Below are positions 1 through 64,000 of a stretch of DNA of 64,000 nt, in pieces. How positions within the stretch are numbered: position 1 is the stretch's first letter; each line of letters opens with the position of its first letter. Position numbers and translations under genes: made by a program. The DNA lies in the NCBI GenBank assembly GCA_017506865.1, contig JAFCMP010000445.1, positions 1,798,001-1,862,000 of the forward strand. Direction: 5' to 3'. The stretch comes from Tribonema minus. Its lineage: Eukaryota > Sar > Xanthophyceae > Tribonematales > Tribonemataceae. The notes under the pieces are model-generated. The model was not told the DNA's origin. It made no database searches and worked only from the letters and a program-made list of their open reading frames with translations.

Positions 1-1089
1 GATAGGCCACTGCAGTTTCATTGCCAGTTTGTACTAGTAATAAGCAAGAGCCCGTCCTCTTTCGGCTACTTGACAACTCCTGGGGTCAGCAAATGGACCC
101 AGCAACACACCGTCGGTCGAAGCAAAGCCAGTGACCCCGGGTCCAAGCGGCTTGTCGGAGTCACCTTGTTGATTCATATGACATTGTGCCGAGTTCTAGT
201 GTCTGTCTCATTGGGCTCTATGTTGTGGTGCTCAATGTTGTGTGTACGATACATCTTGCTCTCTGTGCGCGCCAGGTGTTGTCCATGCACAGTTCTTGGT
301 GCCTGTACGGAATATTCATATGATGCATCTCGGTACCCAATGGCATGCGACACAGTTGCACAAGTACTTGTTGAACAGGCACAGTGTTGTAAACGTACTG
401 ATTTGCGTTGTATTGACAGCGCTGTACAGGTATCAACATGCATTGCATCGACGACGCCTGCCAGGCGTCGTCGATGTGATGGGGCACATTTCAAATGTGA
501 CATTTGTGACAAAGAACGGCCAGCACGTGCAGTTTAGTAGACCAGGGGGCCCCCGGGGCTGCATGACGAACCGTCTGCCGTGCGAATGGCAACCGTTGAA
601 GCGTCGATCATTATCGCATAGCCGATGTTAGCGCAGAAAACCGTACTGTTGCCACACCGTCCGCAGGCAAACACCAGGGAGCAAGGTCGAACAAGCACAC
701 GGCAAGTCAGAGCGCGTACGTGTCAGTAAGAGAGCAGCATCATGATGGCATAGGTACAGTTGCAAACGGTGTTTACCATCATCTTATTGTGAACTTGTGT
801 CGGTGCAAGCTTGTTGGGTGCGCAGAGTGCCCAGGCCTTCAACTCAGGCTGCCTCTGTAGCATAGTATAGCAAGCACGAAAACACCAGTTTGCGACTGGG
901 ATTATCATAGCCTGACCTCTACATGAGACCACGTCACCAGAGTTGATCAATGAATGCAAACTGCAATACTTTTCACCATTGTCATGAGCAGCACAAGGGT
1001 AAATTGATCAATGCAAACTGCGCTGATGGTTAAAGGAGGAGAAAGCGGCTGAGCGCAACTCGAAGGCAACAGCGAATTGGGTGCTATGA
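1..1089. other. no supported gene
   Basis: Open frames here overlap each other on both strands with no shared splice logic or recognisable motif, so none is called. The only distinct structure seen is the perfect hairpin at 446-476. Confidence 0.5.
446..476. repeat. perfect 15-bp inverted repeat (hairpin)
   Basis: Bases 446-460 (CATCGACGACGCCTG) are the exact reverse complement of 462-476, with one central base. It could form a strong hairpin or cruciform. No flanking duplication or gene was found that explains it. Confidence 0.8.
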
Positions 1090-1374
1090 TGTACTTCTAC
1101 AGCCCAATGGCATGAGGAATGGGCCCCGGCGGAATTTCCGACAGCTTGTTCAATTCCGCTTACTCAATCACAAAATGGAAGCCAACCAGTTGCTGACCTG
1201 ACAGCAGATTTTGAGGGTGGTACCAATGAATTCCACGCCCAGCTTATTGCTAGCATGTGTGATTTTTGCGGAGAGATCGCCGAGATAACCCTTCTTATCC
1301 TTGAGAATTCAACTACAACCGCTTCGCATGCACCCGAAACGCTATCATGGGCGGCCAGCAGCACGTTGATGTAA
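1090..1374 (+). CDS. open stretch, possible 3' exon of unknown protein
   Basis: A 94-codon frame is open from just after a TGA at 1087-1089 to TAA at 1372-1374, without a good initiating Met, so it would have to be an exon. The composition looks protein-like (acidic, a CDFCGE motif) but matches no family I recognise. No donor or acceptor partner was identified. It may be chance or a decayed remnant. Confidence 0.2.
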   Translation, partial: CTSTAQWHEEWAPAEFPTACSIPLTQSQNGSQPVADLTADFEGGTNEFHAQLIASMCDFCGEIAEITLLILENSTTTASHAPETLSWAASSTLM

Positions 1375-1543
1375 TGCTTCAGTGAGTTGTACTACAAGTT
1401 GTGTTGGCTTGTCAATGAGTGACGACCGGTGCTGCAGGGAATAAGCGCAACGTAAGAGCCATTACATGGCTTGCGCATCATCAATTTGATGATCAAAGCT
1501 TGTACACGCGCATGTGGCATCACAAGATACTATGAATATACAA

Positions 1544-1797
1544 CAAGTAATAACTATAGATGTCTCACTGGAATATACCGATAAAATACTGAAAGAAGGC
1601 CATAAAATGTATCACTCTTTGGTGTTGATGTGTTCACTCCGTGCAAAAACGCATCAAGTAATAGATGCATCAAGTAATAACTACATGTCTCACCTGAAAT
1701 ATACCGATATAATATTGGAAGAAGGCCATAAACTGTATCACCTCATGGTGTTGGTGTGTTAACTCCAAACGTCAACATGAGACTGCTGCTGCTGTGC
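1544..1797. repeat. two diverged tandem copies of a 127-bp unit
   Basis: The unit starting CAAGTAATAACTA at 1544 is repeated from 1671 with substitutions and small indels (shared blocks include AATATACCGATA and GAAGGCCATAAA). The plus-strand open frame over it is a by-product of the duplication. Confidence 0.75.
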
Positions 1798-2226
1798 GCC
1801 AAGGTGTTGTTGATGCAACGCATCTCGGTACCGTACCTGTTGACTAGGACACTTGGGCGCACACTGCTGACTGGTCAGATTTGCTTGCAGAAGTGCATGA
1901 TACGTGGTGAATTGTATGGATTGTTGAACATTGCAACTTTTATCTGCAGAGGGCCAGACTTTCAATTTGAGGCTATTCTTAGACTTTGACAATCACCTGT
2001 ACGCCGATATTTGCAGCATGGATCATGCCTTACAATCATACTTCTATGCTGCACAAGGCACTGCACAATGGTGATGCGACAAACTTTGCAAGCTTGCTGA
2101 TAGTCAGTGTTGCCGCAACAAGGCTTGACGCACCTGCAGGTGCATGACCAGAGCAGGGCCTTAGGCTTGCATCACACTTGCCGCACAAACTGCTATTAGA
2201 AGGTCAGTAGCCTTGATGTCACTTAC

Positions 2227-2297
2227 CATTGGCCAAATTTCCACAAATGACGAGTTGGTGACCATCACGATCGCCTCATAATTGTAAATAGCTCCAC
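2227..2297 (-). CDS. gene A: beta-helix coil exon, frame broken by 1 nt
   Basis: On the minus strand a CTCAG acceptor precedes GTGGAGCTATTTACAATTA and a GTAAGT donor follows. The translation starts GAIYNYEAIVMVTNSSF, a Pmp-like coil. After the conserved F the frame ends as VEIWPM, whereas the coil consensus wants N.A.G at that position. The exon is 71 bp where phase 1-1 coil exons should be a multiple of three. One missing base, most likely in the short A run near the 3' end of the exon, explains both. It may be a real lesion or a sequencing error. Confidence 0.55.
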
Positions 2298-2674
2298 CTG
2301 AGCAACGCACAGTGTTGCAACATCCAGAGGCATCCAGAGGCAGGGTAAAATACCCAGCCTGATGCATGCGGTGCTGAATCAGTGAGCAACAGCAGCAGCA
2401 AACTTATATGCCTTGATCGCACAAACACAGGGATACTGCAGGCACTGCCATCACGCATGTGCAACTGGTGAAGTTGAATCATGACCTACCATCTGTCCAG
2501 TAGATAATTAGTGGGTGTTGGGTTGACAGCCGTCACAACGGACTCACGATCGGCGCAGATCCGCCACGCGAGATTGGAGAGCGTCGCGCCACAGCCAGAC
2601 ATCAAGTGGCAAAAGAGACAAACTGCAAATTAAGTAACTGGAAACATTGGCGCTCGTGTTTGTTGAAGCAGCCG

Positions 2675-2692
2675 CAGCAGCAGCAGCAGCAG
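2675..2692 (-). repeat. (CTG)6 tract, in sense orientation of gene A
   Basis: Six CAG units on the plus strand, hence CTG on the gene A coding strand, lie inside a gene A intron. CTG tracts also lie in sense orientation in the introns of gene C on the other strand. Confidence 0.8.
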
Positions 2693-3364
2693 CCTGCACA
2701 TGCACATGCGACAACGCAAACCAAGCACACCTCCACAGCTACCGCATACCAGTGTGCCACGAAACCATACAAAGAAGGATGCAACACCCACCTCTGCTTC
2801 ATCACCGGTTGCATCCACCTCTGCTGCATCACCGTGACCGATTGCTGTCGCTAGCTGCCATGCATGTAAAGTTGGAATTCAATCTGGTGACTGGCATGTT
2901 GGCTTGTCAGTCGTTGAGGTTTGAGGTATCTGGTCACCAGCGGCTGCTGAGACATGAGTTGACACCATGATGGCAAAGTCGACGCACGCGCTTAAATTTC
3001 CAGTGATTCTTTTACAAGTGATGATGCGACTGGAAGGCTTTGTGTATGAGCTACACGTGGGTGAAGCAAGAATTGGCGCATGCAGTAAATGTGCGACAAA
3101 ACACATGCCAAATTCAGCACGTACTATCAAGTAATTCCTATAACATGACATCTGTAGTACACGCTACACTCGCAAAAGAGGCACATTAGTCTCCAAGTGC
3201 GGCACACCTGCTGCCAATGTCAATGGCTTCGTCCCATCCTCCACGCTCCCTCAGAAATCGCAATGATCATATGATATCCAAAGCCCCGTTGGCTCTGGCC
3301 CTGGGGCTGAGCCAGGCTTGCACGCCACATGTTAATTGTAGTAATTCTTGAAAGCTGGACATAC

Positions 3365-3478
3365 CTGTAGCTTTATTCCCCGTAAAGTTCGATGAGCGAC
3401 ACAATAAAGTGCCTTCGTTGTATATGGCACCGCCAGACTGAATTTGTTCCTGATTCTGTGCTTGAACATCGCCAATAC
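3365..3478 (-). CDS. gene A: beta-helix coil exon (phase 1-1)
   Basis: A CCGCAG acceptor and AG|GTATGT donor bound 114 bp (38 codons), phase 1 at both ends. The translation contains SGGAIYNEGTLLCRSSNFTG then NKATG, a textbook Pmp-like coil (GGAI ... F..N.A). It follows exon 1 of gene A in compatible phase, separated by a 1.4-kb intron. An additional exon may lie between them: a minus-strand stretch near 4500-4650 reads SSVVSFNRDSG, but I could not place its splice sites. Confidence 0.7.
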
Positions 3479-4876
3479 CTGCGGCACAGCAACTCGACCG
3501 GCACCGAGTAATGAGGATCACATTGGTGACAGTCTTACGATTTCTGCATTCTTTGAAATGCAGTGGTATTAAAACATGCTGCAGCCGCATCATGCTGTTG
3601 CAGACTTTAAGGACTGCCATGTGGCACAAGTTCTGAGAAGACGTTCAATTTGTGTGCTGGCTGCATGACAGTGCTGGCACCATGCGTCCTACAGTAGTAT
3701 AGTCATGATGCTGGCATGTGAACCCTGATTGATGGCACCACCTGATACTCATGCCAACTTTCAGGCTATAGTATAAGCTATAACAGCGTCAGCTCATCGA
3801 CAGGCGCGTGGAATTCGATACGGGCCGTGTGGTCAAAACAGCTTGCCAAAGGCTACAAACCTGCTGGTTATACCGCTTGCACTGCACTTCTGGTGCCACT
3901 TATAAATATCAAATGTTACTTGCTACAGCGTCACCCTTCATACAGTTCAGATTGAATTACTGGAATTGAATTTGAGTCTGGACAGCGTCTCGAGTCTTGT
4001 CGATAGTAAAGACTTGGTGTTTGTGCTGAGCTCCTGGGGTCGAAAGGGGGGTCCAGGGAGTCCGGGACGTGCGTATGTTAGGCGAATTAACTGAGGAAAC
4101 GGTATATTTTTTAAATGATAGAGAATCACATGTGCAGGCTAGCACATCATACTGTACTAACACACAGCGCAGAAGCAAACGGAGGCAGCTGAAGGTAACA
4201 CACACACTTCGTGGTGAAAGCGGAGATCAACGAAGGTGAAGCAAGGAAGGAAGGAAGCAGCATGACTAGCAAAAAACAAACCTGAGCGTGCCAGCTCATG
4301 ATTGCTGAGTACCAATAATCTGGAGTTGAGCTCCAACAGCTTGCGAACAAAACCGCACTTCAGCTACAACGTTAAGTGCAACCCTCAACTAGGGCATACA
4401 ACCCTAATTGTGCAGCAGCGCAATATTGCAACACAGCGAAGCATTAGGTGTACTACATTCCTGTTTATCACTTGCTGGCTTCAAGTTGATCGCCCTGACT
4501 GTCCGACCGCAGCAATTTTGACATCATCAACAGCACCAACTCTGCCGGAGTCACGATTGAATGAGACCACCGAGCTGGTCAGGACCTGCAGGCTCTGAGA
4601 ATCAAATACTGCTGCCAAAACACTGCTCGCCATCAGCAATTTCACGGCTTTCACCACTTGCAAACAGCAGCACAACCTGCTGCCGCAGACACTGGTGCTG
4701 CAGCGACTGATGGCGTGAAATAGGGGCCGGTGCACAAGTCATCTGAAGCGGTCACTCAAGCTGAAGAAAGGGGGGGGGCTTGTGACTTTTGCCTGTGAAA
4801 AAAGCCGACAGAAAAAAATATTGTGGGCCTCACAAGTATCGATGAGACGGTAACGAGGCCTGATGTCGGCACTCAC

Positions 4877-5396
4877 CATTAAACCGGAATGCGCAGGCGT
4901 CCAATGTTAGCTTTCCGCCCCTGGCCACCATGATAGCCCCTCCCTGTACATAATGGCCATGCTGCAACACCATGCCGCTAAGCCGCACCTCACCGCCTGT
5001 GCCCACTCTCAGCAGACGAGTCCTGTGCTGGCCATCAATCACAGCTGGAATTGACGCACTTTTTGACCAGATCCTCAGCCTTTTTCCTTTGGCGACGACC
5101 AAGGTGTTGTCAAGTCGGACCGTCCCGTCCCACTCAACGTCGATGTGCTTGCCTTCACACGCCGCCTGTTGCTGCACCAGTTTGTTCGCCGTCTTTGTGT
5201 TCTTGACAACATACGGCTCCTTTGGCAGATTGCATACGACAGGCGCCTCTGGACCAGGTGCGCCATGTGGAGGCGCTGCTGCCCGGTGCTGGACATCAAG
5301 CGGTACACCCTTGAGGCGAAGTGAGTGCCCCTGGGCCAGCAGCACCAGAAAGGCTATCACTGTTGAAAGTCCATGTCCAAACCTTGCTGGCAGCAT
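4877..5396 (-). CDS. gene A: first exon, signal peptide plus beta-helix start
   Basis: ATG at 5396 opens a 173-codon exon ending in phase 1 at a GTGAGT donor. Residues 1-25 form a signal peptide (MLPARFGHG, then a hydrophobic core ending AQGHS), so the product is secreted or a type I surface protein. A Cys-containing spacer follows. From about residue 90 parallel beta-helix character appears: runs such as VRLDNTLVV and LRVGTGGEVRLSGMVLQHG, then GGAIMVARGGKLTLDACAF and N at the exon end. This is the N-terminal organisation of algal/protist Pmp-like beta-helix membrane proteins. The C-terminal TM part of this gene is not in the window. The start is chosen because it gives the signal peptide. 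Function is unknown; surface adhesion or sensing is only a guess. Confidence 0.8.
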
Positions 5397-7079
5397 CGTG
5401 TAGAAGAATTAATCCGCCTGACTTTCTCGATCTCAGAAGTAGATGCAGGGCGAGCTGGAGCACCTGCACATATGCGAACCCCAACGAGCAGGTTTTAACA
5501 CATGCAAGACCGACACGACGGAAGCTCGCAATGCCAGTGACATGCATGCAAACGCAGACCAAACTGCGACTGCCCAGCACACAGCATGATCTGAGGCAGG
5601 CTACAGCACATTGTCACAGGTCATGGTGAGCAGCTCTGGTTGTTTGAAAAAAGCATCCTTTATTTTTGAAAAGCTTGCCGTCGACGCGCTGACCACCAGC
5701 CTTTGGAAATATGCATCGCATGAGCACAATTTCAAGTGCCCAAAGCACGCCTTGCACCTTCTTCCTCCTCGTTGCCCGTCGTGCTGATCTCGGCGCAACC
5801 CTGCAGGGTTGATCATTGAAGAAGGTGAAGTTCGTTTCGTACTTAACTGTGAAGTTTGTGAAGTTTCGTTCGAGGCGCAGGAGCTCCAACACAGCACGCT
5901 ATGACATGAAGTCTATGCTGTTGAAAGCAAGATAGCGGACATCTGTACCATCTGACAGGTGCAGAAGATGTCCTCCACCACTCGCACAAGTGTGAGCAAC
6001 CACCAGACCTTCGTGGACGCACTATGGTGGTCTCGGTGAGTGGTAATTTTGGAAAGCAAACGTTGACTTCGGCAGAGAACGCATGAGTGTGTACGTGTGC
6101 GACTTTGCAAAGCACGCGTCACTTTGTTTAATCAAAAGGCTGCCGTATCTTCTTGCTGACATTCATGTGAACGCCAGATGCAACGTCTACCCATGTACTC
6201 TGGCTGCGACTGTGATTCGATTGCTCTTGTGTGCTTTGTATCAATGTTGTTGACTAAAGTTTGTCACTGCAACATGTCACGTAACTGTTACAGCAGATGC
6301 TGCAGTGCTAAACACTGCTCCGCAAGAGTGCTACTGTCATGTAAATGTTACAGCAGATGCTGCAGTGCTAAACACTGCTCCGCAAGGGTAGCAATCACAT
6401 GCAGCAATCCTGGCCACTGGACCATCAGCAGGACCTTCGACATGTGTACCTGCTTAACAACTTGCGCACTGTGTATCATGCTTACAGTGGTGGGTGACAC
6501 TAAAGCTGCACTAGTTGGCCATGAGCTCTCTGAAATGCAGCTGGATCTGAAAGCTCTGTGCGCTGCTGTTGATTGCAGGCAGTAGAGTATGTCAGAACGC
6601 TAAAAAGCTTGCACATGGAAATCTGTTGGCTACTGCAGATATGGTGGCACTTTCTGACTCGAGGCCAATCGCCACAGCAGCGGCGACCACAGCTGTTGGT
6701 GAAAGGCATTCAATCTGGCGGCTTACCGCACCTTGTCACCTGAAGCTCTACGATATTCTGATTTGTTTCCATGTACTGGCAGAAACAACTCTCATCCCAA
6801 ACGGCCTGCATGACAATCAACTGGCCGGTCTTTGAAGCTTATAGACTATTGGGCTGCAGTGCTGAAAATGTGTGCTGTTATATCTGCTCAGAGTACAATT
6901 GTGAATAATAACCACGAGCCAGTCGCCTATTCGGAAGTACCGAACGTTCTGTAGTGGGTCTCGCTGGCGCGCCAATGTCTTCCTCTGTCCACCGCCAGTC
7001 TGTGATCTCTAACACCATTACTGCTCATTGCCGCTGTTGTGCGCTCATGCCTCTACCTTCCACTTGTGATGATATGCAG
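5397..7079. other. intergenic region between gene A and the 7.1-kb gene
   Basis: It should hold the gene A promoter and the upstream exons of the plus-strand gene ending at 7614, but I could not fix any exon. A minus-strand frame at 5614-5892 looks slightly protein-like without a recognisable motif. The only clear structure is the 60-bp tandem duplication at 6275-6394. Confidence 0.4.
6275..6394. repeat. 60-bp tandem duplication
   Basis: 6275-6334 and 6335-6394 are near-identical copies (shared core CAGCAGATGCTGCAGTGC and CTAAACACTGCTCCGCAAG). A few substitutions indicate a fairly recent event. Confidence 0.9.
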
Positions 7080-7614
7080 GCTGTACGTGGCAACGCTGCT
7101 GACGGATGCGTTGCTGCTGCTGGCAGCGGCCAAAGCCCTCGACAGTTACGCACAGCAGCTGCGCTCCGCAAATGACTACCGCACCGCATGCTATGGCGCC
7201 GTCCTGACGGCGGTTGTATTTGCACTCATTGCCATCATGGTGGGGCGCGCATGTAGAGCGGCGCGCGGCGGCGGCAGCGGCGGCGGCGGCAGCGGCAGCG
7301 GCAGGAGTGATGGCGAGGGGGATGGGGGGGGCAGGAAGATCGCCATAAACTGGCACGACCTGTTCCGTGCGACGCACACGGGGCGCATCGTGAGCGCGGT
7401 GATGACTATGATCAGCGCGATGCGCATGCGCGACGCATGGGTGGCGGGCAACAGAGGGCCGGACGCGCCGCTGACGCGCGTCCTCACGGGCATGGTGTTC
7501 GGCTTCATACTGAGCACTGCCGCGCTGACATACCTGCACGCGTCGGCGCGGAAGGTGTACATGGAGGTCGGGCGGCTGCGGCGCGTTGCCAAGGGGACGC
7601 GCCTGTGGCAGTAG
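7080..7614 (+). CDS. last exon of an unrecognised three-TM membrane protein
   Basis: An acceptor at 7077-7079 (GATATGCAG) opens a frame that runs 178 codons to a TAG stop. Three hydrophobic segments are visible: LYVATLLTDALLLLAAAKAL, GAVLTAVVFALIAIMVG and LTGMVFGFILSTAALTYL. A Gly/Ser-rich cytosolic or lumenal linker lies between the second and third (GGGSGGGGSGSG), followed by a basic segment. The C-terminus is basic (RLRRVAKGTRLW). Upstream exons were not resolved. The Gly linker is encoded by a GGC-rich tract prone to slippage. No family is recognised; the frame, TM pattern and downstream TGTAA support a real gene end. Confidence 0.6.
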
Positions 7615-7730
7615 CTAGACGTCTGTGTACATTGTGCCGCCCTGTACATGAAACTCACTTGTACGTAATAGATGCGCGAGCCAACATGGCTCATATGCAG
7701 TATTTGATGCTAAGTTGCTTGTCTTGTCTG

Positions 7731-7735
7731 TGTAA
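7731..7735 (+). promoter_or_regulatory. TGTAA polyadenylation-type signal
   Basis: TGTAA, the usual chlorophyte polyadenylation signal, lies about 117 nt after the stop of the preceding exon. Confidence 0.4.
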
Positions 7736-7916
7736 ACCATTGTGCGCTTTCTGGTAATTGCAACGTGCACATTTGCGCCACTTTCCTCAGTCCCCCAAAG
7801 CCGGCATATTTCTCAGGATCTCAAACTTGAAGTCGGCGCGTCACTGGTCTCCTCGTTGGAAACATACACGGGACACAGGACAGCGCTGAGCGCGAGTGGC
7901 TTATGCATCATACACC

Positions 7917-8011
7917 ATGAGCGAGTTGCCAACGCTGCTGGGCGCTGAGCCAGCGGTGGCGAGAGCAGCTGATGCACCGCTGGACTCAGTTTACGGCGAT
8001 GTGAAGGATGA
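7917..8011 (+). CDS. possible first exon of the MATE gene
   Basis: ATG at 7917 begins MSELPTLLGAEPAVARAADA and an acidic soluble stretch, the sort of N-terminal tail that precedes the first MATE helix. A weak donor (GAT|GTGAAG) follows in TACGGCGATGTGAAG. No exon encoding the N-terminal six helices was found between here and 8551, so the link to the MATE exons is speculative. Confidence 0.2.
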
Positions 8012-8550
8012 TGCCGTCTCACGCTCGCGTACCTCGCGCGCGCGCCGCTGCCGGAGCACTGCTCGCCGTTGAGCGCTGTTGTGACAAAGATCCCGGCGTT
8101 CCGGAAGGTCCGTGATGATAAATATGATGAAGTACGTTGAGCAAGTAAAGCCTGGCAGTGGAACTTCCATTGTACACTAACGGCCCCGCGTCTTGGAAGG
8201 TGCATGAGGATTGTTACAGGAGTGCGCTGTTGAAGTACATCTTGGCAACATGAAGCAGGTGCAACAATGTAGCAAGTCCATCATATGTGCGTTGTGCTGC
8301 ATTTGACGGCAGGCACTCTTGTAGCGCAGCACCTGAATGCAATGAACCATCTGAAAGCATGTAGGGGCAGATGACCCACAATACTGTCATTGTCTGGTAT
8401 TTAGTGTCTCTAGTTTTTCAAGTCTTTGCTTACATGACTCAAACCCAGTTTTATCACCCCAGCGACATTCATTCGTTTGTTTGTTGTTCTCCTCATGAAG
8501 CTTTGCTCACGCAGCACGCACACAAACGCACTGCCCTCGTGCCGCTGCAG

Positions 8551-8751
8551 GCGCGCGGCGCGTTCGTGGTGCTGGCCATGCAGGGCGCGCTCATGATGGG
8601 CGTAGAAGAGGGCAGTTTCAACGTAACCACCGCCTTCGCAGCGCGGCTCGGCGACGTTGATGTGGCAGCGCATGCGGCCATCATCAGCGTCATCGTCGTC
8701 ACCTTCTATGGCTTCCCGTACGGCATCTCAATCGCGGCATCCATTCGCGTG
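8551..8751 (+). CDS. MATE family transporter, exon for middle helices
   Basis: Acceptor CCGCTGCAG and donor GTG|GTGAGT bound 67 codons, phase 0-0. The translation (ARGAFVVLAMQGALMMGVEE, then AHAAIISVIVVTFYGFPYGI and AASIRV) matches the start of the second half of MATE (multidrug and toxic compound extrusion) cation antiporters, membrane proteins that export organic compounds in exchange for H+ or Na+. The plant/algal form has an E in helix 7 and a STRV-GN-LGA motif, here SIRV|GNLLGA across the intron. The N-terminal half of the protein was not found upstream, so the gene may be 5'-truncated. Confidence 0.75.
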
Positions 8752-9459
8752 GTGAGTCACCGCTTACATATTCATGTCCTGTCCGCAGGCGGGGCGTGAG
8801 TCATCACTTGTGCGGCGCCTGATGCATCATTGCTGGACAACCGAAATGGCACGCAGCAATCTACTTCAAGTACACACATGGCTACCTGCTCAAAGCGACC
8901 TGAGCGGCACCCGGCAACCATTGTGCGCCCTGGTGTGACGTGTGGTGGTTATAGTTGAGACTGTGCTTACTTTGGGGAGCCATTTGGTCTGTTGGGCTAG
9001 TATCAGGGCCAGCTTCCGTGCTTGTCTCTCAGTCTCCAAGGTTCCCAGTACTGCTGTTTAGAACAACTGAAACTCCCCAGGTCACAAGTTTAAACCCTAA
9101 CAGTGGGTCTTGAACTTGTTCCCTTTGGAACCTTAAGTCATTTCTAACCTGCTGCATTCTGAACTCTTGAGTATGACCGGATACCAGAAACTGCTCATCA
9201 TATACTGCGGAGTGATTCGTTTGTGCAGGACACATATATCAAACCGTGTCACTGGCATCAGGTACCGGCACTGAATTGTCTGCGCTGCGGCATGGGCGTC
9301 GCTACCGCTGAGACATGCACGCATCGCCGCACTCGGTGGTTGGGCCAAGTGCGTGTCTTCTGCTTCCAGCAGGCTTCTTCTATTTCATCATTGAAGTAAG
9401 CACCTGCTCTTACAGCGGCACTGAAGGTAGTGATGTTTGCCGCCAGTGCATGCATGCAG

Positions 9460-9528
9460 GGTGACCTGCTGGAAGCGCAGCAGCCGCGCGTGGCACTCAT
9501 GTCCGCCTCACTCGCCTTCCTCATCATT
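9460..9528 (+). pseudogene. decayed duplicate of the GNLLGAQQ MATE exon
   Basis: After a GCATGCAG acceptor the frame reads GDLLEAQQPRVALMSASLAF, clearly homologous to GNLLGAQQPHLTRVSAYLAV of the 9614 exon in the same phase. Similarity ends after about 23 codons and a TGA follows at 9565. It is either a degenerate tandem exon copy or, less likely, a poison exon. Confidence 0.7.
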
Positions 9529-9613
9529 GATGTACTGCGTATACTCATCTACTTACCATTGAACTGATGACATTTGCCCATTGAAGTCATGACTTTGCCG
9601 CCGGTGTGTGCAG

Positions 9614-9811
9614 GGCAACCTGCTGGGCGCACAGCAACCGCACCTCACGCGTGTGTCCGCCTACCTGGCCGTCGCTGCCGGCGGCTTCTTCATGCTGCTC
9701 TGCGGCGTGTTGATGAGCGGCGGCGCGCAGCGCCTGGGCTACGTCTTCACTGCTAATCAAGACGTTGTCGATGCGATCGCCACCATTGCGCCTTTGGGGG
9801 GCATGTTCCAG
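9614..9811 (+). CDS. MATE family transporter, GNLLGAQQ exon
   Basis: Acceptor GTGTGCAG; 66 codons, phase 0. It begins GNLLGAQQPHLTRVSAYLAV, joining the previous exon to give the MATE motif RVGN.LGA. It continues through two helices to DVVDAIATIAPLGGMFQ, the MATE segment just before the conserved DG motif. To keep the motif intact the exon must end at CAG|GCGGGT, a GC-AG type intron; the alternative GT donor at G|GTGCAC would change the phase. Confidence 0.75.
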
Positions 9812-9879
9812 GCGGGTGCACATATTTCAGCATCGAAAAGCCACCTGAGGCACTGTTGAAAGTACTGGTAACTGATGCA

Positions 9880-10010
9880 TGGACGTCATTGCCGCCGTTG
9901 CTGCCATTGGGACACTGGTGGGCTTGTTCAGGCGAGTAGTTTACTGCACTTCTTGAAGTCAGCCTTCACCGTCACTCAGCACGTTGTTGATGCCATCACC
10001 GCCGGCGCTG
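9880..10010 (+). pseudogene. two short decayed copies of the 3' part of the preceding MATE exon
   Basis: Around 9880-9930 a frame reads DVIAAVAAIGTLVGLF, and around 9978-10008 another reads HVVDAITAGADD. Both resemble DVVDAIATIAPLGGMF of the functional exon. Neither has a full exon structure. Confidence 0.5.
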
Positions 10011-10466
10011 ATGACAGGCAGTTCCACATTACTTCACTGTTGAAGTTCATTGAGTCGCATTTGTCTTGAAGCTAAGGTGCATTCCAAGCATGTCCCATAC
10101 TGGCTGCGCTACAGAGGCTGGGCGCATTCCGAGCATGTCGTCAATTTCAACATCGCATGCTTGCGGAATTGGTGTTTTCTTGGTCAAGCCGCTATTGACA
10201 TCATTTTCATCATGCCATGGCACTGTCGCTGCCAATAAGTCACTGACTGGCGGTATGCGCGCGAGTGTCATCAATGAAGCAAATCAGAGGCGTTTTTGAT
10301 GCGCACAAACCCCAAGTACTCATTCATGTTCGAGAATGCACACGTTTGCCATCTGCATGCACGTCTCCAGCCACGAAAATGATGAATACGTAAAGTTGTG
10401 ATTGTGTGCTCATTGCAGCGCTCAATGCTGCAGTTGCTGTGCTGGTGATGCCACCTGCTACTGCAG

Positions 10467-10551
10467 ATCTTCGATGGCACCCAGGGGACGTGCGCAGGGG
10501 CACTCAGGGGCTTGGGCAGACAGCGCGAGGTGCTCATCTTTAACATTCTAG
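10467..10551 (+). CDS. MATE family transporter, DGTQ/LRG exon
   Basis: Acceptor CTACTGCAG and a strong donor AG|GTACGT bound 85 bp, phase 0 to 1. The translation IFDGTQGTCAGALRGLGRQ then EVLIFNIL matches the MATE signature DG.Q....G.LRG.G.Q. It joins the previous exon at Q|IFDG and the next at G|GC. Confidence 0.8.
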
Positions 10552-10571
10552 GTACGTAGGTATGCATGCAG

Positions 10572-10591
10572 GCGCTCATCTTCAACATCCT
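10572..10591 (+). pseudogene. partial duplicate of the LIFNIL exon end
   Basis: Twenty bases after the functional donor, a TATGCATGCAG acceptor is followed by GCGCTCATCTTCAACATCCT, again encoding LIFNIL, but the GTACGT donor is not conserved. Confidence 0.55.
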
Positions 10592-11026
10592 AAGTCATGG
10601 TGCCCTAATGGGTGGGGCATCAGTAAATTCAGCGGCAGAAGGTCACCCAAGCGCATCAATTTCTCCTGGGGTGCGCGCAGCGCAACCAACCCTCCCCCTT
10701 ATCCTGCCAATCTTAACTTTCAACTGCCAGAGTGCCTGCCGCACGTGAGCGGACAGCACACGAACAACAAGGTGCTGTAGTCTGCGCCACTGAGCTGCAC
10801 ATTCTTTGGACCAATCCCTACCCCTGTTCTTAACCTTACTCAACCTTAGGTGTGTGGGATGCTCCTTGCGCAACCCAAGCCGTCCAGGCCTCCCCTAGGC
10901 ACCCTGGGCTGATGCATGGGCCTAATACACGGCTACCACATCTTGTCTACCAGACCACAACCTGCGCGGCGCCTGCGCCAATCCTGACGTCTTAACCACC
11001 AGTGCCCCTTGCATATTCTGTTGCAG

Positions 11027-11100
11027 GCCTCTGGTGCGTGGGCGTGCTGAGCGGCTACCTAGCCTTCACCATGCTGACGCAGGGCAACCGCCATCATTGA
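11027..11100 (+). pseudogene. decayed duplicate of the final MATE exon
   Basis: After TGTTGCAG the frame reads GLWCVGVLSGYLAFTMLTQ and stops at TGA 11098. The 5' part is nearly identical to the functional exon at 11271 (GLWCVDVLSGYLLGF) and shares its phase, but the rest diverges. Confidence 0.75.
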
Positions 11101-11270
11101 CCTCGTTGATCCCCTCACAATATTCTGCCTGACGCTGAGGTAGCGCCTTCTAGCGTGCAGGCCTTCGGTCTACCAGCACGCAATAAACTCAAGCATGGCA
11201 GCTGGCTGTGACACTCACAAAACCAACTTGCAACTTAACACGCCTACTGTCGTACGCTGCAACTTCTCAG

Positions 11271-11635
11271 GCCTTTGGTGCGTGGACGTGCTGAGCGGCT
11301 ACCTACTAGGCTTCCGCGCCGGCTACGCGCTGCGCGGCCTGTGGATGGGCGTCATCGCGGGCGTCGCCACCACAGCAGTGCTCAACCTCACCGAGCTTCC
11401 ACGCATAGACTGGCCCAAAGAAGCGCGCCTAGCGCTAGCGCGCACCGACGACTCCGCCGCCGCCGCCGAAATCTGGTCCCTTGCCATGCGCCGAGTGCTG
11501 TCACATCAGCGATCGCTGAAGGACCTGCGGCCGTCGCCGGCGCTGCTGCCAGCGCAGCAGCAGCGCTCAGAGAAGTATCTGCTGTCGCAGCGCGCGAGCG
11601 CTTTTTCAGCCGTGGCGGCGGCGGCGGCCGCGTAG
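11271..11635 (+). CDS. MATE family transporter, last exon
   Basis: Acceptor CTTCTCAG; phase 1 entry gives NILGLWCVDVLSGYLLGF across the junction, the MATE motif N..GYW..G.P.GY.L.F in a variant form. AGYALRGLWMGVIAGVATTA is the following helix. A long soluble tail rich in Ala, Arg and Ser ends at a TAG stop at 11633-11635; its last residues are encoded by a GCG/GCC repeat. With the 8551, 9614 and 10467 exons it gives the complete C-terminal MATE half. Spliced phases are consistent throughout, so this half could still be expressed even though the first half is missing. Confidence 0.8.
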
Positions 11636-12248
11636 GACGACACGTCGCTGCTACTGCTGTCGTCATGGCAGCCGCGGCGGCGGCGGCGACAGCAGTGGCA
11701 GCAGCTGCAAAGAGGACTCGCCACCACTGCTGCTGTCATACGAGCAGCGGCCGCCGCGGCAGCAGCGAATGCTTTGTTGGAATGCTCAGTTCATTGCGAG
11801 TGCTGCCACACTGGGCGTTGCAGCATGGCTCAGCACCGGTGTTGCTGCATTCAGCTAGTGGTGAGCACTGCACCCCCCCCCCCCCCCCTCGCATCCCTCG
11901 CAGTCGTACCGACAAGTACGCATATGCCTGCCGTTGCCCGGAGTCCATGTGTCGCTGCAGATCAGGAGCGCGCTCCTGTGCGCAGGGGCTGCGTTGACAG
12001 GTGAACGCATATGGTTCGTGATGCCAGCCAATTGCTCATTGTTAGGGTCAGGACACACGCCTTAGCTTTAGCAATGCGGACATCTATGTTGGCGACAGGC
12101 GTGGCTCACGTCGTCGATTTGCCGCGTGACTTTATCATTAGAATGCTGAAGTTGTTGCTGCCTGCTGCTGCAGGCATGCACAAGGTGTGCTTATCGCCTG
12201 CTGCTGCGGGTCGAATGCCGCATTTTCTTTCTTTCTGTATTGGAGCAG
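11636..12248. other. GC-rich 3' flank of the MATE gene
   Basis: Consists of GCG/CAG-rich low-complexity sequence and a run of 16 C at 11873-11888. No gene is supported; the long plus-strand frame here is a shadow of the triplet repeats. Confidence 0.5.
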
Positions 12249-12400
12249 AGCGGCAAACCTCAACAGGTCAAAGCTTACCGCCGCCGCTGCAACTTAGAGA
12301 CGGCGCCGGTCGTCGACCCACCTTTGATTTGTGTTGCTGCGTTTACATCGTAGCAACTTTACCAGTCATACTGCTTGCCAACAGCATTCCTACTATAGAG
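12249..12400 (+). CDS. candidate exon of unrecognised protein (a)
   Basis: A pyrimidine-rich acceptor (TTTCTTTCTTTCTG...GCAG) is followed by a frame with a hydrophobic segment (FDLCCCVYIVATLPVILLAN) and a donor GAG|GTGAGG in phase 0. It can join the 12548 and 12718 stretches in phase 0. No family is recognised. Confidence 0.3.
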
Positions 12401-12547
12401 GTGAGGTACTTCGGCCTTCCTCAAGTTTTTGAGGCGCCAGCAAAGGCTGATGCGTTCTGGGCAAGGCTGGCAGTGCGCACTAATGGTGCACTTACTTCTG
12501 TGTGCACGTGATCTCCACAGCTGTTACTGATAGTTTTTGCCTGGCAG

Positions 12548-12607
12548 CGGGGTTTTGGGGTCAGCCTTCATGCTGGCATGCGTTCCTGGCTCTCCAGGCT
12601 TACTTTG
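12548..12607 (+). CDS. candidate exon of unrecognised protein (b)
   Basis: TTTTTGCCTGGCAG acceptor, 20 codons (RGFGVSLHAGMRSWLSRLTL), donor TTG|GTAAAT, phase 0-0. It is supported only by splice sites and consistent phase with its neighbours. Confidence 0.3.
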
Positions 12608-12717
12608 GTAAATGTTATGTTGAGGACTTCCCGCATGGCGCGCAATATGATGCCGATAGCAAGTTCTCAGGGTTGTAAAGTTGTTCTTACCTGGACACGC
12701 TACTGTTTACCTCGCAG

Positions 12718-12882
12718 TTTGCCATCATGCATCGCTGGCACAGTGACACACGTGTCACCATCGTTGTTGGCGAGGGGTCTTCAGGCCGGGAGCCTTTCTT
12801 AGACATCCCGCGCGTGCGTGGGTTCTTGGACTGTTCTGGCCATTTTTGCATAGGGATGCACATTGTTGAACTTTCAACGTGA
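12718..12882 (+). CDS. candidate last exon of unrecognised protein (c)
   Basis: TTTACCTCGCAG acceptor, then 54 codons to TGA at 12880-12882, entered in phase 0. It reads FAIMHRWHSDTRVTIVVGEG and later FLDIPRVRGFLDCSGHFCIG, which looks protein-like but unfamiliar. Together with exons (a) and (b) it would form the 3' end of a small gene. Confidence 0.35.
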   Translation, partial: FAIMHRWHSDTRVTIVVGEGSSGREPFLDIPRVRGFLDCSGHFCIGMHIVELST

Positions 12883-12911
12883 ACCAGACATTGCTGAATA
12901 TGCACTTTTAC

Positions 12912-13065
12912 CCCCCGAGTGTGAGTATGGGTGACTCATGCAGAGACCGAGTGAGTATGCACCGAGTATACTTGCCATGTTGGGCACACCGAGTACGAGT
13001 GCTGCAGGCGAGTATTGACCGAGTATTTGCGAGTATTGACCGCGTATTGGCGAGTATTGATGCAT
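12912..13065. repeat. island of iterated CGAGTA-type motif (left)
   Basis: GAGTAT/CGAGT/CCGAGTA recur about every 10-20 bp (CCGAGTGAGTATG, CCGAGTATACT, GCGAGTATTGACC repeated). A matching island lies at 13728-13870, on the other side of a minus-strand ORF. Confidence 0.75.
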
Positions 13066-13242
13066 TGCAGCATGCATTCGCATGTGAATCAGGCATAACA
13101 CTTGCAGCACACGTGCAGCATGTGGGGTTTGCAGCATGATCACACGATACACATCTAGCAGCACTGCTGCAGCAGAGTTAACAGAGTCATCATGACCATC
13201 TGCTGACCATGTCAGGCAATAATGTGTTAACTTGAATATGAG

Positions 13243-13593
13243 TCATGTGCCGCAAACATGTATTGCAAGGGTAAGGAGCGCCAGCTGATTAGCAGAGCAG
13301 GGTAGGGAAAAGCACCAAAATGCCAGCAGCTTCGTATTGTCCGTGGGGTGCTCCACGATGACATAATACTTGTAGATGGCACCCTCGCGCTCGACGACAG
13401 TGTACGGGGCCAGGCGATCATCGTCCTCCCAAAGAATCGGTGGGTCAGAGCCAGCTGCTGCTGCAGGCAGCGCAGCTTCAGGGCCAGCTGCTGCTGCTGC
13501 TACTGCAGGCAGCGAAGCTTCTGTCTCGCCGATGACAATTAAATCTGCAGCAGCATCAGCAGCAGAATCGACCGCAGCAGCTGCCGCCTCCAT
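13243..13593 (-). CDS. hypothetical Ala-rich protein
   Basis: ATG at 13593 opens 116 codons to a stop at 13243. The N-terminal half is Ala-rich with an internal near-repeat (ASLPAVAAAAAGPEAALP then AAAAGSDPP). The C-terminal half has ordinary composition: ILWEDDDRLAPYTVVEREGA, IYKYYVIVEHPTDN. The frame is open upstream to 13890, so the start is uncertain. The flanking CGAGTA islands suggest it may belong to a mobile element, but no transposase motif is visible. Confidence 0.35.
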   Translation of the reverse strand: MEAAAAAVDSAADAAADLIVIGETEASLPAVAAAAAGPEAALPAAAAGSDPPILWEDDDRLAPYTVVEREGAIYKYYVIVEHPTDNTKLLAFWCFSLPCSANQLALLTLAIHVCGT

Positions 13594-13727
13594 GACAGCA
13601 GGAGCAGGAGTCACTGGTTCAAAAAATTTGAAAAGCCCGCGTCGGAGGACCGAGAATGGTCGCGAAACGGTCCGGGCAAGCGAGCCCGCAGGCCAAGCCT
13701 GTTTGCAACCGCGCCACTGTACTCGGT

Positions 13728-13870
13728 CGCATACTCGGTTGTAGCCGTCAGACCGAGTGATTATCCACAGCTGCTTCTGCAGACCGAGTGAATATTGACC
13801 GAGTATAATCGGTGCCTGTGCGGCACCGAGTGCCGAGTAATACTCGGTCATACTCGAGTGCTGCACTCGG
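13728..13870. repeat. island of iterated ACTCGG/CCGAGT motif (right)
   Basis: Both orientations occur (ACTCGGTCGCATACTCGG, GACCGAGTGAATATTGACCG, TAATACTCGGTCATACTCG). It mirrors the 12912-13065 island and could be subterminal repeats of a DNA transposon spanning about 12.9-13.96 kb. Confidence 0.7.
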
Positions 13871-15526
13871 TGTCCCGAATTATTCGACAATGTCTGACGT
13901 GAACTTTAAGTTCAAGACTTGAAGTCCACTTGAAGTATTCGGTTTTTTTAATGCGAATTCGGTGTTGAGACCTCGAAGCACTGCACATTCAGGCGCGCCG
14001 AGTTGTGGGACAGGGAGCGCCGCAGCTGATTAGCTTATTTTGACGGCATTGGCCGTGTATAACACAGACAGCACAAGAAAACGACCCAAGTGAAGTGTCA
14101 AAACCTCAAGTGGCAATGTCACAGCGACAGCGCTTGCTAACGTACAGGCCACTAGAGTGGCTCAGCGCGTGCTGCTGCGTCGCAACAGCAAGGAACCTGA
14201 CTCTTTTGCACAAGGCGTGCCCATGCGAAGCCAGAGAGCCAGTGGGAGCACCAGAGCACACCTCTCAGACCTGCGGAGGTGCCGGCTCGCTGGGCTAAAT
14301 TCTCAGGATTGGGTATAAGTTTAGGGGTATAAGTTTAGAGGTACAGCGGTTTGGCGGCTGTCAGGAGCAGAAAGGATGTGGCAGCCGCCAAATGTCCGTC
14401 GGAAGCAGATGGCAGGTAAGGCACACGACGGTGGTGATGACGCATGTGATCACAAGGCACGAGTGGTGCTGAGACACAGGCTGCAGCTCTTGAGTACATG
14501 TGTGGTGCTTCATATGTGTGTTTCAAGCCTTAGCGCTGCTCAAGATAACAGGATGCAGCAGACCGGCTGGCCTGTCAGCGGCTTTTAGTCATCATACACC
14601 TACAGCCCAAGAAACTGCACAGGATATTATATGCACATCAGATCTGGTCAACTCGGGCCGTGACAGACGCGCCGACCGCCGGTTGGGAGATCATGATAGG
14701 AACCACATATATACTGTACTTCATGGTCTTAATTACGACAGTCAGATTGGCGGCTTGATGGATGAAGTGCATGCAGTCCAGGTTGAAGCGACTACTTGAC
14801 AGATGCAGTGCAAGATGCAGTATCGGCGCACCACGTCATGATCACGGTGCAGGTGGTGGTGTTTCAGCAGTGGTGTGGTGGTAGTGGTTGCGCTGGTGGC
14901 ACAGCAGCGATGGTCGACGTCTTCTGCACAACCTGGGCTTTGGCTTGGTGGCGATGACAGTATATTTGACCTTTGATGATATGCTGTATGGTCATCTGGA
15001 GCACAGTGCGCTGGTGCAGGAGCTGCTGTATATATCCACGAATTGTGATGATCTCTGTGAACATGGATTGCAGTCATTACATGACTGTGCCAGGAAGTGT
15101 GGCACACGATGAGTTGAGTTGATGCTCAGCAGCGCTCTTCAGATCCCATGCGGAAATTCAAAAGGGCACTTCAAATTTTCCATGACTCAATACGCATTGT
15201 TATGTTGGTATTGCGTATGATCGTGTTTGTTCCGCATTCTTTGTCAATGGGGCAAAGTGCCTCAACTCAAAGCTTCATATGTTGCTGTACTTCTAATCGA
15301 AGTTCTAGATGATAACATCTCGCTTGTGATGTCACATGCCGTCACGTATTACTTGGCACATGACACACAGCGTTACGTCTTGTGCCACATATTGGAAATT
15401 TTGTTTTCTTTCGTGCATCATTGCAAAGCGTCATTTTGTCTATAGCCCTTTCCACCTCAGGCTGGCATAGGTGTCTCGACCTGTACACGTTGCATTCATG
15501 CCAAGTTTGTTCAAAACAGAACGGTT

Positions 15527-15668
15527 GAAATGCACCATACTATGTCATGCTGGATTAGGCCCTTTTCAGACACGCATCAGTATCAGGCAGCCTGCGGCAA
15601 AATGCTTTGAGCGCAGCTTACTCAGGCCCGCCCCCGGAAGGGGGGGGGGCTTAACCAGTGGACCACTG
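15527..15668. repeat. diverged dispersed repeat with C/G run, copy 1
   Basis: Shares ATGCACCATACT, TCATGCTGGATT, TTTGAGCGCAGCT and a GC-rich C-run/G-run core with 15899-16045, in the same order. It is possibly a small non-autonomous element. Confidence 0.6.
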
Positions 15669-15754
15669 AAGACCCCGAGCCAGCCCACTTGCAACAGGAA
15701 TACCCAGAGTGGGACTAACTTGTAAACTTCAATGCGTAATTTTTTTTTCAAAGA

Positions 15755-15840
15755 TCTGCTTTGTTCACGCCGCTGCTCACTTGGACTGGCACAATCGTCT
15801 GCTTTGTTCACGCCGCTGCTCACTGGGACTGGCACAATCG
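15755..15840. repeat. 43-bp tandem duplication
   Basis: 15755-15797 and 15798-15840 are identical except for one base (TCTGCTTTGTTCACGCCGCT at the start of each). Confidence 0.95.
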
Positions 15841-15898
15841 TCTCATCCTGTCGTGTTTCACTCATGCTGACTGCATGTAGTTTCGACGCTTGGAAATT

Positions 15899-16045
15899 CC
15901 ATGCACCATACTGTCATGCTGGATTGAGCGCTTTTCGAGCACACACCGGTGGGCCAGCATCATGTTGAGGTGCACTGTGGCAACACTCTTTGAGCGCAGC
16001 TCACCCACGCCCCGCCCCCCGGGGGGGGGGGCTAAATTGTTGACC
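15899..16045. repeat. diverged dispersed repeat with C/G run, copy 2
   Basis: Second copy of the 15527-15668 repeat; its core is a CCCCCC/GGGGGGG palindrome-like stretch around 16013-16031. Confidence 0.6.
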
Positions 16046-17169
16046 ACTGCAACTGTTGGCCACTGAATATTTCAAGCCGTCTCACTTGCTGAAGTATTCA
16101 GGGTCCTGGGACTAGCATGTATTGTGCACAGAAGAGTCAAGGTCTCTCCAAGTAGTCTAAAGACCAGCAGGATGATTACGTGCCAGTTCAATAAAATGGC
16201 CATATCCTCTGATAATGATGGCTCGGGAGTCACTGACCAGTACACTGGTTACATGAATACAAGTCCATCAGTACACTGGTTACAGGATTGAGATCATGCA
16301 GCAGGGACATGACAGCACATTCATTTGAGCGACAGCACTTCGGCAGCAGAAGAGCCAAGCTGATTTGCAGGAATCTATAGGCTAATGATTGCTGATAATT
16401 GTGATGCTAAAACGGCTAAAACGCATGCAAGTGAAACAGCAGGGGCAACAACATTTGCACACTTGGTGGTCATCATGAACACAGTTCAACAGCGCGCTGT
16501 CGGCTGGATGTTAAATCTGGCTGATCCAGGCGCAATGTAGTTGGAGGCCGGGTTGACCCTATTTCAAAATCATGATGGTCATGATTCCAGCTAGTGTTCT
16601 GATTATGATAAAACACTGCTGACCCAGATACGGACATGGTACCGCCCGCAGGGTGCAACATGTTTGTTGTGCAAAATCCTAGCCCTTACTGTGCTGACCC
16701 GTTCTAGCCCTGATGTTACGGGGTGGGGTTCACCTAGGGTTTCCTGTCACCTGTCCCTAGTTGATGAAGTTAATGAGCACTGAAGCCGGCTGGCAAAGAC
16801 CTGTCCCGCTCTTACAATGCGGCCGCGCCCTGTAGTGGTGCCGCAAAGCGCCAGCAATCAGCGAGAGCCAGGTGCATGCACTCAGAGCCCATGGGCGCGT
16901 CACAGGTGCGTGCAGCGTGCTGAGCACTGCAGCAGTACTTTCAGCAATTCTGACACCTGGCCAGCCCACCATATGGTATCACAAGCAGAACCAGAGGTCA
17001 CCACAGCAGGAGCAGGCCAATGAAGGCATATCACAGCAGACATACTGTCACTGTTGCAATGACATGTGCAGGTTAGCTGATCATCAGTAATCCAACAATT
17101 TTCAAAAGCCAAGACAGCTTCAAAGTACTAACATCAATTACTACCGTCGAATGAAAAAGATTTTGAAAA

Positions 17170-17601
17170 TCAACTAGGCATCAATGCCTCTGTCAAGTGG
17201 TGCCCTGCTCCTAAGGGTGTCGTGGCTAGCTGTGGTGGCACTCCACGTCTGGCGAGGGACTTGATCCTCGTCGAGCACTGTCTGTACGGCAATATCTGAA
17301 TCAGAACTCGAGTAAGTACTAGCCCCATAAAAGCTGCTGACCACCGCGCACCAATGAGAACGACGCTAAGCACTATGAGCAGAGCTCCAATAATCACCTG
17401 CGACTGCCCGTTGTCAGAAGATGCGTCAACTTTCAGCAGCAGAGCATTGAAGCTTGATAAAAAGACGATCAGCGCGCCCAGGAAGTACTGATAGTGCCTA
17501 GCCCGCTGCCGGTATGGCTGTACAGCCAGAAATGACACAACTGCAACAAAAGTCAGGAGCACGGAGACGGCCGCCTGGCCAGCTGTTCCTGGCATGATGA
17601 A
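17170..17601 (-). CDS. gene B: last exon, final TM segments
   Basis: The acceptor at the end of a pyrimidine-rich stretch (CCGTCCGTGCTTCAG) opens a phase-0 frame of 143 codons to the stop at 17170. FIMPGTAGQAAVSVLLTFVA and SFLAVQPYR match the conserved end of the multi-TM domain of Pmp-like beta-helix proteins (PGT..Q....L then +PY). Two further hydrophobic helices follow (YFLGALIVFLSSFNALLL; IIGALLIVLSVVLIGA). The basic tail is presumably cytosolic. Confidence 0.75.
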   Translation of the reverse strand, partial: FIMPGTAGQAAVSVLLTFVAVVSFLAVQPYRQRARHYQYFLGALIVFLSSFNALLLKVDASSDNGQSQVIIGALLIVLSVVLIGARWSAAFMGLVLTRVLIQILPYRQCSTRIKSLARRGVPPQLATTPLGAGHHLTEALMPS

Positions 17602-17967
17602 CTGAAGCACGGACGGGGAGTGCAGGCAACAGCAACAGATCTCTTTAGTGCTACATAGTGATTGAGCCATTGCGAGATTCCAAAGATGCATACTGTGTGC
17701 ACCAGTCTGAGACCACATGTCAACAAGACACAATTTAACAGTATACATATATATGCAAAAACACCAGAGTAAAGTCTACTACTCCCTAACAACGGCGCGT
17801 AAACCAGTCCATGCAAGGTGAGCTGTAACGATGCAATCAGCCAACAAGTACTATAGAAGCCACCACAGCAAATGAATGTACCATGCCATTGGGTTGCATG
17901 CAGCTAGTCTACGCTTCATGACAATCATCACCGCCCCACCATGCACACAGTGTGATACCAAACTCAC

Positions 17968-18559
17968 CACCAAAAAGCCAGTGAAGAGTACGCGCCGCGC
18001 ACATTCGACAAGCTCCCACCAGTATGCCTCATCCGTGTACTGATCCCACAGAAAGGAGGATGCCACGATGAAGCTGGACTCGCCATTGCTGCCTGTATTG
18101 GCTCCACGAGCTGACATATCGCTGTTATGTCTCTCGAGCTGATCCGCACAACGCTTGCGGTGTAGCACATAGGCATACAGGGCAGGGATGCCGATGGGGT
18201 ACACCAGTACCATCACCGCCGCATACGCAAAGTTGCACCAGTAGAGCTGATCGTAGCACGTGATGGAATAATCGGCCCTCAGGTACCAGTTATACGGGCG
18301 GGATGACCACTCCTCAATTTTATCGCATGCAAAAGTTTGAAACACAGTGCTGCTGACGGTGCCGTAGATGAAGAATGTCCAAGCCAGGAAGAGAGTCCAA
18401 TGCCGTCGCAGGGACTTTGCATGTGCAGCAAGTGCAGGAGCTCTGTCGGCGGTTTCTTGTAGCCGGTGCACTCGCCTCATTGACCACAGCCACGAGCACC
18501 CCAGAAATATGACGGGCACCAGCGGCATCAGGGTCATGAAGAGCAGCCTTTCGTAAAAG
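17968..18559 (-). CDS. gene B: central TM-domain exon
   Basis: A GGTGGCAG acceptor supplies the C that completes AG|C from the previous exon; the donor is GTG|GTGAGT. The 197 codons read SFYERLLFMTLMPLVPVIF, then FQTFACDKIEEW, LRADYSITC, VMVLVYPIGIPALYAYVL and YWWELVECARRVLFTGFLVV. The ordered motifs FACD, L.ADYSI.C, YPIGIP and WWE..E..RR are the signature of the C-terminal membrane domain attached to algal/protist beta-helix repeat proteins. Ligand and transport activity are unknown. Confidence 0.85.
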
Positions 18560-18585
18560 CTGCCACCCCAGCAAAAGGAGAATGC

Positions 18586-18795
18586 AAAGGCACAAAGGGA
18601 GAGCAAAGTGGAGGATGGGATTTCATGCAGTGCACAGACCAAGGCAATGCACAGCGGAGGACATGTAGCACAAGGAGTACCACACACCAAGCAGCTGCTG
18701 GAACATCATGATGCAAAGGCATAAAAGCAAAGCAAAGTGGAGGCCGTTAGCTCATGTAGTGCACAGGCTAAGGCAATGCACAGTGGAGGTCATAT
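18586..18795. repeat. tandem duplication of about 125 bp in a gene B intron
   Basis: 18586-18670 and 18711-18795 share TGCAAAGGCA, GCAAAGTGGAGG, AGTGCACAG and AAGGCAATGCACAG blocks in order, lying just upstream (minus strand) of the 18559 acceptor. Confidence 0.7.
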
Positions 18796-19007
18796 TTCGC
18801 AACAAAGACCAGATTAAGCAGCCGCTGAAGTACAACTGCCTATGTCTGGTGCGAACTACATGTGGGTGTGCGCCGAGGACTTGCCAACACAATGCATAGT
18901 ATTGCATTCACACCGAGATGCGTTGTATGAACAACTGTGGAGCACGCATGCAAGGCAAACCTATAGATATGATTCTACAACACCAGCTGCTGCTGTGCTG
19001 TGCGTAC

Positions 19008-19259
19008 CTCGCATCAAAGATGCAACCAAAGGCGAATGAGACGTCAGGCAGGATGGCGAGAAGATGTATGAAGGACTCGAATGACGGCGCCAGCTGCAGG
19101 CCAGTGATAGAGACAAGCCCAGCAATAAGCTGCACCACGAGCAGCAGGGCAGCAACAGGACAAGCATTCCGCAAAGAAATACTTCCAAGTGTTGTCATAA
19201 TTGCTGCTGCTGTACTCAGCAACAGATGTTGGCGCATAGCACACACAATGCCAACAGCA
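19008..19259 (-). CDS. gene B: TM-domain exon
   Basis: Acceptor TTTTTCATGGACAG, donor GCGAG|GTACGC. The translation AVGIVCAMRQHLLLS, LLLVVQLIAGLVSITG and LAPSFESFIHLLAILPDVSF ends FGCIFDA. The VVQ...P.F..F....D....GC pattern is what precedes the FYERLL segment in this family, and the exit phase (AG|C) fits the 18559 exon exactly. Confidence 0.7.
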
Positions 19260-20680
19260 CTGTCCATGAAAAATTGAAGTTAGTGCGTGCCTGTCCACCA
19301 AAGTGGAGTTTATGGTATCACAGGTCGCCAATTGCGCGTCGCAATATGAAGTATATGTTAAAGGTATGTAGACGTAACATCTTTTGTAGCGATTCAGTCG
19401 TACGCTCCGGGTTCTGATGACTCTTTCCCCGCCATTCGACGTGTTCCGCGGTGTGGGAAGCAGTGCAGCCAGTGCAACGTCGCTGCCGCACGCTCCTGCG
19501 CTGAATAAAGCGTGTTAGGGGTAGGTACATCCTGAAACCTCAACAGCTGAAGCTCTGGTCAGTGAGCTGTACTCATTGCCCGTCAGCTGCAAGCGTGATC
19601 TCCCAGCACAGGCCTCGCTTGCTGTTCAAAAGCGACTCCTCGACTCATGATATTTGTAGTGAATGTAAAGGCTACAGTCATCATCAGCTGTGCAATACTT
19701 ATTCAGCTACGACTCGGATGGTGTGTGATGTGTGTGCTGAGGGCGCAGCTGCACCTAGGTACCAAACATAAATCTGATGTTGAACATGGCCAGCACACAC
19801 AGCTGCGCATCCGGTATTTATGGCACAGATGTTCTGGGAAAATGTTTGAGTTTCTAAACACCCATGGTAGATTTGCAGCAACTAGATAGGAGGATCTGAG
19901 GTCGAGCTTGGTCAAGGTTGCTGTTAAAATAGAGGAAGCATGTTTGAGCATGCACTGCTTTGCATGGAGCTGAGTCAATGACAGACTGACATACACTCTC
20001 CGGTAGGCTGAAGTGGTGTGGGTGACTGGGTGTGATGCACCTGAGTGTACCAACTGCTTTGGCACTTGCTATGTACATATGGCATGACATGTACAGCAAC
20101 GCTGCTTGTGCACTGGGTACAGAAAAAAAACCTAGCACCATATTGTAACAAGGAACTCGTAGCGGACGCACCGGATACGTGGGTGCATACACGCGTACTT
20201 GGAAGTGCATTTTTTTTCATGTGGCATCAAAGTTCAACAACTGCTTATTGCCCGGTCTGCTTGCAAAAGTAGAATGTGACAAATGTTCTGAACTTGCAAA
20301 ATTGAAACTGTTGTGCGCAACGAAAAAGTGCAATGGGAGGTTGGCTTCATATTGTGGCTGATAAATATATATCTCTATGCGCAGTATATACATTGAAACT
20401 ATACATCGTACACCATATGGCAAGCCTCATTACATGCTGATTGGCAACGCTAATTACAAGTCACAGCAACCTCAAAAGATTTGCCTTTAATAATGGCATA
20501 CAAATGCCCTTGGGTGCCAGAGTACGAATTTTCAGAATTATCTCAAACAGAAACTTTTGAGTTTACTTTCAAAGTATTCAGTATCCAAGTCAGAGTGTGC
20601 ATGTGGTTGCGCAACTCGGTGCTAATCTAACGCAACATAACCTTGCGCATTCAGCAGCGATGAACCTTAATTGCAAATCA

Positions 20681-20802
20681 TACAGTGCTGTACCTGTACA
20701 ACGACAATGTGAATGCGCAGAGAGTTGCTGTTGCAGTGCTATACAGTGCTTTACCTGTACAACGACAATGGGAATGCGCAGAGAGTTGCTGTTGAACTTG
20801 AA
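20681..20802. repeat. 61-bp tandem duplication over a gene B splice donor
   Basis: 20681-20741 and 20742-20802 are near-identical (TACCTGTACAACGACAATG and GAATGCGCAGAGAGTTGCTG in each). On the minus strand each copy carries the same CAG|GTAAAG-like donor, so the donor of the 21035 exon is duplicated. Confidence 0.85.
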
Positions 20803-21035
20803 GTGCACGTTGCAGGCCCGTGTCGCCAGCCTCTGCATGGAGGGCCATGATGGTATAGTATGGCGATGACCGCCAGCACCCCGCCCAGGAAGCACATAAG
20901 CAACTGCTGCTGCTGCCCCAATGCATGCGAGGATGAGGGCCGCGGCGCTTGCAGCTACCCCAGCGCCCTTGCAGTGGCCACACTTGTAGGAACCCGTGGA
21001 CCTATACCCAGCAGCTGCATCGCACACGGCGCAGT
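20755..21035 (-). CDS. gene B: CAVC/first-TM exon, frame ambiguous
   Basis: The acceptor GTTTGTTGCAG is followed by AC TGC GCC GTG TGC, giving CAVCDAAAGYRSTGSYKCGH then a first hydrophobic helix (GVAASAAALILACIGAAAAV). This is the Cys-rich to TM transition of the family. The frame entering at the acceptor is open to CAG|GTAAAG. However, only the frame shifted by one base after the (GCA)4 run continues hydrophobic (LLMCFLGGVLAVIAILYHHG) and exits in the phase that the 19259 exon needs. A one-base slip in the GCA run, or an unrecognised intron, is likely. The entry phase (two bases completing a codon) matters for the link to gene C. Confidence 0.65.
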
Positions 21036-21434
21036 CTGCAACAAACATGCGGCATAGTATTTTGAAGGAGCTCAGACCCCAGCTAAGCGTTGCTGCACAA
21101 CTTCCATTTACAAAAGAGGCGAAAGCAGCGGCAGGTCTCAAATTATACTTTTGTTTGAAACCAAGCATCCGCACACAGCCAAACTGCGCAGTCCCTTGAG
21201 CAAGTTCAAGTTGCCCAGACCTTTGTCCAACAGTTGTCAAGGAAATGCGCACAAAACCAAACAACAAAAACCTGTTCATGTCCAGCACTGCACTGCGTTA
21301 GATCTGAAGCTTCTAGTATTCCGGTGTGGCTATGTGCCATGCCGCACATGGGACAGAACCGCTCGGTGCAGAGGCACACATGAGCACTGTCACCACTGGG
21401 AGTAGAAATACACAATTTGCTGCAAGCCTCATTA

Positions 21435-21461
21435 CCGTAGGAAACGGATTATAATACCCCC
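21435..21461 (+). mobile_element. terminal inverted repeat of a TA-inserting DNA transposon, copy 1
   Basis: CCGTAGGAAACGGATTATAA followed by TACCCCC is identical to 63245-63271. TA precedes both. Downstream are C-run motifs (AAGACCCCCCCGTC) like those following the other copy. Only one end is seen here in this orientation. Confidence 0.65.
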
Positions 21462-21868
21462 TCGTCTTGCAGTTTCAGGCCCTCGTTTCTAAGACGGCGG
21501 GGTACTATACAAAGTAGCCCCTCTTATACAGAGTTTCTCTTGTCTTAGCATCCTTCCAAGCCTCGTGTTGACAAGACCCCCCCGTCCTCGGCAATTTATC
21601 TACTCAATTTGCGCTCTTCAGCAGGCAGCGATAGCCTCATCTGCTGGTCAATCAAGCGACCGTGATGGTGGGAACACCAGCCTTCTGGTTTTCACGTAAA
21701 TCTGCAGCATCGTGCAGCACGATCGCCGGCATTCAGCTCGCCGAACGTACTCAGATTCAGAGATTGCCACCTAGCCTGGCTGAGCCACAATAGGCTGTGA
21801 GCAGCTAGTGCACAGCACAACATATGCCATAGCTGCGCGCTACTCAGAGCTCGCTGCGCTGAGAACAC

Positions 21869-24646
21869 ATGCAAGTATTGGCACACGGCGCCGCTAACAC
21901 CACCTCTCTCTACCACGAACTTCAACAAGGGAACGGGGAGGCGCACACGCTCACGGCGCAGACGTCGGCGTCGCTGGCGCTGGCGTGCCGCATCGCCACG
22001 ACGCTGGCGGATCACCAGCGCCGCGAGCATCCGAATGTGCCTGCCGACTTTCTCGCGCGTACGCAGGCGATCGACGACGAGTGTTTGACTCTCCACCGAG
22101 CCGGCGCGGGCACCTACTACGCCGTGGAACCCGAGCTGCTACTCTGCGCATGCGCCTCGTGCGGCGAGCCAGGGTGCGTGCGCACGAATTTGCACCAGCG
22201 CGACCACCTGTACAAGTCCCGGGGGGCGGCCGCAACGCAGCGGCCACACGGGCCCCGCGTCGCGCCTCTGCCCCCCATCCTCCCCCTCTCTACAGCCAGC
22301 GGCGGCGCGCGCGGCCCCGGCGCCCGCGCAGCTGCCGCTGTGGCTGCGGCAGGGCCAACATGGCGCAGCGCGCTTCCGCTCTGGACGCTGGCGCCGCTCT
22401 CGCCCGCGCGCGCAGCGCTTGACGACCTCTCCTTTGACTATGTTCTGCAGCAGCAACTGGTGGTCGGCCGCTGCATTCGCCTGGAGCACCGCTCGGACTT
22501 CACAGCCGCCTTGACGGCCACGCTGGCGGGCCTCCGGGAAGCGCAGACGGCGGTAGCGCAGGCACACGGGGTTGAGGCAGCGGCACAGGCGTCCGCCACA
22601 GCCGGTGCATGGTGCAAGCTGTTGCATCTGCTGCCGTGCCTGCTGCTTGTACCCGACGGCTCCCTGCCGCGGGCGCACCGTTTTGCGGCCTTCGAGGCAG
22701 GCGACCTGGACCTGCTCACGCGCACAGCGCTGGCCTTCTGCCGCCGCGGCGCTGCCCGTGCGTGCACGCGCCGCGCTAGGTCTATGACGGAGGCGGCGGC
22801 GGCAGTGCGGGAGCGCGCGGCGGCGACGGCGCGGCAGCCGGGCGGCGTCGGGCGCGCCGCGCGGCTGCTGGCGGAGGGTGCTGACACATCTGCCCCCCGC
22901 GACTCCGCTACCTTGCATAAACTGCAGGCGAAACACCCAGCTGGCGATGCGTCTGCGAAGCTGGATGCCGCGGCATCGCGGGCGCGCAGCTTGGTGGCGG
23001 CGGCGGCGCTGGCGGCGCCGGCACCACTCAACTGCGCTTCATTCACGGCGGACGGGCTACGCGAGGCCATCCTCGCCGCCAACCCTGGCTCGGCCGCCGG
23101 TCCCTCTGGGCTGCGCAACTCCCACCTCCAGCAGTGCGTCCGGCACACGGCGCACACATCGGGGCGCACGGTTGACTGGCTCCTTGAGCTGCTGGCGCGG
23201 CTGGGTACCGCGGTGTACTCCACCCCCGCCGCGCTGCCCGCCCCCTTTTGGCGCCTTCACGCGGCCGCGCGCCTCAGCGCTGTGGGCGAGAAGGCGCGCC
23301 CCATCGCGTGCGGCGACACCATCTGCCGCCTGTTCGCCCGCACCTTCTGCACGGACACCCGGGACCGCGTCTCCGCGCTGCTGGAACCAATTGGCCAGTT
23401 TGGGGTCGGCGCGCGGGGGGGCGCAGAGAGAGTGGCGCTCATGGCGCAGCTCACGCATGAGTGCGGCGGCGTGCTCCTTGCCATTGACGGCAGTAATGCC
23501 TTCAACGCGCTGTCGCGCTCGGCAGTCCTCACCGCGGTGGCCGAGCATCTGCCTGGCCTGTACGGCTACGTCGAGCACATCTACGGCCCCGGCCGGGCCC
23601 CTTGGCTACAATTTGGCCTAGATGGGCACGCCGACGCCGCCATCATCCTCTCCCAACAGGGCGTGCAGCAGGGCAACCCATTGGGGCCGCTGCTGTTCGC
23701 GCTGGCACTGCGCGGCACCATGGTGGCTGCCCGCGCCAAGTTCCCGCAACTGGCGCTTCCGGGCTACCTCGATGACCTCACCATCATGACGCCCAGCTGT
23801 GACGCGCCGGTGCTCGGCCACGTTGGCCGCGCGTTCTGCTTCATACAACAGGCGCTGAGCGAGCTCAACATTCAGGTCAAGGTCACGATATGCGCGGCGC
23901 TGGTGCCGGCCTCAGGCGGCGCCCGCGAGCGCGCCGCCGCCGTCTTTGCCGCCGCCAATGTCCCCGTACCAGTATGTGACGACGGCATCACGCTGATGGG
24001 GGTGCCGGTCGGCACCGAGGGCTTCGTGCGCGCGCAAGTGGCGGCGACCCTTCGTGCCCCCGGCACCGACCGCCTGGTTGCGGAGCTTGTGCAGATGGAG
24101 GATGTGCAGGCTGCCTTCTCCATTCTGCGTCTTGCCGTCCCCGCCCGCGCAGGGCATGTCTCGCGCAATACAGCGCCATCCCTCACGCACGAGGAGCTAC
24201 GGCGCTTCGACGCCATCACGCTAGCGGCCGTGGCCGCGCTGGCGCAGGAGCCATCGGCGGGTCTTACGCCGCCGGCCCACCAGGGCGCGCCGGCGGCGGG
24301 TGACGATTGCCGCGGCCCGCCGGCGGTTTCGGCGGCGGCGGCGCCGCCCTCTCTGTGGGCGGCGGCAGTGGCATGGGTACGCGGCGCCGACTGGGGTGGC
24401 GAGGCCCCAGTGACGCTACCAGCACATCAGCAGGTACGCGTGCATCTGCGGCTGGGGAGTGGTGGCTTTGGCGTGCTGGGCGCGGCGCCCCGTGCATGTG
24501 CCGCATTTGCTGCACGTTCCCTCGAGTGCATGGGGCCGGCACTGGCGGCATTTCCAGTCGCGGCACGCAGCCGCGTCCTAGAGCATGCCCGCTACCTTCA
24601 CCCAGATAGCTACCTGCCTGCAGCAGCTGCGCAGCGGCAGCGATGA
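21869..24646 (+). CDS. retrotransposon ORF with reverse transcriptase domain
   Basis: The 925-codon frame probably begins in flanking DNA, because the element appears truncated near 21.925 kb. The N-terminal part has a C..C motif (CACASCGEPGC). The RT domain starts about residue 395: SAAGPSGLRNSHLQ, RPIACGDTICRLFARTF, QFGVGARGGAERV, LLAIDGSNAFNALSR (first catalytic Asp), QQGVQQGNPLGPLLFALAL and GYLDDLTI, the YLDD active site. These are the conserved RT blocks of the protist/algal non-LTR group lacking an upstream APE endonuclease. It ends in a GCAGC-rich stretch, and the following ORF lies in the +1 frame. Confidence 0.9.
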   Translation: MQVLAHGAANTTSLYHELQQGNGEAHTLTAQTSASLALACRIATTLADHQRREHPNVPADFLARTQAIDDECLTLHRAGAGTYYAVEPELLLCACASCGEPGCVRTNLHQRDHLYKSRGAAATQRPHGPRVAPLPPILPLSTASGGARGPGARAAAAVAAAGPTWRSALPLWTLAPLSPARAALDDLSFDYVLQQQLVVGRCIRLEHRSDFTAALTATLAGLREAQTAVAQAHGVEAAAQASATAGAWCKLLHLLPCLLLVPDGSLPRAHRFAAFEAGDLDLLTRTALAFCRRGAARACTRRARSMTEAAAAVRERAAATARQPGGVGRAARLLAEGADTSAPRDSATLHKLQAKHPAGDASAKLDAAASRARSLVAAAALAAPAPLNCASFTADGLREAILAANPGSAAGPSGLRNSHLQQCVRHTAHTSGRTVDWLLELLARLGTAVYSTPAALPAPFWRLHAAARLSAVGEKARPIACGDTICRLFARTFCTDTRDRVSALLEPIGQFGVGARGGAERVALMAQLTHECGGVLLAIDGSNAFNALSRSAVLTAVAEHLPGLYGYVEHIYGPGRAPWLQFGLDGHADAAIILSQQGVQQGNPLGPLLFALALRGTMVAARAKFPQLALPGYLDDLTIMTPSCDAPVLGHVGRAFCFIQQALSELNIQVKVTICAALVPASGGARERAAAVFAAANVPVPVCDDGITLMGVPVGTEGFVRAQVAATLRAPGTDRLVAELVQMEDVQAAFSILRLAVPARAGHVSRNTAPSLTHEELRRFDAITLAAVAALAQEPSAGLTPPAHQGAPAAGDDCRGPPAVSAAAAPPSLWAAAVAWVRGADWGGEAPVTLPAHQQVRVHLRLGSGGFGVLGAAPRACAAFAARSLECMGPALAAFPVAARSRVLEHARYLHPDSYLPAAAAQRQR

Positions 24647-25940
24647 GGCTGCAGCGGCCCTCGCACTGCTCCTGCCCACGGTCTGGTACCAGGACTGGCG
24701 CCAGGACGACGGCGCATGGCGGGCGCTGCGCGATCTGCTGCAACGGGCAGGCGGAGCTGCGGGGCCGGGCATGCGGACTCGCGCCGGCGCGCGCCGCGCT
24801 GCTGCGCCAGCGGTGGCGCGCGAGCCAGGCTCTGCCCAGGCCCCGCCGGCCGCCGTGCTGCCGCGGCGTCAAGCGGCGCTATCACGGGTGCTAGACGCAG
24901 CGCTCGCCGCCACGCAGCTGCGTCGGCTTGAAGCAGCAAATGCGTTGGAAGCAGTCGCGGCGTGGCGCAGCGGCGCCTCTAAGGGGGCCATGGGTTTCTT
25001 GGCGCAATTGCCGAGCACTGACCCAGCGGAGACCATGTCCCCGCCGGAATTCCGCGAGACGCTGCGGCGCCACCTGGGCGTGGAGCGCCCCGCCCCCGCT
25101 GCGGCGCGGTGCCCCAAGTGCCATAGACCAGTGGACTCGGGTGCCCACCTGCGCCGCTGCACACAAGGGCTTAACGTCACGCGACACAACTTGCTCGCAG
25201 ACGCGCTCTTTCAGCTGCTCAAGCAGGTGGCCCACCTCCGCGGTCTCGACCGGGACACCCTTGCCCCCTTCCGCCGCTACGCGGCGCGCCACGGGTTCAA
25301 CAAGTTCATGGACATCGTCTTTGGCAGCAACCAGATCTGCCTTCCAGTCCCTAAAGTGCAGCCGAGCGCCGACGCGGTAGCAGCAGGCCGGTGCACTAAA
25401 CTGCGCGGCGGCTTTGAAGTAGCTTGTTGCATAGACGTCACCATACGTGACAGCTCATGCCCCTCCCGCCTCCGTCAGGCTCAGGGGGGCGCGCGCGATG
25501 TGCAGCGCGTGCTTGAATCGGCTTCGCAGGAAAAGATAGACACATACGTAGTCTCAGGGGCCCTGGACCCCACTACACACACCCTATTTTCCGCAGCCTT
25601 TGACCACTTCGGCGCTATGTCACGCGACACCCAAGCGCTGCTACACGCACTCGCCGAGCAGAGCTCGCAGGGCAGCTACAATCTCGCACAGCGCGTTGCC
25701 TTCTGGCGCCGCCGCACCTCCCTCGCGCTACAGCGCGCGCTCACACGTGTCGTGATCGACAACTGGAACGCAGTCATTGCCCCTGATGGCGACGTCAGCG
25801 CTTACCGCCGCATCGCACTGTTGCAAGTGCCACGGCCCTCGCCGGCCAGCGCCGAACCGCCGGCCCCTCCGTAGATTTAGTTATTGCAAGCCCGATTTAT
25901 CGTGCGCGCAGCCCATGCGGTCCAGGACATAATATACAAC
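21925..25940 (+). mobile_element. non-LTR retrotransposon, 5'-truncated copy
   Basis: GC content jumps at about 21.93 kb, and the right end at 25940 is fixed by comparison with the inverted copy ending at 63556: the sequences agree to ...GGACATAATATACAAC and then diverge. It has no LTRs, integrase or RNase H. It encodes RT and a C-terminal zinc-finger/nuclease-like region, with a 3' UTR of only about 65 bp and no poly(A). The left end is an estimate. The target duplication is not intact around this copy (see findings). Confidence 0.85.
24585..25874 (+). CDS. retrotransposon C-terminal ORF: zinc finger and restriction-like nuclease region
   Basis: The 429-codon frame overlaps the RT ORF by 62 nt in the +1 frame, so it is either normally fused to it and separated here by an indel in the GCAGC repeats, or expressed by frameshifting. 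CPKCHRPVDSGAHLRRC is a CCHC-type knuckle. It is followed by GGFEVACCIDVTIRDSS, then ASQEKIDTYVVSGAL and FDHFGAMSRDTQALLHALAE. The D...ExK spacing and the trailing F...G....L block resemble the restriction-like endonuclease of R2-type elements; catalytic residues are assigned tentatively. The end is identical in frame to the copy at 63622. Confidence 0.8.
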   Translation: MPATFTQIATCLQQLRSGSDEAAAALALLLPTVWYQDWRQDDGAWRALRDLLQRAGGAAGPGMRTRAGARRAAAPAVAREPGSAQAPPAAVLPRRQAALSRVLDAALAATQLRRLEAANALEAVAAWRSGASKGAMGFLAQLPSTDPAETMSPPEFRETLRRHLGVERPAPAAARCPKCHRPVDSGAHLRRCTQGLNVTRHNLLADALFQLLKQVAHLRGLDRDTLAPFRRYAARHGFNKFMDIVFGSNQICLPVPKVQPSADAVAAGRCTKLRGGFEVACCIDVTIRDSSCPSRLRQAQGGARDVQRVLESASQEKIDTYVVSGALDPTTHTLFSAAFDHFGAMSRDTQALLHALAEQSSQGSYNLAQRVAFWRRRTSLALQRALTRVVIDNWNAVIAPDGDVSAYRRIALLQVPRPSPASAEPPAPP

Positions 25941-26743
25941 AATCAGGCCGTGATGAAGTTGAAGTTGATATCGCACACACGCACAGCCCATGCTGAGGTC
26001 TGGTTCTCTTTGGCACTGACGTGGCTATTCATGCTTTGCCTCCTGGTTCTCGGTTGTCACTCTGAGTGACAATTACAGCTGTACTAGTACTCGCGAGCCT
26101 TGTGTCTGCGCGGACCCCTCGATTGTCCATCTCTGCCTACTCCCTGGCATGGTGGTGAGCTATACGTTCTCAGATATAAGTCTCCTGCAGCACAAGTAAA
26201 AGCCAACTGAAAGGGCTTGCACATGCACCAAAGTGTTTCCTAACACCGGTGAGGCCTCCCATCATACGATATATATATCATAGTACCTCCCGGTACAAGG
26301 AACCGGGTCCATGCTCATGAAAAGAAGGGGCAACTTAAATACTGCTAAATTAAGTCGATCTTGTACAAATTACACCCAAGATGCATAGCACCTTGTGCGC
26401 CACGGACCATTGGAGTGATGGCAACAAGTTGCAGAAAGAATTGTACCACTGCATTGTGTGAGTGTGTAGTGGCAGTGCACGCGTATCTTGTACCAGCGAA
26501 CTAAGGTTGTCGTCCACCGCTGCCTTGGCAGCTCGTGAGTTTGTAGGCCTTGCTCATACAACATGTCCACGCCACGTTATGTGGCATGGTGGTGCACGCT
26601 TTGTTGTGTCACCGACGTGTGGTGCTGGTGTTCTAATGCTGGACCAGGTGCTCACTTGTTGAGGAATGCACGCGTTGACGTGTTCCTTATTTATATATGA
26701 TTTATCATTTCTCTCTCAATGTGTCAGCTGGCGCATTGCACAG
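25941..26743 (+). other. left flank of the gene C array
   Basis: Intron-like sequence related to segments that recur through the array (CTGGTTCTC...GTCACTCTGAG, GGTGAGCTATAC, CACAAGTAAAAGCCAACTG). No separate exon was identified. Confidence 0.5.
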
Positions 26744-26818
26744 GCGGAGCCATCTACACCCAAGACGATGCCGACACGACAATTGCCAACTCACTTTTTA
26801 CCAGCAACAGTGCGCACA
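26744..26818 (+). CDS. gene C: 25-codon beta-helix cassette exon 1
   Basis: The acceptor CATTGCACAG and donor A|GTAAGT bound 75 bp, phase 1-1. It encodes GAIYTQDDADTTIANSLFTS then NSAH, one Pmp-like coil. The same acceptor context (GGCACATTGCACAGG) precedes most other cassettes. Confidence 0.75.
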
Positions 26819-27140
26819 GTAAGTTTCAGCACATCTACTTGATCTATTTGTTGTCGCCCCGCGCGGCGACTGCAGCAAAGCTTTGTCACTGCGACATGCT
26901 GTGCTGAGCTGCTGCTGTTGCTTCTGCTTTCACTCCATCCTTTTTATTGGGCTGGCGCCCATGTGGTATATTAGTGGTCGTCTGCCGTTGCCATGATGGA
27001 CCCTACTTTACTGACACCAATTAATGCGGCAGAGGATCAATGATGCTGCCTTACTGTCATTGAGTTAGTTGTGTAAAGTCATGATTGTGGTGTACGTGGG
27101 AGCCGTGAAGAGGCGTAGCGGTTGTTGCTGTGGCATTCCC

Positions 27141-27143
<3 letters not shown>

Positions 27144-27173
<30 letters not shown>
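27144..27173 (+). repeat. (CTG)10 in array module
   Basis: Ten pure CTG units inside the recurrent intronic module flanked by CATGGAAGCTGTGG-like and GTTGAC...GACTC-like sequence. Confidence 0.95.
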
Positions 27174-27175
<2 letters not shown>

Positions 27176-29378
27176 CTATTGTTGACGGGTGCCTGCGCTG
27201 ACCCCTTGTGCTCTTGTCACTTCGCCGCTTGACATCGCCCATGGTGCACATGGCAACATTGGCTGGCGAACTGTGGCGGCTGCTGCGGTACTGAATATCG
27301 ACTCTTCTTCCTTCAAAACTCTGCAGACGGTCAGTGAAAAGGCTCGATTTTTAAATACTTGTTCTGCATCAGCTCAATGACATTAGGAAGTTTGCGTTGG
27401 ACATTATAGTCGAGACATGAAACAATTGAGTCGTGATGCGCTTAAAGTCCTGCAGCACAGGCGAAGGTCAACTCTGAGGGCTTTTGCATGCACCAGTGTA
27501 TTGCACATCCCTCGATATCACCGTCTTGACTCGGTTTGATATCGGACTCATGACAGAAGGGACAACACTGCCAAATGCAGCTTGCGCACTTGGACACCAA
27601 CATAAATCTTGTGCAAAGCACTACACGCGTATGGGCTGCTGAAGCAATGGGGGTCGAAGTACTGCCTTTTTTCTTCTTAATAAGTCGGCTGCCTGCCTGA
27701 TAGAATGCGACAATTTTTCATGTAGGACATGTGCACCAGTTAAGTTGGCCGTTGTATACGCAGGCTTTTATGCAAGTCACCTCTAACAGACCACAGTGAC
27801 TGTACACATCAGTCAGCAGGCCCTCACGTTGCTGATTTTGTCTGGGAAGTGCTGTGGCGTTTGAGTGCAATTTTTTTAGTTGTATTTCATTTTTCACTCA
27901 CAGCAAGCTGCCCAGTGCCCGCACAAAGCTGAAACAGGCTCAGACCGGCCTGCAAACGTTGAAGGGCAGCGTTGCATCTTAGATGTCTTCAAGAGAGCAC
28001 CAGCTGCCACACGCACGTTGCAGCAACCGCAACATCCGGTACAGCGCATTGTCACAGCACATGCATGATACACACACACGCTTGACAGAAAAGGGGTTGG
28101 CTTGAACTAGTTTGGCACATGTATTTTCCAGGCTTGAATAGTGTTGGGCCAAGTACCGTTCCAATCAGGTGTCTGGCCGGCTTCAGTATAGATAAGACGG
28201 TGCCATAGCAGGTTGTGTACGTGTTGAGAGTGTCGGTGCACGGGCTTGCTTGTAGCAGACAGATTTGCTTGCTGTCCACCACTTGGCAGATGGTTGATGA
28301 CAAGTGTTACTCATGTAACAAGTCCAATGCTGCTGCTGCCGCTGCAGCTGACGCGCTCTTGTTGACATGTGCCTGTGATAACGCTTCTGTGCTCATTTTA
28401 CTTTGCCTCTTGCTATCTGCCTGTGGTGCATGTGGTGGCCAACTGCACTGATGGCGGCTGCTGCGGTGGTGGATGCCGAATGGTCTTGCATCATAACTGG
28501 AAAGAGGGTAAGTGACAAGGCATGACTCATATCCTCCACCTGCGATCTCGAGCTCAGATCTGTGTCATGTCAACAACAGGAAGTTCGCTGTGAACAGGAT
28601 GACTGAGGGATCATCGGAAAACCAATTCGTGATGGTTTTTGAGTTGGACCCGCACAGCTCAGCTCATGATGATGTCGGATCCTGTTGGGCACTGACGCAG
28701 CTGTTCAAGGTTTGCCTCCTGGTTCCCAATGGTCACTCTGAGCGACACATGCACTACCTGCAAGTCTTGTGTCTGCACGGACCCCATGGTTGTCCATCTC
28801 TCAGGCTGCCAGATGCTCTGGCTAGGTGATGAGCTAAACGTTCTCAGGTGTGCATCTCCTGCAGCATGAGCGAAAGTCAATCGCAAGGGCTTTTGCTTGC
28901 ACCTCTGTGTTTTAGGATTGGCGGACACCTTCTATGATTATCTGATCAACCCTTCCCTGGCAGTAACAGGCTCAGGGTTTGTGCACATGAATAACAGGGG
29001 CAAGATTGCCAATATAGGCTGGCGTAAATTTCACAACCGCAGAAGCAGAGCATCGCATACGTCATAGACCATTGGAACTTTAAAAAGCATACCAAGATAG
29101 ATGCCAAGGCATGTTGTGGTCGTGTTGCATTGATGCATGCATTTTCTGTATCAGTGAGATTTGGGCATGGTCTACCATTCACTTGGCAGATGTATAGCAA
29201 CAAGGCCTTGCTCATACAATTTGTCCATGTAACAGCATGTAACATGTGGTGGTGCATGCTTATTGTGCCGGTGTCAGCGGTCGATGGCTGATGCTCAGTT
29301 ACTGAGGAATGCGCGGCGCATTGACCTGTTCCTTAGTTTCCCATTGCTCTCTGAATGTATAAATGGCACATTGCACAG

Positions 29379-29453
29379 GCGGAGCCATCTTCACCAAAGA
29401 TGGCGCCGGCATGACCGTCGCCAACTAATCTTTCTTCAAAAACGAAGCAAAAT
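29379..29453 (+). pseudogene. gene C: cassette exon 2 with in-frame TAA
   Basis: Same splice context and 75-bp, phase 1-1 structure (GAIFTKDGAGMTVAN), but the codon after AAC is TAA where the paralogs have TCA or TCG. The rest of the coil (SFFKNEAK) is intact. Inclusion would truncate the protein; skipping keeps the frame. Confidence 0.75.
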
Positions 29454-29834
29454 GTAAGTGCCACCAAAACTACTAGTTCTTCCATTGGCACCCCGCTTGG
29501 TATCTGCAGCAACAACTTTCCTAGATTTCCCTGGCATGCGTACTACTAACGCTGCTGCTGCTACTGCTTCTGCTACTGCTGTTGTGATTATCAGCGCTTG
29601 TGCTGGGTCAGACTCTGTGCTTGTTTCATCCTCCTTCTTGGGCTGCCGCCCATGTGGTATAATTGGGCGGCCATCTTCCTCTGCCATGATGTACCCTGCT
29701 CTCAATGACTCCAATCAATGAGGCAGGGGATGAGTGATGCAGACTGACTGAGCCATTGAGCTACTTGCACAATGTCATGATGGCGGCATGCATGGAAACT
29801 GTGGCGCGCATTTGTTGCCAAGGGCATCCCAATG

Positions 29835-29897
29835 CTGCTGCTGCTGCAGCAGCTGCTGCTGCCGCTGCTGCTGCCGCTGCTGCTGCTGCTGCTGCTG
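29835..29897 (+). repeat. interrupted CTG/CAG tract, 63 bp
   Basis: CTG units interrupted by CAGCAG and CCG, within the same intronic module type. Confidence 0.9.
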
Positions 29898-29900
29898 GGC

Positions 29901-32100
29901 TCTTGTTCAAATTGGCATGCGCCTCTGCCCTTGCTTTCGGTGCTCATCATTTGTTGCCTCTTGACCTCTGCCTGTGGTGCATGTGACAACATCGGGTGGC
30001 CAACTGCACTGATGCGGCTGCTGCGGTAATGCATACCGGCTTGTCTTCCCTCACAACTACATAGCGGGTTAGTGACAAATCATAAATTTTTACTTTTTTG
30101 TGTCAGTAGATCAGGGGGTTCGCATCGATAGACTCTGAATTATTGAGAGTTGAAATGATTGAGTCGTGATGCGCTGAAAAGTCTTCAGAATCGGTGAAGA
30201 TTAACTCATTGACAAGGGGCTTTGCAACAATGTGGGCGACATTTCACAATTTTTCACCATTATGACTCAACACCGGGTTTGGGTTCCAAATCGGACTCAC
30301 GAAAACAGGGACAAAACTGCCAAAGTTCAGCTTGTGCAATTTGACACCTAGATGATCTGATGCAGAGCACTACATGCGTCATGGGCTATTAGAGCGATGA
30401 GAGTTGTACTGCTGTCTTGTGACTTTTTAATCCGGCTGGCTGCCTAAAAGAAAAAGGCATTTCTACACCTAGGATTGAGTTGGCTGTCGTATACCCAGGC
30501 TTCCATGAAGGTCACCTCTGTAAGACCACTGTCACGATGCTGTTTTTGCCTGGGAAGCGCCATGGCGGTTGATGTTAGTTGCTGAGTTGCATTTTGTCTT
30601 TCGCACACAGCAAGCTGCATGATGCAGCCCGCACAAAGCTGAAACAGGTTCAAACGGGGCTGCAAATCTTGAAGAGCAGCGTTGCATGATAGATGTCTTC
30701 AACAGGGCGCCAGCTGCCACATACACATGGCAGCGAAAGCAACGTCCAGTCCAGCGCATTGTCACCGACACAAACATTGTGCGCGACACAAACACACGCT
30801 GACAGAAAAATATGTTTGGCTTAAACACACAGGGTTCAAATTGGCAAATGTATTTCCCAGGCTTGAATAGTGTTGGGCCAAGTATCGTTCAACCAGGTGT
30901 CCGGCCGGCTTCAGTGAAGATAAGACAGTACCATAGCAGGTTGTGAACGTGTTATATGTGACAGTGTCGGTGCACGGGCTTGTTTGTAGCAGTCAGGTTT
31001 GCTTGCTGTCCCTCACTGCCTCGGCAGGTGTTGGTAACAAGGCTTTGCCCATTCAATAAGTCCAATATTACACTATGTGTCATGGTAGCACACAGTGTGA
31101 CACAGTGTTTTTGTGTCAGCAAGATTTGATGTTGTATACAAGCGCTTTCGCTGACTTTCCCTGTGTTTCTTTCATCATTCCTGTTTCAAATTGACCTGCC
31201 ACCCATAGGGGTACATTGTTGGGAGGCCATCTGCCATGACAACGCTTTGACTGATTCCAACCAGCGCGGCAGGGGATTGGTGATGCAGCATGAATGATTC
31301 ATTGAGTTAGTTGCACAATGTCCTGATCATCATGGTATCATGGCGGCGCTCATGGAAGCTGTGGTGGGGTTTTGTGACGTGGCATCTGCATGCTGCTGCT
31401 GCCGCTGCAGCTTATGCGCTCGTGATGGCGTGTGCCTGCGCCGCCGACTCTTCTGTGTTCATCTGCTTTTGCCTCTTGATACTTCTATCTGCCCATGGTG
31501 TATGTAACAACATCGGGTGGCTAACCACTGATGGCGGCTGCTGCGGTGATGGATGCCGGCTCTTCTTCCACTAAAATTTTGCAGGAGGTTAGTGACAAGA
31601 CATAAATCATACTGTTTCTGTGTCAGTTCATTAGGAAATTCGCTAAGGCTTTGAGCAGAATGGAGGACGGATAGAACCACCAAGTTGTGATGATTCATAA
31701 GTTGACACCGCACAGCCCAGCATAGTGAAGTTGATCTCTTCGGGCACTGCTGCGGTTTTCCAGGTTTTACCTCCTGGTCCGCAATAGTCGCTTTGAGAGA
31801 CACAAGCACTACCTGCGAGTCTTGTGTCTGCACGCACCCCTTGATTTTCCATCTCCTCCACATTCTCTGGTACGGTGGTGAGCTACATGCTCTCAGATGT
31901 AAATGTTCTGCAGCATCAGTAAGAGTCAACAGCAAGGGCGTTTGCATGCACCAATGTGTTTTAGGATTGGCTGACACCTTCCATGATACCATTCTTCTAG
32001 AAGTACAACGATTTGGTTTGCTCATGAAACAAAGTTGCAAAACTGCCAGTTCAAGTTGAGCTTGTACAATTTGACACCCACAGATGCAGAGCACCACATG
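29901..32100 (+). repeat. segmental duplication, copy 1 (partner about 35858-38030)
   Basis: Long stretches are almost identical to 35858-38030, in the same order and orientation (e.g. ACCGGGTTTGGGTTCCAAAT, GAATAGTGTTGGGCCAAGTA, AACCACCAAGTTGTGATGAT). It lies in gene C introns and precedes cassette 32458 as its partner precedes cassette 38386. Confidence 0.85.
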
Positions 32101-32457
32101 CATCATCGGCCACTTGAGCGATAGCAGTGATTGTCGCAGTAAAATGTGTGCCATTGCAGGTAGTCGTCGTGTTTTGGGTGTGCACGCGCTTCTTGTATCA
32201 GTGAGATTTGGTTGTGGTCGACTGCTCACTTGGCAGATGGTCAGATGGTTAGCAAAAGGGCCTTCAAGTTGCTCATACGATTTGTCCATGCAACAGCATG
32301 TAACATGATGGACCAGGTACACACTTACTGTGTTGGCAGACTTCAGTGTCGGTGTCAGCTTTGTACTGCCGGTGCTCACTTGATAAGGCATGCACGCGCT
32401 GGCAAGTCTTTTTACCCATCCTTTCTCTCTGAATGTGTTGAATGGCACATTGCACAG

Positions 32458-32541
32458 GCGGAGCCATCTTCACACGAGACGGTGCCAACATGACTGTTGC
32501 CAATTCACATTTCTACCACAATACTGCAGACCCTGTGGGAG
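32458..32541 (+). CDS. gene C: 28-codon beta-helix cassette exon 3
   Basis: TTGCACAG acceptor, G|GTAAGT donor, 84 bp, phase 1-1. It encodes GAIFTRDGANMTVANSHFYH then NTADPVG, one coil with a three-residue longer turn. Frame intact. Confidence 0.75.
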
Positions 32542-32932
32542 GTAAGTGCCACCGAAACCACGGTGACCAGTTCTATCCATTGACGCTTGCCTAGGCTGGT
32601 AACTGCAGCATAATGTTTGCATATTTCATACTGATATGCGTAATGCTGATGCTGCTGCTGCTAAGTAGTGCTTCTGCTCCTGCTTTTATTGTTATCAGCG
32701 CTTGTGCTGGCTCTTTCTGTGTTCCTCTCATCCTCCCTTTATGGGCGGCCGCCCATGTGGTATAAATGGGCGGCCATCTGCCTCTGCCATGATAGACCCT
32801 GTGTCACATGACACCAATGTGGCAGGGGATGAGTGATGCAGACTGACTGAGTCATTGAGCTAGTTGCACAACGTCATGATGGCGGCGTGCATGGGAGCTG
32901 TGGCGAGGCCTTGTTGCCATGCCATCCCCATG

Positions 32933-32956
32933 CTGCTGCTGCTGCTGCTGCTGCTG
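32933..32956 (+). repeat. (CTG)8 in array module
   Basis: Eight pure CTG units in the recurrent intronic module. Confidence 0.95.
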
Positions 32957-33944
32957 CACTCTTGTTGACATGCACCTTGTTGACTCTTGCTGTGCTTATG
33001 TTTTTTTGCCTCTTGACGTCTGCCCATGGTGCATGTGATAACTTCGGATGGCCAACTGCACTGATGGCGGCTGCTGTGGTGATGGATGCCGAATGGTTTT
33101 GCATCAAACTCTGTCATTGACAGATGGTCAGTGACAAGGCATGACTTCTACTTCTCCCAGCTGTAATCTCGAGCTCAGATTTGTGTCAGTTCAATAACAG
33201 CAAGTTTGCTTTGAATAGAATGACTGAGGGACAGGACGACCAATTCGTGATGATGTTTGAGTTGACACCGCACGGCTCAGCTCATGGTGATGTTGGATCC
33301 GGTTGGGCACTGACGCAGCTGTCCAAGGTTTGCCTCCTGGTTCTCAATGGTCACTCTGACCGACACACTACCTGCGAGTCTTGTGTCTGCATAGACCCCT
33401 TGATTTTTTTTCTCTCAGCCTGCCAGGTTCTCTGGCTAGGTGGTGAGCTATACACTCTCAGATGTGAAAATCCTGCAGCATAAGCGAAAGTAATCTGCAA
33501 GGGCTTTCGCATGCACCAATGTATTCCTGAATTGGCTGACACGTTTCATGATAGTACTCTCCCAGTATAAGGCTCAGGATTTGTGCACATGAATAACAGC
33601 CCTATAGGGGCAAAACTGCCACTTTGAGCTGGTTTAATTTGACCATCGCAGAAGCAGAGCATCGCACGCATCATGGACCATTGGAGCTCTATATTCGAGC
33701 TCTATATAGTGTACTGAGATAGATGTCAAGGCAGTTTGGTCGTGTTGCACTGGCAGTGGAGCATGCATTTTTTGTATCAGTGACAATTGATTGTGGTCCG
33801 CCACGCACTTGGTTTAGTGTTCAACTTGGTGTTTCAGCGGTCTATGGCTGCTGCTCAGTTACTGAACAATGCACGGCGCATTGACTTGTTCCTTAGTTTA
33901 CCATTTCCTTTCTGGACGTATTTATTATTTGGCACATTGCACAG

Positions 33945-34019
33945 GTGGAGCCATATTCATTGATGGAGGTGCCAACATGACAGTTGGAAACTCAGTTTTC
34001 TTCAAAAACGAAGCAACAT
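33945..34019 (+). CDS. gene C: 25-codon beta-helix cassette exon 4
   Basis: ATTGCACAG acceptor and T|GTAAGT donor, 75 bp, phase 1-1: GAIFIDGGANMTVGNSVFFK then NEAT. Frame intact. Confidence 0.75.
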
Positions 34020-34391
34020 GTAAGTGCCACCATAACTACTAGTTCTTCCATTGGCACCCCGCTTGGTATCTGCAGCAACAACTTTCCTATTTTTCCCTGG
34101 CATGCGTACTGCTAATGCTGCTGCTGCTACTGCTTCTGCTGTTATGATTATCAGCGCTTGTGCTGAGTCAGACTCTGTGCTTCTGTCATCCTCCTTCTTG
34201 GGCTGCCGCCCATGTGATATGAATCAGCGGCCATCTGCCTCTGCCATGATGGACCCTGCTTTTACTGACACCAGTTGATGCGGCAAGGGATCAATGAAGC
34301 AGCCTGAATGAGATATTGAGTCAGTTTGCACAACTCACGATGGCAGAATGCATGGAAGCTGTGGCGAGCCTTTGTTGCCAAGGGCATCCCC

Positions 34392-34394
<3 letters not shown>

Positions 34395-34421
<27 letters not shown>
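34395..34421 (+). repeat. (CTG)9 in array module
   Basis: Nine pure CTG units in the recurrent intronic module. Confidence 0.95.
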
Positions 34422-34422
<1 letters not shown>

Positions 34423-35857
34423 GCTCTTGTTGACGTGCGTCTCTGCCTTCTCTTTCTGTGCTCATCTGCTTTTGCCTCTTGACTTCTGCCCGTGGTGCAT
34501 GTGGCAATACCGGGTGGCCAACTGCACTGATGGCGGCTGCTGCTGTGATGGATTCCAACTTGTCCACCATTGAAATTTGGCAGACAGTAAGTGACAAAGC
34601 ACGACTAGTGCAGTTTCTACAGACACATCAATTGGGGAGGTTCGCTTTGAACAGAATAAACGAGGGATGAAACAAGCGTGTCGAGATGAATTGACAGTAC
34701 GCAGCTCAACCTACGCCGAGGTTGAGTCCTATTGAGCACTGACACGGCTGATCATGTTTCTTCCTGGTCCGCAATGGTCCCTCTGAGCGACACATGCACT
34801 ACCTGCGAGTTCAAGTTGTGTGTGTGCACGGACCGTCCCCTTGTTTGTCCGTCTCTGGCACTGTGGTGAGCCTCTACGTTTTTCGATATCAATTTCCAAC
34901 TGCATAAGCAAAAGTCAACTGCAAGGGCGTTCACATACACCAATGTGCTTTAAGATTGGCCCATACCTTCCACGATATCACCCTCTTCAAGTTGATTCAA
35001 CGCAAGGGTTATAGTTTTAAATTGGACTTATGAAGAGGGGGACAGACTGCCAAATTTAGCTTGCGCAATTTGACACCCACATAATCTGATGCAGAGCACT
35101 ACTACTACATGCGCCATGGGCTACTAGAGCAACGGGTGTCGCAGAACTGTCTTTTGACTATTTAATCCGGCCGGCTGCCTGATACAAAACGACATTTCTA
35201 TACCTAGGACATGTGGATTCAAGGTTGCCTTAAAGTTTTTATACCCAGGCCCCAATAAAGTTCGCCTACAAGACCACTGTACGCATTACACAGCGGTTCT
35301 GGACAGTGCTGGTTTGTTCGGGGACCGCCGCGGCGTCAGAGTGCAAGTCGCTGAGTTGCAGCTCGTTGTTTTCAAACAGGAACCTGCCCGCCATCACCCA
35401 CACTAAGTTACAACAGGCTCAGAGTGGGCTAAAAACGATGGGGGGCAGCGGTTGGCAGCGGTTATAACAAATATCTTGAACAGGGCACCAGCTGCCATGC
35501 GCATTGCAGCAACAGCAGCCTCCAGTCCAGCGCATTGCCATAGCACATGCGTGATCCACACACGCGTGGTTGACAGAAAATGGTTTGGCTCTAAGGACAG
35601 GTTCGGCAAATGTATTTCTGAGGCTTAAGTAGTGTTGAGCAGGTATTGGCGGCTTCAGTAAGGATAAGACGGCGCCATAGCAGGTTGTGTACGGTTGTGT
35701 ACATGTTGTCAGTGGCAGTGTCGGTGCACAGGCTTGTCTGTAGCAGTCAGATTTGCTGGCTGTCCTCCACTTGGCAGATATTTGATGACAATGTGTTCCT
35801 GATGTGACCACTACAATGCTGCTGTTGCTGCTGCTGCTGCTGCAGCTGCAGCTGACC

Positions 35858-38030
35858 TCTTGTTGGCATGCGCCTCTGCCCTTGCTTTCGGTGCTCATCG
35901 TTTGTTGCCTATTGACCTCTGCCTGTGGTGCATGTGACAACATCGGGTGGCCAACTGCACTGATGCGGCTGCTGCGGTAATGCATACCGGCTTGTCTTCC
36001 ATCACAACTACATAGTGGGTTAGTGACAAATCATAATTTTTTTACTTTTTTGTGTCAGTAGATCAGGGCGTTCGCATTGGATAGACTCTGAATAATTGAG
36101 AGCTGAAACGATCAAGTCGTGATGCGCTGAAAAGTCTTCAGAATCGGTGAAGATTAACTCATTGACAAGGGGCTTTGCAACAATGTGGGCGACATTTCAC
36201 AATTTTTCACCATTATGACTCAACACCGGGTTTGGGTTCCAAATCGGACTCACGAAAACAGGGACAAAACTGCCAAAGTTTAGCTTGTGCAACACCTAGA
36301 TGATCTGATGCCGAGCACTACATGCGTCATGGGCTATTGGAGCGATGAGTGTTGTATTGCTGTTTTGTGACTTTTTGATCCGGCTGGCTGCCTAAAAGAA
36401 AAAGGCATTTCTACACCTAGGACGTGTGGATTATTTGAGTTGGCTGTCGTATACCCAGGCTGCAATCAAGGTCGCCTCTGTAGGACCACTGTCACGATGC
36501 TGTTTTTGCCCGGGAAGCGCTATGGCGGTTGAGTGCTAGTTGCTGAGTTGCATTTTGTCTTTTGCACACAGCAAGCTGCACGACAGCCCGCACAAAGCTG
36601 AAACAGGTTCACACCGGGCTGCAAATTTCGAAGAGCAGCGTTGCATCATATATGTCTTCAAACAGGGCGCCAGCTACCACATACACATGGCAGCAAAAGC
36701 AATGTCCAGTCCAGCGCATTGTCACAGCACATGCGTGACACAAACGCGCTGACAGAAGAAAATATTTGGCTTAAACAGGGTTCAAATTGGCAAATGTATT
36801 TCCCAGGCTTGAATAGTGTTGGGCCAAGTATCGTCCAATCAGGTGTCTGGCCGGCTTCAGTGAGGATAAGACAGTACCATAGCAGGTTGTGAACGTGTTA
36901 TATGTGACAGTGTCGGTGCACGGGCTTGTATGTAGCAGTCAGGTTTGCTTGCTGTCCCTCACTGCCTCAGCAGGTGTTGGTAACAAGGCTTTGCCCATTC
37001 AATAAGTCCAATATTACACCATGTGTCATGGTAGCGCACGGTTTTTGTGTCAGCAAGATTTGATGTTGTATACAAGCGCTTTCGCTGACTTTCCCTGTGT
37101 TTCTTTCACCTTTCATTTTTGGCCTGCCACCCATGTGGGTACATTATAGAGAGGCTATCTGCCATGACATAACACTTTGACTGACTCCAACCAACGCGGC
37201 AGAGGATTAGCGATGCAGCACGAATGATTCATTGAGTTAGTTGCACAATGCCATGATGGCGGCGCGCATGGAAGCTTTGGCGAGGTTTTGTGATGTGGCA
37301 TCTGCATGCTGCTGCTGCTGCCGTTGCAGCTTATGCGCTCGTGATGGCGTGTGCCTGCGCCGACTCTTCTGTGCTCAACTTCTTTTACCTCTTGATACTT
37401 TTTATCTGCCCATGGGGTATGTGACAACATCGGGTGGCCAACCACTGGTGGCGGCTGCTGCGGTGATGGATGCCGGAGGCTCTTCTTCCAATAAAATTTT
37501 GCAGGACTCGGACATTAGTGACAAGGCATGGATCATACTATTTCTGTGTCAGTTTATTAGGAAGTTCGCTTTCAGCAGAATGGAGGACGGATAGAACCAC
37601 CAAGTTGTGATGATTCATAAGTTGACACCGCACAGCCCAGCATAGTGAAGTTGATCCTTTTGGGCACTGCTGCGGTTTTTCAGCTTTTACCTCCTGGTTC
37701 GCAATGTTCACTCAGCAACACATGCATCACTCGCGAGTCTTGTGTCTATACGGACCCGTTGATTGTCCACATCTGGCACAGTGGTGAGCTACGCTCTCAA
37801 ATGTAAATCTCCTGCTGCATAAGCAAAAGTCAACTGCAAGGGCGTTCACATGCACCAATGTGTTTTGAAATTGGCTGACAGACACCTTCCGTTATAGCAT
37901 CCCCCCAGTACAACGATTAGATTTTGTGCTCATGAAAACAAGGTCATACTGCAGTGCCAGTTTAAGGTTCAGCGTGCATAGTTTGACACGTGTCCCCACA
38001 GAAACAGAGCACCACACTCGCTATGGGCCA
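35858..38030 (+). repeat. segmental duplication, copy 2 (partner 29901-32100)
   Basis: See partner. The offset is about 5.96 kb, and the high similarity over about 2 kb indicates a recent unequal-exchange type duplication within the array. Confidence 0.85.
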
Positions 38031-38385
38031 CTTGAGCAATAGTTGCAGTAGAATTTATGTGAGTGCATGCCACAGTGTTATGGTTTTTGTTGCAGCGACT
38101 CACAAGCTTTTTATGGCAGTGGTTTTCCGCACCGTTTTCGGCTATCGTCCATCACTACCTCAGCAGGTGGTCAGCGATAAGGCCTAGCTCATTCAACATG
38201 GTTTATGCACATAATGGGTCATGGTGGTGCACTCTTCTTGTTGCTGCGGGTTGTTTTAGTGTTTTTGTCAGCTCTGTGCAGCCGCCGCAGCGGCAGCCGG
38301 TGCTCACTTGTTGAAGCATGCACGCATTGACCAGTTCCTTTATTCCTCCCCTCTCTCTGAACGTCGTATATGGCACTTTGCACAG

Positions 38386-38460
38386 GTGGAGCCATCCGCA
38401 CTCATAACGGTGCTTACTTGACAGTTGTCCACTCGAATTTCACCCTCAACAATGGGAACT
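38386..38460 (+). CDS. gene C: 25-codon beta-helix cassette exon 5
   Basis: CACTTTGCACAG acceptor and T|GTAAGT donor, 75 bp, phase 1-1: GAIRTHNGAYLTVVHSNFTL then NNGN. It is more diverged than the others but in frame. Confidence 0.7.
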
Positions 38461-39176
38461 GTAAGTGCCAGCACATCTACTTGATCTATCCAATGTCGCC
38501 CGCGAGGTTACTGCATTAGAGCTTCACGTCGAGGAGAGTTGAATCAGTGGTATCAACGTTCGATTCTATGTACTCATGCTCAACATCAAATTGAAGTTGA
38601 AGTGTGCCAGCTTCAACTGCCCCCTAGGGATTACGGGCCTCGTGCGCGACAGGCTCTATACGGGTTGCGCGTTCTCAGAATTTGGGTTTCTGCCCTTCGC
38701 AGCTTGCTGATGCTGGTGTTTCTGCTGTCAAGATTGCAAGCGCCTGTGCTGACTCTTATGTGCTTCTTCCACTCTCCCTATCGAGCTGCCGCAGATAGGT
38801 CACATTGGCAGCAGCCATCTGATGGACCCTGCTTTTACTGACACCAGTCGATGCGGCAAAGGATCAATGATGCAGCCTGAATGAGACATTGAGTCAGTTG
38901 CACAATGTCACGATTGCAGAGTGCATGGAAGCTGTGGCAAGCCTTTGTCGCCAAGGGCAGCTCCATGCTGCTGCTGCTGCGCTCTTGTTGAGTGCGCCTC
39001 TGCCTTCTCTTTCTGTGCTCATCTTTTTTTGCCTCTTGACTTCTGCCCGTGGTGCATGTGGCAATATCGGGTGGCCAACTGCCCTGTTGGCGGCTGCTGC
39101 TGTGATGGATTCCAACTCGTCCACCATTAAAATTCGGCAGACTGTAAGTGACAAAGCACGACTTGTGCAGTTTCTG

Positions 39177-39188
39177 TACTTCAAAGTA
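39177..39188. repeat. palindromic insertion TACTTCAAAGTA
   Basis: Imperfect member of the TA(CTTCGAAG)TA family; the paralogous stretch near 34613 lacks it. Confidence 0.55.
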
Positions 39189-41147
39189 TATAATGTCAAT
39201 TTGGGAAGCTCGCTTTGAGCAGAATAATCGACGGATGAAACAACCGTGTTGAGATGATTTTGATGGTACACAGCTCAGCCTACGTCGAGGTTGAGTCCTA
39301 TTGAGCACTGGCGCGGCTGATCATTTTGCTTCCTGGTTCGCAATAGAGGTTTTCGAGCAACACATGCAATACCTGCGCGAGTTGAGTGTCTGCACGGTAT
39401 CTATGCTGATTTTTGGGGGCGCTATTTTCGTTTTTGGCATTCGATCGCGGCCGATGCGGCAACATTGGATTGCCATCTGCCTCAGAGTCTGCCATGTGGA
39501 CCCTGCTATCAAAATAACCGACACCAACCAATGCGGCAGGGGTTGAGTGCAGTCTGACTGAGTCATTGAGCTAGACTAAGTGGCACAATGTCATGATGGG
39601 GGCGTGCATGGGACTTGTTGCGAATCTTTGTTGCCATGCCATCCCCATGCTGCTGCTGCTACTGCAGCAGCTGCTGTGCTCTTGTTGACATGCACCCTCG
39701 TTGACTCTTTCTGCGCTCATTTTTGGAACCTTTTGCCTCTGCCCATGATATATGTGACAACTTCGGGTGGCCAACTGCACTGATGGCGGCTGCTGCGGTG
39801 ACAAATGCCGACTTTTCTTCCAATAAATCTCTGCAGACGGTAAGTAACAACACAAAACTTTTGCTTTTGCTCTGCCAGTTTATCAGGCATGACTTATTCT
39901 TTCTCGCGCTCTGACCTCGAGCTCAGATCTGTGTCAGTTGATGAGAAAGTTAGCTTTGAACAGGATGAAATTCCAAGTTGTGATGAAGTTAAAATTGACA
40001 TTGCAGACATACACAGCTCGCTCATAGGTAGTGAGGTGAGGACCTGTCTGGCACCTGACGTGGCTGTTCATGGTTTGCCTCCTGGTTCTCAATGGTCACT
40101 TGGAGCGACACATACCTGCGAGTCTTGTCTCTGCATTCACCTCTTGATTATCCATCTTTGCCGAATTCTTTGGCACGATGATGAGCTATATGCGCTCAGA
40201 AGTAAGTCTCCTGCAGCAAAAGTGAAAGTCAACTGCAAGGTATTTTGCATGCACCGATGTTTTCTAGGATTGGGCCAGCTGGATTGCGAAAACCAAAACC
40301 TGAACTGGGAAAACGGGACCCAACATCAACAAGTCGCTTTGGCGAAGTCTGGTTGAATCCTGCCAGTGTTCGCTGCTGCATTGAAACAGGATGTTAAGGT
40401 TATGAGGTAATGGCACAGGTTCGAATTGCATGGTGAGCACTGAGCACTTTTAGTTTCAAATTCATTCTGGAGTTGAACTTATCTTTTATGAAAATTCCAG
40501 ATTCAACATGGAATTTCTCAAGATCCTCAGCGCAGCAAAGATTCCATTTTTTCCACGTTATTCTGATTACACCCGTTACATCACAATTGAGACGAAGCCC
40601 ATTTGAAGGGTTCACACCTGTGGGTCCCATTTTGAATTCAGGTGTGAGACTTTTTTTTTCAATTGAGGCCAGGCTTACACCTTCCATGATAGCATCCTCC
40701 CAGTACATCGATTAGCTTTTGTGCTGAAGACAGAAAGGGGTGCAATACTTGCAGTTTTAAGTTGAGCTTGCACAATTGGACACCCACTGATGCGAGCACC
40801 ACAAAAACAAAAGCTATGGGCCACTTGAGCAATGGGAGCCGCAGTAAGATTTGTGCCATTGATGTGTTTTTTTTTTGCAGCCATGCACAAGCTTTGTAAA
40901 ACCGAGGATTTTGGTTATCGTCCACCACTACCTTGGCAGCTAGTTGGTGACTAGGCCTTGCTGATTCAACAAGGTTCATGCTCATTATGCGTCATGGTGG
41001 TGCACTCTTATTGTGTCTGCGAGTTGTGATGATGGTGTCAGTGTATGTACTGCAGCAGCCGGTGCTCACTTATTTAAACATGCACGCGTTGACCAGCTCC
41101 TTTGTTTGTCCTTCCTCTCTGATCGTGTTAAACGGCACTTTGCACAG

Positions 41148-41222
41148 GCGGAGCTATCTTTACTGAAGACGGTACCTACATGACAGTTGCCCACTCGTCT
41201 TTCACCAGCAATGGCGTCTCCT
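41148..41222 (+). CDS. gene C: 25-codon beta-helix cassette exon 6
   Basis: CTTTGCACAG acceptor and T|GTAAGT donor, 75 bp, phase 1-1: GAIFTEDGTYMTVAHSSFTS then NGVS. Frame intact. Confidence 0.75.
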
Positions 41223-41437
41223 GTAAGTGCCAGCACATCTACTTGATCTATGCAATGTCGCCCCATTCACTTATTGCATTTAAGCTTCATCACCGTGGCA
41301 TGCTTGCTTACGAGCCGTCTTAGAGTTTGCAGTTCAGGAGATTTTTGTAAGCCGTCGGAAAGTTGCGTAATCACTTTGATGTCACGATGGCAGAGTAAAT
41401 GGAAGCTGTGGCGAGGCTTTGTTGTTGTGGCATGCCC

Positions 41438-41440
<3 letters not shown>

Positions 41441-41473
<33 letters not shown>
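41441..41473 (+). repeat. (CTG)11 in array module
   Basis: Eleven pure CTG units, tied with 51844-51876 for the longest uninterrupted run in the window. Confidence 0.95.
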
Positions 41474-41475
<2 letters not shown>

Positions 41476-42073
41476 CTCGTGTTGACGTGCGCCTCCGCTG
41501 ACTCTTTCTGCGCTCATCTTACTTTGCCATTTGATATTTGCCCGTGGTGCATGTGGCAACATCGGGTGGCCAACTGCACTGGTGGCAACTGCTGCGATGA
41601 TGGATGCCAACTCGTCTTCTGCAATTATTCAGTGAACGGTCAGTGACAAGGCATGAACCATACTTCCTTTGTGTCATTGATTAGGAAGCTCGATTTAAAC
41701 ATAATGAATAATAATGAGAGATAGAACAACCAAGTTGTGATGATGTTCAAGTTGACACCGCACAGCCCACCTCATGCAGAGGTTGGGTCCTCTTGAGCAC
41801 TGGCGTGGCTGATCATTTTTTGCTTCCCAGTTCTTAACGATCGTCTTGGGCGACACATGCACTACCTGCAAATCTTGTGTCTGCACTGACCCCTTGATTG
41901 TCCATCTCTGGCATGGTGGTGAGCTATACGCTCTCTGCTGTCAACGATCTCCGATGTAAACCTCCAGCAGCATCAGCAAATTTAAAGTGCAAGGGCGTTC
42001 ACATGCATCAATGTGTTTCAGAATTGACTCGTACGTGCCACGATATCACCCGCTTGGTCCAACACAAGGATTA

Positions 42074-42500
42074 GACCCGTTCTGCACAGCCAGTTTGCCC
42101 CGTGAATCCAAGCGTGATTTCTAAACCGCGTTCTGTACAGTGCCCTAGTTTTCACATACGTGGCCAACGCGACGTCACCGTCACTCGCAGTGCTAGCGGC
42201 CAGCGCTGGTACAGCCCTTTAGCACACCCCTCGTGGCGCAGGCAGAAGCGGCTCGGTGTTTACTAGTCATGGCGCAGCACAGCCACTCTGAGACTCGCCA
42301 TGCCTGGGCGTGCTGAGAGACGCACGGCCAGCGACCCTCATCACCAGCTGCGCGCGATCTGATTGGCTGGTTTCCGATTCATTCACTTAATTGTTCTTCA
42401 CGGCCCTCCAAAGGGCGCTGTGAATCCATCTGCAATATGCCACAACATTCACGTGTGTTTCATCCATATTCACGCAAATAGCCTCAGCGCAGAACGGCCC
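42074..42500. mobile_element. PIF/Harbinger (Tourist)-like MITE, 427 bp
   Basis: Terminal inverted repeats GACCCGTTCTGCAC and, from the right end reversed, GGGCCGTTCTGCGC enclose non-coding sequence. TTA at 42071-42073 and 42501-42503 flanks it as a target duplication. The paralogous array segment near 35010 (AAGGGTTATAGTTTTAAATT) lacks the insert. TTA target duplications and G-rich TIRs are typical of Harbinger MITEs; class assignment is inference. Confidence 0.7.
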
Positions 42501-42785
42501 TTAGGGTTTTAAATTGGACTCGTGAAGAAAGGGACAGAACTGCCAAATTTAGCTTGCAATCTTTGACACCCACATGATCTGATGCAAAGCACTACTAATA
42601 CATGCGCCACGGGCTACTAGAGCAACAAGTGTCGTGGTACTGTCTTGTGACCATTTAATCCGGCCAGCAGCCTGATACAAAAGACATTTCTATACCTAGG
42701 ACATGTGGATTTAAGGTAGCGTTAAAGTTTTTATACCCAGGCTATACCCAGCCTCCAATAAAGTTCGCCTATACGACCACTGTAC

Positions 42786-42971
42786 GTATGGACTTGTATT
42801 TATAAAGGCCCAAGGGAGGCCGGGTTGCCTATGCAATCGAAAAGCTTGCGTCAACGCAGCAGCCTAGTCTGCGCTGTGCCCTAGGAGTTTGGATACCGGC
42901 GCCGCAACACAGCCCAGCATTCGCGCTCCACGTGTGTACGCCATGACGCGCTCCGCCAACTCCCGCGCCAG
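42786..42971 (-). mobile_element. 186-bp 5'-truncated retroelement tail
   Basis: Nearly identical to 62073-62258, in the same orientation. It is flanked by a perfect 12-bp duplication, CGACCACTGTAC, at 42774-42785 and 42972-42983. The paralogous segment at about 35272-35290 has the uninterrupted site (GACCACTGTACGCATTACAC). The longer copy encodes the end of an RT-type polyprotein on the minus strand, so the 3' terminus is the left edge. Confidence 0.85.
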
Positions 42972-43541
42972 CGACCACTGTACAAATCACGCAGCGGTTC
43001 TGGACAATGCTGGTTTGTTCGGGGACCGCCGCGGCGTCAGAGTTCAAGTCGCTGAGTTGCAGCTCGTTGTTCGCAAACAGCAACCTGCCCGCCATCACCC
43101 ACACTAAGTTACAACAGGCTCAGAGTGGGCTAAAAACGATGGGGGGCAGCGGTTATAACAGATATCTTGAACAGGGCACCAGCTGCCATGCGCATTGCAG
43201 CAACAGCAACTTCCAGTCCAGTGCATTGCCACAGCGCATGCTTGATACACACACGCTTGACAGAAAGTAGGCTTGGCTTTAAATACAGGTTCGGCAAATG
43301 TAATTCTGAGGCTTAAGAAGTGTTGAGCCAAGTATCATTCCAAGCAGGTATTGGCCGGCTTCAGTGAGGATAAGACGGCGCCATAGCAGGTTGTGTACGG
43401 TTGTGTACATGTTGTCAGTGATAGTGTCGGTGCACAGGCTTGTCTGTAGCAGTCAGATTTGCTTGCTGTCCTCCACTTGGCAGATATTTGATGACAATGT
43501 GTTCCTGATGTGACCCCACTACAGTGCTGCTGTTGCTGTTG

Positions 43542-43559
43542 CTGCTGCTGCTGCTGCTG
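43542..43559 (+). repeat. (CTG)6 in array module
   Basis: Six pure CTG units within a longer CTG/TTG tract beginning at about 43525. Confidence 0.9.
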
Positions 43560-43754
43560 TCGCTGCAGCTGACGTGCTCTTGTTGACATGTGCCTGTGAT
43601 AACGCTTCTGTGCTCATCTTACTTTGCCTCTTGCTTTCTGCCTGTGGTGCATGTGGTGACATTGGGTGGCCAACTGATGGCGGCTGCTGCGGTGATGGAG
43701 TGCCGACTCATCTTCCATTATCACTCGTCAGGAGGTTAGAAATAATGCACAAAT

Positions 43755-43766
43755 TACTTCGAAGTA
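43755..43766. repeat. palindromic insertion TACTTCGAAGTA
   Basis: Perfect 12-bp palindrome in a gene C intron; related segments near 45200 and 49695 lack it. Confidence 0.7.
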
Positions 43767-43964
43767 TGATCTTTTTCTGTGGCATTTTATTAACGAAGTT
43801 TGGGTTGAACATAATAGTTGAGGCATACAACAATTAAGATGTGGTGAAAGTTGTTCAGCATGAGCGAAGTTTTACCTCAAGGGCTTTGGCATGCACCAAT
43901 GCGGCCCACACCCACTATGATTTACAACTTCCATGCCTGCCGTCATCATAACAGTATGCAACCA

Positions 43965-44940
43965 AATCAATGGATCATTCAGGCCGCATTATTCATCCCC
44001 CGTGCTGCCGCATTGGTTTGAGTCAGTCAAAGCGAGGTATGTCATGGCAGAGTGCAGATGGCTGCCCAATGCACCCACATGGACGGCAGGCCACAAGCCT
44101 TAGGGAGGATGAAAGAGTCAGCGCAAGCGCTTGTCAACGACACAAAATGTCGTTGACACAGGAAACGTGCACCACCATGACACATGGTGTACCATTGGAC
44201 CTGGTGAATGGGCAAGGCATTGATACCAACCATTTGCCGAGGCAGGGGTGGACAACAACCAAATGTCACCGACAAAAAGCGCGTGCACCACCCAACATGA
44301 CCACAACCAGCTATGGCACTGTCTGAAGTTGTCCCTAGTTAAGCTGGCTGGACACCTGATTGGCATGATACATGGTCCCAAAACCATTCAAGCCTGGGTA
44401 ATACATTTGCCAAACCGATCTCAGCCGCACCGCTTTTATGTGAAGCGCATGCGTGTATCGCATGTGCTCTTGCAATGCACTGAGCTGAGAGTTGCTGTTG
44501 CTGCTATGTGCGCATGGCAGCAGGTGCCATTTCGAAGAAGTTATCTGTGATGCGCTGTACCCTCCAACCCTTTCAGCCCACTCTGAGCCTGTTAGAGCTT
44601 CGTGACGGCGGCGGCTGGCAAGTTGCTGTCTTTGAAAAGTGAGATATAACACAGGAACTTGAACTCTGACACCATGGCGCTTCCCGGACAAATCCAGCAT
44701 TGTGTGGACCTGCTGTATGATGTGTACAGTAGTCTTATAGGTGCGACACAATTTAAAACATCTGTATCTAAAGGCCAATTGAACTCTTGCGTCTGTTGTA
44801 TACAAACCATATCCGATCAGCTAGCTGGATGACTTGTATAACAACAAGCTGGCAATTCGACTGCTATCGCTCCAAAATCCCATGGGGCGTGTGCTGCTTT
44901 GCAGCTGTCAGTGTCAAACTGCACACTGCCAGGCTGAGTT
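43965..44940 (-). repeat. inverted array segment (inverted copy of 52410-53350)
   Basis: The reverse complement of this stretch matches 52410-53350 block by block: CATATCCGATCAGCTAGCTG reversed, the CTCACTTTTCA segment, the TTATCCACCACTGC-like segment and the TGACTCAAACCAATGC segment. All other array modules run in the plus orientation, so this piece has flipped. Confidence 0.8.
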
Positions 44941-46658
44941 TGACAGTTACGTATGAACCCACTTCGTACTGTGTTGTGGCATCTGCGTGCTGCTGCTTCT
45001 GCTGCCGCCATTGCTGCTGCGCTATTGATGACGTGTGCCTGAGCTGACTGGTTATGTGCTCATGTTGCTTTGCCTCTTGCTATCCGCCCGTGGTGCATAT
45101 GGCAACAACATGATGATCGGGTGGCCAACTGCATGTCTGGTGGCCGCTGCGGTGATGAAATGCCAACTCATCTTCCATTACAATTCCCCAGAAGGTTAGT
45201 AATGCTGCATGACTTCTGCTTTTTTTTCTGAGGCAGCTTATCAAACAGTTTGGGTCGGACAGGATAGTCGAGATATGAAAATAATTGTGTCGTGGTGCGC
45301 TAAAATCGTTCAGTATGCGCAAAGTCACCTCCAAGGACTCTTGGCATGCATTAGTGTGGACAACACCTTCCATGATTTTGCCCTATGGAGTCTGTGCAAG
45401 GGTCAGGGTTTGCGCTCATACGCAACTGTAAAACTGAGCCTGGTAGTGCACTGTGTGACACTCACAGCTGCAGAGCAGCCACGCGCCATGCGCTATTGGA
45501 GCGATAGGAGTCGCACGGTTGTTTTGTCACTATTGAATCGGCTAACTAGCTGATTGAATACGGCATTGGTAAACATCAGACGCGCGATTTTAATTAGCAT
45601 TTGTATACAGATGCTTTACTTAGGGCCGCATCTATAAGACCACTCACTACACATCACACGGCAGGTCCACACAATGCTGATTTTGTTCGGGAAGCGCGAT
45701 GGCGCCGGAGATCAAGTTGCTGAGTTGTATCGCACTTTTCACAAAAAGCAACCTGCCAGCCGCCGCCCGCACAATGTTATACACAGATCCGAGTCAGACA
45801 TGTGTCACTTCAATAATAGGAAGTCCGCTGTGAACAGAATGACTGAAGGATAGGACAATCAATTCGTGATGATGTTTGAGTTGACGCCGCACAGCTCAGC
45901 TCATAATGATGTTGGATCATGTTTGTTACTGACGCAGCTGTCCAAGTTTTGCCTCCAGGTTCTCAACAATCACTCTGAGCGACACATGCACTACCTGCGA
46001 GTCTTGAGTCTGCACCGAACCCTTGATTGCCCATCTCTCAGACTGCCAGATTCTCAGACTGCCAGATTCTCTGGCTAGGTGATGAGCTATACTATACGTT
46101 GTCAGATGTGCATCTCCTGCAGCATGAGCGAAAGCCAACTGCAAGGGCTTTCGCATGCACATCTGTGCTTCAGGATTGGCGGACACCTTCCATGATAGTA
46201 CCCTCCCAGTTACAGGCTCAGGGTTTGTGCACATGAATAACAGGGGCAAGACTAGCAATTTGAGCTGGCGTAATTTGACAACTGCGGAAGCAGAGCATCC
46301 CACGCATCAGACCATTGGAACTCTATCCAGTGTAACAAGATGGATGCCGAGGCATGTTGTGGTCATGTTGCATTGGTGTATGCATTGTTTGTATCAGTGA
46401 GATTTGGGCGTGGTGTATCAGTGAGATTTTGGCGTGATCCACCATTCACTTGGCAGATGTATAGCAACAAAGCCCTGCTCATACAATCTGTGCATGTAAC
46501 AGCATGTACAGATTAGTGCATGCGTTTTGTGCCAACGGGAGTTAGTGTTGGTGTCAGCGCACTATGGCTGGTACTCATTTACTGAGGAATGCACGGCGCA
46601 TTGACCTGTTCCTTAGTTTACCATTCCTTTCTGCATGCATAATCGGCACATTGCACAG

Positions 46659-46733
46659 GTGGAGCCATCTACACTTCTGGAGGTGCCAACATGACAGTTG
46701 CCAACTCGTTATTCTTCAAAAACGGTGCACGTG
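46659..46733 (+). CDS. gene C: 25-codon beta-helix cassette exon 7
   Basis: ATTGCACAG acceptor, G|GTGAGT donor, 75 bp, phase 1-1: GAIYTSGGANMTVANSLFFK then NGARG. Frame intact. Confidence 0.8.
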
Positions 46734-46753
46734 GTGAGTGCCACCAAAACTAC

Positions 46754-46765
46754 TACTTTGAAGTA
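46754..46765. repeat. palindromic insertion TACTTTGAAGTA
   Basis: Compared with 51771 onward (CCAAAACTACTAGTTCTATC), this copy has ten extra bases, CTTTGAAGTA, placed after ACTA. The inserted unit is thus an 8-bp near-palindrome plus a TA duplication. Confidence 0.75.
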
Positions 46766-48016
46766 GTACTATCCATTGGCACTCCGTTTATTAACTGCAG
46801 CAATAGCTTTTTCCATTTTTCACCCTGGCATGCGTACTGCTGCTGCTTCTGCTGCTGCTGTTGCTGCTGCTCAAGCTGCTGCCTTCCTGACTATAAGCGC
46901 TTGTGCTGACTCTTTCTGTATTTAAATTTTTTCTTTATCCTTCCTTGTAGATTTTGGGCTGCTGCCCATGCAGTATAATTGGGCAGCCATCTGCCGCTGT
47001 CATGAGCGTACCGCTTCAGCTGACACCAGTCGATGCGGCAAGGGATCAATGCTGCAGCCTGACTGAGATGTTGAGTCAGTTGCACGATGTCATGATGGCG
47101 GAGTGCATGGAAGCTGTGGCGAGGCTTTCTTGCCGTGGCATCCACAAGCTGCTGCTGCGGGCGCCTTATTCCCGCTTTATTGTTGACGTGTGCCTGCGTT
47201 GACTGATTCTGTGCTTGTGTCACTTTGCCTCTTAATTTTTTTGCGCGTGGTGCATGTGGTGACATCGCGTGGCCAACTACTGTACACTGATGGCGACTGC
47301 TGCCTTGATGTGTACCGGCTCACCTTCATGGATACCCTTGCAGATGGTCAGTGACAAGGCGTGACCTCTACTTTTTGTGTGTCAAATGATTGAAATGTTA
47401 CGTTAATCAGCATGAATAAGGGATAAAGCAACTATATCGAGATAATACTGACAGCTCAAGCTCAGCCCGTTCTGAGGTTGGAACCTGTCAGGCGCTGCAT
47501 CTGGCTATTCATCTTTTGCCTCCTGCTTCTCAATGATCACTCCTAGCGACGCATGCATTATGCTCGAGTCTTGTGTCTGCATGGGTCCCTTGATAGTTGC
47601 TATTTGGCACATGTTTGTGAGCTATACGCTCTGGTATGTATAACCCCTGCAGCTCAAGCAACTTTACGAGTGAACTCCTAGTGCAAGGGCTTTTACATGA
47701 CTGGTGCGTTTCAGGATTGGCCTACACCTTCCATGACAGCACCCTCCCAGTACAAGCGTTAGAGTTTGTGAACCATGCAAAACAGGCGCAATACTGCCAA
47801 CTTGAGCTTGCGCTATTCGACACGCACAGAAGCAGGGCGCCACACGCACCATGGGCCGTCAAAGCCATGACACTCCCATGAGATAGATACCAATTGATTA
47901 AGGCATGTTGTGGTCGCGTTGTGGCGGTGCATTCTTTGTGGCAGTGAGATTAGTTTGTGGTCCTCCACTCGCTTGGCAGATGGTCGGTGACAAGACCTTG
48001 CTCACACAACAAAGTA

Positions 48017-48028
48017 TACTTCGAAGTA
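48017..48028. repeat. palindromic insertion TACTTCGAAGTA
   Basis: Perfect palindrome, preceded by another TA (AAAGTATACTTCGAAGTATG), in a gene C intron. Confidence 0.7.
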
Positions 48029-48092
48029 TGTAATAGCATAAGTCATGGTGGTGCACTTTTTTGTGTGTCAGCGTCAGCGTCTTGTGTTGTAT

Positions 48093-48935
48093 TACCTTAG
48101 AGTACCGGGTAAACGACCCCCGGGTCTTGACTGGCAGAGGGCTCTGGTGCCATAGACCCAGGAGTCGTTTACAGCGCAGGGGGCGATTACCAAGAGGGGG
48201 GGGTTAAGCTGGCACAGACGCGCGCTGGCAAGCTGCGCCTGGCAAAACACCCGGGCTACTTGCCATTCACGGGCTGTTAACCGATTGCATCTCCGCAGAA
48301 AGTACTCACAGCGTAGCCTGCAGCGCTGCGCTTTGGTTCTCAAGGTACAACACGCCTGTGCCTGTCGTGAGGACAAGCACGCTACGGACTGTAATCGCTC
48401 ACAGACAGTTGCCGGCATTGTTTCCGTGATGACACAATACATGGCCCTCTCGGGCGCATGCCTGACAGGTCAAGTAAAGGCTGCAACTAAGTTACAGCCT
48501 AATTACAGTAACCGTGAGGTCGGTTCCATGGTCATCGTGAACTCCTTTCGCTTACCATATCGAACTGAACTTCAAGATACACTTGAAGAACGCCCTTCAG
48601 GGTTGAGTGAGGGTTACAGACTGTTGTGCCCATTGAATTCGTTTATACACGACAATAGTATGACATGTCTGCATTTTAGGGCAGCATATGCTGAGGCCCA
48701 GTGATGAAACATACACACCCGTCAACACACGTCATTCACAGTACCTTGAGCATAACTGCAGTGGCATATATAGCTAATAATGACAAAAGCATCACATGGC
48801 AAACGGCCCCGGGTCTTTTACCATGTAAGGGGGCCTCAAGGTGGCAGTGACCCCCTGGTGCTATATGACCCCGGGTCTTTTACAGCGCAGGGGCTGTTTG
48901 TCGCTAGGAGGCTGTTTACCCGGTACTTTACGGTA
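48093..48935. mobile_element. 843-bp element with 22-bp terminal inverted repeats
   Basis: 48093-48114 and the reverse complement of 48914-48935 agree at 20 of 22 positions (GTTTACCCGGTACT...). Just inside each end lie related blocks containing GACCC..GGGTC and TTTACAGCGCAGGGG (about 48150-48183 and 48856-48894), in direct orientation. The target duplication is unclear (TGTTG on both sides is possible). No transposase was recognised, so it is probably non-autonomous. Confidence 0.7.
48285..48704 (+). CDS. hypothetical ORF inside the 843-bp TIR element
   Basis: A 139-codon frame, MHLRRKYSQRSLQ... to HFRAAYAEAQ. The C-terminal half (SFRLPYRTELQDTLEERPSG and onward) has ordinary globular composition. 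No motif is recognised and no second copy is available to test conservation. It may be chance. Confidence 0.2.
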   Translation: MHLRRKYSQRSLQRCALVLKVQHACACREDKHATDCNRSQTVAGIVSVMTQYMALSGACLTGQVKAATKLQPNYSNREVGSMVIVNSFRLPYRTELQDTLEERPSGLSEGYRLLCPLNSFIHDNSMTCLHFRAAYAEAQ

Positions 48936-49041
48936 GCTGTTGGCGTTCTGTTGCTGAGGCTCACTTGTTTGAGTTTGCACACGTGACCTGTCCCATATTT
49001 TATCCTGCGTCTTTAGACGTGTTATTTGGCACATTGCACAG

Positions 49042-49119
49042 GTGGAGCCATCTACACTGATGGAGGTGCCAACATGACAGTTGCCCGCTCGTCCTTCTTC
49101 AGCAACAGCGCAACGAGCG
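49042..49119 (+). CDS. gene C: 26-codon beta-helix cassette exon 8
   Basis: ATTGCACAG acceptor, G|GTCAGT donor, 78 bp, phase 1-1: GAIYTDGGANMTVARSSFFS then NSATSG. It is close to the family consensus and in frame. Confidence 0.8.
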
Positions 49120-50628
49120 GTCAGTGCCACCAAAACTACTCGTTCTAACCGTTGGCACTCGTCTGGTAACTGCAGCACAGGCTTTTCCATGACTTCAAAC
49201 CCTGGCATGCGTACTGCTGATGCTGCTGCTGCGATTGCATCGGCAGCGGCTTCCATGATTGCAAGCGTTTGTGCTGACTCTTTCTGTGCTTCTTTCACCC
49301 TCCCTTTTCGGCTGTGACCATGTGGGTAGTTCATTGGGCAGCCATCTGCCTCTGCCATGACGAACCCCGCTTCAATTGACAGCTATCGATTCGGCAAGCG
49401 ATAAATGATGCAGCCTGGCTAAGATATAGAGTCATTTGCACAGTGTCATGATGGCAGCGTGCATGGAAGCTGTGGCTTAAGGCTTTGGTGCCATGGCATT
49501 CCCAAGCTGCTGCTGCCGCCCTCTTGTTGACATGCGCCTGCGCTGACTCTTTCTGTGCTCATGTTGCTTTGCCTCTTGATATCTGCCCGTGGTGGTGCAT
49601 GTGGCAACATCGGGTGGCCAACTGCACTGATGGCGACTGCTGCCGTGATGAAATGCCGACTCATCTTCCGTTACAACTCGTCAGGAGATTAGTAATTTTG
49701 CATGACTTGTGTTTTTTCTTCGGACTCAGAGGCAGCTTATTGAAAGTTCGGGTTGGGCAGAATAGTCAAGATATGAAAATAATTGTGTCGTTGTGCGCTA
49801 AAATCGTTTTATGTAGGCAAATGTGTCAACTCCAAGGGCTATTGGCATAATGTGGCCCACACCTTCCATGATCTTGCCCTATGGATTCTTTGCGAGGGTC
49901 AGGGTTTGCGCTCATACGCAACTGTCAAACTCAGCCTGGTAGTGCGCAGTTTGACATTCACAGCTGCAGAGCAGCCACGCGCCATGCGCTATTGGAGCGG
50001 TAGGAGTTGAACGGCCGTCTTGTCACTATACAAATCGGCCAATTAGCGGATTCGATACGGCGTTTGTATACATCAGGCGCGCGAATTTAATCAGCCTTTG
50101 TATATTGTAGTAGTATACAGAAGCTTCAATTAGTGCCGCATCTAGAAGACCATTGTGCACATCACACAGCATCCAGCTGGCTTAAGTATGAAGGGACAAG
50201 ACAGTGCCTTGGTTGTTGTCATGTTGTGGTGTTGCACAGGCTTGTTAGTTGCAGTCAGATTTGCTTGCTGTCCACCACTGCCTCAGCAGATGGTTGTTCA
50301 TAAGGCCTTGCCCCTTCAACAAATCCAATGCTATACCATGTGTCATGGTGGTGCGAGCTTTTTGTGTCAGCAGTGTGGTATACAAGCGCTTGCGCTGACT
50401 TCTTCTGGGCTCGTTTCATCTTCCTTTTGGCCTGCCACCTATGTGCGTACATTGGGCGGCCGTCTGCACTCTGTCATGACATAACTCGCTTTCACTGACT
50501 CCAACCGATTCAGCTGGATGAGTGATGCAGCCTGGATGATTCATTGAGCAAGTGGCACGATGTCATGATGGCAGCGTGCATGGGAGCTGTGGCGAGGCCT
50601 TGTTGCCATTGCCATCCCCATGCTGGTG

Positions 50629-50646
50629 CTGCTGCTGCTGCTGCTG
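50629..50646 (+). repeat. (CTG)6 in array module
   Basis: Six pure CTG units in the recurrent intronic module. Confidence 0.9.
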
Positions 50647-50809
50647 CGCTCTTGTTGACATGCACCTCTGCTGACTCTTTCTGCGCTCATTTTCAGCATC
50701 TTTTGCCTCTTGATATCTGCCTGTGGCGCATGTGACAACTTCGGGTGGCCAACTGAACTGATGGCGTCTGCTGTGGTGATGGATGCCGATTGGTCTTACA
50801 TCATAACTG

Positions 50810-51680
50810 GAAAGAGGGTAAGTGACAAGGCATGACTCATATCCTCCAGGTGTGATCTCGAGCTCAGATCTGCGTCACTTCAATAACAGGGAGTTCGCTG
50901 TGAATTCGTGATGATGTTTGAGTTGACACCGCACAGCTCAGCTCATGATGATGTTGGATCATGTTGGGCGCTGACGCAGTTGTTCAAGGTTTGCCTCCTG
51001 GTTCTCGACGGTCACTCTAAGCGACACACTACCTGCAAGTCTTGAGTTGCACGGAACCCTTCATTGTTCATCTCTCAGACTGCCAGATTCTCTGGTTAGG
51101 TGATGAGCTATACTATACGTTCTCAGGTGTGCATCTCCTGCAGCATAAGTGAAAGTCAATTGCAATGGCTTTCGCATGCACCTCTGTGTTTTAGGATTGG
51201 CGGACACCTTCCGTGATAGCACCTCCCAGTTACAGGCTCAGGGTTTGTGCACATGAACAACAGAGGCAAGACTGCCAATTTGAGCTGGCGTAATTTGACA
51301 ACCGCAGAAGCAGAGCATCGCACGCATCATAAACCATTGGAACTCTATCCAGTGTACCAAGATAGATGCCAAGGCATGTTGTGGTCATGTTGCATTGGTG
51401 CATGCATTTTGTTTATCAGTGAGATTTGGGTGTGGTGTATCAGTGAGGTTTGGGCGTGATCCACCATTCACTTGGCAGATGTATAGCAACAAAGCCCTGC
51501 TCATACAATCTGTGTATGTAACAGCATGTACAGATTAGTGTATGGTTATTGTGCCAACGGGAGTTAGTGTTGGTGTCAGCGTACTATGGTTGGTGCTCAT
51601 TTACTGAGGAATGCACGGCGCATTGACCTGTTCCTTAGGTTACCAATCCTTTTTGCACGTGTAATTGGCACATTGCACAG
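50810..51680 (+). repeat. array module related to 28500-29378, 33110-33944 and 45790-46658
   Basis: These four stretches share ordered blocks (CTCGAGCTCAGATCTG, TTGAGTTGACACCGCACAGC, CAGACTGCCAGATTCTCTGG, GTGCACATGAA.AACAG, TCCACCATTCACTTGGCAGA) and each ends at a cassette exon. They mark one higher-order repeat type of the array. Confidence 0.8.
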
Positions 51681-51755
51681 GTGGAGCCATCTACACTTCT
51701 GGAGGTGCCAACATAACAGTTGCCACCTCGTTTTTCTTCAAAAACAGTGCGCGCG
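51681..51755 (+). CDS. gene C: 25-codon beta-helix cassette exon 9
   Basis: ATTGCACAG acceptor, G|GTGAGT donor, 75 bp, phase 1-1: GAIYTSGGANITVATSFFFK then NSARG. Nearly identical to cassette 7, in line with the recent duplication of its flanks. Confidence 0.8.
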
Positions 51756-51841
51756 GTGAGTGCCACCAAAACTACTAGTTCTATCCGTTGGCACTCCGTC
51801 TGTTAACTGCAGCAACAGCTGTTTCCATTTTCACCCTGGCA

Positions 51842-51843
<2 letters not shown>

Positions 51844-51876
<33 letters not shown>
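51844..51876 (+). repeat. (CTG)11 just downstream of cassette exon 9
   Basis: Eleven pure CTG units. Confidence 0.95.
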
Positions 51877-51878
<2 letters not shown>

Positions 51879-52409
51879 TAAGCTGCTGCCTTCATGACTA
51901 TAAGCACTTGTGCTGTCTCTTTCTGTGCTTATTTTATCCTTCCTTGAAGCTTTTGGGCTGCTGCCCATTTGGTAGAAGTATAACTGGGCGGCCATCTGCC
52001 ATGACGGACCCCGCTTCAACTGACATTTGTCGATGCGATAAGGAATCAATGATGCAGCCCGTTGGAGTCATCGCGTGGAGGGAAAAATGACGCATATGAT
52101 AGTTACCTGCATGGAAGCTGTGATAAGATTTTGTTGCTGTGGCATCCCTGTGCTGCTGCTGCTGAAGCTGCTGCTGCTGTCGCCCTATTGTTGACGTGTG
52201 CCTGCGCTGACTGGTTCTGTACTTATCTTACTTTTGCCTCTTGACATCTGCCCGGGGTGCGTGTGGCAACATCGGGTGGCAAACTGCACTGAAAACGGCT
52301 GCTGCGGTGATGGAATGCCGACTTGTCTTTCATGGCATTTTGTCAGGAGGTTAGTACCAGTGCTACTTGTCAGGAGGTTAGCACCAACACTGACTTGTCA
52401 GGAGGTTAA

Positions 52410-53350
52410 TTAGGGCAGTGCGCAGTTTAACACCCACAGCTGCAGAGCAGCACACGCGCCATGGGATATTGGAGCGGTAGGAGTCTAGTTGCAGCTTGTT
52501 GTTATACAAGTCATCCAGCTAGCTGATCGGATATGGTTTGTATACATCAGACGCAATAATTCAATTGCCTTTGTATGCAGATGCTTCAGATTCTGTCGCA
52601 TCTATACGACCACTGTACACATCACACAGCAGGTCCACACAATGCTGGATTTGTCCGGCAAGCGCCATGGTGTCAGAGTTCAAGTTCCTGCGTTATATCT
52701 CACTTTTCACAAACAGCAACTTGCCAGCTGCCGCCCGCACGAAGCTACAACAGGCTCAGAGTGGGCTGAAAGGGTTGGAGGGTAGCAGTGCATCACATAT
52801 ACCTTCAAGATGGCACCCGCTGCCATGCGCACTTTGCAGCAACAGCAACTTCAAGTTCAGCGTATTGCAACAGCACATGCAATATACACACACGCGCTTT
52901 GCAAAAAAGCGGTGCAGCTGCAATTGGTTTGGCAAATGTATTACTCGGGCTTCGACAGTTTTGGGGCCAAGTATTGTGTCCATCAGGTGTCCAGATGACT
53001 TCAGACAGTGCCATACCTGGTTGTGGTCATGTTGGGTGGTGAACGCGCTTTTTGTCAGTGACATTTGGTCGTTATCCACCACTGCTTCGGCAGATGGTTG
53101 GTATCAATGCCTTGCGCATTTACTAGGTCCAATGTTACACCATGTGTCATGGTGGTGCATGTTTCCTGTCTCAGCGAGATTTGGTGGGTTTACAAGCGCT
53201 TGCGCTGACTCTGTCATCCTCCCTAAGGCTTTTGGCCTGTCGTCCATGTGGGTGCATTGGGCAGCCATCTGCACTCTGCCATAACATAACTCGAACTGAC
53301 TGACTCAAACCAATGCCGGCAGGGGGTGAGTGATGCGGCCTGATTGCGTT
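52410..53350 (+). repeat. array segment, direct-orientation partner of the inverted copy at 43965-44940
   Basis: See partner. The pair forms an inverted repeat of about 0.95 kb with 7.5 kb between, a substrate for local inversion. Confidence 0.8.
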
Positions 53351-53630
53351 AGTGGCACTCTGTTGTGATGACGGCGCGCATTGAAGCTGTGGTGAGGTTT
53401 TGATGTGCATGCCGCTCTGTCGTTGCTGCTGCAGCTGCTGCCCTCTTTTTGACATGTGCCTGCGTTGACTGATTCTGTGCTCATTTTACTTTTTGTCATA
53501 ACATGTGCCCGTGGTGCATGTGGTGACATCATGTAGCCAACGGCACTGTTGGTGACTGCTGCCGTGATGGATGCCGACTGACCTTCACTGGAACTCTGCA
53601 GGAGGTTAGTGACAAGGCATGGCTAATGTA

Positions 53631-53642
53631 TACTTCGAAGTA
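53631..53642. repeat. palindromic insertion TACTTCGAAGTA
   Basis: Perfect palindrome directly after GTA in a gene C intron; the equivalent positions at 37530 and 41665 lack it. Confidence 0.7.
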
Positions 53643-54014
53643 CTTCTTCAGTGCCAGACTCCTGAATAATCTGCATTAGACAGCATGGACAACGGACAAC
53701 ACAACCATGTCAAGATGATATTGACAGTGCAAAGCTCAGCTCATGCTTAGGTTGGGTCCTGTTGGGCACTGACGCGGCTGTTCATACTGGCCTCCTGTTT
53801 CTTACTGAGTACTCCTAGCAATGCATGCACTAATCTCGAGTCTTGTGTCATGCACTACATTGAGTCTTGTGTCTGCATGGGTCCCTTAAAAGTTGCGCCC
53901 TGGCACGATTGTGAGCTAAACGGTCTCAGGTGTAACAATGCATCATCACCACTCAAGAGCACATGCACAGAGCGTTGCTGCAGACACAAACTGCAGCCAG
54001 CTGTCAGGTGTACT

Positions 54015-55650
54015 CGCCTCAGAATTGGCGTCGGCAACATGGCAGTTGTTGCGACATTTTGGTAGAGGAGGATGATGTGTGTACTACCGCGGAGGAGGAT
54101 CAGGCAGCCTAATTGTGAAGGTGCTGTGTGATGTACTACCGAGTAGGAGGATCAGCAGAGATGGCGTGTAAGTAGTGCCAGTGTCAAACAGGGCGCGCGT
54201 AGCACGAACAAAATATTGACAAGTATACTTACGAGTATTGCAACTACTGGCGAGAGCGGCTACGGGTACGAGATAAACTTATGGTCTGTGAAACGGGTAG
54301 GCGTATACTTGTTGAACGGGTTATTGCTGACCAAACAGGTTTTTGCCTGTTTCAACGAGATTTTGAGCTGTTGTACCAGATTCCTTGCAGTAATGTCCTA
54401 CGTCGTGTTCCAAAATATTTATAAGTTTGAATCTGCCCTGCGAGCATCTTCTGTTGAGGCTCGTTAAGGCTCAAAAGCTTTGCGTGCTTCAAAAGGCACC
54501 AAACACAGGTGGATGTACTGATTCAGCTTTGGAAGCATCCGGTAGCTGGCATGCACAATGTACGTGTAGCTTCCTGGCATGCACATCTCTTCGGCAGTAT
54601 GTAGCTCTGGGCCAGTGCAGCGTGGTGTTGAACTTGGAGCCGTTGAGAAAAAAAATGCTCGCTACGTATATGCTCGCTATGAAAGGCAAGGCCACTACGT
54701 CCGAGCTGCTATGGTCTCAACTAGTGAAATCTGCTAGATGACCTGTTTATTAATTGTCGGTGCTTGCTCGCAATTGCAGTGGTCGCCTCGCAGCTGTGTG
54801 TGTGTCAGAAACTCTTCGGCCCAGGCCAACTTCAAAGGATTATTCTCGCGGAGCACGCGCAGCGTGTGAAAGCAGTAGACGAGTTTAGAATAACTCGTAC
54901 CGCGAGTTATCAGCTGTGAACCAGTACAGTTTTCACTCGTTATCTCACACAACAGGTTACGCGTACGATTTATTCCATGGCCACGGGTACGAGTTACACT
55001 GTTGGCTATGCGTTTCAAAAACTCGTACTCGTACGCATGCCACGGGTGTACACGCTATCTCTGAGGTTCAGGCAGCCTTATTGTGAAGGTGCTGTATGAT
55101 GCACCCCTGCCTTGTTGAGCCATGTCCGTACTGCACGATTGCAAAATCCAATGGCCCAAGAGTCATTGCACAGACACGCACCTATGCATCTCCAGGAATG
55201 CGTTTGTTGTGATCAGGGCAGCGAAGTCAAACCGAGGCGCTGAGCACTGATAGGTTGCTGAGCACCTTGTGGTTGTGTGTGACACTGCACGCACCGGGGG
55301 CGGCGGCGACATGGCAGTTGTTGCGGTATTCTGGTAGAGAAGAATTTTTTGTGCCGCCGTGCATGACAATCAAGCAGCCTCCATGGGGTGGTACCGAGCA
55401 ATGCGCCCCTGCTTGGTTGAGCAATGTCTCCGACTGCACTCAGTGACACTGTTGAATACTTCAACAGCACAACTACACAGACGCGCACCAGTGCAGCAGG
55501 CCGCAGACTGTGAGTAAGGTTTCTCCACATGTGATTGTGTTGTGATCAGAGGGCAGGCAAGAGAAGAGTCATGCCGAGGGACTGAACACTGAGAGTTGAG
55601 TCATGCCGAGGGACTCCTGAGCACTGAGAGTTGCTGAGCATTGTGGTTGC
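54015..55650. repeat. three related units of about 0.2-0.3 kb around an insertion
   Basis: CATGGCAGTTGTTGCG...TTCTGGTAGAG and CAGGCAGCCT.ATTGTGAAGG recur near 54035-54135, 55063-55102 and 55308-55380. GCCGAGGGACT...GAGCACTGAGAG recurs near 55230-55640. Between the first two copies, about 54.16-55.05 kb, lies unrelated sequence rich in ACGAGT/ACTCGT motifs. The frames inside it are short and unrecognised. Confidence 0.55.
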
Positions 55651-55795
55651 AATGTTGCGCTGTATGGGCTTTTGTGTCAGTGCAGTTTGAGTGTGGTGCA
55701 GCCTGCCGAAGCTGCACCAGATCGTTAAGCAAATGCTAACCCGTCTCAGGCTGTGCTAACCTGCCCCTGGGTGTCAATAACGGCACATTGCGCAG

Positions 55796-55890
55796 GTGGA
55801 GCCATCCGCAACTCAGAAGCTGCTAGCGAGGTAGTTGTCAACTCATCTTTTGTAGATTACCTTTGCAGGCGCCGCAGTGCCGACTGACAT
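55796..55890 (+). pseudogene. gene C: degenerate cassette exon 10
   Basis: CATTGCGCAG acceptor and a start matching the cassettes (GAIRNSEAASEVVVNSSF). The N.A.G end and donor are not recognisable, and the frame reaches TGA at about 55886-55888. It is probably not spliced in, or it is decayed. Confidence 0.5.
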
Positions 55891-56523
55891 GGTCTGACGG
55901 AGGCACCTGCATGCTAGTGGCTACTGGTTGCAAACTCAATTGCATAGTACATATCTTGCTGCCTGTGCTGTTCGCCATTGTGTGTGTGGCTGCGGTGGAT
56001 ATAGCAACATAGAATGGCCGCTTCACATGCATGGCAGCTGCATCACGAAGGCCGGTAATCTGGTTTACCAATGGAATTTGACACAAGGTGAACGACGCGC
56101 CCATGCTGGTTGCACATGATTGCAGCACAAATTCTGTTGTGCCTGCCGTTGCTGCTGCTTCGCTAACATGTCTGCTCTCTTATTGAGAATGTCTAGCTTG
56201 CATCGAGTTGGTGTTTGCTTTCGCGTTGTGTACGTTGCAACACCTCATGGCGATCTGCACCATCTTCATGGTGGCTGCTCACTTGACTTCTACTTGTGCT
56301 CGCCTCTTGCTGTTCGACTGCGTTGCCTGATTCAGTGTCAGTCAGCCATCTGCAACGCTGGCGGCTGCGTCACGACAATCGAAAACCATGTTTCACCGTT
56401 GCTCACCAGCCGGTGCATAGCAGGAAAATTGCTGACCTCGTCAAGTCTTATTTATGAATGGGATAACGTCGCATGAAATCACTGCATCTGCGAGACCTGG
56501 TTGTGGCCACTGTCTGCTAGCAG

Positions 56524-56642
56524 CTGCTTCTGCTGCTGCTGCTGCTGCTGCGGCGGCTGCTGCTGTAACAGATGCTGCTGCCGCCGCCGCCGCTGCTGCC
56601 CGCCGCTGCTGCTGCTGCTGCGGCTACTGCTGCTGTTGCTGC
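56524..56642 (+). repeat. long interrupted CTG/CCG tract
   Basis: About 120 bp of CTG, CGG, CCG and CTA units just upstream of cassette exon 11. The poly-Ala frame across it is a shadow. Confidence 0.9.
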
Positions 56643-56742
56643 TTTTATCGCATTGACATGCGCACCGAAAAACCTGCGTTGTGCCTGAAAAATGTCATGA
56701 CACCTTTACGCTCGTTATTTGACGTTCGCGCGCATTGCTCAG

Positions 56743-56817
56743 GTGGGGCCCTAATTAACAACAATGGGAGGGCCATGTCAGTCTCTACGTCCACTTTCAC
56801 CAACAACTCTGCAACAG
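56743..56817 (+). CDS. gene C: 25-codon beta-helix cassette exon 11
   Basis: CATTGCTCAG acceptor, G|GTATAT donor, 75 bp, phase 1-1: GALINNNGRAMSVSTSTFTN then NSATG. In frame, and the first exon of the coherent 3' chain. Confidence 0.75.
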
Positions 56818-57276
56818 GTATATGCGGACCCTTTGCTGATTGCACATAGTTGCATTTTGAGCAGCTCCCGCAGCTGTGTCAGCACACTGTTGTGGTGGCA
56901 TCTGGCTGCTGCAGCTGCTGCTGTGTTCTTCACACCAACTGGCACTGACTTTCTGTGTGCTGTACTTTTCCTGATGTTTGGTGTCCGGCGGCGGTGCTTG
57001 TGGCACTGTGGATTGGTGCTGGCGTTGGCCACGTCATGATGGTCTCCATCTCATCGATTGTCGGCATGTGATTGAATTTGGCAGACGGTGACGGTGAGTG
57101 AACATCCGCAGCCCGCTTGTGTCTACTGGTGCCATGTTACCTGCCGGAGTGTCCGCGTTTCCGGCATGTGCGTGGTGATGCAAATGCATTATTTTGCTGA
57201 GAAACGTGTTTGCTTATCACCTCTGAGCTTTCCCCCTCCGCATGCTCGGCGCTTGGTTGCGGAGCGCACTGCACAG

Positions 57277-57351
57277 GTGGGACCATTGGCAAGTATGGCA
57301 GTACCTCCATGACGATTGCCGACTCCGTCTTCAACAGCAATTCCGCCTCCG
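57277..57351 (+). CDS. gene C: 25-codon beta-helix cassette exon 12
   Basis: ACTGCACAG acceptor, G|GTGAGG donor, 75 bp, phase 1-1: GTIGKYGSTSMTIADSVFNS then NSASG. In frame; its exit phase fits the 58112 exon. Confidence 0.75.
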
Positions 57352-58111
57352 GTGAGGGCCCTTTACCATGGCTGTGTGCCGTCATTGTTCCACATTTTTG
57401 GCTGGCATTGCTGTTGCCAGTCCCACTCGTGATCCACCACATGCAGAAGCAGCTCAAGAACACGCAGAATCGCAATGGCAGAGTGTTGACACTCCATGCA
57501 CTACAGAAAGCCTGGAAGGGTGGCATGGTATCTTCCCAACACGTATTGGACTGTCCACTCTCTGTAAGCCCGCTGTCCGGCATCACCAGATTCGTGCCAG
57601 ATGATCATCATGTTTTCACCCATTCGAATGCTGGAATTTGTTGCCTCAGCAAGTTTGCATGTTGCTTCGCTACTTTGTTTGGATTTCTTGAGATTGCATT
57701 TACCGGATACGCCACTCCAAGAGTCTCCTAGGATGTTGTTCTGCGGTCACACAAGAGCCGCTGAAGATGATGATGTCTTCGGTTGCACAAGACTTAACCC
57801 AGGCCCAAGCTGCTTTTTCTGCAGCAATACTTACAGCAAAAGTGAGAGCCCGGTTGTGTTGCCTGTTGCATTGATTACAAATTGCGTAGAGATGTTTGAA
57901 GAGTGCCGTGGACCTCCCTGGCCTGCCGATTGAGTGTCGTTGCTAAAAAAAGTGCATTGTAGGCAAAATGCCATTGGACTATAACGCCCAGAGACATGGC
58001 ACACGTCCATCATCCACACTAGACAGATATTCACCGCCTCGGATGATTTTCTTTTTGCTTCATACTGGCCATATCTCCAATGCTGTGGTTTGGTTTGTGG
58101 TTGTGACGCAG

Positions 58112-58431
58112 GTGATGGCGGATGCGTGTATGCCGCTGGTGCTGGGAAACTGTCGTTGCTCCGCACTATCTTCTTTAGTTGTGATGCGCCTAGCGGCATG
58201 GGGGGGGCGGTTTATGCCAGGCAATCTCTGCTGAACTGTACAGACAGCAGCATAACAGGCAGCACTGCGCTGCAGGGTGCTGTGGTGGTGACAACAAGCT
58301 TGTCAACTGACAACTCACCCAGCAGCCTTTCTGACGGCAGCTATAGTGACACCAGTACGATTCACATCGGCAAGACGGCAACAGCTCGAATACATGTACA
58401 CAACAGCCGCTTTGTCAGCAATTCGGCAATG
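58112..58431 (+). CDS. gene C: multi-coil beta-helix exon
   Basis: TGTGACGCAG acceptor and ATG|GTGAGT donor, phase 1 to 0, 106 codons. It encodes two to three coils: GDGGCVYAAGAGKLSLLRTI, MGGAVYARQSLLNCTDSSIT and the final IHVHNSRFVSNSAM with the F..N.A motif. Unlike the cassettes it is a larger, unique exon. Confidence 0.75.
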
Positions 58432-58869
58432 GTGAGTACATGCCATGCCATCAACGATTTGCAAATAGACCGTTGTTTGCATGTGGCTCTCTCAGAGCCC
58501 TTGAAGCAGATTTGACACAGGAACTGCACGAATTCACAAGTCCAGGTAGCAGTGCAGATAAAAAATGTGGAGAAAAATGGATTTAAGGGTCACACGAGAC
58601 AAATTGCCAAGCAACAATCTCATAATATATGCATGTGTGACGCTTTTTGATTGCAGGATCACATGTGCATGCAGATGCCATTGAGCTGTGTCACATTTCT
58701 TAAATGCCATGAATACGTTTTTCTACTTTCGTAGTGTCCGATATGTGCTGCCTTTCAGTGTAATTCCTAAGGACCGGGAAGCAGGTTAATGGATTGCTTG
58801 TGATCACATTTATGAGATAATTCACTCAAGGTTTCAGTTGTGGCTTATACTTTGTGTGTCATGCTGCAG

Positions 58870-59035
58870 GCGCGTGGCGGAGCTCTGCTCATTTTTGGCA
58901 ACGTCAGCAGTGATATATGTAACGTTTTTTTCTCACAAACATCGCTCGTGACGGCGGTGCTATCGCACTGGGCGGAGACCAGTTGTGGGACCTGACGCTA
59001 AGCAACTGTAGTTTTGATCACAACACAGCGCTCAG
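58870..59035 (+). CDS. gene C: beta-helix exon with a one-base deletion
   Basis: The acceptor ATGCTGCAG gives ARGGALLIFGNVSSDICNVF; the exon ends at CTCAG|GTTAGT with DLTLSNCSFDHNTAL. The two parts are in different frames. Entry phase 0 and the exit phase 2 demanded by the 59602 exon need a length of 2 mod 3, but it is 166 bp (1 mod 3). One T missing from the T7 run at 58925-58931 accounts for everything. It is either a real frameshift or a homopolymer error. Confidence 0.7.
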
Positions 59036-59601
59036 GTTAGTACACCTTGTGCTGCACATGAGCTTGTATCACTCCACCAGAGCTGCTGCTAGCCAGCACT
59101 GCAGTTGCAACCCCCAGTTGACTTACTGCATGTGTGATTGGCTGTCAGTGTATATTTGTTCGCAACTTGACAGCAGCACTAAAGAATGCACGTGGATGTG
59201 CTTGCAGCACAGAGCAGGCGTCTCTTGCTGCGGCGCCGGTCAGTGGGAAGCACTTGGCTTCAGGCGGATGGTTTTAAGAATAACTTTGGCTACCAGTCAA
59301 AGTTAACAGCCAGTTACACATTCCACCAACATCCTAAACCGTTGCCTTTCAAAACTTGCTGGCAAATTCGACAATGCCATTGAGCGACAGTAATTCTTAT
59401 ATGTAACCAAGGGCCCACGCCAAGCTTCTGCTATGCAGTGCCATACATTGTTTGTCTTGTAGTTTTGACGCCAGTGTGCAACAACCCTGCTCTTGGAGAT
59501 TGAACACATTTTGGTGCTCTCCTTGATGTGAGTAATTGCCTTCCTCATTCAAAGCCAAGCGACACCAGGGTGACACATCCGTGCGTGTTCATCTGCCACA
59601 G

Positions 59602-59717
59602 CGCTGGTGGAGCAGTTCAGCTGGATGGCAGTATTCCAACCATTACCATTGCAGGTGGCACGTCGTTCAAGGGGAATTCCGCCAGCATCGGTGATGGTAT
59701 AATGTCAACAAAGCCTG
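59602..59717 (+). CDS. gene C: beta-helix exon
   Basis: CTGCCACAG acceptor, phase 2 entry, phase 1 exit at G|GTGGGT. AGGAVQLDGSIPTITIAGGT then SFKGNSASIGDG carries the GGAV and F..N.A coil motifs. Confidence 0.7.
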
Positions 59718-60694
59718 GTGGGTGTTGGTGATGACCAATTATTGCTAGGGTTGGCAAATTCGTGTTCTGCAGGAACACCATATAATAGAAGTATACTCTG
59801 TAGTGTAAAATGTAAAGTTGTGCTGAGAAGTGCCTGTTGACCCGCCTGGTCGATTTTGATTTGTCAGATGCGAATTTTCACATTTCAAAGTAGACGTATC
59901 CGCCATCATGTACGCGTGTCTGGAAATATGTTTGTCTACCGGTACATATAAAATCTCAATCTACGGTATTTGGCCATCTTCATTCAACAATGTTGTGTCT
60001 CGCATGCCCTTGCACCTTAGCCAAGTTTGCTTACGCACAGATCATTGTTATCTGTTCCTATTTCCCGCTTATTGCTCGGCCCATGCTGAGCAGACTTTGG
60101 CCACAGGGCCAGGGACTGCACATTGTCATCAGCTTCATAGTCTCAAACTCGAACGTCGTGACTTACTTTCTACTGGCTTTTCCTGCTTTGTGGCAGTACT
60201 GTATGTGCCGGCTTCTGGGCAAACATAACTCAGCAAGGTGACCTGCCGTACAGTGCAGAGGTGATGTTGAGGGTGCACGATAGCAGCCTGATGTCTGAGG
60301 CCAGCAATGTCATCAGCACTGCATACTGCAGTAACACGTAAGGTAACACCAACGCCAAGCCACTGGCAGCAACGGCATTAGAGCGACACACTGTAGCGGA
60401 TGTAGCTGCCAGACGTGCCACACAACATTCAGCCACACTCACCGCCACATTTTATGGCATAATGAGGTTTCAGCCATCAAACTATGCCCGTCTGTCGTTG
60501 CTCCTATTCTATTGCGTGCAGTGACTAACACCTATCATTTGTGACAGTGAGATGGCAGCGGTTGCTGGTGCTCTCGGCAGGAGCTATTGCAACTGGTGGC
60601 ACAAGCGGCAGCTCAAAGGAAATGCGTGATTATAATGCTCTCTGTAGAGGCAAATCTGAATCAAAAGGATGAGGGTCTGTTTTGCCAGGCAAAA

Positions 60695-60724
60695 GGGGGT
60701 GGGTGGGGGGGTGGGGGGGGGGGG
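60695..60724 (+). repeat. G-run tract
   Basis: Runs of 5, 3, 7 and 12 G separated by single T form a potential G-quadruplex on the plus (coding) strand in a gene C intron. Confidence 0.85.
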
Positions 60725-60916
60725 CTGATTGGATCTGCCGGCTATCTGACTTGGCCAAAGCCTGTCAGCGTAGTCGGCGTGGCCCAGCTGGCCCAATTAT
60801 GGCACTGCATAGCTGGTTGCCTACATGTTCATTGAAATAACGCATTTGTTTGCCAAGTGGAATGTACTTGTTTTCAGAGTTTTCTCTTGCTTCTTGATGG
60901 CTTCCAGTTGATGCAG

Positions 60917-61053
60917 CACAGTGGGCGGCACTGCTCATGACTGCGGCATTTGAAGGCAACACAGCATCTTCATGCTACGATGGAGGGTTTGGGTCATCAC
61001 CAGCCTGGCTGATAGCTGGGAATTCATGTGCAGATGTTGATGCTGTACAACAG
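60917..61053 (+). CDS. gene C: exon, end of beta-helix
   Basis: TTGATGCAG acceptor, CAG|GTAAGC donor, phase 1 to 0. QWAALLMTAAFEGNTASSC contains the last F.GN.A coil signature; the following WLIAGNSCADVDAVQQ is the transition to the Cys-rich region. Confidence 0.65.
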
Positions 61054-62072
61054 GTAAGCGTTTGGTCATTCATAGTTGCTGTTGGCTCGCGCTTCTCGTT
61101 TATCGTTTCATGTGCCTTGTCAGTAAGCATTCTGTCAATTGCAGCTTCTGCCTCTTCACTTACTTACTACTATGACACCTGTCATATGCAACTGCACGGA
61201 CAAACACAGCCTATTGCACTTACCAGCAGCCATATACTTCAAGGTATCATGACGAAAAAGCCGCCCACATCATTGAGCGTGGGACATGATGATGCATTGA
61301 GGGGCTAGAGACCACGTTTAACTTAGAGCATGAACAGCTGCTAAGACGGGGGGTTCACGAGACAAGGCCCCCCTCCCAATGTTTCTACAAACGTAGGTAC
61401 ACATTGTGCTCAACACATGTGTCAGTCACGCTGTCTAGGCCGCCCTTCGCCATCTTGAAATCTCATGCACTTAAAGCCTGTGCAGGCCATCATGAATCTG
61501 AATCATCACACACCGTGTCTCGCATGCCATCGAGAAGACGGCTAGAATAAATGCAATTTTCAGTATCATCCTGAAATTAGATTTTTGGTTGAGTCCGCAT
61601 TTCAACTTGCCTGAATTACTGGCATGAGAGGAAGCAGTAGTGGCTACAGCAATGCTGCTGTTACAGTATACGATCAGCGCAGACTTTGTGCACTCCATGG
61701 GTGTGCCCACCTAAACGCTCTACTGTGGCGGCGGCAGGCACAGGCACGGCACAACGCAAGAGCTGTTGTTGCTCATGCATCATGGAGGTGATCACGCATG
61801 GGGCAGGCCAACCAATTATCTCATTCATGTGGCCGAAACTTATCAGTTTCAGCCACTGTGTTGAGCTTAGAATTGCGGGTTCTAGACGCTGGCATAATGT
61901 TTATGACCCACCGCATGTGATGCACCTCTGTGTGTTGGCGGCGCTTAGGCAGGCGGTACACCATGATGGTGCTCGAGTATGAAATGGGCTACCTGAGGAG
62001 CTTGTGGTGCATCAGAAGCAGAAGTCCGTTAGACGGGGGGGTCCTAATTGCCACAACACATCACAATGGTAC

Positions 62073-62450
62073 ATATGGACTTGTATTTATAAAGGCCCAA
62101 GGGAGGCCGGGTTGCCTATGCAATCGAAAAGCTTGCGTCAACGCAGCAGCCTAGTCTGCGCTGTGCCCTAGGAGTTTGGATACCGGCGCCGCAACACAGC
62201 CCAGCATTCGCGCTCCACGTGTGTATGCCATGAAGCGCTCCGCCAACTCCCGCGCCAGTGATATGCTCAGCTCAATGTGGATCTGACGCTTAGCTAACCC
62301 GGCCTTGCGTAACACATCTGCCTTCCCCCCCCCTGAGCACAGTGCTGAGTGCATTGCCAACTCCTTAACAAAAAGGCTTGTCTGCTTGCCCAGCCGTCCG
62401 TACGACTCCTGCACGAATGGCACAAAAGTACACGTTCCTTGCCTTGACGT
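62073..62450 (-). pseudogene. 5'-truncated non-LTR retroelement fragment (second family)
   Basis: On the minus strand it encodes CTFVPFVQESYGRLGKQTSL, VKELAMHSAL and LSISLARELAERFMAYTRG. This is the tail typical of protist RT polyproteins and is topologically similar to, but distinct from, the tail of the 21.9-kb element. Its 3' 186 bp match 42786-42971. The 5' limit near 62450 is approximate. It lies in the intron between the 60917 and 62500 exons. Confidence 0.7.
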
Positions 62451-62461
62451 AGCTAGAGTAC

Positions 62462-62474
62462 TACTTCCGAAGTA
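62462..62474. repeat. palindromic insertion TACTTCCGAAGTA
   Basis: A 13-bp variant of the TACTTCGAAGTA palindrome, lying at the 5' side of the retroelement fragment. Confidence 0.55.
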
Positions 62475-62499
62475 CACAGTTACATGTGTTCTCTGACAG

Positions 62500-62550
62500 G
62501 TCATCCACTCTCAGACTGGCTCCCAGGAATGCTCTGACCATCTCTCCGGC
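62500..62550 (+). CDS. gene C: short linker exon
   Basis: TTCTCTGACAG acceptor and GGC|GTAAGT donor, 17 codons, phase 0-0 (VIHSQTGSQECSDHLSG). It is called because its splice sites and phase join the exons on either side. Confidence 0.55.
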
Positions 62551-62613
62551 GTAAGTATCGTTGCATTCTTGTGCTCTTGTGTTTTGTTGTTGCCTGAATG
62601 TATGCTGCTGCAG

Positions 62614-62968
62614 GCGGTCAAACATTCTGGGGAGCAGATCGTCAGAGCAGGCACTCCCTACTACGAGGTGGAATCTGGCACACCACGTGTTTGCTGTGGA
62701 CCAGGCTACGTTGCCATCAGTGCTTCCTTCTGTGCGCCGTGCAATGGTGCCCAATACTCCTGTCCAGACTACGGCACAACAGCGGAGACTATAACACTTG
62801 AAGAAGGATACTGGCGTGGTGCTGTGGACATAACGCCAGATAATCTTGTAACGGTGCACAAGTGCTGGAATGCAGCTGCTTGTAGTGGCCAAAGAGTATA
62901 CTTGCGGAATACGACCCAGCTGGAGGACCAATACAAGAATTACTGCGCAACTGGCTACAAGGGTCCAT
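62614..62968 (+). CDS. gene C: Cys-rich domain exon preceding the membrane domain
   Basis: ATGCTGCTGCAG acceptor, phase 0; 118 codons and one base to the donor T|GTGAGC. CCGPGYVAISASFCAPCNGA, CPDYGTT, EEGYWRGAVDITP, KCWNAAACSG and YCATGYKGP reproduce the Cys-rich module (C..C...Y....., GYWR, C...AC.G, C..GY.GP) that stands directly before CAVC and the first TM helix in this family. The next expected codons are missing downstream on this strand within the window, but they match the start of the gene B exon at 21035 in phase and motif. Confidence 0.8.
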
Positions 62969-63244
62969 GTGAGCGAGCTGCTTTAGAACGAGTTTGGTCA
63001 CCACGTTGGAAGACCTTCCTAGTGAAAGCGTGAAGGTCATCAAACATCATGTTGAAGTGTTGCACGTCTTGGGCACAAAGCCTCAATGTACTTGTTCCAC
63101 TGTTTGCTTGAGTGCTCGAAGGGCCATGAACATAGAGGTTGACTCAAGTCAACTCAAGCGTTTTGGATACGGAGGTTTACACAGTGTGCTGCGACACTGG
63201 CTGTGAGATCATTCCATTGTAACGAGTGCCATTGGGGGCACATA

Positions 63245-63271
63245 CCGTAGGAAACGGATTATAATACCCCC
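63245..63271 (+). mobile_element. terminal inverted repeat of a TA-inserting DNA transposon, copy 2
   Basis: Identical to 21435-21461 and likewise preceded by TA. It is followed by repeated GTATAATACCCCCCC / GTATAAGACCCCCCC motifs to about 63375, resembling subterminal repeats. Confidence 0.65.
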
Positions 63272-63555
63272 CCTTGTATAATACCCCCCCTGTGTATAAG
63301 ACCCCCCCGTCTTGTTGTTTTGCGCTTCTCATTGCTAAGACAGGGGCCACTTTGTATAAGACCCCCAATTCTTGTAAGCTGATGCAGATGACCAGAGGCA
63401 GATAAAATACTATGAAAATATTGTTCTGTTGTCTCCCGTTTTCTGTCCATTCTTGGTCTCTCGTTTTCCGTCCATTATTGGAGATGATAAAAAAATCTTA
63501 CTATCTATTCGTAGGACGATCAGCCACTTCAAGTTTGAACTGCTTTTTTGTTGAA

Positions 63556-64000
63556 GTTGTATATTATGTCCTGGACCGCATGGGCTGCGCGCACGATAAA
63601 TCGGGCTTGTAATAACTAAATCTACGGAGGGGCCGGCGGTTCGGCGCTGGCCGGCGAGGGCCGCGGCACTTGCAACAGTGCGATGCGGCGGTAAGCGCTG
63701 ACGTCGCCATCAGGGGCAATGACTGCGCTCCAGTTGTCGATCACGACACGTGTGAGCGCGCGCTGTAGCGCGAGGGAGGTGCGGCGGCGCCAGAAGGCAA
63801 CGCGCTGCGCGAGATTGTAGCTGCCCTGCGAGCTTTGCTCGGCGAGTGCGTGTAGCAGCGCTTGGGTGTCGCGTGACATAGCGCCGAAGTGGTCAAAGGC
63901 TGCGGAAAATAGGGTGTGTGTAGTGGGGTCCAGGGCCCCTGAGACTACGTATGTGTCTATCTTTTCCTGCGAAGCCGATTCTAGCACGCGCTGCACATCG
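63556..64000 (-). mobile_element. non-LTR retrotransposon, second copy (3' end, runs off the window)
   Basis: Reverse complement of the 3' end of the 21.9-25.9-kb element, including the 3' UTR and terminus. The two copies diverge exactly at 63556/25940. Confidence 0.95.
63622..64000 (-). CDS. retrotransposon C-terminal ORF, partial
   Basis: Encodes the end of the nuclease-region ORF (VLESASQEKIDTY onward). It differs from the other copy in the visible part by a single residue (DNWSAVI against DNWNAVI), so the copies are recent or have been homogenised. The ORF continues beyond the right edge. Confidence 0.9.
   Translation of the reverse strand, partial: DVQRVLESASQEKIDTYVVSGALDPTTHTLFSAAFDHFGAMSRDTQALLHALAEQSSQGSYNLAQRVAFWRRRTSLALQRALTRVVIDNWSAVIAPDGDVSAYRRIALLQVPRPSPASAEPPAPP

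What the first reader, a model, noticed from the sequence alone, without database searches (positions are those of the whole stretch)
21035..63556. Genes C and B look like two halves of one gene split by an inversion between retroelement copies
Seen: gene C (plus) ends at 62968 in phase 1 after a GYKGP motif. Gene B (minus) starts at 21035 with two bases completing a codon, then CAVC. Joined, they read GP-Y-CAVC, the normal order of this family. Each half is followed or preceded by an antisense copy of the same retroelement, the copies are inverted to each other, and both 3' termini (25940, 63556) are at breakpoints. Flipping 25941-63555 would put the 62968 exon and the 21035 exon on either side of one retroelement in one intron. 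It would also turn the two identical 27-bp TIRs (21435, 63245) into a correct inverted pair with TA flanks. In addition, AACTTCAACAA occurs both at the presumed 5' edge of copy 1 (about 21.92 kb) and directly after the 3' end of copy 2, as if the target duplication had been separated. Inference: a real inversion allele, or an assembly misjoin at the repeat.
Basis: partly seen in the sequence, partly recalled or inferred. Interest (0 to 1): 0.87.

Follow-up and report, generated by a model that had tools for sequence, protein, structure and literature searches.

The report
Retroelement-made inversion splits an algal gene
In this yellow-green alga's genome assembly, two copies of a jumping element appear to have recombined with each other and flipped the 37.6-kb stretch between them, cutting one very large membrane-protein gene into three pieces; the event is well documented here but is of a kind already known.

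Summary
The window lies in Tribonema minus. Genes "C" and "B" are parts of one large gene. Window 25941-63555 is inverted relative to the ancestral order, as if two inverted retroelement copies had recombined. Flipping it rejoins the halves of one TA-flanked TIR transposon and gives both copies matching target duplications (11 and 7 bp; own pairs 5 and 0). Both copies look chimeric, with one switch near the 5' end (79 informative sites, 2 then 77). The second breakpoint, flipped, restores a repeat unit of the exon array (10 of 27 hits span it, controls 0 of 12 and 0 of 26). In 10 of 10 other contig pairs C precedes B on one strand. The gene also has frameshifts, so it was probably decaying. 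A real inversion (0.75) cannot be told from an assembly misjoin (0.20) without reads. New member of a known kind: transposon-made inversion by ectopic recombination.

The parts
17180..17607 (-). Last coding exon region of gene B (3' end of the split gene); frame changes near 17340 relative to P0002
   Evidence: tblastn of P0002 in two frames and of P0001; conserved with neighbour gene 2
17968..18591 (-). Multi-TM exon of gene B (TM is my reading of the sequence)
   Evidence: tblastn P0001 100%, P0002 76%; 78% protein identity to gene 2
18995..19144 (-). Internal exon of gene B
   Evidence: tblastn P0002 80%
20755..21035 (-). Exon B (YCAVC... first TM), the exon that should follow exon C
   Evidence: splice sites and phase; P0002 protein continues through most of it
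21433..21928 (.). Left half of a TA-flanked TIR DNA transposon that sat in the C-B intron
   Evidence: 87-89% to complete copies L038, L039, L040
21918..21928 (+). 5' target duplication AACTTCAACAA of original retroelement copy 1
21930..25940 (+). Retroelement copy 1, 5'-truncated, chimeric: first 150 bp differ from the young majority at 5 of 150 sites, the rest at 0-0.9% per bin
   Evidence: RVT_1 match below the gathering cut-off
22078..22171 (.). Interval that holds the crossover (84 identical bp)
25938..25944 (+). Target duplication AACAATC that pairs with the 5' flank of copy 2 (the AAC is shared with the element end)
25941..63555 (.). Inverted segment, 37,615 bp; its ends are the 3' flanks exchanged between the two copies
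25981..62968 (+). Gene C: middle part of the split gene, beta-helix-type exon array ending in exon C (62614-62968)
   Evidence: repeat families, exon C splice sites, related arrays of both neighbours on minus
63243..63555 (.). Right half of the same TIR DNA transposon, reversed
   Evidence: 92-95% to complete copies L038, L039, L040 over the last 156-167 bp
63548..63558 (-). 3' target duplication AACTTCAACAA of original copy 1, now beside copy 2 (three bases shared with the element end)
63556..64000 (-). 3' end of retroelement copy 2 (continues to about 68,413 in window numbering, L031:4413), chimeric the other way
4878..5396 (-). N-terminal exon of the neighbouring gene 0, used as reference for the gene's start

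Best explanation
Read from sequence: one giant minus-strand gene (about 58 kb, window coordinates about 75.3 kb down to 17.2 kb) held two retroelement copies in two introns, in opposite orientation. Copy 1 sat inside a TIR DNA transposon in the intron between exons C and B; copy 2 sat in an intron of the exon array. The assembled arrangement is what a single crossover between the two copies, at element positions 148-241, would give: the 37.6 kb between them is flipped, so the gene's middle is on the plus strand while its 5' end (beyond the window) and 3' end (gene B) stay on the minus strand. Inferred: that the crossover happened in the alga (non-allelic homologous recombination) and not in the assembler, and that no normal transcript can now join exon C to exon B. 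The gene copy also carries frameshifts (10 nt missing in its first exon, one frame change in its last), so it was probably already, or has since become, a pseudogene.
For: TIR element halves rejoin with TA on both sides, as in complete copies. Exchanged target duplications, 11 and 7 bp, own pairs 5 and 0, five truncated control copies 7-11. Copy 2 differs from the 24-copy majority at 5 of 820 sites upstream of element position 0 but at 1-5% per bin after 240; copy 1 differs at 5 of 150 in its first 150 bp and at 0-0.9% per bin after that; of 79 sites where the C441 copy differs from the majority and matches exactly one window copy, the first 2 match copy 1 and the other 77 match copy 2. Right breakpoint: the flipped join spans array units in 10 of 27 hits, as-assembled joins in 0 of 12 and 0 of 26. 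Neighbours have C then B on one strand, introns 638 and 751 bp; 10 of 10 other contig pairs likewise. Contigs C63 and C441 hold B, element and C segment in un-inverted order. N-terminal exon on minus beyond copy 2, none found before gene C.
Against: No reads were seen; an assembler that switched copies inside the element would leave the same marks. The assembly was unsure here: C63, C441 and C479 show no substitution against each other over 3.15 kb beside the element, yet stay separate contigs, and inside the element C479 departs from C63 at 7 sites, each time matching copy 2, so copies are mixed at that contig end. The 5' side of the crossover rests on 2 sites; over the first 150 bp copy 1 is as far from the C441 copy (5 of 150) as from the majority (5 of 150), and at three C441-specific sites there both window copies follow the majority. 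The 11-bp duplication includes the element's preferred target AACTTCAA: unrelated control pairs mostly share 7-10 bp. C63/C441 are not a clean un-inverted allele: they lack 21005-21929, and their element reaches 127 bp further 5'.
Confidence: 0.75

Rival explanations
1. Assembly misjoin: the chromosome is un-inverted, and the assembler crossed from one retroelement copy to the other on both sides, flipping the segment on paper.
For: Many near-identical copies of the element (38 matches listed, a lower bound); contig ends of the second copy pile up here; C479 is a mosaic inside the element; exons C and B are open.
Against: No N in the 94 kb examined. The two copies differ by 2.3-5% between element positions 240 and 3200, about 1% in the last 800 bp, and the switch sits in the eighth-longest identical tract (84 bp), not in the 250-bp one. 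The assembly kept apart sequences that differ by 1.1-1.2%. The gene bears frameshifts, so a broken gene is no surprise.
Confidence: 0.2
2. C and B are two separate genes on opposite strands that only look like halves of one.
For: They are on opposite strands 41 kb apart in the assembly; NCBI's model of B is a partial protein (P0001).
Against: Phase-matched splice sites, TIR halves, 10 of 10 other pairs joined on one strand, no TM end for C and no N-terminal exon before it found on plus.
Confidence: 0.02
3. An inversion with another mechanism: a double-strand-break repair or hybrid-element transposition that happened to leave element copies at both ends.
For: The second-copy contigs show that other kinds of junction also form here: 21004 joined to an element 127 bp upstream of the window copy's 5' end.
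Against: Reciprocal chimerism with one switch and exchanged duplications is what homologous exchange predicts; the hybrid-element model predicts identical copies (passage of PMC2775673), and these differ.
Confidence: 0.03

Closest known systems
Transposon-made inversions by ectopic recombination, e.g. inversion 2z3 of Drosophila buzzatii made by Galileo (Delprat et al. 2009, PMC2775673; passages seen)
   Same: Two copies in opposite orientation at the two ends, exchanged target duplications, both copies chimeric: the same three marks are found here.
   Different: Here the element is of non-LTR type, nested in a TIR transposon and in introns of one gene, the host is a xanthophyte alga, and the segment is 37.6 kb inside a gene. 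No population sample of un-inverted chromosomes is on hand.
Inversions between human and chimpanzee attributed to ectopic recombination of LINEs and SINEs (mentioned in PMC2775673, passage)
   Same: Exchange between inverted copies of non-LTR elements.
   Different: Those are differences between species; here the order is inferred from tandem paralogs, the nested transposon and a second copy within one assembly.

Membership tests
Inversion by ectopic recombination between transposable elements | Copies of one element family at both ends, in opposite orientation | tested here: met
   Arms 25496-25940 / 63556-64000, 99% complementary; copy 2 read to its 5' end
Inversion by ectopic recombination between transposable elements | Target duplications exchanged between the copies | tested here: met
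   11 bp and 7 bp for swapped pairs, 5 and 0 for own pairs; of 200,000 random window places 81 reach 7 with copy 2's flank and 46 reach 11 with copy 1's; the 11-bp one contains the preferred target motif
Inversion by ectopic recombination between transposable elements | Both copies chimeric, reciprocally | tested here: met
   One switch between positions 148 and 241, 2 sites then 77; copy 2's upstream 820 bp are of the young type; copy 1's part before the switch rests on 2 sites
Inversion by ectopic recombination between transposable elements | Non-inverted order exists or is ancestral | tested here: met
   Neighbour genes and 10 of 10 other pairs; C63 and C441. Presence of the un-inverted order on the homologous chromosome itself was not shown
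Inversion by ectopic recombination between transposable elements | Inverted junctions seen in reads or by PCR | not testable with these tools
   No reads on hand
Non-LTR retrotransposon (LINE), R2-like | Reverse transcriptase domain | tested here: met
   RVT_1 26.4 bits, below the 29.6 cut-off, in the window copy; 33.1 and 42.6 bits in relatives P0121 and P0124
Non-LTR retrotransposon (LINE), R2-like | Fixed 3' end, variable 5' truncation, short target duplications | tested here: met
   Common 3' end in 29 copies read; five truncated copies with 7-11 bp duplications
Non-LTR retrotransposon (LINE), R2-like | R2 kinship and restriction-like endonuclease | tested here: inconclusive
   The only two solved relatives found are R2 proteins, at E 0.001 and 0.0013; the endonuclease was not tested
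TA-targeting TIR DNA transposon | Terminal inverted repeats with TA on both sides | tested here: met
   Rejoined element and copies L038, L040 end in CCGTAGG or CCGCAGG / CCTACGG next to TA; transposase not looked for

The most novel reading that the evidence does not exclude
The inverted retroelement pair works as a recurrent switch: the middle of a giant surface-protein gene flips back and forth within the strain, so that some cells carry the joined gene and others the split one, and the differing second copy (C63/C441/C479) records an earlier round.
Probability: 0.03. Interest if true: 0.75.

Novelty: new member of a known kind. Interest (0 to 1): 0.38.

Why it matters
It is an unusually complete molecular record of a transposable-element inversion: nested transposon, both exchanged target duplications, chimeric copies and two neighbours in the original order, all on one contig. 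If real, it shows that ectopic exchange between 4-5 kb retroelements can break up very large genes in a xanthophyte alga, and it warns that gene models here (NCBI's partial protein P0001) describe fragments. If the reads do not support it, it is a concrete assembly error to correct.

Tried and rejected
Considered and rejected: two independent genes (splice phases, TIR halves and speak against it); a breakpoint at the element 3' ends themselves (one search puts the exchange near the 5' end); C63/C441/C479 as a clean un-inverted allele with the same insertion (their element has a different 5' end, and over 1,167 bp it scores higher with seven copies elsewhere, on C522, C35, C526, C423, C202 twice and C515, than with copy 2). 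Whether they are an allele or a segmental duplication was not settled: the right flank and 26.0-27.1 kb were found at high identity only on C445, but searches failed to list even the window itself, so absence there says nothing.

Led nowhere: Pfam on gene parts (no family for the five frames of genes B, C and gene 0 that were scanned); dN/dS (the script stopped with an error after three values, and those include frameshifted stretches, so they are not used); papers on the Tribonema assembly (searches list no genome report, an announcement recalled by me, is not held); papers on such elements in green algae (none).

Rows left out before counting: one search shows matches over 80% identity and 60 bp only; over 100 bp only; one search leaves out the five truncated copies of the 29; a hit counts as spanning if it reaches 20 bases past the junction on both sides.

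Full report
What the window is. It is G000:C445:1798001-1862000, in a 158,181,000-base assembly of 554 contigs. A protein 100% identical to the window's minus-strand frame 17851-18702 over the part it covers (70% of that frame) is recorded from Tribonema minus on a contig of 1,973,627 bp, which is the length of C445. T. minus is a xanthophyte alga. The gene family is a large membrane protein: a beta-helix-type exon array (relative P0012 has Beta_helix, 39.6 bits against a cut-off of 25.9), then a cysteine-rich exon (C), a CAVC/first-TM exon (B) and further TM exons (TM segments are my reading; no predictor was run).

Exon C ends at 62968 in phase 1 and exon B starts at 21035 with two bases that complete TAC; the join reads GYKGP-Y-CAVC.

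Left breakpoint: a transposon cut in two. When 21433-21928 is joined to the reverse of 63243-63555, keeping one AACTTCAACAA, the result is one complete TIR element with TA on both sides (802 bp in the slightly wider join). The three other copies that were read, L038, L039 and L040, align on both sides of that point and hold no retroelement. So retroelement copy 1 was inserted in this transposon, and the two halves of the transposon now lie about 41 kb apart.

Target duplications. Swapped pairing gives 11 bp (AACTTCAACAA: 5' flank of copy 1, 3' flank of copy 2) and 7 bp (AACAATC: 5' flank of copy 2, 3' flank of copy 1). Own pairing gives 5 and 0. Five 5'-truncated copies elsewhere give 7, 7, 10, 8 and 11 with their own flanks. 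The element prefers AACTTCA: 24 of the 29 copies read have it at the 3' junction. Unrelated pairs among the five controls therefore share 7-10 bp in 19 of 20 pairings (0 in one), and the 11-bp match must be read with that in mind. The 7-bp match does not contain that motif; 81 of 200,000 random window positions would reach it.

Crossover. I compared copy 1, copy 2, the copy on contig C441 and a majority of 24 other copies. Upstream of element position 0, copy 2 differs from the majority at 5 of 820 sites; from 1600 to 2400 at 40 of 800. Copy 1 differs at 5 of 150 in the first 150 positions but at 0 to 0.9% per bin after that. Of 79 sites where the C441 copy differs from the majority and matches exactly one window copy, positions 140 and 148 match copy 1, and the 77 from 241 on match copy 2. 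One exchange between 148 and 241 explains this; that interval holds an 84-bp identical tract, the eighth longest between the two copies. The weak side is the 5' one: two sites, and over the first 150 bp copy 1 is no nearer to the C441 copy (5 of 150) than to the majority (5 of 150); at three C441-specific sites both window copies follow the majority.

Right breakpoint. The 5' flank of copy 2 and window 25941 onward, joined at AACAATC, align across the junction to ten places of the exon array (10 of 27 hits, 66-74% identity). The as-assembled neighbours of copy 1 and of copy 2, joined as controls, span in 0 of 12 and 0 of 26 hits. So copy 2 was inserted in a repeat unit of the same gene.

Order in relatives. 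The neighbour genes at C445 1772-1776 kb and 1887-1892 kb align to each other through the region (75%). Each has exon C (355 nt, same phase), an intron of 638 or 751 bp, and exon B on the same strand. Genome-wide, one search lists 70 matches to the joined C+B protein. Besides the window's own pair, ten contig pairs hold both halves within 6 kb (C445 twice, C441, C63, C201, C176, C224, C87, C190, C6); in 10 of 10 C precedes B on one strand. C441 and C63 are one sequence as far as read, so nine distinct loci. The window's pair is the only one on opposite strands. The other 47 rows are unpaired halves.

The third piece. An N-terminal exon (signal-peptide-like start by eye; 65% identical to that of neighbour gene 0 over its first 137 residues) is at window coordinates 75290-74767, minus strand, beyond copy 2. 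In the 104 kb searched (C445 1788001-1892000) none was found before gene C on the plus strand, and no CAVC/TM exon on plus beyond copy 2. So the gene ran from about 75.3 kb to 17.2 kb on the minus strand, and the flip leaves 5' end, middle and 3' end in three pieces with both breaks in introns.

State of the gene. The first exon lacks 10 nt against gene 0, a frameshift. The last exon changes frame near 17340 against P0002, and NCBI's partial model P0001 ends just there. Exons C and B are open. The neighbours are not flawless either: gene 0 changes frame within exon B, gene 2 just after CAV, with the rest of its exon B open. Either decay is common in this array or the assembly has indel errors; reads would tell.

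A second copy. Contigs C63, C441 and C479 carry parts of this locus at 1.1-1.2% divergence. Beside the element (3.15 kb) they differ from each other by indels only, no substitution; inside the element C479 differs from C63 at seven sites between 2532 and 2916, each time matching copy 2, which looks like mixing of copies at a contig end. C63 and C441 join 19073-21004, the element and 63555-60398 in the un-inverted order. But they lack 21005-21929, including the first 31 bp of exon B; their element reaches 127 bp further 5'; their exon C lacks one base; and over 1,167 bp their element is nearer to several copies elsewhere than to copy 2. They support the ancestral order but are not a simple un-inverted allele. 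Two insertions at one favoured site, or a later repair event with another element as template, would explain them; I did not decide.

Real or assembled? All marks above show the exchange, not where it took place. For a real event: no N in 94 kb, 2.3-5% difference between the copies from 240 to 3200 (about 1% in the last 800 bp), a switch outside the longest identical tracts, an assembly that separates 1.1% variants, a gene that already tolerates damage. Against: a repeat-rich locus with redundant contig ends and one mosaic contig end here. I give 0.75 to a real inversion by exchange between the copies and 0.20 to a misjoin.

Known kind. Delprat et al. (PMC2775673; passages seen) used opposite orientation, exchanged target duplications and chimeric copies as evidence of ectopic recombination for a Drosophila inversion. 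All three are met here. Six paper searches gave no report on this locus in their listings; that is a limited library.

Noticed in passing
G000 C61, C78, C97, C157, C145, C30, C35; L002, L014, L016 5' flanks: The retroelement often sits directly beside another copy: 14 of 38 listed matches form 7 adjacent pairs with gaps of -1 to 156 bp (6 head-to-tail, 1 tail-to-tail), and 3 of 5 truncated copies have the 3' end of another copy as 5' flank. Its 3' junction recreates the preferred target AACTTCAA, which may feed tandem growth.
   Followed up: partly
C445 about 1772-1803 kb, 1815-1873 kb, 1887-1934 kb: A tandem array of three giant genes of this family, all minus strand apart from the inverted part, with neighbouring sequence duplicated too (window 2.0-12.5 kb matches 1870-1884 kb mostly at 71-75%, two short stretches at 89%). 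The outer limits of genes 0 and 2 are inferred from N-terminal matches.
   Followed up: partly
window 62066-62428 and 42782-42974: A repeat of about 362 bp present at 98-99% in 35 listed places of the genome, evidently a young short element; part of it occurs again in the window, and it lies in both flanking stretches L033 and L034.
   Followed up: no
L031:6588-7013: A 425-bp repeat at 97-99% in 39 other listed places that also matches itself reversed at about 70%, a long imperfect palindrome.
   Followed up: no
window 54150-55075: A repeat of about 900 bp found in whole or part at 71-86% on 28 other contigs; the second copy on C479 stops matching the window close to it, at 55167.
   Followed up: no
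window 16006-16798 and about 17842-17852, against C63:337849-347707: The second copy lacks about 793 bp at 16006-16798 and has about 5.5 kb extra near window 17850, so the two versions differ by several insertions besides the inversion.
   Followed up: no
window 21930-25940 versus surroundings: The retroelement stretch is 68-71% G+C in a neighbourhood of about 50%.
   Followed up: no
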